DNA of 64,000 nucleotides from positions 17,867,807 to 17,931,806 of the forward strand of contig OY783206.1 of assembly GCA_963678705.1 (NCBI GenBank). Reading direction: 5' to 3'. This DNA comes from Panorpa germanica (Eukaryota; Arthropoda; Insecta; Mecoptera; Panorpidae). Below the pieces are notes generated by a model. It worked only from the letters and a program-made list of their open reading frames with translations, was not told the DNA's origin and ran no database searches. Shown piece after piece: positions 1 through 64,000 of the stretch (position 1 is the first letter of the stretch; each line of letters begins with the position of its first letter). Made by a program: the position numbers and the translations under genes.

Positions 1-947
1 TATTAATTGGTATAAGTGATTAGGTGAACAATATATGCGGTTTTCTTGGAAATAGTGATTGATCGTTCATGAACATACAATGGTAACAAACAAATGGTAA
101 GTAAGTAGGCTTAAGTACAAGTATGTACATGAGATATTTATAGAAATTCAGTGTGCCTTTTATAATGTCTGGTGGCCAAGTGACCTTTAAAGAATTAGAC
201 CGGCAAAATCCTCTAGGTACGTCTACTGCGCTATGGAGAACTATTTTCATTGTCGAACATTAATTTTACAAACCGATTGCCGTTCCATGAAAAGGTAACT
301 ATCTAAAGGTTGTCCTCAGCGATTTGTAATAGGGCCTGAGCTCTGGAACATGGTATTCGACGAGAACTGTGTTTCTCACTCGAAGGGTTGTGTAAACGTA
401 TGTTTTGCTAACGATAATGTGATCCTTATCGCTGCAAATAGTACAGAACAACTACAAAGCCGTCCTCGACCTGCTATAGATAAAATCTGTAGTTTCTTGA
501 AGCTACAACGCTACGAAACAAATACGGTGACAACGAATGATAAACTTGTAACACACCTTGCGCGTGTCACAAGGACGGAATGAAGCTAAAACTCGGCAAC
601 TATGCCGACACTATACAAGGGGGCATTTATGCCAATGGTTGTGTATTGTGCTTCGGCATGGTATTACAGGATCAATCCTCCATATCTTCCATGCAAAGAA
701 CTGTGTTATTGACGATGACGCGTTGTTGCAGAACTGTATCTACAGAAGTGGTGCAGGTGATATTAGGGACAATTCCTTTAGATTTAAATATCACTCATGC
801 ACTTACTCAAGTAAAAATTACGCTAGAACTGAAAAAATTAAATTTTGATGATTTAAAATTAATGCGACAAATTTCGAGGATTTAAAGATAATGCGGCTGT
901 AGGATAAAAGTCTGGAGACGATACCAAATATATTGCCAAAGTGATGA

Positions 948-961
948 ATGCATATATGCAT
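948..961. repeat. Perfect 14-base palindrome ATGCATATATGCAT
   Basis: A self-complementary sequence in the RT remnant, present in almost every monomer. One arm sits at the second duplication joint of monomer 34. Confidence 0.9.
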
Positions 962-1155
962 AAGCTCTGGCAAGACAGATCGGACTTAATACAAAAAGGA
1001 AGACCTACGTATTGGTTTAAAAGGAAGTTAATATTGCTTTGCAACACAAGTGGTTCCTATCTACTATGTGTGTGATCGGCTCCTGCTACTTTAGGTGAAA
1101 AAAGTGATTAAAAGTAAGAAATTAATTACGGAACAAAATTAAATAAATTATATGA

Positions 1156-1178
1156 ATACTTTTTCAAACGAAAAGTAT
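1156..1178. repeat. Linker hairpin ATACTTTT-7-AAAAGTAT
   Basis: An 8-base perfect inverted repeat with loop TCAAACG, kept in most monomers. Copies 2 and 5 have AACGATAAGTAT, which weakens the right arm. Confidence 0.85.
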
Positions 1179-1587
1179 TTAAGTTTGTTTTAAATTTGTG
1201 TTAATTTACCCTAAACAAAGTGTTTTTACAAAAGTTTGAAAGTTGGAAACCAGTATTAAAACGAATTTTTTATTACGCGTACACGCAGTCTTATAAACAT
1301 AACCTTAAAATTGTAACTTTGATGTTTGCTATAAGACAATAATAAGTGCGATAGACAAAAAAAGTGATAATAAATAGGTTAGTGTTAGTGCTAAAACATC
1401 AAGTGGTTAAGAAATTCAAGAAATCTGTAGAGGTTTATAAGGAAGACCTCATATAAACACTACAAATATACGGAAGACAAAAGGTTGCCGCCCACTATCA
1501 AGTAAGTCGATTTACATTAACTATAAATAATATTAAAACATAAGAATTAGTTTATATAAATGCGTGTTTTAAATAATAAAGAAAGTG

Positions 1588-3174
1588 TATTAATTGGTAT
1601 AAGTGATTAAGTGAACAATATATGCGGTTTTCTTGGAAATAGTGATTGATCGTTCATGAACATACAATGGTAACAAACAAATGGTAAGTAAGTAGGCATA
1701 AGTACAAGTATGTACATGAGATATTTATAGAAATTCAGTGTGCCTTTAATAATGTCTGGTGGCCAAGTGACCTTCAAAGAATTAGACCGGCAAAAACCTC
1801 TAGGTACGTCTACTGCGCTATGGAGAACTATTTTCATTGTCGAACATTAATTTTACAAACCGATTACCGTTCCATAAAAAGGCAACTATCTAAAGGTTGT
1901 CCTCTGCGATCTGTTATAGGGCCTGAGCTCTGGAGCATGGTATTCGACGAGAACTGTGTTTCTCAATCGAAAGGTTGTGTAAACGTATGTTTTGCCAACG
2001 AAAATGTGATCCTTATCGGTGCAAATAGTACAGAACAACTAGAAAGCCGTTCTCCACCTGCTATAGATAAAATCTGTAGTTTCTTGAAGCTACAAAGCTA
2101 CGAAACAAATACGGTAACAACGAATGATAAACTTGTAACACACCTTGCGCGTGTCACAAGGACGGAATGAAGCTTAAACTCGGCAACTATGCCGACACTA
2201 TACAAGGGGGCATTTATGCCAATGGTTGTGTGTTGTGCTTTGGCATGGTATTACAGGATCAATCTTCCAGATCTTTTATGCAAAGAACTATGTTATTGAC
2301 GATGACGCGTTGTTGCAGAACTGTATCTACAGAAGTGGTGCAGGTGATATTGGGGACAATTCCTTTATATTTAAAAATCACTCATGCACTTACACAAGTA
2401 CAAATTACGCTAGAACTGAAAATATCAAATTTTGATGATTTAAAATTAATGCGACAAATTTCGAGGATTTAAAGTTAATGCGGCTATAGAATAAAAGTCT
2501 GGAGACGATACCAAATATATTGCCAAAGAGATGAATGCATATATGCATAAGCTCTGGCAAGACAGATGGGACCAAATACGAAAAGGTAGACCTACGTATT
2601 GGTTTACAAGGACGTTAATATTGCTTTGCAGCACAAGTGGTTCCTATCTACTATGTGTGTGATCGGCTCCTGCTACTTTAGGTGAAAAAAGTGAATAAAA
2701 GTGAGAAATTAATTACGGAAAAAAATTAAATAAGTTATATGAATACATTTTCAAACGATAAGTATTTAAGTTTGTTTTAAATTTGTGTTAATTTACCCTA
2801 AACAAAGTGTTTTTACAAAAGTTTGACAGTTGGAAACCAGTGTTAAAAACGAATTTTTCATTACGCGTACACGCGGTCTTATAAGCATAACCTCAAAATT
2901 GTAACTTTGATGTTTGATATAAGACATTAATAAGTGCGATAGACAAAAAAGTGATAATTATTAGGTTAGTGTTAGTGCTAAAACATCAAGTGGTTAAGAA
3001 ATTCAAGAAATCTGTAGAGCTATATATGGAAGACCTCATATAAACACTACAAATACACGGAAGACAAAAGGTTGCCGCCCACTATCAAGTTAGTCGATTA
3101 ACATTAACTATAAACAATATTAAAACATAAGAAGTAGTTTATATAAATGCGTGTTTTAAATAATAAAGAAAGTG
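1588..3174 (+). repeat. Monomer 2, type b
   Basis: Type b is marked by CTCTGGAGCATGG and GCCAACGAAAATGTGATC (FANEN in place of FANDN). The motif A to motif C frame is open to the stop ending at 2170. The hairpin in the linker is imperfect here. Confidence 0.95.
2686..3174. repeat. AT-rich linker part of the monomer (example in copy 2)
   Basis: These ~490 bases recur in every copy between the RT remnant and the next monomer start. I recognise no family. Visible features are a hairpin (ATACTTTT / AAAAGTAT in most copies, imperfect here), the CpG dyad CGCGT-AC-ACGCG at 2864-2875, and a short translated stretch KVAAHYQ followed by AAGTTAGTC here (AAGTAAGTC in most copies, a possible splice donor). 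An ATAATAAAG poly(A)-like motif lies near the end. No long reading frame is present on either strand. It could be LINE untranslated sequence, flanking host DNA captured with the LINE fragment, or an older satellite. Confidence 0.7.
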
Positions 3175-4762
3175 TATTAATTGTTATAAGTAATTAAGTG
3201 AACAATATATGCGGTTTTCTTGGATATAGTGATTGATCGTTCATGAACATACAATGGTAACAAACAAATAGTAAGTAAGTAGGCATAAGTACAAGTATGT
3301 ACATGAGATATTTATAGAAATTCAGTGTGCCTTTGATATTGTCTGGTGGCCAAGTGACCTTCAAAGAATTAGACCGGCAAAAACCTCTAGGTACGTCTAC
3401 TGCGCTATGGAGAACTATTTTCATTGTCGAACATTCATTTTACAAACCGATTACCGTTCCATAAAAAGGCAACTATCTAAAGGTTGTCCTTAGCGATTTG
3501 TAATGGGGCCTGAGCTCTAAAACATGGTATTCGACGAGAACTGTGTTTCTCACTCGAAAGGTTGTGTAATCGTATGTTTTGCCAACGATAATGTGATCCT
3601 TATCGGTGCAAATAGTTCAAAACAACTCGAAAGCCGTTCTCGACCTGCTATAGATAAAATCTGTAGTTTCTTGAAGCAACAAAGCTACAAAACAAATACG
3701 GTAACAACGAATGCTAAACTTGTAACACACCTTGCGCCGTGTCACAAGGACGGAATGAAGCTTAAACTCGGCAACTATGCCGACACTATACAAGTAGGCA
3801 TTTATGCCAATGGTTGTGTATTGTGCTTCGGCATGGTATTACAGCATCAATCTTGCATATCTTTCATGCAAAGAACTATGTTATTGACGATGACGCGTTG
3901 TTGCAGAACTGTATCTACAGAAGTGGTGCAGGTGATATTGGGGACAATTCCTTTAGATTTAAATATCACTCATGCACTTACTCAAGTAAAAATTACGCTA
4001 GAACTGAAAAAATTAAATTTTGATGATTTAAAATTAATGCGACAAATTTCGAGGATTCAAAGATAATGCGGCTGTAGGATAAAAGTCTGGAGACGATATA
4101 AAATATATTGCCAAAGTGATGAATGCATATATGCATAAGCTCTGGCAAGACAGATCGGACTTAATACAAAAAGGAAGACCTACGTATTGGTTTAGAAGGA
4201 AGTTAATATTGCTTTACAACACAAGTGGTTTCTATCTACTATGTGTGTGATCGGCTCCTGCTACTTTAGGTGAAAAAAGTGATTAAAAGTAAGAAATTAA
4301 TTACGGAACAAAATTAAATAAATTATATGAATACTTTTTCAAACGAAAAGTATTTAAGTTTGTTTTAAATTTGTGTTAATTTACCCTAAACAAAGTGTTT
4401 TTACAAAAGTTTGAAAGTTGGAAACCAGTATTAAAACGAATTTTTCATTACGCGTACACGCAGTCTTATAAACAAAACCTTAAAATTGTAACTTTGATGT
4501 TTGATATAAGACAATAATAAGAGCGATAGACAAAAAAAGTGATAATAATTAGGTTAGTGTTAGTGCTAAAACATCAAGTGGTTAAGAAATTCAAAAAATC
4601 TGTAGAGGTATATAAGGAAGACCTCATATAAACACTACAAATATACGGAAGACAAAAGGTTGCCACCCACTATCAAGTAAGTCGATTTACATTAACTATA
4701 AATAATATTTAAACATAAGAATTAGTTTATATAAATGCGTGTTTTAAATAATAAAGAAAGTG
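3175..4762 (+). repeat. Monomer 3, type c
   Basis: Type c is marked by TTTGATATTGTCTGG, CCTTAGCGATTTG and TTGAAGCAACAAAGC. It carries the extra base that fuses two RT frames (see the 3201-4272 entry). Confidence 0.95.
3201..4272 (+). pseudogene. RT remnant of copy 3, with the two main frames fused
   Basis: In this copy an extra C in GCGCCGTGTCAC (around 3733-3744) brings the motif B/C frame and the QRT-block frame into register. The result is one 180-codon frame at 3524-4066. It runs from MVFDENCVSHSKG through FAND to QRTMLLTMTRCCRTVST and IPLDL. This is the longest open frame in the array but is still a partial RT: motifs A and B lie upstream of its ATG, and the GRPTYWF block is in another frame. 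The start ATG is the internal methionine after LWN-type residues (here altered), so it is not a natural gene start. I regard the fusion as chance, since neighbouring copies lack the extra base. Confidence 0.75.
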
Positions 4763-6350
4763 TATTAATTGGTATAAGTGATTAGGTGAACAATATATGC
4801 GGTTTTCTTGGAAATAGTGATTGATCGTTCATGAACATACAATGGTAACAAACAAATGGTAAGTAAGTAGGCTTAAGTACAAGTATGTACATGAGATATT
4901 TATAGAAATTCAGTGTGCCTTTGATAATGTCTGGTGGCCAAGTGACCTTTAAAGAATTAGACCGGCAAAATCCTCTAGGTACGTCTACTGCGCTATGGAG
5001 AACTATTTTCATTGTCGAACATTAATTTTACAAACCGATTGCCGTTCCATGAAAAGGCAACTATCTAAAGGTTGTCCTCAGCGATTTGTAATAGGGCCTG
5101 AGCTCTGGAACATGGTATTCGACGAGAACTGTGTTTCTCACTCGAAGGGTTGTGTAAACGTATGTTTTGCTAACGATAATGTGATCCTTATCGCTGCAAA
5201 TAGTACAGAACAACTACAAAGCCGTCCTCGACCTGCTATAGATAAAATCTGTAGTTTCTTGAAGCTACAACGCTACGAAACAAATACGGTGACAACGAAT
5301 GATAAACTTGTAACACACCTTGCGCGTGTCACAAGGACGGAATGAAGCTAAAACTCGGCAACTATGCCGACACTATACAAGGGGGCATTTATGCCAATGG
5401 TTGTGTATTGTGCTTCGGCATGGTATTACAGGATCAATCCTCCATATCTTCCATGCAAAGAACTGTGTTATTGACGATGACGCGTTGTTGCAGAACTGTA
5501 TCTACAGAAGTGGTGCAGGTGATATTAGGGACAATTCCTTTAGATTTAAATATCACTCATGCACTTACTCAAGTAAAATTACGCTAGAACTGAAAAAATT
5601 AAATTTTGATGATTTAAAATTAATGCGACAAATTTCGAGGATTCAAAGATAATGCGGATGTAGGATAAAAGTCTGGAGACGATACCAAATATATTGCCAA
5701 AGTGATGAATGCATATATGCATAAGCTCTGGCAAGACAGATCGGACTTAATACAAAAAGGAAGACCTACGTATTGGTTTAAAAGGAAGTTAATATTGCTT
5801 TGCAACACAAGTGGTTCCTATCTACTATGTGTGTGATCGGCTCCTGCTACTTTAGGTGAAAAAAGTGATTAAAAGTAAGAAATTAATTACGGAACAAAAT
5901 TAAATAAATTATATGAATACTTTTTCAAACGAAAAGTATTTAAGTTTGTTTTAAATTTGTGTTAATTTACCCTAAACAAAGTGTTTTTTACAAAAGTTTG
6001 ACAGTTTGGAAACCAGTGTTAAAACGAATTTTTCATTACGCGTACACGCAGTCTTATAAACATAACCTTAAAATGGTAAGTTTGATGTTTGATATAAGAC
6101 ATTAATAAGTAAGATAGACAAAAAAAGTGATAATAATTAGGTTAGTGTTAGTGCTAAAACATCAAGTGGTTAAGAAATTCAAGAAATCTGTAGAGCTATA
6201 TAAGGAAGACCTCATATACACACTACAAATAAACGGAAGACAAAAGGTTGCCGCCCACTATCAAGTAAGTCGATTTACATTAACTATAAATAATATTTAA
6301 ACATAAGAATTAGTTTATATAAATGCGTGTTTTAAATAATAAAGAAAGTG
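4763..6350 (+). repeat. Monomer 4, type a
   Basis: This copy repeats the type a marks of copy 1, about 4,762 bases later. Motif A reads AFDNVWWP but is followed by a stop (CTTTAAAGA). Its linker has ATAAGTAAGATAG, as in copy 11. Confidence 0.95.
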
Positions 6351-7937
6351 TATTAATTGGTATAAGTGATTAGGTGAACAATATATGCGGTTTTCTTGGA
6401 AATAGTGATTGATCGTTCATGAACATACAATGGTAACAAACAAATGGTAAGTAAGTAGGCATAAGTACAAGTATGTACATGAGATATTTATAGAAATTCA
6501 GTGTGCCTTTGATAATGTCTGGTGGCCAAGTGACCTTCAAAGAATTAGACCGGCAAAAACCTCTAGGTACGTCTACTGCGCTATAAAGAACTATTTTCAT
6601 TGTCGAACATTAATTTTACAATCCGATTACCGTTTCATAAAAAGGCAACTATCTAAAGGTTGTCCTCAGCGATCTGTTATGGGGCCTGAGCTCTGGAGCA
6701 TGGTATTCGACGAGAACTGTGTTTCTCACTCGAAAGGTTGTGTAAACGTATGTTTTGCCAACGAAAATGTAATCCTTATCGGTGCAAATAGTACAGAACA
6801 ACTAGAAAGCCGTTCTCGACCTGCTATAGATAAAATCTGTAGTTTCTTGAAGCTACAAAGCTACGAAACAAATACGGTAACAACGAATGATAAACTTGTA
6901 GCACACCTTGCGCGTGTCACAAGGACGGAATAAAGCTTAAACTCGGCAACTATGCCAACACTATACAAGGGGGCATTTATGCCAATGGTTGTGTGTTGTG
7001 CTTTGGCATGTTATTACAGGATCAATCTTCCAGATCTTTTATGCAAAGAACTATGTTATTGACGATGACGCGTTGTTGCAGAACTGTATCTACAGAAGTG
7101 GTGCAGGTGATATTGGGGACAATTCCTTTAGATTTAAAAATCACTCATGCACTTACACAAGTACAAATTACGCTAGAACTGAAAATATCAAATTTTGATG
7201 ATTTAAAATTAATGCGACAAATTTCGAAAATTTAAAGTTAATGCGGCTATAGAATAAAAGTCTGGAGACGATACCAAATATATTGCCAAAGAGATGAATG
7301 CATATATGCATAAGCTCTGGCAAGATAGATAAGACCAAATACAAAAAGGTAGACCTACGTATTGGTTTATAAGGACGTTAATATTGCTTTGCAACACAAG
7401 TGGTTCCTATCTACTATGTGTGTGATCGGCTTCTGCTACTTTAGGTGAAAAAAGTGATTAAAAGTAAGAAATTAATTACGGAAAAAAATTAAATAAGTTA
7501 TATGAATACTTTTTCAAACGATAAGTATTTAAGTTTGTTTTAAATTTGAGTTAATTTACCCTAAACAAAGTGTTTTTACAAAAGTTTGACAGTTGGAAAT
7601 TAGTGTTAAAAACGAATTTTTCATTACGCGTACACGCGGTCTTATAAGCATAACCTCATAATTGTAACTTTGATGTTTGATATAAGATATTAATAAGTGC
7701 GATAGACAAAAAAGTGATAATTATTAGGTTAGTGTAAGTGCTAAAACATCAAGTGGTTAAGAAATTCAAGAAATCTGTAGAGCTATATATGGAAGACCTC
7801 ATATAAACACTACAAATACACGGAAGACAAAAGGTTGCCGCCCACTATCAAGTAAGTCGATTAACATTAACTATAAACAATATTAAAACATAAGAATTAG
7901 TTTATATAAATGCGTGTTTTAAATAATAAAGAAAGTG
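6351..7937 (+). repeat. Monomer 5, type b
   Basis: Shares FANEN and CTCTGGAGCATGG with copy 2. The ATGGAG seen in other copies is ATAAAG here. Confidence 0.95.
6377..7447 (+). pseudogene. R1-clade LINE reverse transcriptase remnant (subfamily A example, copy 5)
   Basis: This is the clearest view of the reverse transcriptase core. A frame is open from about 6451 to 6933 (stop at 6931-6933). It carries KYVHEIFIEIQ then CAFDNVWWP (motif A, from 6481), GCPQRSVMGPELWS (motif B, 6658-6699) and FANE (motif C, 6754-6765; FAND in most copies). The frame then changes, and QRTMLLTMTRCCRTVST...IPLDL follows from 7041, as in the thumb and C-terminal part of R1-clade polymerases. A third frame near 7315 holds LWQDR, a stop, then the GRPTYWF block. 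Active R1-type enzymes have (V/I)DI in motif A and (F/Y)ADD in motif C; here the aspartates are replaced by E and N. Endonuclease, ORF1, RNase H and 3' UTR are absent. R1 clade is the best reading from GCPQGSVLGP-LWN-like and AFDNVWWP-like motifs; another I/Jockey-superfamily clade is possible. Confidence 0.82.
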
Positions 7938-9526
7938 TATTAATTGTTATAAGTGATTAAGTGAACAATATATGCGGTTTTCTTGGAAATAGTGATTGAT
8001 CGTTCATGAACATACAATGGTAACAAACAAATAGTAAGTAAGTAGGCATAAGTACAAGTATGTACATGAGATATTTATAGAAATACAGTGTGCCTTTGAT
8101 ATTGTCTGGTGGCGCAAGTGACCTTCAAAGAATTAGACCGGCAAAAACCTCTAGGTACGTCTACTGCGCTATGGAGAACTATTTTCATTGTCGAACATTC
8201 ATTTTACAAACCGATTACCGTTCCATGAATAGGCAACTATCTAAAGGTTGTCCTTAGCGATTTGTAATGGGGCCTGAGCTCTGGAACATGGTTTTCAACG
8301 AGAACTGTGTTTCTCACTCGAAAGGTTGTGTAAACGTATGTTTTGCCAACGATAATGTGATCCTTATCGGTGCAAATAGTTCAGAACAACTAGAAAGCCG
8401 TTCTCGACCTGCTATAGATAAAATCTGTAGTTTCTTGAAGCAACAAAGCTACAAAACAAATACGGTAACAACGAATGATAAACTTGTAACACACCTTGCG
8501 CGTGTCACAAGGACGGAATGAAGCTTAAACTCGGCAACTATGCCGACACTATACAAGAGGGCATTTATGCCAATGGTTGTGTATTGTGCTTCGGCATGGT
8601 ATTACAGGATCAATCTTGCATATCTTTCATGCAAAGAACTATGTTATTGACGATGACGCGTTGTTGCAGAACTGTATCTACAGAAGTGGTGCAGGAGATA
8701 TTGGGGACAATTCCTTTAGATTTAAATATCACTCATGCACTTACTCAAGTAAAAATTACGCTAGAACTAAAAAAATTAAATTTTGATGATTTAAAATTAA
8801 TGCGACAAATTTTGAGGATTTAAAGATAATGCGGCTGTTGGATAAAAGTCTGGAGACGATACCAAATATATTGCCAAAGTGATGAATGCATATATGCATA
8901 AGCTCTGGCAAGACAGATCGGACTTAATACAAAAAGGAAGACCAACGTATTGGTTTACAAGGACGGTTATATTGCTTTGCAGCACAAGTGGTTCCTATCT
9001 ACTATGTGTGTGATCGGCTCCTGCTACTTTAGGTGAAAAAAGTGATTAAAAGTAAGAAATTAATTACGGAACAAAATTAAATAAATTATATGAATACTTT
9101 TTCAAACGAAAAGTATTTAAGTTTGTTTTAAATTTGTGTTAATTTACCCTAAACAAAGTGTTTTTACAAAAGTTTGACAGTTGGAAACCAGTGTTAAAAA
9201 GAAATTTTTCATTACGCGTACACGCAGTCATATAAACATAACATCAAAATTGTAACTTTGATGTTTGATATAAGACATTAATAAATGCGATAGACAAAAA
9301 AGTGATAATAATTAGGTTAGTGTTAGTGCTAAAACATCAAGTGGTTAAGAAATTCAACAAATCTGTAAAGCTATATAAGGAATACCTCATATAAACACTA
9401 CAAATATACGGAAGACAAAAGGTTGCCGCCCACTATCAAGTAAGTCGATTAACATTAACTATAAATAATATTAAAACATAAGAATTAGTTTAAAATATAT
9501 GCGTGTTTTAAATAATAAAGAGAGTG
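7938..9526 (+). repeat. Monomer 6, type c
   Basis: Shares TTTGATATTGTCTGG, CCTTAGCGATTTG and TTGAAGCAACAAAGC with copy 3, closing the second trimer. It has a one-base insertion in GGTGGCGCAAGTG, and its tail is TTTAAAATATATGCG, like copy 8. Confidence 0.95.
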
Positions 9527-11113
9527 TATTAATTGTTATAAGTGATAAGGTGAACAATATATGCGGTTTTCTTAGAAATAGTGATTGATCGTTCATGAAC
9601 ATACAATGGTAACAAACAAATGGTAAGTAAGTAGGCATAAGTACAAGTATGTACATGAGATATTTATAGAAATTCAGTGTGCCTTTGATAATGTCTGGTG
9701 GCTAAGTGACCATCAAAGAATTAGACCGGCAAAAACCTCTAGGTACGTCTACTGCGCTTTGGAGAACTATTTTCATTGTCGAACATTCATTTTACAAACC
9801 GATTACCGTTCCATGAAAAGGCAACTATCTAAAGGTTATCCTCAGCGATTTGTAATGGGGCCTGAGCTCTGGAATATGGTATTTGACGAGAACTGTGTTT
9901 CTCACTCGAAAGGTTTTGTAAACGTATGTTTTGCCAATAATAATGTAATCCTTATCGGTGCAAATAGTACAGAACAACTAGAAAGCCGTTCTCGACCTGC
10001 TATAGATAAAATCTGTAGTTTCTTTAAGCTACGAAGCTACAAAACAAATACCGTAACAACAAATGATAAACTTGTAACACACCTTGCGCGTGTCACAAGG
10101 ACGGAATGAAGCTTAAACTCGGCAACTATGCCGACACTATACAAGGGGGAATTTATGCCAATGGTTGTGTATTGTGCTTCGGCATGGTATTACAGGATCA
10201 ATCTTTCATATCTTCCATGCAAAGAACTATGTTATTGTCGATAATGCGTTGTTGCAGAACTGTATCTACAGAAGTGGTGCAGGTGATATTGGGGACAATT
10301 CCTTAAGATTTAAATATCACCCATGCACTTACTTAAGTTAAAATTACGCTTGAACTGAAAAAATAAAATTTTGATGATTTAAAATTAATGCGACAAATTT
10401 CGAGGATTTAAAGATAATGCGGCTGTAGGATAAAAGTCTAGAGACGATACCAAATATATTGCCAAAGTGATGAATGCATATGTGCATAAGCTCTGGCAAG
10501 ACAGATCGGACTTAATACAAAAAGGAAGACCTACGTATTGGTTTAAAAGGAAGTTAATAATGCTTTGCAACACAAGTGGTTCCTATCTACTATGTGTGTG
10601 ATCGGCTCCTGCTACTTTAGGTGAAAAAAGTGATTAAAAGTAAGAAATTAATTACGGAACAAAATTAAATAAATTATATGAATACTTTTTTAAACGAAAA
10701 GTATTTAAGTTTGTTTTAAATTTGTGTTAATTTACCCTAAACAAAGTGTTTTTACAAAAGTTTGACAGTTGGAAACCAGTGTTAAAAAGAAATTTTTCAT
10801 TACGCGTACACGCGGTCTTATAAACATAACCTCAAAATTGTAACTTTGATGTTTGATATAAGACAATAATAAATGCGATTGACAAAAAAGTGATAATAAT
10901 TAGGTTAGTGTTAGTGCTAAAACATCAAGTGGTTAAGAAATTCAAGAAATCTGTAGAGCTATATAAGGAATACCTCATATAAACACTACAAATATACGGA
11001 AGACAAAAGGTTGCCGCCCACTATCAAGTAAGTCGATTAACATTAACTATAAATAATATTAAAACATAAGAATTAGTTTATATAAATGCGTGTTTTAAAT
11101 AATAAAGAGAGTG
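9527..11113 (+). repeat. Monomer 7, type d
   Basis: Type d is marked by GCGCTTTGGAG, GTGGCTAAGTGACCATC, GGTTATCCTCAGCG and CTTACTTAAGTT. A TAA in the QRT-block frame shortens that frame to 66 codons (10106-10306). Confidence 0.95.
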
Positions 11114-12672
11114 TATTAATTGTTATAAGTGATTAGGTGAACAATATATGCGGTTTTCTTGGAAATAGTGATTGATCGTTCATGAACATACAATGGTAAC
11201 AAACAAATGGTAAGTAAGTAGGCATAAGTACAAGTATGTACATGAGATATTTATAGAAATTCAGTGTGCCTTTAATAATGTCTGGTGGCCAAGTAAACTT
11301 CAAAGAATTAGACCGGCAAAAACCTCTAGGTACGTCTACTGCGCTATGGAGAACTATTTTTATTGTCGAACATTAATTTTACAAACCGATTACCGTTCCA
11401 TAAAAAGGCAACTATCTAAAGGTTGTCCTCAGCGATCTGTAATGGGGCCTGAGCTCTGGAACATGGTATTCGACGAGAACTGTGTTTCTCACTCAAAAGG
11501 TTGTGTAAACGTATGTTTTGCAAACGACAATGTGATCCTTATCGGTGCAAATAGTACAGAAAAACTAGAAAGCCGTTCTCGACCTGCTATAGATAAAATC
11601 TGTAGTTTCTTGAAGCTACAAAGCTACGAAACAAATACGGTAACAACGAATGATAAACTTGTAACACACCTTGCGCGTGTCACAAGGACGGAATGAAGCT
11701 TAAACTCGGCAACTATGCCGACACTATACAAGGGGACATTTATGCCAATGGTTGTGTGTTGTGCTTCGGCATGGTATTACAGGATCAATCTTCCAGATCT
11801 TTTATGCAAAGAACTATGTTATTGACGATGACGCGTTGTTGCAGAACTGTATCTACAGAAGTGGTGCAGGTGATATTGGGGACAATTCCTTTAGATTTAA
11901 AAATCACTCATGCACTCACACAAGTACAAATTACGCTAGAAATGAAAAAATCAAATTTTGATGATTTAAAATTAATGCGGCTATAGGATAAAAGTCTGGA
12001 GACGATACCAAATATATTGCAAAAGTGATGAATGCATATATGCATAAGCTCTGGCAAGACAGATCGGACCTAATACAGAAAGGAAGACCTACGTATTGGT
12101 TTACAAGGACATTAATATTGCTTTGCAACACAAGTGGTTCCTATTTACTATGTGTGTGATCGGCTCCTGCTACTTTAGGTGAAAAAAGTGATTAAAAGTA
12201 AGAAATTAGTTACGGAACAAAATTAAATAAATTATATGAATACTTTTTCAAACGAAAAGTATTTAAGTTTGTTTTAAATTTGTGTTAATTTACCCTAAAC
12301 AAAGTGTTTTTACAAATGTTTGACAGTTGGAAACCAGTGTTAAAAACGAATTTTTCATTACGCGTACACGCGGTCTTATAAACATAACCTCAAAATTGTA
12401 ACTTTGATGTTTGATATAAGACATTAATAAATGCGATAGACAAAAAAGTGATAATAATTAGGTTAGTGTTAGTGCTAAAACATCAAGTGGTTAAGAAATT
12501 CAAGAAATCTGTAGAGCTATATAAGGAATACCTCATATAAACACTACAAATATACGGAAGACAAAAGGTTGCCGCCCACTATCAAGTAAGTCGATTAACA
12601 TTAACTATAAATAATATTAAAACATAAGAATTAGTTTAAAATATATGCGTGTTTTAAATAATAAAGAGAGTG
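11114..12672 (+). repeat. Monomer 8, type e, 28 bases short
   Basis: Type e is marked by AAGTAAACTTCAAAG, AACTATTTTTATTG, AGGGGACATTTATG and GAAATGAAAAAATC. Twenty-eight bases are missing near 11977, between direct repeats of TTAATGCG, as expected from slippage or a short-range exchange. Confidence 0.95.
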
Positions 12673-14258
12673 TATTAATTGTTATAAGTGATTAGGTGAA
12701 CAATATATGCGGTTTTCTTAGAAATAGTGATTGATCGTTCATGAACATACAATGGTAACAAACAAATGGTAAGTAAGTAGGCATAAGTACAAGTATGTAC
12801 ATGAGATATTTATAGAAATTCAGTGTGCCTTTGATAATGTCTGGTGGCTAAGTGACCATCAAAGAATTAGACCGGCAAAAACCTCTAGGTACGTCTACTG
12901 CGCTTTGGAGAACTATTTTCATTGTCGAACATTCATTTTACAAACCGATTACCGTTCCATGAAAAGGCAACTATCTAAAGGTTATCCTCAGCGATTTGTA
13001 ATGGGGCCTGAGGTCTGGAACATGGTATTCGACGAGAACTGTGTTTCTCACTCGAAAGGTTGTGTAAACGTATGTTTTGCCAACGACAATGTGATCCTTA
13101 TCGGTGCAAATAGTACAGAAAAACTAGAAAGCCGTTCTCGACCTGCTATAGATAAAATCTGTAGTTTCTTGAAGCTACGAAGCTACAAAACAAATACGGT
13201 AACAACGAATGATAAACTTGTAACACACCTTGCGCGTGTCACAAGGACGGAATGAAGCTTAAACTCGGCAACTATGCTGACACTATACAAGGGGGAATTT
13301 ATGCCAATGGTTGTGTATTGTGCTTCGGCATGGTATTACAGGATCAATCTTTCATATCTGCCATGCAAAGAACTATGTTATTGTCGATGACGCGTTGTTG
13401 CAGAACTGTATCTACAGAAGTGGTGCATGTGATATTGGGGACAATTCCTTTAGATTTAAATATCACTCATGCACTTACTTAAGTTAAAATTACGCTTGAA
13501 CTGAAAAAATAAAATTTTGATGATTTAAAATTAATGCGACAAATTTCGAGGATTTAAAGATAATGCGGCTGTAGGATAAAAGTCTGGAGACGATACCAAA
13601 TATATTGCCAAAGTGATGAATGCATATATGCATAAGCTCTGGCAAGACAGATCGGACTTAATACAAAAAGGAAGACCTACGTATTGGTTTACAAGGACGT
13701 TAATATTGCTTTGCAACACAAGTGGTTCCTATCTACTATGTGTGTGATCGGCTCCTGCTACTTTAGGTGAAAAAAGTGATTAAAAGTAAGAAACTAATTA
13801 CGGAACAAAATTAAATAAATTATATGAATACTTTTTCAAACGAAAAGTATTTAAGTTTGTTTTAAATTTGTGTTAATTTACCCTAAACAAAGTGTTTTTA
13901 CAAAAGTTTGAAAGTTGGAAACCAGTATTAAAACGAATTTTTCATTACGCGTACACGCAGTCCTATAAACATAACCTTAAAATTGTAACTTTGATGTTTG
14001 ATATAAGACATTAATAAGTGCGATAGACAAAAAAAGTGATAATAATTAGGTTAGTGTTAGTGCTAAAACATCAAGTGGTTAAGAAATTCAAGAAATCTGA
14101 AGAGCTATATAAGGAAGACCTCATATAAACACTACAAATATACGGAAGACAAAGGTTGCCGCCCACTATCAAGTAAGTCGATTAACATTAACTATAAATA
14201 ATATTAAAACATAAGAATTAGTTTATATAAATGCGTGTTTTAAATAATAAAGAGAGTG
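12673..14258 (+). repeat. Monomer 9, type d
   Basis: Carries the type d marks of copy 7. Its motif C region (GACAATGTGATC...AAAAACTAG) matches type e, suggesting local conversion. Confidence 0.95.
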
Positions 14259-15845
14259 TATTAATTGTTATAAGTGATTAAGTAAACAATATATGCGGTT
14301 TTCTTGGAAATAGTGATTGATCGTTCATGAACATTTAATGGTAACAAACAAATAATAAGTAAGTAGGCATAAGTACAAGTATGTACATGAGATATTTATA
14401 GAAATTCAGTGTGCCTTTAATAATGTCTGGTGGCCAAGTAAACTTCAAAGAATTAGACCGGCAAAAACCTCTAGGTACGTCTACTGCGCTATGGAGAACT
14501 ATTTTTATTGTCGAACAATAATTTTACAAACCGATTACCGTTCCACAAAAAGACAACTATCTAAAGGTTGTCCTCAGCGATCTGTAATGGGGCCTGAGCT
14601 CTGGAACATGGTATTCGACGAGAACTGTGTTTCTCACTCGAAAGGTTGTGTAAACGTATGTTTTGCCAACGACAATGTGATCCTTATCGGTGCAAATAGT
14701 ACAGAAAAACTAGAAAGCCGTTCTCGACCTGCTATAGATAAAATCTGTAGTTTCTTGAAGCTACAAAGCTACGAAACAAATACGGTAACAACGAATGATA
14801 AACTTGTAACACACCTTGCGCGTGTCACAAGGACGGAATGAAGCTTAAACTCGGCAACTATGCCGACACTATACAAGGGGACATTTATGCCAATGGTTGT
14901 GTGTTGTGCTTCGGCATGGTATTACAGGATCAATCTTCCAGATCTTTTATGCAAAGAACTATGTTATTGACGATGACGCGTTGTTGCAGAACTGTATCTA
15001 CAGAAGTGGTGCAGGTGATATTGGGGACAATTCCTTTAGATTTAAAAATCACTCATGCACTTACACAAGTACAAATTACGCTAGAAATGAAAAAATCAAA
15101 TTTTGATGATTTAAAATTAATGCTACAAATTTCGAGGATTCAAAGTTAATGCGGCTATAGGATAAAAGTCTGGAGACGATACCAAATATATTGCCAAAGT
15201 GATGAATGCATATATGCATAAGCTCTGGCAAGACAGATCGGACCTAATACAGAAAGGAAGACCTACGTATTGGTTTACAAGGACGTTAATATTGCTTTGC
15301 AACACAAGTGGTTCCTATCTACTATGTGTGTGATCGGCTCCTGCTACTTTAGGTGAAAAAAGTGATTAAAAGTAAGAAATTAGTTACGGAACAAAATTAA
15401 ATAAATTATATGAATACTTTTTCAAACGAAAAGTATTTAAGTTTGTTTTAAATTTGTGTTAATTTACCCTAAACAAAGTGTTTTTACAAAAGTTTGACAG
15501 TTGGAAACCAGTGTTAAAAACGAATTTTTCATTACGCGTACACGCGGTCTTATAAACATAACCTCAAAATTGTAACTTTGATGTTTGATATAAGACATTA
15601 ATAAATGCGATAGACAAAAAAGTGATAATAATTAGGTTAGTGTTAGTGCTAAAACATCAAGTGGTTAAGAAATTTAAGAAATCTGTAGAGCTATATAAGG
15701 AATACCTCATATAAACACTACAAATATACTGAAGACAAAAGGTTGCCGCCAACTATCAAGTAAGTCGATTAACATTAACTATAAATAATATTAAAACATA
15801 AGAATTAGTTTATATAAATGCGTGTTTTAAATAATAAAGAGAGTG
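14259..15845 (+). repeat. Monomer 10, type e
   Basis: Carries the type e marks of copy 8 but without its 28-base deletion, so copy 8 lost those bases after the e type formed. Confidence 0.95.
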
Positions 15846-16371
15846 TATTAATTGTTATAAGTGATTAGGTGAACAATATATGCGGTTTTCTTAGAAATAG
15901 TGATTGATCGTTCATGAACATACAATGGTAACAAACAAATGGTAAGTAAGTAGGCATAAGTACAAGTATGTACATGAGATATTTATAGAAATTTAGTGTG
16001 CCTTTGATAATGTCTGGTGGCTAAGTGACCATCAAAGAATTAGACCGGCAAAAACCTCTAGGTACGTCTACTGCGCTTTGGAGAACTATTTTCATTGTCG
16101 AACATACATTTTACAAACCGATTACCGTTCCATGAAAAGGCAACTATCTAAAGGTTATCCTCAGCGATTTGTAATGGAGCCTGAGCTCTGGAGTATGGTA
16201 TTTGACGAGAACTGTGTTTCTCACTCGAAAGGTTTTGTAAACGTATGTTTTGCCAATGATAATGTGATCCTTATCGGTGCAAATAGTACAGAACAACTAG
16301 AAAGCCGTTCTCGACCTGCTATAGATAAAATCTGTAGTTTCTTGAAGCTACGAAGCTACAAAACAAATACG

Positions 16372-16376
16372 GTAAC
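16372..16376 (+). repeat. Target site duplication GTAAC, left copy
   Basis: GTAAC precedes the 5' LTR. Uninterrupted monomers read ACGGTAACAACGAATG here, with a single GTAAC. Confidence 0.95.
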
Positions 16377-16567
16377 TGGTTAATTTTAGAACACACATTT
16401 TGCTCCTTTAAGCAGCAAAATGTTGCCAAATTTATTTATTCTAACGTATTTGTCAAATTTCAAATTATTTATTGTTTTGTGACAAATTCATTTATATTTG
16501 CGCCACCAGAGATCTCTTTTATCAACCAGATTACAGCTGGTCACAATCCCTTCCCCTTTTGCTGATC

Positions 16568-16594
16568 TATATAAGTGACTGCGCTGTTATCAGT
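16568..16594 (+). promoter_or_regulatory. LTR core promoter: TATATAAG and TCAGT initiator
   Basis: TATATAAG lies at 16568-16575 and TCAGT, the arthropod initiator consensus, at 16590-16594. The spacing (about 24 bases to the A of CAGT) is slightly short for a TATA-Inr pair but plausible. The same pair recurs in the 3' LTR. Confidence 0.6.
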
Positions 16595-16823
16595 GCTGCT
16601 CTGTACATTTTATTAGTCGCTCTTTACGCTCGTCTCTTTACTATTTATTAGTTGCTTTACTAGCTACTCGGCTCTTTACTAGTATAGCTCTTTACTAGAC
16701 TAAGATGCTCTTACTACTTGTTACTTTGTCATTATCTATATTTAGTTATATTTATTATTAGTTATATTTTAAGTGTTAATTATTATTTATTGTTATTCAA
16801 AACTTGTGATTTAAATTAGATCC

Positions 16824-16829
16824 AATAAA
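16824..16829 (+). terminator. Poly(A) signal AATAAA in the 5' LTR
   Basis: A canonical hexamer 447 bases into the LTR, downstream of the promoter pair. The equivalent site in the 3' LTR is at 21313-21318 and would end the element's transcript. Confidence 0.5.
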
Positions 16830-16977
16830 CAAGTGAATCGTTATATAAAATTTAAGTGAAGATCTTTAATTTCCTGTGCTTGCCCCTCAAGAATTGTCAA
16901 CCAAGCGTAGTGCTGAAAATACGCACGATCTGCTTAGTAACATTTGGTCCTTCAAGGCCAGATACTACTTCTTAACA

Positions 16978-17240
16978 TTTGATCCGTTCGAGCCGGATAC
17001 CGGATTTTGGAGTTGAAAATTAATCCTAAACCAGCGCATCAGTAGATAAGGTTTCAGCAGAACATCCATCTACATTTAGTCCTGATCGAGTCGGATGCTG
17101 GATTTTAAATCATCTTACAATTGATCGAAGACCAGCGCATCATCCAACACGATATCTTCAGGACAAGCATCTACATCAGGTCCTTCGAGCTAAAAAGCGG
17201 ATGTCTGAAGATCACTTCATCAGAGCCGCATCGCACCTGT
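16978..17240 (+). repeat. Leader of the LTR element: primer-binding region and degenerate tandem repeats
   Basis: The region begins right after the 5' LTR with TTTGATCCGTTCGAGCCGGA. Related segments follow at roughly 100-base steps (TTTAGTCCTGATCGAGTCGG, then CAGGTCCTTCGAGC). Each of the first two is followed by a CCAGCGCATCA motif and then AACATCCATCTACA or CAAGCATCTACA. The end of the LTR carries a similar TTTGGTCCTTCAAGGCCAGA. GGTCCTTCGAGCCGGA-like sequence after the LTR is, as I recall, common in insect BEL/Pao elements; I could not identify the primer tRNA. Confidence 0.6.
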
Positions 17241-19302
17241 TCTTGCCGAAACTGATCCACGAAATTCTCGTCAATCCTGCACAGAAGATCTTCACCCAGA
17301 TGTCCACCTCATCACTCAAGGAGCACCACTAAGTCTTCATCAGCAACGATGCTAGATTCAGATCACCCCTGAGCACATCCACGCTGCAATTTGACTTCTT
17401 TGGTAAATAGTTCTTTCCTTTTTCTAAATCCTTTCCTATTAATGTTGCATCTGCATCAAATAAGAAGCATTTTCACAGTATTCACTTTAATCTCGCGCAC
17501 TTAATTATTTCTTTACATAGACTATTGATTTTGACTATTTTTGTAACTTTGTATTGTAGCCCGATACAATCTGTGATTGTATTCGTATTTTGTGAATGGC
17601 ACTCCTTAGAATGATTAATGGCCTCTTTGCGTCTAATTCTAAATCATTCACAATCCACAAGTAAGCATTTCTCAAAATATAGATCTTCTAATACTGCATC
17701 TTATGTCCACCGGCGACAGATCGTTTAGATTTTACTATTTTTGGATGCATACTACCTTAACACTGTACGTCATTTTTAATGCGATCAGTTTTTTTACCGC
17801 TGAAGTTAAATATTTCTACAAACAAGTCACCCCTGTAAGTAAAATATTCATACGACCAGCTCCGATGATTACGTCATCAATTCACATCACATTATATTAC
17901 TGCAACTTAAATATCTTTTACCCCTGTAAAATATTCATAGTACCAGTAATTCACCCGCTTAAGTATTATATCTGCACATGTAGATTGTAATCTATGCGCG
18001 AACATCCACACACAAATTATTGCATCTCCAATAGATTGTAATAATTGTTCAAATATACACATTATTTGTCGCATACAAATCTACAAATACACATCGGTAT
18101 TTGTTACAAATAGCATTTAGGCTAAGATAATTACGTTATCACCCACAATAGTTAGAACACGTCTAGCTACAAGCATAAAAATATCATTTATTTTATGTCA
18201 ACACATTCATCACATTAATTAATATCAGTAATCCATGCTCACTTTACACATACACATTTTAGCTGTAAGTAAGACATCCTACTGTCAAGAGTCATATCTC
18301 CATATGATATACTTATGAGCATAAATACGAGTACCATTTGCATTACATAAAATAGCATATACAATTATTAAGTTTTAGATTTTTAATATTAAATTAATTA
18401 CGTTATTTTAATTGTTCAAATTTATTCATAATTGTAACTTCGCTAATCTATTCACCAATAGAATTTATGTAAACAAAGCCCACAACTACAAACATTTTAC
18501 AAAATCATTATTTGTACAATAGCTATAAGAATTCTTTTCAAAATTAACTAAATCATTGTAAACACTCGGTAACCTTGGTTCTAATTTGAAAATAATAGTT
18601 CTTTTATACTGCTAATCTTAACGATTATTCAATTTGATTTATTTGTTTCAAAAATATTTTATTTTCATCATTTAAACTAATTATAATTTGTTCAAGTACC
18701 CAGCAAATAGATTTTGTAAAGATTGTAACAACATTTTGGTAATTTATATTTTGGATTTTACTTTATTAATTCATCAACAAATCAATTGAACTTGTATTCC
18801 AAACAATTGATTATCTTTGTTCTACTATTCAACATTCAGTTTACTTTCATTACTTAGAAACACTTTTATAATATTTAATTGTTACATTTTCAAATAACTT
18901 AACCTTTTGTGTTTGTACAAATGTTATTTTGAATACCGAAATTAAATAATTTATAAATATTACTCAAATCATTTGTTATCATGATCAAAATTAACTGAAA
19001 AAGTTAATATTTTAACCAATCGTTTACCCGTCATACAGGTTTAGTTTCCACTTGAAACTCGATTGTTAAAATAAATCAAGCGTTCCTAGCTTACTTCAAG
19101 TAACAATAGATTGAATATTTCCACCGAAATATAGTTTCCTAACTTTGAAATTCTAACACCATGCTTCCGTTAAAATATTCGCATCACATACATAATACCA
19201 AATTATTGTACTTGCGATATCCATTACGTACACTAAGCAACGGTTAAAATAATTGTTATTTTAATATTTATCACAAAATTAATTTAGATCACCATCTACA
19301 TT
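17241..19302. other. AT-rich untranslated internal region of the LTR element
   Basis: About 2.1 kb with no supported coding sequence. A 95-codon frame at 17703-17990 has no recognisable motif. Visible structures are an inverted repeat ATACAATC-TGT-GATTGTAT near 17567-17585, and two near copies of ACCCCTGTAA...AATATTCATA...ACCAG at about 17829-17862 and 17919-17945. The rest is low-complexity AT sequence. Confidence 0.6.
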
Positions 19303-20616
19303 ATGGATTTAAAGCGATTAAATGCTCAGGCTCACTCCCACAAAGCCAACCTACACATTTATTACAAAAGTGTTCATAGGATTATCGCTAACAATCTTAC
19401 ATCTCTCAGCATATCAGAACTTATAGTATGCAAAAGGCATTTTGACCCTCTACTTGAGTCTTTTATTGAGACATGTAACCACATGAAAACTCTATTATGC
19501 AATGATCCACAACGTATTTCGCAAATATGTAAAGAGATTAAAGCATTTAGAATGAAATATTTAACAATCATGTCGATTATTGATATCGTACTTTTATCAC
19601 CTAATTCAAAATTTGATTTGACATACACACCACAAACGTCTGATATCGATTTATCAAATTTCATTATACCAGATTTTAATGGAGACATGCAATCATGGCC
19701 TTTATTTAAAACTCAGTTTGAAAATCTTGTGCACTGTCAAGATATATTTGATGAACTTGATAAACTACGTTTGTTAGAGATCTATCTAACAGACATAGCT
19801 CAGACTACACTTAAGAATGCAAATCACGGTTTGGAATGTTACTCATCTTTATGGACCTCACTGCTATCAGAATTTGATAAACCTAAGTCAACCACACAAA
19901 GTATAAACACTTGCAATGCTCAAGCTGTATCTGATTCGGAATTACTACCATCTGTAATCCTACCTAAGGAAACAGACAGTAATAATTTAGACCCACATCA
20001 TATTTCTGTAAAGCATGACATCAGTGATCACAAATCCAAACAAAACGTTTTAGATTCTGCATTGATTTCCACATCCAATCACACAAATACGGAAAAGACA
20101 AATGAACGAAAAATGTATTCACCCATACATGAGTGCCGTTTGGACATACCCTTTACTTTGCCATTAATGAAAGAAGTGACGTATCAAGGAAATTCTTACT
20201 TGAATAGAATTGTTTTTTCGGAGACGAAAGAGAAAATTATTTATTCTATGGAAACGCCTAGCATCGTGATACAATCTCTCAACAAAGTCATTAGGAAGTC
20301 AAGGTCAATACTCGTCTCTTTCATTCTGTCGTTTCACTTTATGTTTTCAAAGCCGTCTGCTTCAAAACATCCCGCTTTCTTAGCAACTTGGGAATCTTAC
20401 GTTCGAGTCACTAAAAGCCATCAGCTAAAAATTCCTAGTAATTCTTTGTATTTACTTGTGAAGATGTTTCTTAAGTTGACCTCTGCAATGTACATTGTTC
20501 CCTCTCTACACCCTCGTATATCCTCACCCCTATACACTCTACATCCCTTCTTTTCGAGACCTTTTACCAAAAAGCAGTCACTTCGCTTACTACAGTCTAC
20601 GGAAATATGGATCTAG
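19303..20616 (+). CDS. gag: Gag-like ORF of the BEL/Pao-like element
   Basis: An ATG frame of 437 codons. Residues ~1-110 are mostly helical-looking and basic, as at the start of BEL/Pao Gag. Residues ~118-175 (IIPDFNGDMQSWPLFKTQFE, then a DELDKLRLLEIYL segment) resemble the DUF1759 region of BEL/Pao Gag. These proteins form the particle that packages element RNA in the cytoplasm. Residues ~190-280 are polar and serine/threonine-rich. The tail from ~290 on is not recognisable as Gag, protease or polymerase. I see no zinc knuckle (CCHC). The frame is followed by only ~250 bases before the 3' LTR, so no pol is encoded. It is treated as a fossil part of a defective element; whether it is expressed is unknown. 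Confidence 0.65.
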   Translation: MDLKRLNAQAHSHKANLHIYYKSVHRIIANNLTSLSISELIVCKRHFDPLLESFIETCNHMKTLLCNDPQRISQICKEIKAFRMKYLTIMSIIDIVLLSPNSKFDLTYTPQTSDIDLSNFIIPDFNGDMQSWPLFKTQFENLVHCQDIFDELDKLRLLEIYLTDIAQTTLKNANHGLECYSSLWTSLLSEFDKPKSTTQSINTCNAQAVSDSELLPSVILPKETDSNNLDPHHISVKHDISDHKSKQNVLDSALISTSNHTNTEKTNERKMYSPIHECRLDIPFTLPLMKEVTYQGNSYLNRIVFSETKEKIIYSMETPSIVIQSLNKVIRKSRSILVSFILSFHFMFSKPSASKHPAFLATWESYVRVTKSHQLKIPSNSLYLLVKMFLKLTSAMYIVPSLHPRISSPLYTLHPFFSRPFTKKQSLRLLQSTEIWI

Positions 20617-20865
20617 CAGTTACTTCATCAGCAAGTTTGTCATCACCATGCAACTTCAACATTACTGATAATATGAAGACTTGGAGACAGAACACCAGAT
20701 CTTCCACTCACATAAGTGCAGAAGCGCACTCTATTAGAATTTATTATATAGTTATAAGTTTTGTATGTAAAATGTTTACTTGTAATTTTATTTTAATGAA
20801 TTCTTTATTCACTACATGTTGACCCAATTCGTTTATATAAATGAATTTCGTCACCGCCGGGAGCA
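20617..20865. other. 3' untranslated part of the LTR element with polypurine tract
   Basis: A short stretch between the gag-like frame and the 3' LTR. It ends in CACCGCCGGGAGCA. GGGAGCA (20859-20865) abutting the TG of the LTR is the likely plus-strand priming tract. The 71-codon frame overlapping the region has no recognisable motif. Confidence 0.65.
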
Positions 20866-21466
20866 TGGTTAATTTTAGAACACACATTTTGCTCCTTTAA
20901 GCAGCAAAATGTTGCCAAATTTATTTATTCTAACGTATTTGTCAAATTTCAAATTATTTATTGTTTTGTGACAAATTCATTTATATTTGCGCCACCAGAG
21001 ATCTCTTTTATCAACCAGATTACAGCTGGTCACAATCCCTTCCCCTTTTGCTGACCTATATAAGTGACTGCGCTGTTATCAGTGCTGCTCTGTACATTTT
21101 ATTAGTCGCTCTTTACGCTCGTCTCTTTACTATTTATTAGTTGCTTTACTAGCTACTCGGCTCTTTACTAGTATAGCTCTTTACTAGACTAAGATGCTCT
21201 TACTACTTGTTACTTTGTCATTATCTATATTTAGTTATATTTATTATTAGTTATATTTTAAGTGTTAATTATTATTTATTGTTATTCAAAACTTGTGATT
21301 TAAATTAGATCCAATAAACAAGTGAATCGTTATATAAAATTTAAGTGAAGATCTTTAATTTCCTGTGCTTGCCCCTTAAGAATTGTCAACCAAGCGTAGT
21401 GCTGAAAATACGCACGATCTGCTTAGTAACATTTGGTCCTTCAAAGCCAGATACTACTTCTTAACA
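20866..21466 (+). repeat. 3' LTR of the BEL/Pao-like element
   Basis: A 601-base copy of 16377-16977 with about three mismatches. TATATAAG lies at 21057-21064, TCAGT at 21079-21083 and AATAAA at 21313-21318. It ends in TTAACA directly before the second GTAAC. Confidence 0.95.
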
Positions 21467-21471
21467 GTAAC
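21467..21471 (+). repeat. Target site duplication GTAAC, right copy
   Basis: GTAAC followed by AACGAATGATAAAC, which resumes the monomer at exactly the point it was broken. Confidence 0.95.
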
Positions 21472-22546
21472 AACGAATGATAAACTTGTAACACACCTTG
21501 CGCGTGTCACAAGGACGGAATGAAGCTTAAACTCGGCAACTATGCCGACACTATACAAGGGGGAATTTATGCCAGTAGTTGTGTATTGTGCTTCGGCATG
21601 GTATTACAGGATCAATCTTTCATATCTTCCATGCAAAGAACTATGTTGTTGTCGATGACGCGTTGTTGCAGAACTGTATCTACAGAAGTGGTGCAGGTGA
21701 TATTGGGGACAATTCCTTTAAATTTAAATATCACTCATGCACTTACTTAAGTTAAAATTACGCTTGAACTGAAAAAATAAAACTTTGATGATTTAAAATT
21801 AATGCGACAAATTTCGAGGATTTAAAGATAATGCGGCTGTAGGATAAAAGTCTGGAGACGATACCAAATATATTGCCAAAGTGATGAATGCATATATGCA
21901 TAAGCTCTGGCAAGACAGATCGGACTTAATACAAAAAGGAAGACCTACGTATTGGTTTAAAAGGACGTTAATATTGCTTTGCAACACAAGTGGTTCCTAT
22001 CTACTATGTGTGTGATCGGCTCCTGCTACTTTAGGTGAAAAAAGTGATTAAAAGTAAGAAATTAATTACGAAACAAAATTAAATAAATTATATGAATACT
22101 TTTTCAAACGAAAAGTATTTAAGTTTGTTTTAAATTTGTGTTAATTTACCCTAAACAAAGTGTTTTTACAAAAGTTTGACAGTTGGAAACCAGTGTTAAA
22201 ACGAATTTTTCATTACGCGTGCACGCAGTCCTATAAACATAACCTTAAAATTGTAACTTTGATGTTTGATATAAGACATTAATAAGTAAGATAGACAAAA
22301 AAAGTGATAATAATTAGGTTAGTGTTAGTGCTAAAACATCAAGTGGTTAAGAAATTCAAGAAATCTGTAGAGCTATATAAGGAAGACCTCATATAAACAC
22401 TACAAATATACGGAAGACAAAAGGTTTCCGCTCACTATCAAGTAAGTCGATTAACATTAACTATAAATAATATTTATTATTTATTATTTATAATAACATT
22501 TATAATTAGTTTATATAAATGCGTGTTTTAAATAATAAAGAGAGTG

Positions 22547-24131
22547 TATTAATTGTTATAAGTGATTAGGTAAACAATATATGCGGTTTTCTTGGAAATA
22601 GTGATTGATCGTTCATGAACATACAATGGTAACAAACAAATGGTAAGTAAGTAGGCATAAGTACAAGTATGTACATGAGATATTTATAGAAATTCAGTGT
22701 GCCTTTGATAATGTCTGGTGGCCAAGTGACCTTCAAAGAATTAGACGGCAAAAACCTCTAGGTACGTCTACTGCGCTATGGAGAACTATTTTTATTGTCG
22801 AACATTCATTTTACAAACCAATTACCGTTCCATGAAAAGGCAACTATCTAAAGGTTGTCCTCAGCGATTTGTAATAGGGCCTGAGCTCTGGAACATGGTA
22901 TTCGACGAGAACTGTGTTTCTCACTCGAAAGGTTGTGTAAACGTATGTTTTGCTAACGATAATGTGATCCTTATCGGTGCAAATAGTACAGAACAACTAG
23001 AAAGCCGTCCTCGACCTGCTATAGATAAAATCTGTAGTTTCTTGAACCTACAACGCTACGAAACAAATACGGTGACAACGAATGATAAACTTGTAACACA
23101 CCTTGCGCGTGTCACAAGGACGGAATGAAGCTTAAACTCGGCAACTATGCCAACACTATACAAGGGGGCATTTATGCCAATGGTTGTGTATTGTGCTTCG
23201 GCATGGTATTACAGGATCAATCTTCCAGATCTTCCATGCAAAGAACTATGTTATTGACGATGACGCGTTGTTGCAGAACTGTATCTACAGAAGTGGTGCA
23301 GGTGATATTAAGGACAATTCCTTTAGATTTAAAAATCACTCATGCACTTACTCAAGTACAAATTACGCTAGAACTGAAAAAATCAAATTTTGATGATTTA
23401 AAATTAATGCGACAAATTTCGAGGATTTAAAGTTAATGCGGCTGTAGGATAAAAGTCTGGAGACGATACCAAATATATTGCCAAAGAGATAAATGCATAT
23501 ATGCATAAGCTTTGGCAAGACAGATGGGACTTAATTAAAAAGGAAGACCTACGTATTGGTTTACAAGGACGTTAATATTGCTTTGCAACACAAGTGGTTC
23601 CTATCTACTATGTGTGTGATCGGCTCCTGCTACTTTAGGTGAAAAAAGTGATTAAAAGTGAGAAATTAATTACGGAGAAAAATTAAATAAATTATATGAA
23701 TACTTTTTCAAACGAAAAGTATTTGAGTTTGTTTTAAATTTGTGTTAATTTACCCTAAACAAAGTGTTTTTACAAAAGTTTGACAGTTGAAAACCAGTGT
23801 TAAAAACGAATTTTTCATTACGCGTACACGCGGTCTTATAAACATAACCTCAAAATTGTAACTTTGATGTTTGATATAAGACAATAATAAGTGCGATAGA
23901 CAAAAAAGTGATAATAATTAGGTTAGTGTTAGTGCTAAAACATCAAGGGGTTAAGAAATTTAAGAAATCTGTAGAGCTATATAAGGAATACCTCATATAA
24001 ACACTACAAATATACGGAAGACAAAAGGTTGCCGCCCACTATCAAGTAAGTCGATTAACATTAACTATAAATAATATTAAAACATAAGAATTAGTTTATA
24101 TAAATGCGTGTTTTAAATAATAAAGAGAGAG
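22547..24131 (+). repeat. Monomer 12, transitional
   Basis: It has type-a-like CCGTCCTCGACC and CTACAACGCTACG with subfamily A ends. A one-base loss in TTAGACGGCAAA shifts the frame after motif A (AFDNVWWP). The motif B/C frame is 22778-23128 and the QRT frame 23125-23430. Confidence 0.95.
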
Positions 24132-25718
24132 TATTAATTGTTATAAGTGATTAAGTGAACAATATATGCGGTTTTCTTGGAAATAGTGATTGATCGTTCA
24201 TGAACATTCAATGGTAACATACAAATGGTAAGTAAGTAGGCATAAGTACAAGTATGTACATGAGATATTTATAGAAATTCAGTGTGCCTTTGATAATGTC
24301 TGGTGGCCAAGTGACTTTCAAAGAATTAGACCGGTAAAAACCTCTAGGTACGTCTACTGCGCTATGGAGAACTATTTTCATTGTCGAACAATAATTTTAC
24401 AAACCGATTACCGTTTCATAAAAAGGCAACTATCTAAAGGTTGTCCTCAGCGATCCGTTATGGGGCCTGAGCTCTGGAACATGGTATTCGACAAGAACTG
24501 TGTTTCTCACTTGAAAGGTTGTGTAAACGTATGTTTTGCCAACGATAATGTGATCCTTATCAGTGCAAACAGTACAGAATAACTAGAAAGCCGTTCTCGA
24601 CCTGGTATAGATAAAATCTGTAGTTTCTTGAAGCTACAAAGCTACGAAACAAATACGGTAACAACGAATGATAAACTTGTAACACACCTTGCGCGTGTCA
24701 CAAGGACGGAATGAAGCTTGAACTCGGCAACTATGCCGACACTATATAAGGGGGCATTTATGCCAATGGTTGTGTGTTGTGCTTCGGCATGGTATTACAG
24801 AATCAATCTTCCAGATCTTCCATGCAAAGAACTATGTTATTGACGATGACGCGTTGTTGCAGAACTGTATCTACAGAAGTGGTGCAGGTGATATTAAGGA
24901 CAATTCCTTTGGATTTAAAAATCACTCATGCACTTACTCAAGTACAAATTACGCTAGAACTGAAAAAATCAAATTTTGATGATTTAAAATTAATGCGACA
25001 AATTTTGAGGATTTAAAGTTAATGCGGCTGTAGGATAAAAGTCTGGAGACGATACCAAATATATTGCCAAAAAGATGAATGCATATATGCATGAGCTCTT
25101 GCAAGACAGATGGGACTTAATACAAAAAGGAAGACCTACGTATTGGTTAACAAGGACGTTTATATTGCTTTGCAACACAAGTGGTTCCTATCTACTATGT
25201 GTGTGATCGGCTCCTGCTACTTTAGGTGAAAAAAGTGATTAAAAGTAAGAAATTAATTACGGAACAAAATTAAATAAATTATATGAATACTTTTTCAAAC
25301 GAAAAGTATTAGGGTTTGTTTTAAATTTGTGTTAATTTACCCTAAACAAAGTGTTTTTACAAAAGTTTGACAGTTGGAAACCAGTGTTAAAAACAAATTT
25401 TTCATTACGCGTACACGCGGTCTTATAAACATAACCTCAAAATTGTAACTTTGATGTTTGATATAAGACATTAATAAGTGCGAAAGACAAAAAAGTGATA
25501 ATAATTAGGTTAGTGTTAGTGCTAAAACATCAAGTGGTTAAGAAATTCAAGAAATCTGTAGAGCTATATAAGGAAGACCTCATATTAACACTACATATAT
25601 ACGGAAGACAAAAGGTTGCCGCCCACTATCAAGTAAGTCGATTAACATTAACTATAAATAATAATAAAACATAAGAATTAGTTTATATAAATGCGTGTTT
25701 TAAATAATAAAGAGAGTG
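24132..25718 (+). repeat. Monomer 13, transitional
   Basis: AACATTCAATGG, a subfamily B mark, appears here on a subfamily A body. Motifs A (24262-24309), B (24439-24480) and C (FAND, 24535-24546) share one frame that stops at 24582. GGATTTAAAAATC and ATTAGGGTTTG are private changes. Confidence 0.95.
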
Positions 25719-27305
25719 TATTAATTGTAATAAGTGATTAAGTGAACAATATATGCGGTTTTCTTGGAAATAGTGATTGATCGTTTATGAACATTCAATG
25801 GTAACAAACAAATGGTAAGTAAGTTGGCATAAGTACAAGTATGTACATGAGATATTTATAGAAATTCAGTGTGCCTTTGATAATTTCTGGTGGCCAAGTG
25901 ACCTTCAAAGAATTAAACCGGCAAAAACCTCTAGGTACGTCTACTGCGCTATGGAGAACTATTTTCATTGTCGAACATTAATTTTACAAACCGATTACCG
26001 TTTAATAAAAAGGCAACTATCTAAAGGTTGTCCTCTGCGATCCGTAATGGGGCCTAAGCTCTGGAACATGGTTTTCGACGAGAACTGTGTTTCTCACTCA
26101 AAAAGTTGTGTAAACGTATATTTTGCCAACGATAATGTGATCCTTATCGGTGCAAATAGTACAGAACAACTAGAAAGCCGTTCTTGACCTGCTATAGATA
26201 AAATCTGTAGTTTCTTGAAGCTACAAAGCTACGAAACAAATACGGTAACAACGAATGATAAACTTGTAACACACCTTGCGCGTGTCACAAGGACGGAATG
26301 AAGCTTAAACTCGGCAACTATGCCGACACTATACAAGGGGGCATTTATGCTAATAGTTGTGTATTGTGCTTCGGCATGGTATTACAGGATCAATCTTCCA
26401 GATCTTCCATGCAAAGAACTATGTTATTGACGATGACGCGTTGTTGCAGAACTGTATCTACAGAAGTGGTGCAAGTGATATTAGGGACAATTCCTTTAGA
26501 TTTAAAAATCACTCATGCACTTACTCAAGTACAAATTACGCTAGAACTGAAAAAATCAAATTTTGATGATTTAAAATTAATGCGACAAATTTCGAGGTTT
26601 TGAAGTTAATGCGGCTGTAGGATAAAAGTCTGGAGACGATACCAAATATATTGCCAAAGAGATGAATGCATATATGCATAAGCTCTGGCAAGACAGATGG
26701 GACCTAATACAAAAAGGAAGACCTACGTATTGGTTTACAAGGACGTTAATATTGCTTTGCAACACAAATGGTTCCTATCTACTATGTGTGTGATCGGCTC
26801 CTGCTACTTTAGGTGGAAAAAGTGATTAAAAGTGAGAAATTAATTATGGAAAAAAATTAAATAAATTTTATGAATACTTTTTCAAACGAAAAGTATTTAA
26901 GTTTGTTTTAAATTTGTGTTAATTTACCCTAAACAAAGTGTTTTTACAAAAGTTTGACAGTTGGAAACCAGTGATAAAAACGAATTTTTCATTACGCGTA
27001 CACGCGGTTTTATAAACATAACCTCAAATTTGTAACTTTGATGTTTGATATAAGACATTAATAAGTGCGATAGACAAAAAAAGTGATAATAATTAGGTTA
27101 TTGTTAGTGCTAAAACATCAAGTGGTTTAAAATTCAAGAAATCTGTAGAGATGTATAAGGAAGACCTCATATAAACACTACAAATATACGGAAGACAAAA
27201 GGTTGCCGCCAACTATCAAGTAAGTCGAATAACATTAACTATAAATAATATTAAAACACAAGAATTAGTTTATATAAATGCGTGTTTTAAATAATAATGA
27301 GAGTG
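25719..27305 (+). repeat. Monomer 14, transitional
   Basis: This is the last copy with GTAAACGTAT and the ATAGATAAAATC marks. Its linker has already switched to the B form (AGTGGTTTAAAATTC, AACACAAG, AATAATGAGAG). The A/B change therefore falls inside this monomer, between the RT part and the linker. Confidence 0.95.
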
Positions 27306-28759
27306 TTTTAATTGTTATAAGTGATTAAGTGAACAATATATGCGATTTTCTTGGAAATAGTGATTGATCGTTCATGAACATTCAACGGTAACAAACAAAT
27401 GGTAAGTAAGTAGGCATAAGTACAAGTATGTATATGAGATATTTATAGAAATTCAGTGTGCCTTTGTTGATGTCCGGTGGCCAAGTGACCTTCAATGAAT
27501 TAGACCGGCAAATCGGTAAACCGGTATTTGACGAGAACTGTGTTTCTCACTCGAAAGGTTGTGTAGACATATGTTTTGCCAACGATAATGTGATCCTTAT
27601 CCGTGCAAATAGTACAGAAACCCTAGAAAGCCGTTCTCGACCTGCTATATATAAAATCTGTAGTTTCTTGAAGCTACAAAGCTACGAAGCAAATACAGTA
27701 ACAACGAATGATAAACTTGTAACACACCTTGCGCGCGTCACAAGGACGGAATGAAGCTTAAACTCGGCAACTATGCCGACACTATACAAGGGGGCATTTA
27801 TGCTAATAGTTGTGTATTGTGCTTCGGCATGGTATTACAGGATTAATCTTTCAGATCTTCCATGCAAAAAACTATGTTATTGACGATGACGCGTTGTTGC
27901 AGAACTGTATCTACAGAAGTGGTGCAAGTGATATTAGGGACAATTCCTTTAGATTTAAAAATCACTCATGCACTTACTTAAGTACAAATTACGCTAGAAC
28001 TAAAAAAATCAAATTTTGATGATTTAAAATTAATGCGACAAATTTCGAGGATTTGAAGTTAATGCGGCTGTAGGATAAAAGTCTGGAGACGATACCAAAT
28101 ATATTGCCAAAGAGATGAATGCATATATGCATAAGCTCTGGCAAGACAGATGGAACTTAATACAAAAAGGAAGACCTACGTATTGGTTTACAAGGACGTT
28201 AATATTGCTTTGCAATACAAGTGGTTCCTATCTACTATGTGTGTGATCGACTCCTGCTACTTTAGGTGAAAAAAGTGATTAAAAGTGAGAAATTAATTAT
28301 GGAAAAAAATTAAATAAATTATATGAATACTTTTTCAAACGAAAAGTATTTAAGTGTGTTTTAAATTTGTGTTAATTTACCCTAAACAAAGTGTTTTTAC
28401 AAAAGTTTGACAGTTGGAAACCAGTGTTAAAAACGAATTTTTCATTACGCGTACACGCGGTCTTATAAACATAACCTCAAATTTGTAACTTTGATGTTTG
28501 ATATAAGACATTAATAAGTGCGATAGACAAAAAAAGTGATAATAATTAGGTTAGTGTTAGTGCTAAAACATCAAGTGGTTTAAAATTCAAGAAATCTGTA
28601 GAGATATATAAGGAAGACCTCATATAAACACTACAAATATACGCAAGACAAAAGGTTGCCGCCCACTATCAAGTAAGTCGAATAACATTAACTATAAATA
28701 ATATTAAAACACAAGAATTAGTTTTTTATAAATGCGTGTTTTAAATAATAATGAGAGTG
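27306..28759 (+). repeat. Monomer 15, subfamily B, ~132 bases short
   Basis: First full B monomer. It has the motif B deletion and the private changes TGCGATTTTC, TTCAACGG and ATCCGTGCAAAT. It is nearly identical to copy 17. Confidence 0.95.
27332..28271 (+). pseudogene. RT remnant of copy 15 with motif B deleted
   Basis: About 132 bases are missing compared with neighbours. After GACCGGCAAA the sequence passes through TCGGTAAACCGG (about 27507-27524) straight into TATTTGACGAGAACTG. This removes the ENYF...GCPQRSVMGPELWN stretch, including motif B. Motif C (FAND) and the QRT block remain downstream. The junction creates a 98-codon frame at 27458-27754. The same deletion is carried by copy 17, so it was duplicated after it arose. 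Confidence 0.8.
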
Positions 28760-30345
28760 TATTAATTGTTATAAGTGATTAAGTGAACAATATATGCGGT
28801 TTTCTTGGAAATAGTGATTGATCGTTCATGAACATTCAATGGTAACAAACAAATGGTAAGTAAGTAGGCATAAATACATGTATGTATATGAGATATTTAT
28901 AGAAATTCAGTGTGCCTTTGTTAATGTCCGGTGGCCAAGTGACCTTCAATGAATTAGACCGGCAAAAACCTATAGGTACGTCTACTGCGCTATGGAGAAC
29001 TATTTTCATTGTCGAACATTATTTTACAAACCGATTACCGTTCCATGAAAAGACAACTATCTAAAGGTTGTCCTCAGCGATCTGTAATGGGGCCTGAGCT
29101 CTGAAACATGGTATTCGACGAGAACTGTGTTTCTCACTCGAAAGGTTGTGTAGACATATGTTTTGCCAACGATAATGTGATCCTTATCGGTGCAAATAGT
29201 ACAGAAACCCTAGAAAGCTGTTCTCGACCTGCTATATATAAAATCTGTAGTTTCTTGAAGCTACAAAGCTACGAAACAAATACAGTAACAACGAATGATA
29301 AACTTGTAACACACCTTGCGCGTGTCACAAGGACGGAATGAAGCTTAAACTCGGCAACTATGCCGACACTATACAAGGGGGCATTTATGCTAATAGTTGT
29401 GTATTGTGCTTCGGCATGGTATTACAGGATCAATCTTCCAGATCTTCCATGCAAAGAACTATGTTATTGACGATGACGCGTTGTTGCAGAACTGTATCTA
29501 CAGAAGTGGTGCAAGTGATATTGGGGACAATTCCTTTAGATTTAAAAATCACTCATGCACTTACTCAAGTACAAATTACGCTAGAACTGAAAAAATCAAA
29601 TTTTGATGATTTAAAATTAATGCGACAAATTTCGAGGATTTAAAGTTAATGCGGCTGTAGGATAAAAGTCTGGAGACGATACCAAATATATTGCCAAAGA
29701 GCTGAATGCATATATGCATAAGCTCTGGCAAGACAGATGGGACTTAATACAAAAAGGAAGACCTACGTATTGGTTTACAAGGACGTCAATATTGCTTTGC
29801 AACACAAGTGGTTCCTATCTACTATGTGTGTGATCGGCTCCTGCTACTTTAGATAAAAAAAGTGATTAAAAGTGAGAAATTAATTATGGAAAAAAATTAA
29901 ATAAATTATATGAATACTTTTTCAAACGAAAAGTATTTAAGTTTGTTTTAAATTTGTGTTAATTTACCCTAAACAAAGTGTTTTTACAAAAGTTTGACAG
30001 TTGGAAGCCAGTGTTAAAAACGAATTTTTTATTACGCGTACACGCGGTCTTATAAACATAACCTCAAATTTGTAACTTTGATGTTTGATATAAGACATTA
30101 ATAAGTGCGATAGACAAAAAAAGTAATAATAATTAGGTTAGTGTTAGTGCTAAAACATCAAGTGGTTTAAAATTCAAGAAATCTGTAGAGATGTATAAGG
30201 AAGACCTCATATAAACACTACAAATATACGGAAGACAAAAGGTTGCCGCCAACTATCAAGTAAGTCGAATAACATTAACTATAAATAATATTAAAACACA
30301 AGAATTAGTTTATATAAATGCGTGTTTTAAATAATAATGAGAGTG
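28760..30345 (+). repeat. Monomer 16, subfamily B
   Basis: Marked by AAATACATGTATG, GAAAGCTGTTC and AGATAAAAAAAGTG, and nearly identical to copy 18. TGA interrupts the frame at CTCTGAAACATGG. Its tail (ATGTATAAGG, GCCAACTATC, GTGTTTTAATTG) matches the tail of copy 14. Confidence 0.95.
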
Positions 30346-31799
30346 TTTTAATTGTTATAAGTGATTAAGTGAACAATATATGCGATTTTCTTGGAAATAG
30401 TGATTGATCGTTCATGAACATTCAACGGTAACAAACAAATGGTAAGTAAGTAGGCATAAGTACAAGTATGTATATGAGATATTTATAGAAATTCAGTGTG
30501 CCTTTGTTGATGTCCGGTGGCCAAGTGACCTTCAATGAATTAGACCGGCAAATCGGTAAACCGGTATTTGACGAGAACTGTGTTTCTCACTCGAAAGGTT
30601 GTGTAGACATATGTTTTGCCAACGATAATGTGATCCTTATCCGTGCAAATAGTACAGAAACCCTAGAAAGCCGTTCTCGACCTGCTATATATAAAATCTG
30701 TAGTTTCTTGAAGCTACAAAGCTACGAAGCAAATACAGTAACAACGAATGATAAACTTGTAACACACCTTGCGCGCGTCACAAGGACGGAATGAAGCTTA
30801 AACTCGGCAACTATGCCGACACTATACAAGGGGGCATTTATGCTAATAGTTGTGTATTGTGCTTCGGCATGGTATTACAGGATTAATCTTTCAGATCTTC
30901 CATGCAAAAAACTATGTTATTGACGATGACGCGTTGTTGCAGAACTGTATCTACAGAAGTGGTGCAAGTGATATTAGGGACAATTCCTTTAGATTTAAAA
31001 ATCACTCATGCACTTACTTAAGTACAAATTACGCTAGAACTAAAAAAATCAAATTTTGATGATTTAAAATTAATGCGACAAATTTCGAGGATTTGAAGTT
31101 AATGCGGCTGTAGGATAAAAGTCTGGAGACGATACCAAATATATTGCCAAAGAGATGAATGCATATATGCATAAGCTCTGGCAAGACAGATGGAACTTAA
31201 TACAAAAAGGAAGACCTACGTATTGGTTTACAAGGACGTTAATATTGCTTTGCAATACAAGTGGTTCCTATCTACTATGTGTGTGATCGACTCCTGCTAC
31301 TTTAGGTGAAAAAAGTGATTAAAAGTGAGAAATTAATTATGGAAAAAAATTAAATAAATTATATGAATACTTTTTCAAACGAAAAGTATTTAAGTGTGTT
31401 TTAAATTTGTGTTAATTTACCCTAAACAAAGTGTTTTTACAAAAGTTTGACAGTTGGAAACCAGTGTTAAAAACGAATTTTTCATTACGCGTACACGCGG
31501 TCTTATAAACATAACCTCAAATTTGTAACTTTGATGTTTGATATAAGACATTAATAAGTGCGATAGACAAAAAAAGTGATAATAATTAGGTTAGTGTTAG
31601 TGCTAAAACATCAAGTGGTTTAAAATTCAAGAAATCTGTAGAGATATATAAGGAAGACCTCATATAAACACTACAAATATACGGAAGACAAAAGGTTGCC
31701 GCCCACTATCAAGTAAGTCGAATAACATTAACTATAAATAATATTAAAACACAAGAATTAGTTTTTTATAAATGCGTGTTTTAAATAATAATGAGAGTG
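30346..31799 (+). repeat. Monomer 17, subfamily B, ~132 bases short
   Basis: A duplicate of copy 15 with the same deletion junction (about 30547-30564). I saw one difference over its length, a C/G change in the linker. Confidence 0.95.
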
Positions 31800-33385
31800 T
31801 ATTAATTGTTATAAGTGATTAAGTGAACAATATATGCGGTTTTCTTGGAAATAGTGATTGATCGTTCATGAACATTCAATGGTAACAAACAAATGGTAAG
31901 TAAGTAGGCATAAATACATGTATGTATATGAGATATTTATAGAAATTCAGTGTGCCTTTGTTAATGTCCGGTGGCCAAGTGACCTTCAATGAATTAGACC
32001 GGCAAAAACCTATAGGTACGTCTACTGCGCTATGGAGAACTATTTTCATTGTCGAACATTATTTTACAAACCGATTACCGTTCCATGAAAAGACAACTAT
32101 CTAAAGGTTGTCCTCAGCGATCTGTAATGGGGCCTGAGCTCTGAAACATGGTATTCGACGAGAACTGTGTTTCTCACTCGAAAGGTTGTGTAGACATATG
32201 TTTTGCCAACGATAATGTGATCCTTATCGGTGCAAATAGTACAGAAACCCTAGAAAGCTGTTCTCGACCTGCTATATATAAAATCTGTAGTTTCTTAAAG
32301 CTACAAAGCTACGAAACAAATACAGTAACAACGAATGATAAACTTGTAACACACCTTGCGCGTGTCACAAGGACGGAATAAAGCTTAAAGTCGGCAACTA
32401 TGCCGACACTATACAAGGGGGCATTTATGCTAATAGTTGTGTATTGTGCTTCGGCATGGTATTACAGGATCAATCTTCCAGATCTTCCATGCAAAGAACT
32501 ATGTTATTGACGATGACGCGTTGTTGCAGAACTGTATCTACAGAAGTGGTGCAAGTGATATTGGGGACCATTCCTTTAGATTTAAAAATCACTCATGCAC
32601 TTACTCAAGTACAAATTACGCTAGAACTGAAAAAATCAAATTTTGATGATTTAAAATTAATGCGACAAATTTCGAGGATTTAAAGTTAATGCGGCTGTAG
32701 GATAAAAGTCTGGAGACGATACCAAATATATTGCCAAAGAGCTGAATGCATATATGCATAAGCTCTGGCAAGACAGATGGGACTTAATACAAAAAGGAAG
32801 ACCTACGTATTGGTTTACAAGGACGTCAATATTGCTTTGCAACACAAGTGGTTCCTATCTACTATGTGTGTGATCGGCTCCTGCTACTTTAGATAAAAAA
32901 AGTGATTAAAAGTGAGAAATTAATTATGGAAAAAAATTAAATAAATTATATGAATACTTTTTCAAACGAAAAGTATTTAAGTTTGTTTTAAATTTGTGTT
33001 AATTTACCCTAAACAAAGTGTTTTTACAAAAGTTTGACAGTTGGAAACCAGTGTTAAAAACGAATTTTTTATTACGCGTACACGCGGTCTTATAAACATA
33101 ACCTCAAATTTGTAACTTTGATGTTTGATATAAGACTTTAATAAGTGCGATAGACAAAAAAAGTGATAATAATTAGGTTAGTGTTAGTGCTAAAACATCA
33201 AGTGGTTTAAAATTTAAGAAATCTGTAGAGATATATAAGGAAGACCTCATATAAACACTACAAATATACGGAAGACAAAAGGTTGCCGCCCACTATCAAG
33301 TAAGTCGAATAACATTAACTATAAATAATATTAAAACACAAGAATTAGTTTATATAAATGCGTGTTTTAAATAATAATGAGAGTG
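31800..33385 (+). repeat. Monomer 18, subfamily B
   Basis: A duplicate of copy 16. Differences include a TAA in place of TGA after TRTE. The final ~350 bases follow copy 19-22 style instead of copy 16. Confidence 0.95.
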
Positions 33386-34972
33386 TATTAATTGTTATAA
33401 GTGATTAAGTGAACAATATATGCGGTTTTCTTGGAAATAGTGATTGATCGTTCATAAACATTCAATGGTAACAAACAAATGGTAAGTAAGTAGGCATAAG
33501 TACAAGTATGTATATGAGATATTTATAGAAATTCAGTGTGCCTTTGTTGATGTCCGGTGGCCAACTGACCTTCAAAGAATTAGACCGGCAAAAACCTATA
33601 GGTACGACTACTGCGCTATGGAGAACTATTTTCATTGTCGAATATTATTTTACAAACCGATTACCGTTCCATGAAAAGGCAACTATCTAAAGGTTGTCCT
33701 CAGCGATCTGTAATGGGGCCTGAGCTCTGGAACATGGTATTCGACGAGAACTGTGTTTCTCACTCGAAAGGTTGTGTAGACATATGTTTTGCCAACGATA
33801 ATGTGATCCTTATCGGTGCAAATAGTACAGAAACCCTAGAAAGCCGTTCTCGACCTGCTATATATAAAATCTGTAGTTTCTTGAAGCTACAAAGCTACGA
33901 AACAAATACAGTAACAACGAATGATAAACTTGTAACACACCTTGCGCGTGTCACAAGGACGGAATAAAGCTTAAACTCGGCAACTATGCCGACACTATAC
34001 AAGGGGGCATTTATGCTAATAGTTGTGTATTGTGCTTCGGCATGGTATTACAGGATCAATCTTCCAGATCTTCCATGCAAAGAACTATGTTATTGACGAT
34101 GACGCGTTGTTGCAGAACTGTATCTACAGAAGTGGTGCAAGTGATATTAGGGACAATTCCTTTAGATTTAAAAATCACTCATGCACTTACTCAAGTACAA
34201 ATTACGCTAGAACTGAAAAAATCAAATTTTGATGATTTAAAATTAATGCGACAAATTTCGAGGATTTAAAGTTAATGCGGCTGTAGGATAAAAGTCTGGA
34301 GACGATACCAAATATATTGCCAAAGAGCTGAATGCATATATGCATAAGCTCTGGCAAGACAGATGGGACTTAATACAAAAAGGAAGACCTACGTATTGGT
34401 TTACAAGGACGTCAATATTGCTTTGCAACACAAGTGGTTCCTATCTACTATGTGTGTGATCGACTCCTGCTACTTTAGGTGAAAAAAGTGATTAAAAGTG
34501 AGAAATTAATTATGGAAAAAAATTAAATAAATTATATGAATACTTTTTCAAACGAAAAGTATTTAAGTGTGTTTTAAATTTGTGTTAATTTACCCTAAAC
34601 AAAGTGTTTTTACAAAAGTTTGACAGTTGGAAACCAGTGTTAAAAACGAATTTTTCATTACGCGTACACGCGGTCTTATAAACATAACCTCAAATTTGTA
34701 ACTTTGATGTTTGATATAAGACATTAATAAGTGCCAGAGACAAAAACAGTGATAATAATTAGGTTAGTGTTAGTGCTAAAACATCAAGTGGTTTAAAATT
34801 CAAGAAATCTGTAGAGATATATAAGGAAGACCTCATATAAACACTACAAATATACGGAAGACAAAAGGTTGCCGCCCACTATCAAGTAAGTCGAATAACA
34901 TTAACTATAAATAATATTAAAACACAAGAATTAGTTTTTTATAAATGCGTGTTTTAAATAATAATGAGAGTG
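33386..34972 (+). repeat. Monomer 19, subfamily B, type p
   Basis: Type p is marked by CGTTCATAAACATTC and GGTACGACTACTG. Private changes are GTGGCCAACTGACC and GTGCCAGAGAC. It ends with GTTTTTTATAAATGCG. Confidence 0.95.
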
Positions 34973-36558
34973 TATTAATTGTTATAAGTGATTAAGTGAA
35001 CAATATATGCGGTTTTCTTGGAAATAGTGATTGATCGTTCATGAACATTCAATGGTAACAAACAAATGGTAAGTAAGTAGGCATAAATACATGTATGTAT
35101 ATGAGATATTTATAGAAATTCAGTGTGCCTTTGTTGATGTCCGGTGGCCAAGTGACCTTCAATGAATTAGACCGGCAAAAACCTATAGGTACGTCTACTG
35201 CGCTATGGAGAACTATTTTCATTGTCGAACATTATTTTACAAACCGATTACCGTTCCATGAAAAAGCAACTATCTAAAGGTTGTCCTCAGCGATCTGTAA
35301 TGGGGCCTGAGCTCTGGAACATGGTATTCGACGAGAACTGTGTTTCTCACTCGAAAGGTTGTGTAGACATATGTTTTGCCAACGATAATGTGATCCTTAT
35401 CGGTGCAAATAGTACAGAAACCCTAGAAAGCTGTTCTCGACCTGCTATATATAAAATCTGTAGTTTCTTGAAGCTACAAAGCTACGAAACAAATACAGTA
35501 ACAACGAATGATAAACTTGTAACACACCTTGCGCGTGTCACAAGGACGGAATGAAGCTTAAACTCGGCAACTATGCCGACACTATACAAGGGGGCATTTA
35601 TGCTAATAGTTGTGTATTGTGCTTCGGCATGGTATTACAGGATCAATCTTCCAGATCTTCCATGCAAAGAACTATGTTATTGACGATGACGCGTTGTTGC
35701 AGAACTGTATCTACAGAAGTGGTGCAAGTGATATTGGGGACAATTCCTTTAGATTTAAAAATCACTCATGCACTTACTCAAGTACAAATTACGCTAGAAC
35801 TGAATAAATCAAATTTTGATGATTTAAAATTAATGCGACAAATTTCGAGGATTTAAAGTTAATGCGGCTGTAGGATAAAAGTCTGGAGACGATACCAAAT
35901 ATATTGCCAAAGAGCTGAATGCATATATGCATAAGCTCTGGCAAGACAGATGGGACTTAATACAAAAAGGAAGACCTACGTATTGGTTTACAAGGACGTC
36001 AATATTGCTTTGCAACACAAGTGGTTCCTATCTACTATGTGTGTGATCGGCTCCTGCTACTTTAGATAAAAAAAGTGATTAAAAGTGAGAAATTAATTAT
36101 GGAAAAAAATTAAATAAATTATATGAATACTTTTTCAAACGAAAAGTATTTAAGTTTGTTTTAAATTTGTGTTAATTTACCCTAAACAAAGTGTTTTTAC
36201 AAAAGTTTGACAGTTGGAAGCCAGTGTTAAAAACGAATTTTTTATTACGCGTACACGCGGTCTTATAAACATAACCTCAAATTTGTAACTTTGATGTTTG
36301 ATATAAGACATTAATAAGTGCGATAGACAAAAAAAGTAATAATAATTAGGTTAGTGTTAGTGCTAAAACATCAAGTGGTTTAAAATTTAAGAAATCTGTA
36401 GAGATATATAAGGAAGACCTCATATAAACACTACAAATATACGGAAGACAAAAGGTTGCCGCCCACTATCAAGTAAGTCGAATAACATTAACTATAAATA
36501 ATATTAAAACACAAGAATTAGTTTATATAAATGCGTGTTTTAAATAATAATGAGAGTG
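34973..36558 (+). repeat. Monomer 20, subfamily B, type q
   Basis: Type q is marked by AAATACATGTATG, CATGAAAAAGCAAC and GAAAGCTGTTC. GAATAAATC is private and ends the 65-codon shadow frame early. Confidence 0.95.
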
Positions 36559-38144
36559 TATTAATTGTTATAAGTGATTAAGTGAACAATATATGCGGTT
36601 TTCTTGGAAATAGTGATTGATCGTTCATAAACATTCAATGGTAACAAACAAATGGTAAGTAAGTAGGCATAAGTACAAGTATGTATATGAGATATTTATA
36701 GAAATTCAGTGTGCCTTTGTTGATGTCCGGTGGCCAAGTGACCTTCAATGAATTAGACCGGCAAAAACCTATAGGTACGACTACTGCGCTATGGAGAACT
36801 ATTTTCATTGTCGAACATTATTTTACAAACCGATTACCGTTCCATGAAAAGGCAACTATCTAAAGGTTGTCCTCAGCGATCTGTAATGGGGCCTGAGCTC
36901 TGGAACATGGTATTCGACGAGAACTGTGTTTCTCACTCGAAAGGTTGTGTAGACATATGTTTTGCCAACGATAATGTGATCCTTATCGGTGCAAATAGTA
37001 CAGAAACCCTAGAAAGCCGTTCTCGACCTGCTATATATAAAATCTGTAGTTTCTTGAAGCTACAAAGCTACGAAACAAATACAGTAACAACGAATGATAA
37101 ACTTGTAACACACCTTGCGCGTGTCACAAGGACGGAATAAAGCTTAAACTCGGCAACTATGCCGACACTATACAAGGGGGCATTTATGCTAATAGTTGTG
37201 TATTGTGCTTCGGCATGGTATTACAGGATCAATCTTCCAGATCTTCCATGCAAAGAACTATGTTATTGACGATGACGCGTTGTTGCAGAACTGTATCTAC
37301 AGAAGTGGTGCAAGTGATATTGGGGACAATTCCTTTAGATTTAAAAATCACTCATGCACTTACTCAAGTACAAATTACGCTAGAACTGAAAAAATCAAAT
37401 TTTGATGATTTAAAATTAATGCGACAAATTTCGAGGATTTAAAGTTAATGCGGCTGTAGGATAAAAGTCTGGAGACGATACCAAATATATTGCCAAAGAG
37501 CTGAATGCATATATGCATAAGCTCTGGCAAGACAGATGGGACTTAATACAAAAAGGAAGACCTACGTATTGGTTTACAAGGACGTCAATATTGCTTTGCA
37601 ACATAAGTGGTTCCTATCTACTATGTGTGTGATCGGCTCCTGCTACTTTAGATAAAAAAAGTGATTAAAAGTGAGAAATTAATTATGGAAAAAAATTAAA
37701 TAAATTATATGAATACTTTTTCAAACGAAAAGTATTTAAGTTTGTTTTAAATTTGTGTTAATTTACCCTAAACAAAGTGTTTTTACAAAAGTTTGACAGT
37801 TGGAAACCAGTGTTAAAAACGAATTTTTTATTACGCGTACACGCGGTCTTATAAACATAACCTCAAATTTGTAACTTTGATGTTTGATATAAGACATTAA
37901 TAAGTGCGATAGACAAAAAAAGTGATAATAATTAGGTTAGTGTTAGTGCTAAAACATCAAGTGGTTTAAAATTTAAGAAATCTGTAGAGATATATAAGGA
38001 AGACCTCATATAAACACTACAAATATACGGAAGACAAAAGGTTGCCGCCCACTATCAAGTAAGTCGAATAACATTAACTATAAATAATATTAAAACACAA
38101 GAATTAGTTTATATAAATGCGTGTTTTAAATAATAATGAGAGTG
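36559..38144 (+). repeat. Monomer 21, subfamily B, type p
   Basis: Shares CGTTCATAAACATTC and GGTACGACTACTG with copy 19, two monomers earlier. Confidence 0.95.
36585..37655 (+). pseudogene. R1-clade LINE RT remnant (subfamily B example, copy 21)
   Basis: This is the representative of the homogenised right half. Motif A has decayed further (AFVDVRWP in place of AFDNVWWP, near 36713-36736). A one-base loss in ACATTATTTTAC puts motif A in a different frame from motif B (GCPQRSVMGPELWN, from 36865) and FAND (36961-36972). The 110-codon frame at 36808-37140 begins at TTG, not ATG, so it is not a credible gene start. It ends TRTE then TAA, where related RTs have a conserved glutamate followed by tryptophan. 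A second frame, 37203-37442, carries the QRTMLLTMTRCCRTVST block. A third frame carries NAYMHKLWQDRWDLIQKGRP from about 37501. Confidence 0.8.
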
Positions 38145-39730
38145 TATTAATTGTTATAAGTGATTAAGTGAACAATATATGCGGTTTTCTTGGAAATAGT
38201 GATTGATCGTTCATGAACATTCAATGGTAACAAACAAATGGTAAGTAAGTAGGCATAAATACATGTATGTATATGAGATATTTATAGAAATTCAGTGTGC
38301 CTTTGTTGATGTCCGGTGGCCAAGTGACCTTCAATGAATTAGACCGGCAAAAACCTATAGGTACGTCTACTGCGCTATGGAGAACTATTTTCATTGTCGA
38401 ACATTATTTTACAAACCGATTACCGTTCCATGAAAAAGCAACTATCTAAAGGTTGTCCTCAGCGATCTGTAATAGGGCCTGAGCTCTGGAACATGGTATT
38501 CGACGAGAACTGTGTTTCTCACTCGAAAGGTTGTGTAGACATATGTTTTGCCAACGATAATGTGATCTTAATCGGTGCAAATAGTACAGAAACCCTAGAA
38601 AGCTGTTCTCGACCTGCTATATATAAAATCTGTAGTTTCTTGAAGCTACAAAGCTACGAAACAAATACAGTAACAACGAATGATAAACTTGTAACACACC
38701 TTGCGCGTGTCACAAGGACGGAATGAAGCTTAAAATTGGCAACTATGCCGACACTATACAAGGGGGCATTTATGCTAATAGTTGTGTATTGTGCTTCGGC
38801 ATGGTATTACAGGATCAATCTTCCAGATCTTCCATGCAAAGAACTATGTTATTGACGATGACGCGTTGTTGCAGAACTGTATCTACAGAAGTGGTGCAAG
38901 TGATATTGGGGACAATTCCTTTAGATTTAAAAATCACTCATGCACTTACTCAAGTACAAATTACGCTAGAACTGAAAAAATCAAATTTTGATGATTTAAA
39001 ATTAATGCGACAAATTTCGAGGATTTAAAGTTAATGCGGCTGTAGGATAAAAGTCTGGAGACGATACCAAATATATTGCCAAAGAGCTGAATGCATATAT
39101 GCATAAGCTCTGGCAAGACAGATGGGACTTAATACAAAAAGGAAGACCTACGTATTGGTTTACAAGGACGTCAATATTGCTTTGCAACACAAGTGATTCC
39201 TATCTACTATGTGTGTGATCGGCTCCTGCTACTTTAGATAAAAAAAGTGATTAAAAGTGAGAAATTAATTATGGAAAAAAATTAAATAAATTATATGAAT
39301 ACTTTTTCAAACGAAAAGTATTTAAGTTTGTTTTAAATTTGTGTTAATTTACCCTAAACAAAGTGTTTTTACAAAAGTTTGACAGTTGGAAACCAGTGTT
39401 AAAAACGAATTTTTTATTACGCGTACACGCGGTCTTATAAACATAACCTCAAATTTGTAACTTTGATGTTTGATATAAGACATTAATAAGTGCGATAGAC
39501 AAAAAAAGTGATAATAATTAGGTTAGTGTTACTGCTAAAACATCAAGTGGTTTAAAATTTAAGAAATCTGTAGAGATATATAAGGAAGACCTCATATAAA
39601 CACTACAAATATACGGAAGACAAAAGGTTGCCGCCCACTATCAAGTAAGTCGAATAACATTAACTATAAATAATATTAAAACACAAGAATTAGTTTATAT
39701 AAATGCGTGTTTTAAATAATAATGAGAGTG
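38145..39730 (+). repeat. Monomer 22, subfamily B, type q
   Basis: Shares AAATACATGTATG, CATGAAAAAGCAAC and GAAAGCTGTTC with copy 20. CTTAAAATTGG and GTGATTCC are private. Confidence 0.95.
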
Positions 39731-41316
39731 TATTAATTGTTATAAGTGATTAAGTGAACAATATATGCGGTTTTCTTGGAAATAGTGATTGATCGTTCAT
39801 AAACATTCAATGGTAACAAACAAATGGTAAGTAAGTAGGCATAAGTACAAGTATGTATATGAGATATTTATAGAAATTCAGTGTGCCTTTGTTGATGTCC
39901 GGTGGCCAAGTGACCTTCAAAGAATTAGACCGGCAAAAACCTATAGGTACGACTACTGCGCTATGGAGAACTATTTTCATTGTCGAACATTATTTTACAA
40001 ACCGATTACCGTTCCATGAAAAGGCAACTATCTAAAGGTTGTCCTCAGCGATCTGTAATGGGGCCTGAGCTCTCAAACATGGTATTCGACGAGAACTGTG
40101 TTTCTCACTCGAAAGGTTGTGTAGACATATGTTTTGCCAACGATAATGTGATCCTTATCGGTGCAAATAGTACAGAAACCCTAGAAGGCCGTTCTCGACC
40201 TGCTATATATAAAATCTGTAGTTTCTTGAAGCTACAAAGCTACGAAACAAATACAGTAACAACGAATGATAAACTTGTAACACACCTTGCGCGTGTCACA
40301 AGGACGGAATGAAGCTTAAACTCGACAACTATGCCGACACTAAACAAGGGGGCATTTATGCTAATAGTTGTGTATTGTGCTTCGGCATGGTATTACAGGA
40401 TCAATCTTCCAGATCTTCCACGCAAAGAACTATGTTATTGACGATGACGCGTTGTTGCAGAACTGTATCTACAGAAGTGGTGCAAGTGATATTGGGGACA
40501 ATTCCATTAGATTTAAAAATCACTCATGCACTTACTCAAGTACAAATTACGCTAGAACTGAAAAAATCAAATTTTGATGATTTAAAATTAATGCGACAAA
40601 TTTCGAGGATTTAAAGTTAATGCGGCTGTAGGATAAAAGTCTGGAGACGATACCAAATATATTGCCAAAGAGATGAATGCATATATGCATAAGCTCTGGC
40701 AAGACAGATGGGACTTAATACAAAAAGGAAGACCTACGTATTGGTTTACAAGGACGTTAATATTGCTTTGCAACACAAGTGGTTCCTATCTACTATGTGT
40801 GTGATCGGCTCCTGCTACTTTAGGTGGAAAAAGTGATTAAAAGTGAGAAATTAATTATGAAAAAAAATTAAATAAATTATATGAATACTTTTTCAAACGA
40901 AAAGTATTTAAGTTTGTTTTAAATTTGTGTTAATTTACCCTAAACAAAGTGTTTTTACAAAAGTTTGACAGTTGGAAACCAGTGTTAAAAACGAATTTTT
41001 CATTACGCGTACACGCGGTCTTATAAACATAACCTCAAATTTGTAACTTTGATGTTTGATATAAGACATTAATAAGTGCGATAGACAAAGAAAGTGATAA
41101 TAATTAGGTTAGTGTTAGTGCTAAAACATTAAGTGGTTTAAAATTCAAGAAATCTGTAGAGATATATAAGGAAGACCTCATATAAACACTACAAATATAC
41201 GGAAGACAAAAGGTTGCCGCCCACTATCAAGTAAGTCGAATAACATTAACTATAAATAATATTAAAACACAAGAATTAGTTTATATAAATGCGTGTTTTA
41301 AATAATAATGAGAGTG
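39731..41316 (+). repeat. Monomer 23, subfamily B
   Basis: It begins like type p (CATAAACATTC, ACGACTACTG). In the RT 3' part it carries CTCGACAACTATG, CCACGCAAAG and ATTCCATTAG, marks shared with copies 26, 28 and the second part of 34. Confidence 0.95.
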
Positions 41317-42902
41317 TATTAATTGTTATAAGTGATAAAGTGAACAATATATGCGGTTTTCTTGGAAATAGTGATTGATCGTTCATGAACATTCAATGGT
41401 AACAAACAAATGGTAAGTAAGTAGGCATAAGTAAAAGTATGTATATGAGATATTTATAGAAATTTAGTGTGCCTTTGTTGTAGTCCGGTGGCCAAGTGAC
41501 CTTCAAAGAATTAGACCGGCAAAAACCTATAGGTACGTCTACTGCGCTATGGAGAACTATTTTCATTGTCGAACATTATTTTACAAACCGATTACCGTTC
41601 CATGAAAAGGCAACTATCTAAAGGTTGTCCTCAGCGATCTGTAATGGGGCCTGAGCTCTGGAACATGGTATTCGACGAGAACTGTGTTTCTCACTCGAAA
41701 GGTTGTGTAGACATATGTTTTGCCAACGATAATGTGATCCTTATCGGTGCAAATAGTACAGAAACCCTAGAAAGCCGTTCTCGACCTGCTATATATAAAA
41801 TCTGTAGTTTCTTGAAGCTACAAAGCTACGAAACAAATACAGTAACAACGAATGATAAACTTGTAACACACCTTGCGCGTGTCACAAGGACGGAATGAAG
41901 CTTAAACTCGGAAACTATGCCAACACTATACAAGGGGGCATTTATGCTAATAGTTGTGTATTGTGCTTCGGCATGGTATTACAGGATCAATCTTCCAGAT
42001 CTTCCATGCAAAGAACTATGTTATTGACGATGACGCGTTGTTGCAGAACTGTATCTACAGAAGTGGTGCAAGTGATATTGGGGACAATTCCTTTAGATTT
42101 AAAAATCACTCATGCACTTACTCAAGTACAAATTACGCTAGAACTGAAAGAATCAAATTTTGATGATTTTAAATTAATGCGACAAATTTCGAGGATTTAA
42201 AGTTAATGCGGCTGTAGGATAAAAGTCTGGAGACGATACCAAATATATTGCCAAAGAGATGAATGCATATATGCATAAGCTCTGGCAAGACAGATGGGAC
42301 TTAATACAAAAAGGAAGACCTACGTATTGGTTTACAAGGACGTTAATATTGCTTTGCAACACAAGTGGTTCCTATCTACTATGTGTGTGATTGGCTCCTG
42401 CTACTTTAGGTACAAAAAGTAATTAAAAGTGAGAAATTAATTATGGAAAAAAAATAAATAAATTATATGAATACTTTTTCAAACGAAAAGTATTTAAGTT
42501 TGTTTTAAATTTGCGTTAATTTACCCTAAACAAAGTGTTTTTACAAAAGTTTGACAGTTGGAAACCAGTGTTAAAAACGAATTTTTTATTACGCGTACAC
42601 GCGGTCTTATAAACATAACCTCAAATTTGTAACTTTGATGTTTGATATAAGACATTAATAAGTGCGATAGACAAAAAAAGTGATAATAATTAGGTTAGTG
42701 TTAGTGCTAAAACATCAAGTGGTTTAAAATTCAAGAAATCTGTAGAGATATATAAGGAAGACCTCATATAAACACTACAAATATACGGAAGACAAAAGGT
42801 TGCCGCCAACTATCAAGTAAGTCGAATAACATTAACTATAAATAATATTAAAACACAAGAATTAGTTTATATAAATGCGTGTTTTAAATAATAATGAGAG
42901 TG
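41317..42902 (+). repeat. Monomer 24, subfamily B
   Basis: Private changes are TTTGTTGTAGTCCGG in the motif A region, CTGAAAGAATC, GATTGGCTCC and GGTACAAAAAGTAATT. Confidence 0.95.
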
Positions 42903-44488
42903 TATTAATTGTTATAAGTGATTAAGTGAACAATATATGCGGTTTTCTTGGAAATAGTGATTGATCGTTCATGAACATTCAATGGTAACAAACAAATGGT
43001 AAGTAAGTAGGCATAAGTACAAGTATGTATATGAGATATTTATAGAAATTTAGTGTGCCTTTGTTAATGTCCGGTGGCCAAGTGACCTTCAAAGAATTAG
43101 ACTGGCAAAAACCTATAGGTACGTCTACTGCGCTATGGAGAACTATTTTCATTGTCGAACATTATTTTACAAACCGATTACCGTTCCATGAAAAGGCAAC
43201 TATCTAAAGGTTGTCCTCAGCGATCTGTAATGGGGCCTGAGCTCTGGAACATGGTATTCGACGAGAACTGTGTTTCTCACTCGAAAGGTTGTGTAGACAT
43301 ATGTTTTGCCAACGATAATGTGATCCTTATCAATGCAAATAGTACAGAAACCCAAGAAAGCCGTTCTCGACCTGCTATATATAAAATCTGTAGTTTCTTG
43401 AAGCTACAAAGCTACGAAACAAATACAGTAACAACGAATGATAAACTTGTAACACACCTTGCGCGTGTCACAAGAACGGAATGAAGCTTAAACTCGGCAA
43501 CTATGCCGACACTATACAAGGGGGCATTTATGCTAATAGTTGTGTATTGTGCTTCGGCATGGTATTACAGGATCAATCTTCCAGATCTTCCATGCAAAGA
43601 ACTATGTTATTGACGATGACGCGTTGTTGCAGAACTGTATCTACAGAAGTGGTGCAAGTGATATTTGGGACAATTCCTTTAGATTTAAAAATCACTCATG
43701 CACTTACTCAAGTACAAATTACGCTAGAACTGAAAAAATCAAATGTTGATGATTTAAAATTAATGCGACAAATTTCGAGGATTTAAAGTTAATGCGGCTG
43801 TAGGATAAAAGTCTGGAGACGATACCAAATATATTGCCAAAGAGATGAATGCATATATGCATAAGCTCTGGCAAGACAGATGGGACTTAATACAAAAAAG
43901 AAGACCTACGTATTGGTTTACAAGGACGTTAATATTGCTTTGCAACACAAGTGGTTCCTATCTACTATGTGTGTGATCGGCTCCTGCTACTTTAGGTGAA
44001 AAAAGTGATTAAAAGTGAGAAATTAATTATGGAAAAAAATTAAATAAATTATATGAATACTTTTTCAAACGAAAAGTATTTAAGTTTGTTTTAAATTTGT
44101 GTTAATTTACCCTAAACAAAGTGTTTTTACAAAAGTTTGACAGTTGGAAACCAGTGTTAAAAACGAATTTTTCATTACGCGTACACGCGGTCTTATAAAC
44201 ATAACCTCAAATTTGTAACTTTGATGTTTGATATAAGACATTAATAAGTGCGATAGACAAAAAAAGTGATAATAATTAGGTTAGTGTTAGTGCTAAAACA
44301 TCAAGTGGTTTAAAATTCAAGAAATCTGTAGAGATATATAAGGAAGACCTCATATAAACACTACAAATATACGGAAGACAAAAGGTTGCCGCCCACTATC
44401 AAGTAAGTCGAATATTATTAACTATAAATAATGATAAAACACAATAATTAGTTTATATAAATGCGTGTTTTAAATAATAATGAGAGTG
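42903..44488 (+). repeat. Monomer 25, subfamily B
   Basis: Marks are ATCAATGCAAATAG, GATATTTGGGAC and AAATGTTGATG. The tail is CGAATATTATTAAC...AATGATAAAACACAATAATT. GACTGGCAAAAACC is shared with copies 27, 29 and 35. Confidence 0.95.
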
Positions 44489-46074
44489 TATTAATTGTTA
44501 TAAGTGATTAAGTGAACAATATATGCGGTTTTCTTGGAAATAGTGATTGATCGTTCATAAACATTCAATGGTAACAAACAAATGGTAAGTAAGTAGGCAT
44601 AAGTACAAGTATGTATATGAGATATTTATAGAAATTCAGTGTGCCTTTGTTGATGTCCGGTGGCCAAGTGACCTTCAAAGAATTAGACCGGCAAAAACCT
44701 ATAGGTACGTCTACTGCGCTATGGAGAACTATTTTCATTGTCGAACATTATTTTACAAACCGATTACCGTTCCATGAAAAGGCAACTATCTAAAGGTTGT
44801 CCTCAGCGATCTGTAATGGGGCCTGAGCTCTGGAACATGGTATTCGACGAGAACTGTGTTTCTCACTCGAAAGGTTGTGTAGACATATGTTTTGCCAACG
44901 ATAATGTGATCCTTATCAGTGCAAATAGTACAGAAACCCTAGAAAGCCGTTCTCGACCTGCTATATATAAAATCTGTAGTTTCTTGAAGCTACAAAGCTA
45001 CGAAACAAATACAGTAACAACGAATGATAAACTTGTAACACACCTTGCGCGTGTCACAAGTACGGAATGAAGCTTAAACTCGACAACTATGCCGACACTA
45101 TACAAGGGGGCATTTATGCTAATAGTTGTGTATTGTGCTTCGGCATGGTATTACAGGATCAATCTTCTAGATCTTCCACGCAAAGAACTATGTTATTGAC
45201 GATGACGCGTTGTTGCAGAACTGTATCTACAGAAGTGGTGCAAGTGATATTGGGGACAATTCCATTAGATTTAAAAATCACTCATGCACTTACTCAAGTA
45301 CAAATTACGCTAGAACTGAAAAAATCAAATTTTGATGATTTAAAATTAATGCGACAAATTTCGAGGATTTAAAGTTAATGCGGCTGTAGGATAAAAGTCT
45401 GGAGACGATACCAAATATATTGCCAAAGAGATGAATGCATATATGCATAAGCTCTGGCAAGACAGATGGGACTTAATACAAAAAGGAAGACCTACGTATT
45501 GGTTTACAAGGACGTTAATATTGCTTTGCAACACAAGTGGTTCCTATCTACTATGTGTGTGATCGGCTCCTGCTACTTTAGGTGGAAAAAGTGATTAAAA
45601 GTGAGAAATTAATTATGGAAAAAAATTAAATAAATTATATGAATACTTTTTCAAACGAAAAGTATTTAAGTTTGTTTTAAATTTGTGTTAATTTACCCTA
45701 AACAAAGTGTTTTTACAAAAGTTTGACAGTTGGAAACCAGTGTTAAAAACGAATTTTTCATTACGCGTACACGCGGTCTTATAAACATAACCTTAAGTTT
45801 GTAACTTTGATGTTTGATATAAGACATTAATAAGTGCGATAGACAAAAAAAGTGATAATAATTAGGTTAGTGTTAGTGCTAAAACATCAAGTGGTTTAAA
45901 ATTCAAGAAATCTGTAGAGATATATAAGGAAGACCTCATATAAACACTACAAATATACGGAAGACAAAAGGTTGCCGCCCACTATCAAGTAAGTCGAATA
46001 ACATTAACTATAAATAATATTAAAACACAAGAATTAGTTTATATAAATGCGTGTTTTAAATAATAATGAGAGTG
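44489..46074 (+). repeat. Monomer 26, subfamily B
   Basis: Carries CTCGACAACTATG, CCACGCAAAG and ATTCCATTAG, as in copies 23 and 28, plus ATCAGTGCAAATAG and CACAAGTACGGAATG. Confidence 0.95.
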
Positions 46075-47660
46075 TATAAATTGTTATAAGTGATTAAGTG
46101 AACAATATATGCGGTTTTCTTGGAAATAGTGATTGATCGTTCATGAACATTCAATGGTAACAAACAAATGGTAAGTAAGTAGGCATAAGTACAAGTATGT
46201 ATATGAGATATTTATAGAAATTCAGTGTGCCTTTGTTAATGTCCGGTGGCCAAGTGACCTTCAAAAAATTAGACTGGCAAAAACCTATAGGTACGTCTAC
46301 TGGGCTATGGAGAACTATTTTCATTGTCGAACATTATTTTACAAACCGATTACCGTTTCATGAAAAGGCAACTATCTAAAGGTTGTCCTCAGCGATCTGT
46401 AATGGGGCCTGAGCTCTGGAACATGGTATTCGACGAGAACTGTGTTTCTCACTCGAAAGGTTGTGTAGACATATGTTTTGCCAACGATAATGTGATCCTT
46501 ATCGGTGCAAATAGTACAGTAACCCTAGTAAGCCGTTCTCGACCTGCTATATATAAAATCTGTAGTTTCTTGAAGCTACAAAGCTACGAAACAAATACAG
46601 TAACAACGAATGATAAACTTGTAACACACCTTGCGCGTGTCACAAGGACGGAATGAAGCTTAAACTCGGCAACTATGCCGACACTATACAAGGGGGCATT
46701 TATGCTAATAGTTGTGTATTGTGCTTCGGCATGGTATTACAGGATCAATCTTCCAGATCTTCCATGCAAAGAACTATGTTATTGACGATGACGCGTTGTT
46801 GCAGAACTGTATCTACAGAAGTGGTGCAAGTGATATTGGGGACAATTCCTTTAGATTTAAAAATCACTCATGCACTTACTCAAGTACAAATTACGCTAGA
46901 ACTAAAAAAATCAAATTTGGATGATTTAAAATTAATGCGACAAATTTCGAGGATTTAAAGTTAATGCGGCTGTAGGATAAAAGTCTGGAGACGATACCAA
47001 ATATATTGCCAAAGAGATGAATGCATATATGCATAAGCTCTAGAAAGACAGATGGGACTTAATACAAAAAAGAAGACCTACGTATTGGTTTACAAGGACG
47101 TTAATATTGCATTGCAACACAAGTGGTTCCTATCTACTATGTGTGTGATCGGCTCCTGCTACTTTAGGTTAAAAAAGTGATTAAAAGTGAGAAATTAATT
47201 ATGGAAAAAAATTAAATAAATTATATGAATACTTTTTCAAACGAAAAGTATTTAAATTTGTTTTAAATTTGTGTTAATTTACCCTAAACAAAGTGTTTTT
47301 ACAAAAGTTTGACAGTTGGAAACCAGTGTTAAAAACGAATTTTTCATTACGCGTACACGCGGTCTTATAAACATAACCTCAAATTTGTAACTTTGATGTT
47401 TGATATAAGACATTAATAAGTGCGATAGACAAAAAAAGTGATAATAATTAGGTTAGTGTTAGTGCTAAAACATCAAGTGGTTTAAAATTCAAGAAATCTG
47501 TAGAGATATATAAGAAAGACCTCATATAAACACTACAAATATACGGAAGACAAAAGGTTGCCGCCCACTATCAAGTAAGTCGAATAACATTAAATATAAA
47601 TAATATTAAAACACAAGAATTAGTTTATATAAATGCGTGTTTTAAATAATAATGAGAGTG
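46075..47660 (+). repeat. Monomer 27, subfamily B, type r
   Basis: Type r is marked by GTATAAATTG, CAAAAAATTAGACTGGC, CTGGGCTATGG, AAATTTGGATG and TTGCATTGC. CTCTAGAAAGACAG is private. Confidence 0.95.
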
Positions 47661-49246
47661 TATTAATTGTTATAAGTGATTAAGTGAACAATATATGCGG
47701 TTTTCTTGGAAATAGTGATTGATCGTTCATGAACAGTCAATGGTAACAAACAAATGGTAAGTAAGTAGGCATAAGTACAAGTATGTATATGAGATATTTA
47801 TAGAAATTCAGTGTGCCTTTGTTGATGTCCGGTGGCCAAGTGACCTTCAAAGAATTAGACCGGCAAAAACCTATAGGTACGTCTACTGCGCTATGGAGAA
47901 CTATTTTCATTGTCAAACATTATTTTACAAACCGATTACCGTTCCATAAAAAGGCAACTATCTAAAGGTTGTCCTCAGCGATCTGCAATGGGGCCTGAGC
48001 TCTGGAACATAGTATTCGACGAAAACTGTGTTTCTCACTCGAAAGGTTGTGTAGACATATGTTTTGCCAACGATAATGTGATCCTTATCTGTGCAAATAA
48101 TACAGAAACCCTAGAAAGCCGTTCTCGACCTGCTATATATAAAATCTGTAGTTTCTTGAAGCTACAAAGCTACGAAACAAATACAGTAACAACGAATGAT
48201 AAACTTGTAACACACCTTGCGCGTGTCACAAGTACGAAATGAAGCTTAAACTCGACAACTATGCCGACACTATACAAGGGGGCATTTATGCTAATAGTTG
48301 TGTATTGTGCTTCGGCATGGTATTACAGGATCAATCTTCCAGATCTTCCACGCAAAGAACTATGTTATTGACGATGACGCGTTGTTGCAGAACTGTATCT
48401 ACAGAAGTGGTGCAAGTGATATTGGGGACAATTCCATTAGATTTAAAAATCACTCATGCACTTACTCAAGTACAAATTACGCTAGAACTGAAAAAATCAA
48501 ATTTTGATGATTTAAAATTAATGCGACAAATTTCGAGGATTTAAAGTTAATGCGGCTGTAGGATAAAAGTCTGGAGACGATACCAAATATATTGCCAAAG
48601 AGATGAATGCATACATGCATAAGCTCTGGCAAGACAGATGGGACTTAATACAAAAAGGAAGACCTACGTATTGGTTTACAAAGACGTTAATATTGCTTTG
48701 CAACACAAGTGGTTCCTATCTACTATGTGTGTGATCGGCTCCTGCTACTTTAGGTGGAAAAAGTGATTAAAAGTGAGAAATTAATTATGGAAAAAAATTA
48801 AATAAATTATATGAATACTTTTTCAAACGAAAAGTATTTAAGTTTGTTTTAAATTTGTGTTAATTTACCCTAAACAAAGTGTTTTTACAAAAGTTTGACA
48901 GTTGGAAACTAGTGTTAAAAACGAATTTTTCATTACGCGTACACGCGGTCTTATAAACATAACCTCAAATTTGTAACTTTGATGTTTGATATAAGACATT
49001 AATAAGTGCGATAGACAAAAAAAGTGATAATAATTAGGTAAGTGTTAGTGCTAAAACATCAAGTGGTTTAAAATTCAAGAAATCTGTAGAGATATATAAG
49101 GAAGACCTCATATAAACACTACAAATATACGGAAGACAAAAGGTTGCCGCCCACTATCAAGTAAGTCGAATAACATTAACTATAAATAATAATAAAACAC
49201 AAGAATTAGTTTATATAAATGCGTGTTTTAAATAATAATGAGAGTG
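47661..49246 (+). repeat. Monomer 28, subfamily B, type s with 26-like 3' part
   Basis: The front half has type s marks (GAACAGTCAATGG, CATAAAAAGGC, CGATCTGCAATGG, AACATAGTATTC). The back half has CTCGACAACTATG, CCACGCAAAG and ATTCCATTAG. Confidence 0.95.
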
Positions 49247-50832
49247 TATAAATTGTTATAAGTGATTAAGTAAACAATATATGCGGTTTTCTTGGAAATA
49301 GTGATTGATCGTTCATGAACATTCAATGGTAACAAACAAATGGTAAGTAAGTAGGCATAAGTACAAGTATGTATATGAGATATTTATAGAAATTCAGTGT
49401 GCCTTTGTTAATGTCCGGTGGCCAAATGACCTTCAAAAAATTAGACTGGCAAAAACCTATAGGTACGTCTACTGGGCTATGGAGGACTATTTTCATTGTC
49501 GAACATTATTTTAAAAACCGATTACCGTTCCATGAAAAGGCAACTATCTAAAGGTTGTCCTCAGCGATCTGTAATGGGGCCTGAGCTCTGGAACATGGTA
49601 TTCGACGAGAACTGTGTTTCTCACTCGAAAGGTTGTGTAGACATATGTTTTGTTAACGATAATGTGATCCTTATCGGTGCAAATAGTACAGAAACCCTAG
49701 TAAGCCGTTCTCGACCTGCTATATATAAAATCTGTAGTTTCTTGAAGCTACAAAGCTACGAAACAAATACAGTAACAACGAATGATAAACTTGTAATACA
49801 CCTTGCGCGTGTCACAAGGACGGAATGAAGCTTAAACTCGGCAACTATGCCGACACTATACAAGGGGGCATTTATGCTAATAGTTGTGTATTGTGCTTCG
49901 GCATGGTATTACAGGATCAATCTTCCAGATCTTCCATGCAAAGAACTATGTTATTGACGATGACGCGTTGTTGCAGAACTGTATCTACAGAAGTGGTGCA
50001 AGTGATATTGGGGACAATTCCTTTAGATTTAAAAATCACTCATGCACTTACTCAAGTACAAATTACGCTAGAACTGAAAAAATCAAATTTGGATGATTTA
50101 AAATTAATGCGACAAATTTCGAGGATTTAAAGTTAATGCGGCTGTAGGATAAAAGTCTGGAGACGATACCAAATATATTGCCAAAGAGATGAATGCATAT
50201 ATGCATAAGCTCTGGCAAGACAGATGGGACTTAATACAAAAAGGAAGACCTACGTATTGGTTTACAAGGACGTTAATATTGCATTGCAACACAAGTGGTT
50301 CCTATCTACTATGTGTGTGATCGGCTCCTGCTACTTTAGGTGAAAAAAGTGATTAAAAGTGAGAAATTAATTATGGAAAAAAATTAAATAAATTATATGA
50401 ATACTTTTTCAAACGAAAAGTATTTAAGTTTGTTTTAAATTTGTGTTAATTTACCCTAAACAAAGTGTTTTTACAAAAGTTTGACAGTTGGAAACCAGTG
50501 TTAAAAACGAATTTTTCATTACGCGTACACGCGGTCTTATAAACATAACCTCAAATTTGTAACTTTGATGTTTGATATAAGACATTAATAAGTGCGATAG
50601 ACAAAAAAAGTGATAATAATTAGGGTAGTGTTAGTGCTAAAACATCAAGTGGTTTAAAATTCAAGAAATCTGTAGAAATATATAAGAAAGACCTCATTTA
50701 AACACTACAAATATACGGAAGACAAAAGGTTGCCGCCCACTATCAAGTAAGTCGAATAACATTAAATATAAATAATATTAAAACACAAGAATTAGTTTAT
50801 ATAAATGCGTGTTTTAAATAATAATGAGAGTG
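49247..50832 (+). repeat. Monomer 29, subfamily B, type r
   Basis: Shares the type r marks with copy 27. TATGGAGGAC, TTTTGTTAACG and CTTGTAATACACC are private. Confidence 0.95.
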
Positions 50833-52418
50833 TATTAATTGTTATAAGTGATTAAGTGAACAATATATGCGGTTTTCTTGAAAATAGTGATTGATCGTTC
50901 ATGAACAGTCAATGGTAACAAACAAATGGTAAGTAAGTAGGCATAAGTACAAGTATGTATATGAGATATTTATAAAAATTCAGTGTGCCTTTGTTGATGT
51001 CCGGTGGCCAAGTGACCTTCAAAGAATTAGACCGGCAAAAACCTATAGGTACGTATACTGCGCTATGGAGAACTATTTTCATTGTCGAACATTATTTTAC
51101 AAACCGATTACCGTTCCATAAAAAGGCAACTATCTAAAGGTTGTCCTCAGCGATCTGCAATGGGGCCTGAGCTCTGGAACATAGTATTCGACGAAAACTG
51201 TGTTTCTCACTCGAAAGGTTGTGTAGACATATGTTTTGCCAACGATAATGTGATCCTTATCGGTGCAAATAGTACAGAAACCCTAGAAAGCCGTTCTCGA
51301 CCTGCTATATATAAAATCTGTAGTTTCTTGAAGCTACAAAGCTACGAAACAAATACAGTAACAACGAATGATAAACTTGTAACACACCTTGCGCGTGTCA
51401 CAAGGACGGAATGAAGCTTAAACTCGGCAACTATGCCGACACTATACAAGGGGGCATTTATGCTAATAGTTGTGTATTGTGCTTCGGCATGGTATTACAG
51501 GATCAATCTTCCAGATCTTCCATGCAAAGAACTATGTTATTGACGATGACGCGTTGTTGCAGAACTGTATCTACAGAAGTGGTGCAAGTGATATTGGGGA
51601 CAATTCCTTTAGATTTAAAAATCACTCATGCACTTACTCAAGTACAAATTACGCTAGAACTGAAAAAATCAAATTTGGATGATTTAAAATTAATGCGACA
51701 AATTTCGAGGATTTAAAGTTAATGCGGCTGTAGGATAAAAGTCTGGAGACGATACCAAATATATTGCCAAAGAGATGAATGCATATATGCATAAGCTCTG
51801 GCAAGACAGATGGGACTTAATACAAAAAGGAAGACCTACGTATTGGTTTACAAGGACGTTAATATTGCATTGCAACACAAGTGGTTCCTATCTACTATGT
51901 GTGTGATCGGCTCCTGCTACTTTAGGTGAAAAAAGTGATTAAAAGTGAGAAATTAATTATGGAAAAAAATTAAATAAATTATATGAATACTTTTTCAAAC
52001 GAAAAGTATTTAAGTTTGTTTTAAATTTGTGTTAATTTACCCTAAACAAAGTGTTTTTACAAAAGTTTGACAGTTGGAAACCAGTGTTAAAAACGAATTT
52101 TTCATTACGCGTACACGCGGTCTTATAAACATAACCTCAAATTTGTAACTTTGATGTTTGATATAAGACATTAATAAGTGCGATAGACAAAAAAAGTTAT
52201 AATAATTAGGTTAGTGTTAGTGCTAAAACATCAAGTGGTTTAAAATTCAAGAAATCTGTAGAGATATATAAGAAAGACCTCATATAAACACTACAAATAT
52301 ACGGAAGACAAAAGGTTGCCGCCCACTATCAAGTAAGTCGAATAACATTAACTATAAATAATATTAAAACACAAGAATTAGTTTATATAAATGCGTGTTT
52401 TAAATAATAATGAGAGTG
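50833..52418 (+). repeat. Monomer 30, subfamily B, type s front with type r back
   Basis: The front has GAACAGTCAATGG and CGATCTGCAATGG. The back has AAATTTGGATG and TTGCATTGC. It is a chimera of neighbouring types. Confidence 0.95.
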
Positions 52419-54004
52419 TATTAATTGTTATAAGTGATTAAGTGAACAATATATGCGGTTTTCTTGGAAATAGTGATTGATCGTTCATGAACAGTCAATG
52501 GTAACAAACAAATAGTAAGTAAGTAGGCATAAGTACAAGTATGTATATGAGATATTTATAGAAATTCAGTGTGCCTTTGTTGATGTCCGGTGGCCAAGTG
52601 ACCTTCAAAGAATTAGACCGGCAAAAACCTATAGGTACGTCTACTGCGCTATGAAGAACTATTTTCATTGTCGAACATTATTTTACAAACCGATTACCGT
52701 TCCATAAAAAGGCAACTATCTAAAGGTTGTCCTCAGCGATCTGCAATAGGGCCTAAGCTCTGGAACATAGTATTCGACGAAAACTGTGTTTCTCACTCGA
52801 AAGGTTGTGTAGACATATGTTTTGCCAACGATAGTGTGATCCTTATCGGTGCAGATAGTACAGAAACCCTAGAAAGCCGTTCTCGACCTGCTATATATAA
52901 AATCTGTAGTTTCTTGAAGCTACAAAGCTACGAAACAAATACAGTAACAACGAATAATAAACTTGTAACACACCTTGCGCGTGTCACAAGGACGGAATGA
53001 AGCTAAAACTCGGCAACTATGCCGACACTATACAAGGGGGCATTTATGCTAATAGTTGTGTATTGTGCTTCGGCATGGTATTACAGGATCAATCTTCCAG
53101 ATCTTATATGCAAAGAACTATGTTATTGACGATGACGCGTTGTTGCAGAACTGTATCTACAGAAGTGGTGCAAGTGATATTGGGGACAATTCCTTTAGAT
53201 TTAAAAATCACTCATGCACTTACTCAAGTACAAATTACGCTAGAACTGAAAAAATCAAATTTTGATGATTTAAAATTTTTGCGACAAATTTCGAGGATTT
53301 AAAAATAATGCGGCTGTAGGATAAAAGTCTGGAGACGATACCAAATATATTGGCAAAGAGATGAATGCATATATGCATAAGCTCTGGCAAGACAGATGGG
53401 ACTAATTACAAAAAGGAAGACCTACGTATTGGTTTACAAGGACGTTAATATTGCTTTGCAACACAAGTGGTTCCTATCTACTATGTGTGTGATCGGCTCC
53501 TGCTAATTTAGGTGAAAAAAAAGATTAAAAGTGAGAAATCAATTATGGAAAAAAATTAAATAAATTATATGAATACTTTTTTAAACGAAAAGTATTTAAG
53601 TTTGTTTTAAATTTGTGTTAATTTACCCTAAACAAAGTGTTTTTACAAAAGTTTGACAGTTGGAAACCAGTGTTAAAAACGAATTTTTCATTACGCGTAC
53701 ACGCGGTCTTATAAACATAACCTCAAATTTGTAACTTTGATGTTTGATATAAGACATTAATAAGTGCGATAGACAGAAAAAGTGATAATAATTAGGTTAG
53801 TGTTAGTGCTAAAACATCAAGTGGTTTAAAATTCAAGAAATCTGTAGAGATATATAAGGAAGACCTCATATAAACACTACAAATATACGAAAGACAAAAG
53901 GTTGCCGCTCACTATCAAGTAAGTCGAATAACATTAACTATAAATAATATTAAAACACAAGAATTAGTTTATATAAATGCGTGTTTTAAATAATAATGAG
54001 AGTG
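52419..54004 (+). repeat. Monomer 31, subfamily B
   Basis: Type s front. The back has AAAATTTTTGCGAC, GGGACTAATTAC, GCTAATTTAGG and AGAAATCAATTATGG, all repeated in copy 36. GATAGTGTG and GCAGATAG are private. Confidence 0.95.
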
Positions 54005-55590
54005 TATTAATTGTTATAAGTGATTAAGTGAACAATATATGCGGTTTTCTTGGAAATAGTGATTGATCGTTCATGAACATTCAATGGTAACAAACAAATG
54101 GTAAGTAAGTAGGCATAAGTACAAGTATGTATATGAGATATTTATAGAAATTCAGTGTGCCTTTGTCGATGTCCGGTGGCCAAGTGACCTTCAAAGAATT
54201 AGACCGGCAAAAACCTATAGGTACGTCTACTGCGCAATGGAGAACTATTTTCATTGTCGAACATTATTTTACAAACCGATTACCGTTCCATGAAAAGGCA
54301 ACTATCTAAATTTTGTCCTCAGCGATCTGTAATGGGGCCTGAGCTCTGGAACATGGTACTCGACGAGAACTGTGTTTCTCACTCGAAAGGTTGTGTAGAC
54401 ATATGTTTTGCCAACGATAATGTGATCCTTATCGGTGCAAATAGTACAGAAACCCTAGAAAGCCGTTCTCGACCTGCTATATATAAAATCTGTAGTTTCT
54501 TGAAGCTACAAAGCTACGAAACAAATACAGTAACAACGGATGATAAACTTGTAACACATCTTGCGCGTGTCACAAGGACGGAATGAAGCCTAAACTCGGC
54601 AACTATGCCGACACTATACAAGGGGGCATTTATGCTAATAGTTGTGTATTGTGCTTCGCATGGTATTACAGGATCAATCTTCCAGATCTTCCATGCAAAG
54701 AACTATGTTATTGACGATGACGCGTTGTTGCAGAACTGTATCTACAGAAGTGTGCAAGTGATATTAAGGACAATTCCTTTAGATTTAAAAATCACTCATG
54801 CACTTACTCAAGTACAAATTACGCTAGAACTAAAAAAATCAAATTTTGATGATTTAAATTAATGCGACAAATTTTGAGGATTTATAGTGAATGCGGCTGT
54901 AGGATAAAAGTCTGGAGACGATACCAAATATATTGCCAAAGAGATGAATGCATATATGCATAAGCTCTGGCAAGACAGATGGTGACTATAATTACAAAAA
55001 GGAAGACCTACGTATTGGTTTACAAGGACGTTAATATTGCTTTGCAACACAAGTGGTTTCTATCTACTATGTGTGTGATCGGCTCCTGCTAATTTAGGTG
55101 AAAAAAGTGATTAAAAGTGAGAAATTAATTATGGAAAAAAATTAAATAAATTATATGAATACTTTTTCAAACGAAAAGTATTTAAGTTTGTTTTAAATTT
55201 GTGTTAATTTACCCTAAACAAAGTGTTTTTACAAAAGTTTGACAGTTGGAAACCAGTGTTAAAAACGAATTTTTCATTACGCGTACACGCGGTCTTATAA
55301 ACATAACCTCAAATTTGTAACTTTGATGTTTGATATAAGACATTAATAGTGCGATAGACAGAAAAAGTGATAATAATTAGGTTAGTGTTAGTGCTAAAAC
55401 ATCAAGTGGTTTAAAATTTCATGAAATCTGTAGAGATATATAAGGAAGACCTCATATAAACACTACAAATATACGAAAGACAAAAGGTTGCCGCTCACTA
55501 TCAAGTAAGTCGAATAACATTAACTATAAATAATATTAAAACACAAGAATTAGTTTATATAAATGCGTGTTTTAAATAATAATGAGAGTG
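54005..55590 (+). repeat. Monomer 32, subfamily B
   Basis: Marks TTTGTCGATGTCC, GCGCAATGG, CACATCTTGCG and GAAGCCTAAAC recur in copy 37. Small losses (TTCGCATGG, AAGTGTGCAAG, TTTAAATTAATG) and an insertion (GATGGTGACTATAATTAC) break the RT frame further. Confidence 0.95.
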
Positions 55591-57164
55591 TATTAATTGT
55601 TATAAGTGATTAAGTGAACAATATATGCGGTTTTCTTGGAAATAGTGATTGATCGTTCATGAACATTCAATGGTAACAAACAAATGGTAAGTAAGTAGGC
55701 ATAAGTACAAGTATGTATATGAGATATTTATAGAAATTCAGTGTGCCTTTGTCGATGTCCGGTGGCCAAGTGACCTTCAAAGAATTAGACCGGCAAAAAC
55801 CTGTAGGTACGTCTACTGCGCTATGGAGAACTATTTTGATTGTCGAACATTATTTTACAAACCGATTACCGTTCCATGAAAAGGCAACTATCTAAAGGTT
55901 GTCCTCAGCGATCTGTAATGGGTATCATGGTATTCGACGAGAACTGTGTTTCTCACTCGAAAGGTTGTGTAGACATATGTTTTGCCAACGATAATGTGAT
56001 CCTTATCGGTGCAAATAGTACAAAAACCCTAGAAAGCCGTTCTCGACCTGCTATATATAAAATCTGTAGTTTCTTGAAGCTACAAAGCTACGAAACAAAT
56101 ACAGTAACAACGAATGATAAACTTGTAACACAGCTTGCGCGTGTCACAAGGACGGAATGAAGCTTAAACTCGGCAACTATGCCGACACTATACAAGGGGG
56201 CATTTATGCTAATAGTTGTGTATTGTGCTTCGGCATGGTATTACAGGATCAATCTTCCAGATCTTCCATGCAAAGAACTATGTTATTGACGATGACGCGT
56301 TGTTGCAGAACTGTATCTACAGAAGTGGTGCATGTGATATTGGGGACAATTCCTTTAGATTTAAAAATCACTCATGCACTTACTCAAGTAAAAATTACGC
56401 TAGAACTGAAAAAATCAAATTTTGATGATTTAAAATTAGTGCGACAAATTTCGAGGATTTAAAGTTAATGCGGCTGTAGGATAAAAGTCTGGAGACGATA
56501 CCAAATATATTGCCAAAGAGATGAATGCATATATGCATAAGCTCTGGCAAGACAGATGGGACTTAATACAAAAAGGAAGACCTACGTATTGGTTTACAAA
56601 GACGTTAATATTGCTTTGCAACACAAGTGGTTCCTATCTACTATGTGTGTGATCGGCTCCTGCTACATTAGGTGAAAAAAGTGATTAAAAGTGAGAAATT
56701 AATTATGGAAAAGAATTAAATAAATTACATGAATACTTTTTCAAACGAAAAGTATTTAAGTTTGTTTTAAATTTGTGTTAATTTACCCTAAACAAAGTGT
56801 TTTTACAAAAGTTTGACAGTTGGAAACCAGTGTTAAAAACGAATTTTTCATTACGCGTACACGCGGTCTTATAAACATAACCTCAAATTTGTAACTTTGA
56901 TGTTTGATATAAGACATTAATAAGTGCGATAGACAGAAAAAGTGATAATAATTAGGTTAGTGTTAGTGCTAAAACATCAAGTGGTTTAAAATTCAAGAAA
57001 TCTGTAGAGATATATAAGGAAGACCTCATATAAACACTACAAATGTACGAAAGACAAAAAGTTGCCGCTCACTATCAAGTAAGTCGAATAACATTAACTA
57101 TAAATAATATTAAAACACAAGAATTAGTTTATATAAATGCGTGTTTTAAATAATAATGAGAGTG
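55591..57164 (+). repeat. Monomer 33, subfamily B, 12 bases short
   Basis: AATGGGTATCATGG replaces the usual GGGGCCTGAGCTCTGGAAC region near 55918-55929. Twelve bases and the ELW part of motif B are lost, in frame. Confidence 0.95.
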
Positions 57165-57420
57165 TATTAATTGTTATAAGTGATTAAGTGAACAATATAT
57201 GCGGTTTTCTTGGAAATAGTGATTGATCGTTCATGAACATTCAATGGTAACAAACAAATGGTAAGTAAGTAGGCATAAGTACAAGTATGTATATGAGATA
57301 TTTATAGAAATTCAGTGTGCCTTTGTCGATGTCCGGTGGCCAAGTGACCTTCAAAGAATTAGACCGGCAAAAACCTATAGGTACGTCTACTGCGCAATGG
57401 AGAACTATTTTCATTGTCGA

Positions 57421-57862
57421 ACATTATTTTACAAACCGATTACCGTTCCATGAAAAGGCAACTATCTAAAGGTTGTCCTCAGCGATCTGTAATGGGGCCT
57501 GAGCTCTGGAACATGGTATTCGACGAGAACTGTGTTTCTCACTCGAAAGGTTGTGCAGACATATGTTTTGCCAACGATAATGTGATCCTTATCGGTGCAA
57601 ATAGTACAGAAACCCTAGAAAGCCGTTCTCGACCTGCTATATATAAAATCTGTAGTTTCTTGAAGCTACAAAGCTACGAAACAAATACAGTAACAACGAA
57701 TGATAAACTTGTAACACACCTTGCGCGTGTCACAAGGACGGATTGAAGCTTAAACTCGGCAACTATGCCGACACTATACAAGGGGGCATTTATGCTAATA
57801 GTTGTGTATTGTGCTTCGGCATTGTATTACAGGATCAATCTTCCAGATCTTCCATGCAAAGA
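57421..57862 (+). repeat. First copy of the 442-base internal duplication in monomer 34
   Basis: Starts at ACATTATTTTACAAACCG, which recurs at 57863. The second copy runs to about 58304. They are not identical in type marks (for example CGTTCCATG against CGTTTTATG). Confidence 0.85.
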
Positions 57863-58552
57863 ACATTATTTTACAAACCGATTACCGTTTTATGAAAAGG
57901 CAACTATCTAAAGGTTGTCCTCAGCGATCTGTAATGGGGCCTGAGCTCTGGAACATGGTATTCGACGAGAACTGTGTTTCTCACTCGAAAGGTTGTGTAG
58001 ACATATGTTTTGCCAACGATAATGTGATCCTTATCGGTGCAAATAGTACAGAAACCCTAGAAAGCCGTTCTCGACCTGCTATATATAAAATCTGTAGTTT
58101 CTTGAAGCTACAAAGCTACGAAACAAATACAGTAACAACGAATGATAAACTTGTAACACACCTTGCGCGTGTCACAAGTACGGAATAAAGCTTAAACTCG
58201 ACAACTATGCCGACACTATACAAGGGGGCATTAATGCTAATAGTTGTGTATTGTGCTTCAACATGGTATTACAGGATCAATCTTTCAGATCTTCCACGCA
58301 AAGAACTATGTTATTGACGATGACGCGTTGTTGCAGAACTGTATCTACAGAAGTGGTGCAAGTGATATTGGGGACAATTCCATTAGATTTAAAAATCACT
58401 CATGCAATTACTCAAGTACAAATTACGCAAGAACTGAAAAAATCAAATTTTGATGATTTAAAATTAATGCGACAAATTTCGAGGATTTAAAGTTAATGCG
58501 GCTGTATGATAAAAGTCTGGAGACGATACCAAATATATTGCCAAAGAGATGA

Positions 58553-58851
58553 ATGCATATATGCATAAGCTCTGGCAAGACAGATGGGACTTAATACAAA
58601 AAGGAAGACCTACGTATTGGTTTACAAGGACGTTAATATTGCTTTGCAACACAAGTGGTTCCTATCTACTATGTGTGTGATCGGCTCCTGCTACTTTAGG
58701 TGGAAAAAGTGATTAAAAGTGAGAAATTAATTATGGAAAAAAATTAAATAAATTATATGAATACTTTTTCAAACGAAAAGTATTTAAGTTTGTTTTAAAT
58801 TTGTGTTAATTTACCCTAAACAAAGTGTTTTTACAAAAGTTTGAAGTTTTT
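58553..58851 (+). repeat. First copy of the 299-base internal duplication in monomer 34
   Basis: Starts at ATGCATATATGCATAAGC, which recurs at 58852. It covers the end of the RT remnant and the first part of the linker, including the ATACTTTT hairpin. Confidence 0.88.
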
Positions 58852-59491
58852 ATGCATATATGCATAAGCTCTGGCAAGACAGATGGGACTTAATACAAAA
58901 AGGAAGACCTACGTATTGGTTTACAAGGACGTTAATATTGCTTTGCAACACAAGTGGTTTCTATCTACTATGTGTGTGATCGGCTCCTGCTACTTTAGGT
59001 GGAAAAAGTGATTAAAAGTGAGAAATTAATTATGGAAAAAAATTAAATAAATTATATGAATACTTTTTCAAACGAAAAGTATTTAAGTTTGTTTTAAATT
59101 TGTGTTAATTTACCCTAAACAAAGTGTTTTTACAAAAGTTTGACAGTTGGAAACCAGTGTTAAAAACGAATTTTTCATTACGCGTACACGCGGTCTTATA
59201 AACATAACCTCAAATTTGTAACTTTGATGTTTGATATAAGACATTAATAAGTGCGATAGACAAAAAAAGTGATAATAATTAGGTTAGTGTTAGTGCTAAA
59301 ACATCAAGTGGTTTAAAATTCAAGAAATCTGTAGAGATATATAAGGAAGACCTCATATAAACACTACAAATATACGGAAGACAAAAGGTTGCCGCCCACT
59401 ATCAAGTAAGTCGAATAACATAAACTATAAATAATATTAAAACACAAGAATTAGTTTATATAAATGCGTGTTTTAAATAATAATGAGAGTG

Positions 59492-61077
59492 TATAAATTG
59501 TTGTAAGTGATTAAGTGAACAATATATGCGGTTTTCTTGGAAATAGTGATTGATCGTTCATGAACATTCAATGGTAACAAACAAATGGTAAGTAAGTAGG
59601 CATAAGTACAAGTATGTATATGAGATATTTATAGAAATTCAGTGTGCCTTTGTTAATGTCCGGTGGCCAAGTGACCTTCAAAAAATTAGACTGGCAAAAA
59701 CCTATAGGTACGTCTACTGGGCTATGGAGAACTATTTTCATTGTCGAACATTATTTTACAAACCGATTACCGTTCCATGAAAAGGCAACTATCTAAAGGT
59801 TGTCGTCAGCGATCTGTAATGGGGCCTGAGCTCTGGAACATGGTATTCGACGAGAACTGTGTTTCTCACTTGAAAGGTTGTGTAGACATATGTTTTGCCA
59901 ACGATAATGTGATCCTTATCGGTGCAAATAGTACAGAAACCCTAGTAAGCCGTTCTCGACCTGCTATATATAAAATCTGTAGTTTCTTGAAGCTAAAAAG
60001 CTACGAAACAAATACAGTAACAACGAATGATAAACTTGTAACACACCTTGCGCGTGTCACAAGGACGGAATGAAGCTTAAACTCGGCAACTATGCCGACA
60101 CTATACAAGGGGGCATTTATGCTAATAGTTGTGTATTGTGCTTCGGCATGGTATTACAGGATCAATCTTCCAGATCTTCCATGCAAAGAACTATGTTATT
60201 GACGATGACGCGTTGTTGCAGAACTGTATCTACAGAAGTGGTGCAAGTGATATTGGGGACAATTCCTTTAGATTTAAAAATCACTCATGCACTTACTCAA
60301 GTACAAATTACGCTAGAACTGAAAAAATCAAATTTGGATGATTTAAAATTAATGCGACAAATTTCGAGGATTTAAAGTTAATGCGGCTGTAGGATAAAAG
60401 TCTGGAGACGATACCAAATATATTGCCAAAGAGATGAATGCATATATGCATAAGCTCTGGCAAGACAGATAGGACTTAATACAAAAAGGAAGACCTACGT
60501 ATTGGTTTACAAGGACGTTAATATTGCATTGCAACACAAGTGGTTCCTATCTACTATGTGTGTGATCGGCTCCTGCTACTTTAGGTGAAAAAAGTGATTA
60601 AAAGTGAGAAATTAATTATGGAAAAAAATTAAATAAATTATATGAATACTTTTTCAAACGAAAAGTATTTAAGTTTGTTTTAAATTTGTGTTAATTTACC
60701 CTAAACAAAGTGTTTTTACAAAAGTTTGACAGTTGGAAACCAGTGTTAAAAACGAATTTTTCATTACGCGTACACGCGGTCTTATAAACATAACCTCAAA
60801 TTTGTAACTTTGATGTTTGATATAAGACATTAATAAGTGCGATAGACAAAAAAAGTGATAATAATTAGGTTAGTGTTAGTGCTAAAACATCAAGTGGTTT
60901 AAAATTCAAGAAATCTGTAGAGATATATAAGAAAGACCTCATATAAACACTACAAATATACGGAAGACAAAAGGTTGCCGCCCACTATCAAGTAAGTCGA
61001 ATAACATTAACTATAAATAATATTAAAACACAAGAATTAGTTTATATAAATGCGTGTTTTAAATAATAATGAGAGTG
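59492..61077 (+). repeat. Monomer 35, subfamily B, type r
   Basis: Carries the type r marks of copies 27 and 29 (GTATAAATTG, GACTGGC, CTGGGCTATGG, AAATTTGGATG, TTGCATTGC). GGTTGTCGTCAGCG and CACTTGAAAGG are private. Confidence 0.95.
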
Positions 61078-62663
61078 TATTAATTGTTATAAGTGATTAA
61101 GTGAACAATATATGCGGTTTTCTTGGAAATAGTGATTGATCGTTCATGAACAGTCAATGGTAACAAACAAATGGTAAGTAAGTAGGCATAAGTACAAGTA
61201 TGTATATGAGATATTTATAGAAATTCAGTGTGCCTTTGTTGATGTCCGGTGGCCAAGTGACCTTCAAAGAATTAGACCGGCAAAAACCTATAGGTACGTC
61301 TACTGCGCTATGGAGAACTATTTTCATTGTCGAACATTATTTTACAAACCGATTACCGTTCCATAAAAAGGCAACTATCTAAAGGTTGTCCTCAGCGATC
61401 TGCAATGGGGCCTGAGCTCTGGAACATAGTATTCGACGAAAACTGTGTTTCTCACTCGAAAGGTTGTGTAGACATATGTTTTGCCAACGATAATGTGATC
61501 CTTATCGGTGCAAATAGTACAGAAACCCTAGAAAGCCGTTCTCGACCTGCTATATATAAAATCTGTAGTTTCTTGAAGCTACAAAGCTACGAAACAAATA
61601 CAGTAACAACGAATGATAAACTTGTAACACACCTTGCGCGTGTCACAAGGACGGAATGAAGCTTAAACTCGGCAACTATGCCGACACTATACAAGGGGGC
61701 ATTTATGCTAATAGTTGTGTATTGTGCTTCGGCATGGTATTACAGGATCATTTTTTCAGATCTTACATGCAAAGAACTATGTTATTGACGATGACGCGTT
61801 GTTGCAGAACTGTATCTACAGAAGTGGTGCAAGTGATATTGGGGACAATTCCTTTAGATTTAAAAATCACTCATGCACTTACTCAAGTACAAATTACGTT
61901 AGAACTGAAAAAATCAAATTTTGATGATTTAAAATTTTTGCGACAAATTTCGAGGATTTAAAAATAATGCGGCTGTAGGATAAAAGTCTGGAGACGATAC
62001 CAAATATATTGCCAAAGAGATGAATGCATATATGCATAAGCTCTGGCAAGACAGATGGGACTAATTACAAAAAGGAAGACCTACGTATTGGTTTACAAGG
62101 ACGTTAATATTGCTTTGCAACACAAGTGGTTCCTATCTACTATGTGTGTGATCGGCTCCTGCTAATTTAGGTGAAAAAAGTGATTAAAAGTGAGAAATCA
62201 ATTATGGAAAAAAATTAAATAAATTATATGAATACTTTTTCAAACGAAAAGTATTTAAGTTTGTTTTAAATTTGTGTTAATTTACCCTAAACAAAGTGTT
62301 TTTACAAAAGTTTGACAGTTGGAAACCAGTGTTAAAAACGAATTTTTCATTACGCGTACACGCGGTCTTATAAACATAACCTCAAATTTGTAACTTTGAT
62401 ATTTGATATAAGACATTAATAAGTGCGATAGACAGAAAAAGTGATAATAATTAGGTTAGTGTTAGTGCTAAAACATCAAGTGGTTTAAAATTCAAGAAAT
62501 CTGTAGAGATATATAAGGAAGACCTCATATAAACACTACAAATATACGAAAGACAAAAGGTTGCCGCTCACTATCAAGTAAGTCGAATAACATTAACTAT
62601 AAATAATATTAAAACACAAGAATTAGTTTATATAAATGCGTGTTTTAAATAATAATGAGAGTG
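61078..62663 (+). repeat. Monomer 36, subfamily B
   Basis: The front matches copy 30 (GAACAGTCAATGG, CTGCAATGGGGCC). The back matches copy 31 (AAAATTTTTGCGAC, GGGACTAATTAC, GCTAATTTAGG). GATCATTTTTTCAG is private. Confidence 0.95.
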
Positions 62664-64000
62664 TATTAATTGTTATAAGTGATTAAGTGAACAATATATG
62701 CGGTTTTCTTTAAAATAGTGATTGATCGTTCATGAACATTCAATGGTAACAAACAAATGGTAAGTAAGTAGGCATAAGTACAAGTATGTATATGAGATAT
62801 TTATAGAAATTCAGTGTGCCTTTGTCGATGTCCGGTGGCCAAGTGACCTTCAAAGAATTAGACCGGCAAAAACCTATAGGTACGTCTACTGCGCAATGGA
62901 GAACTATTTTCATTGTCGAACATTATTTTACAAACCGATTACCGTTCCATGAAAAGGCAACTATCTAAAGGTTGTCCTCAGCGATCTGTAATGGGGCCTG
63001 AGCTCTGGAACATGGTATTCGACGAGAACTGTGTTTCTCACTCGAAAGGTTGTGTAGACATATGTTTTGACAACGATAATGTGATCCTTATCGGTGCAAA
63101 TAGTACAAAAACCCTAGAAAGCCGTTCTCGACCAGCTATATATAAAATCTGTAGTTTCTTGAAGCTACAAAGCTACGAAACAAATACAGTAACAACGAAT
63201 GATAAACTTGTAACACATCTTGCGCGTGTCACAAGGACGGAATGAAGCCTAAACTCGGCAACTATGCCGACACTATACAAAGGGGCATTTATGCTAATAG
63301 TTGTGTATTGTGCTTCGGCATGGTATTACAGGATCAATCTTCCAGATCTTCCATGCAAAGAACTATGTTATTGACGATGACGCGTTGTTGCAGAACTGTA
63401 TCTACAAAAGTGGTGCAAGTGATATTGGGGACAATTCCTTTAGATTTAAAAATCACTCATGCACTTACTCAAGTACAAATTACGCTAGAACTGAAAAAAT
63501 CAAATTTGGATGATTTAAAATTAATGCGACAAATTTCGAGGATTTAAAGTTAATGCGGCTGTAGGATAAAAGTCTGGAGACGATACCAAATATATTGCCA
63601 AAGAGATGAATGCATATATGCATAAGCTCTGGCAAGACAGATGGGACTTAATACAAAAAGGAAGACCTACGTATTGGTTTACAAGGACGTTAATATTGCA
63701 TTGCAACACAAGTGGTTCCTATCTACTATGTGTGTGATCGGCTCCTGCTACTTTAGGTGAAAAAAGTGATTAAAAGTGAGAAATTAATTATGGAAAAAAA
63801 TTAAATAAATTATATGAATACTTTTTCAAACGAAAAGTATTTAAGTTTGTTTTAAATTTGTGTTAATTTACCCTAAACAAAGTGTTTTTACAAAAGTTTG
63901 ACAGTTGGAAACCAGTGTTAAAAACGAATTTTTCATTACGCGTACACGCGGTCTTATAAACATAACCTCAAATTTGTAACTTTGATGTTTGATATAAGAC
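62664..64000 (+). repeat. Monomer 37, subfamily B, cut by the window end
   Basis: The first 1,337 bases of a monomer. It shares TTTGTCGATGTCC, GCGCAATGG, CACATCTTGCG and GAAGCCTAAAC with copy 32, then type r marks (AAATTTGGATG, TTGCATTGC). Confidence 0.95.

Follow-up and report, generated by a model that had tools for sequence, protein, structure and literature searches.

We analysed a window of 64,000 nucleotides from Panorpa germanica; the window here means the whole stretch of DNA under analysis. A search with the first unit, in which rearranged, split and window-cut units were counted, divided bases 1–64000 into 37 head-to-tail units (m1–m37) on a single strand, with a mean pairwise identity of 96.3% (range 93.7–99.9%). 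An earlier interpretation made from the letters alone (the sequence-only reading) had described 37 tandem monomers of ~1.59 kb, each with an AT-rich linker joined to a reverse transcriptase (RT) part. Both descriptions were borne out; the consensus GC was 0.28 at 1–100, 0.39 at 101–1075 and 0.27 at 1076–1586. As that reading had supposed, the copies within the window were also tandem rather than single and LINE-like. The array extended past both window ends, and neither edge was inside the window. The features are collected in Table 1.

Table 1. Coordinates of the array, its notable units and the inserted element (positions in the window).
Feature	Position	Strand	Remark
Array, older block: m1 to m10 and first part of m11	1..16376	+	
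m2 example, 160-aa frame with motifs A, B and C	1688..2170	+	
m2 example, second piece QRT...CRTVST, different frame	2131..2472	+	Presumably R1-like, by motif
m2 example, third piece WQDRW...GRPTY, third frame	2531..2659	+	Presumably R1-like, by motif
LTR retrotransposon in m11	16377..21466	+	5.09 kb, not part of the repeat unit
gag-like ORF with DUF1759	19288-20616	+	Pfam E 3.1e-8
Array: remainder of m11, then m12 to m37	21467..64000	+	
m14 switch, older to younger variants (consensus 525-632)	~26243..26350	+	
m15-m18, candidate duplication region	27306..33385	+	m15/m17 99.93%, m16/m18 99.37% identical
m34	57165..59491	+	2,327 bp; two direct duplications within the unit (442 and 299 bp)

When all units were cut at one common point, 30 of the 37 measured 1,585–1,589 bp. 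The seven units outside this range were m8 (1,559 bp), m33 (1,574 bp), m15 and m17 (1,454 bp each), m34 with its internal duplications, m11, which was split by the LTR insertion, and m37, which was truncated at the window end. The units m15 and m17 had a common deletion, in which ~143 bp was exchanged for ~10 bp of filler (27513-27522 and 30553-30562); the filler is apparently a repair joint that was later copied along with its neighbourhood. Microhomology counts at the rearrangement joints vary with where the aligner sets the breakpoints and were left out of the interpretation. A 29-bp sequence was tandemly doubled within the unit (at 840-895 and at the equivalent site of most units), and m8 was short of 29 bp at this site. 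No tRNA genes were found in the window.

The element inside m11 was bounded by LTRs of 601 bp with 3 mismatches and by a 5-bp target duplication, GTAAC. Its gag-like ORF contained DUF1759, which we take to be a link to the BEL/Pao family. Two other frames of at least 110 aa on the + strand gave no Pfam match taken as real, the single - strand frame ran antisense to the gag-like ORF, and no pol was seen with Pfam among the + strand frames of that size. The element is apparently non-autonomous and, by the presumed family link, BEL/Pao-like. Since the LTR divergence (0.5%) was lower than the mean unit divergence, the insertion was probably later than most unit divergence.

Reverse transcriptase content of the unit

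In six of the 37 units, the 160-aa frame that carries RT motifs A, B and C was open, and all six frames were scanned and matched Pfam RVT_1 (E 3.7e-7 to 0.0019). One of them (14359-14838, 30.5 bits) was above the curated cut-off of 29.6 bits, and the next best scored 29.2 bits. Judged from these sequence matches, the RT likeness of the frame is beyond chance; RVT_1 by itself cannot tell LINEs from other RTs. The RT domain expected of a LINE was present as a fragment: the match spanned frame residues 7 to ~117, or ~330 of the 1,586 bp of the unit. The AlphaFold model of the frame had a mean pLDDT of 36.8.

Two further pieces, QRT...CRTVST and WQDRW...GRPTY, presumably come, by their motifs, from the C-terminal region of the ORF2 of an R1-like element. 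Neither gave a Pfam match taken as real; the weak matches to GDA1_CD39, Nic96, Arrestin_N, Imm3 and Flavi_NS4A were taken as chance. By the same kind of motif reading, we assumed that ~975 bp of the unit is LINE-derived and that the unit is R1-like. The sequence-only reading had called two-thirds of the monomer an RT core. The RVT_1 matches agree with an RT core, but the extent supported by Pfam was the ~330 bp given above, and because the QRT and WQDRW pieces were without a real Pfam match, the two-thirds share was left without support from a test. The ordered landmark set that it had described was likewise upheld in part: motifs A, B and C followed one another in one 160-aa frame, whereas the QRT and WQDRW pieces were in two other frames. 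Its statement that each monomer carries the landmarks did not hold, as exact AFDNVWWP was found in 4/37 units, AF.NV.W in 17/37, GCPQ.SV.GP.LWN in 14/37, WQDRWD...GRPTY in 19/37, and FAND and QRT.LLTMTRCCRTVST in 32/37 each. In m15-37, near-fixed changes at consensus 162 and 170 shifted motif A towards AFVNVRWP, which was present in exact form in six of the 37 units.

The motif A aspartate and the first aspartate of motif C are catalytic positions of RTs and were placed here by motif. At the motif A position the codon was GAA in 36 units and AAA in one, and at the first motif C position it was AAC or AAT in every unit; both aspartates were therefore absent from 37/37 units. The array thus lacked these two catalytic aspartates and the intact ORF of a LINE, with the pieces lying in three frames. 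The simplest reading would be that the catalytic residues were lost before amplification; alternatively, the lesions may have spread later by homogenisation.

Coding constraint was assessed with codon frames that took account of a one-base column after consensus 261. Across all 37 units, singletons at codon positions 1/2/3 numbered 29/28/21, 22/14/18 and 8/10/9 in the first, second and third pieces, respectively. Synonymous singletons were 8 against 10.1 expected in the first piece (m1-14), 14 against 13.0 in the second piece (all units) and 6 against 6.3 in the third piece (all units). As many as 19% of shuffles reached the largest excess, 11 against 8.4 in the second piece of m1-14. Comparison of synonymous singletons with expectation gave no sign of coding constraint in the three pieces. 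The CpG observed/expected ratio was 1.02 and C-to-T changes were without excess, a pattern that gives a hint of, and is compatible with, a host low in CpG methylation, like many insects.

Blocks and duplications in the array

The mean difference between units was 4.2% within m1-14, 2.1% within m15-37 and 4.9% between the two groups, which we labelled the older and the younger block, respectively. Nineteen near-fixed differences, chosen by using the m14/m15 split, separated the blocks. The unit m14 itself carried the older variants as far as consensus 525 and the younger ones from 632 onwards, and single units deviated from the block pattern at sites 525, 636, 755 and 213. Two indels were in accord with the two-block pattern: the base after consensus 261 was present in m1-14 and absent in m15-37 except in the m34 duplication, and the base after 1410 was present in m1-13 and, among the others, in m32 only, with a different letter.

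The farther apart two units lay in the array, the more their sequences differed. This held for the full set of 37 units (r 0.53, p 0.0002) and for m15-37 with m34 left out (r 0.36, p 0.0008); the trend was weak in m1-14 (r 0.20, p 0.051). The similarity between m15-16 and m17-18 (Table 1) suggests a two-unit duplication. The unit closest to m16 was m20 (99.5%), rather than m18, and such a duplication would therefore not be a clean one. The identities of m1-3 to m4-6 (98.8, 97.7 and 96.7%) suggest a putative older three-unit duplication. The blocks, the switch within m14 and the multi-unit duplications would together be the pattern expected from unequal exchange, and reinsertion of circles could contribute to it.

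Origin of the repeat

We consider it quite probable that the array is a non-coding macrosatellite from a LINE-type RT fragment, spread by host recombination without its own reverse transcription. The label macrosatellite rests on the tandem array within one 64-kb window. As in a satellite, similar units followed one another on one strand over a long stretch, and they were without detected coding constraint and differed less within the blocks than between them. To this observed base belong the RT content and the catalytic loss in all units, as well as the two blocks with one switch, the multi-unit duplications and the single later insertion of an LTR element. Counted against this reading were the position of both array edges outside the window, the weak distance trend in m1-14, the imperfect two-unit duplication, the choice of the 19 differences by the m14/m15 split and the short extent of the RT similarity established by test. 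In the proposed course of events, an inactive, out-of-frame RT fragment of a non-LTR retrotransposon would have joined AT-rich non-coding DNA, and the joined sequence would have become the repeat unit. This unit would have been multiplied head to tail via host recombination, with no reverse transcription by the unit itself during amplification, and unequal exchange, possibly together with circle reinsertion, would keep the units alike. We infer that the fragment was dead before amplification and that unequal exchange was the mechanism, and the source, judged by motifs, was presumably a LINE of R1 type. One sequence would then display a dead transposon fragment turned satellite, with common lesions, two generations of units with a single switch between them, multi-unit duplications and a young LTR insertion; it would be useful for the study of satellite birth and overturns nothing.

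The units all have the same orientation and are partly RT-derived, as they would be if a LINE itself had built the array by repeated target-primed insertion beside earlier copies, followed by shrinkage to the present unit. R1 elements form tandem arrays in Drosophila, and these are similar to the array here in being head-to-tail DNA of an R1-like element. However, the Drosophila arrays retain the element ends, whereas no ends were detected in the present unit, as judged without an R1 reference sequence for the ends, and the RVT_1 match is internal. In addition, every one of the 37 units has interrupted, catalytically dead pieces, and the multi-unit duplications and the within-unit switch indicate exchange among existing units; construction by the LINE is therefore unlikely. 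An array produced wholly or partly by the assembly might be suspected from the near identity of m15 and m17, but 258 singleton changes across the units, distinct indels and the LTR insertion argue against it, and we regard such an artefact as very improbable.

The units are kept similar, which would also agree with a sequence-dependent non-coding role, either as a source of small RNAs that target an active, related LINE or as a chromosome-specific block of heterochromatin; nothing direct speaks for it. Insects do have TE-derived repeats with small RNAs, as described in the part of PMC3184123 that deals with TE-LNCR of S. frugiperda, which is unrelated to the array unit as far as judged from that part. 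The lowest unit diversity was found in the 60-bp window at consensus 1185-1244 (~1185-1244 in m1; permutation p 0.005). However, singletons were not fewer there (p 0.77, 60-bp windows), and no constrained block was therefore established; moreover, Rfam gave no family at cut-off in bases 1-26000, the part searched. A role of this kind appears improbable to us. An equally slim chance is given to one form of the idea, in which the host keeps the array and the RNA transcribed from it supplies small-RNA silencing directed at the parental LINE family, or in which the array marks a heterochromatic or sex chromosome. If this were true, a dead RT core would have been recruited and homogenised for its sequence instead of its protein.

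Relatives, location and known satellites

Relatives were sought among PDB chains and in records from prokaryotes, viruses and plasmids, and no LINE reference or relative was found in them. Given this make-up of the collections, the absence of relatives says nothing on rarity in eukaryotes. Five patterns, of which the first four were degenerate RT/LINE patterns and the last an exact pattern of the unit, returned 0, 11, 0, 2 and 0 loci in viral contigs. The 11 loci were rejected after tblastn with the three pieces (best E 0.081), as were the two loci (best E 0.091), which look like phage contigs by eye. Separate peptide-pattern searches of viral contigs also yielded no relative, a weak result as these patterns were taken from the least RT-like ends. 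Two patterns gave 0 loci in genome contigs, and one 160-aa frame had no match in plasmids. One unit searched against phages gave two records with a 45-base match (E 0.5). The best matches among PDB sequences (E 0.15 and 1.7) were unrelated proteins.

Telomeric R1-type arrays (TRAS/SART) sit in TTAGG-type repeats. No TTAGG-type insertion was found in this window: TTAGGTTAGG and CCTAACCTAA were absent, and TCAGGTCAGG was absent from the + strand. Within the window, the array therefore did not have the setting of a telomeric R1-type array. It may be heterochromatic, one of the two settings (centromeric or heterochromatic) that the sequence-only reading had put forward.

In searches of open-licence PMC papers, no satellite named there was recognised as this repeat, which does not imply that it is unpublished. 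The array, which we take to be R1-like by its motifs, differs in source from PROsat, Pvc 20 and HinfI/SCR1, which are from L1 and CR1. According to the portion of PMC9659126 that covers them, these published satellites of Phodopus roborovskii, Phoca vitulina concolour and chicken (CR1), respectively, are alike in including LINE ORF2 sequence in the unit. The same portion describes 18HT of Drosophila melanogaster, which is alike in being a satellite from non-LTR retrotransposons (HeT-A/TART) but comes from telomeric elements and lies at the Y centromere (PMC9659126). The sources of satellites named in a 2025 review include LTRs, gag or pol parts, untranslated regions of LINEs and parts of DNA transposons (PMC12628747). 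LINE ORF2-derived satellites are known, and the array would join that kind; the range of RT motifs within one unit may be less usual.
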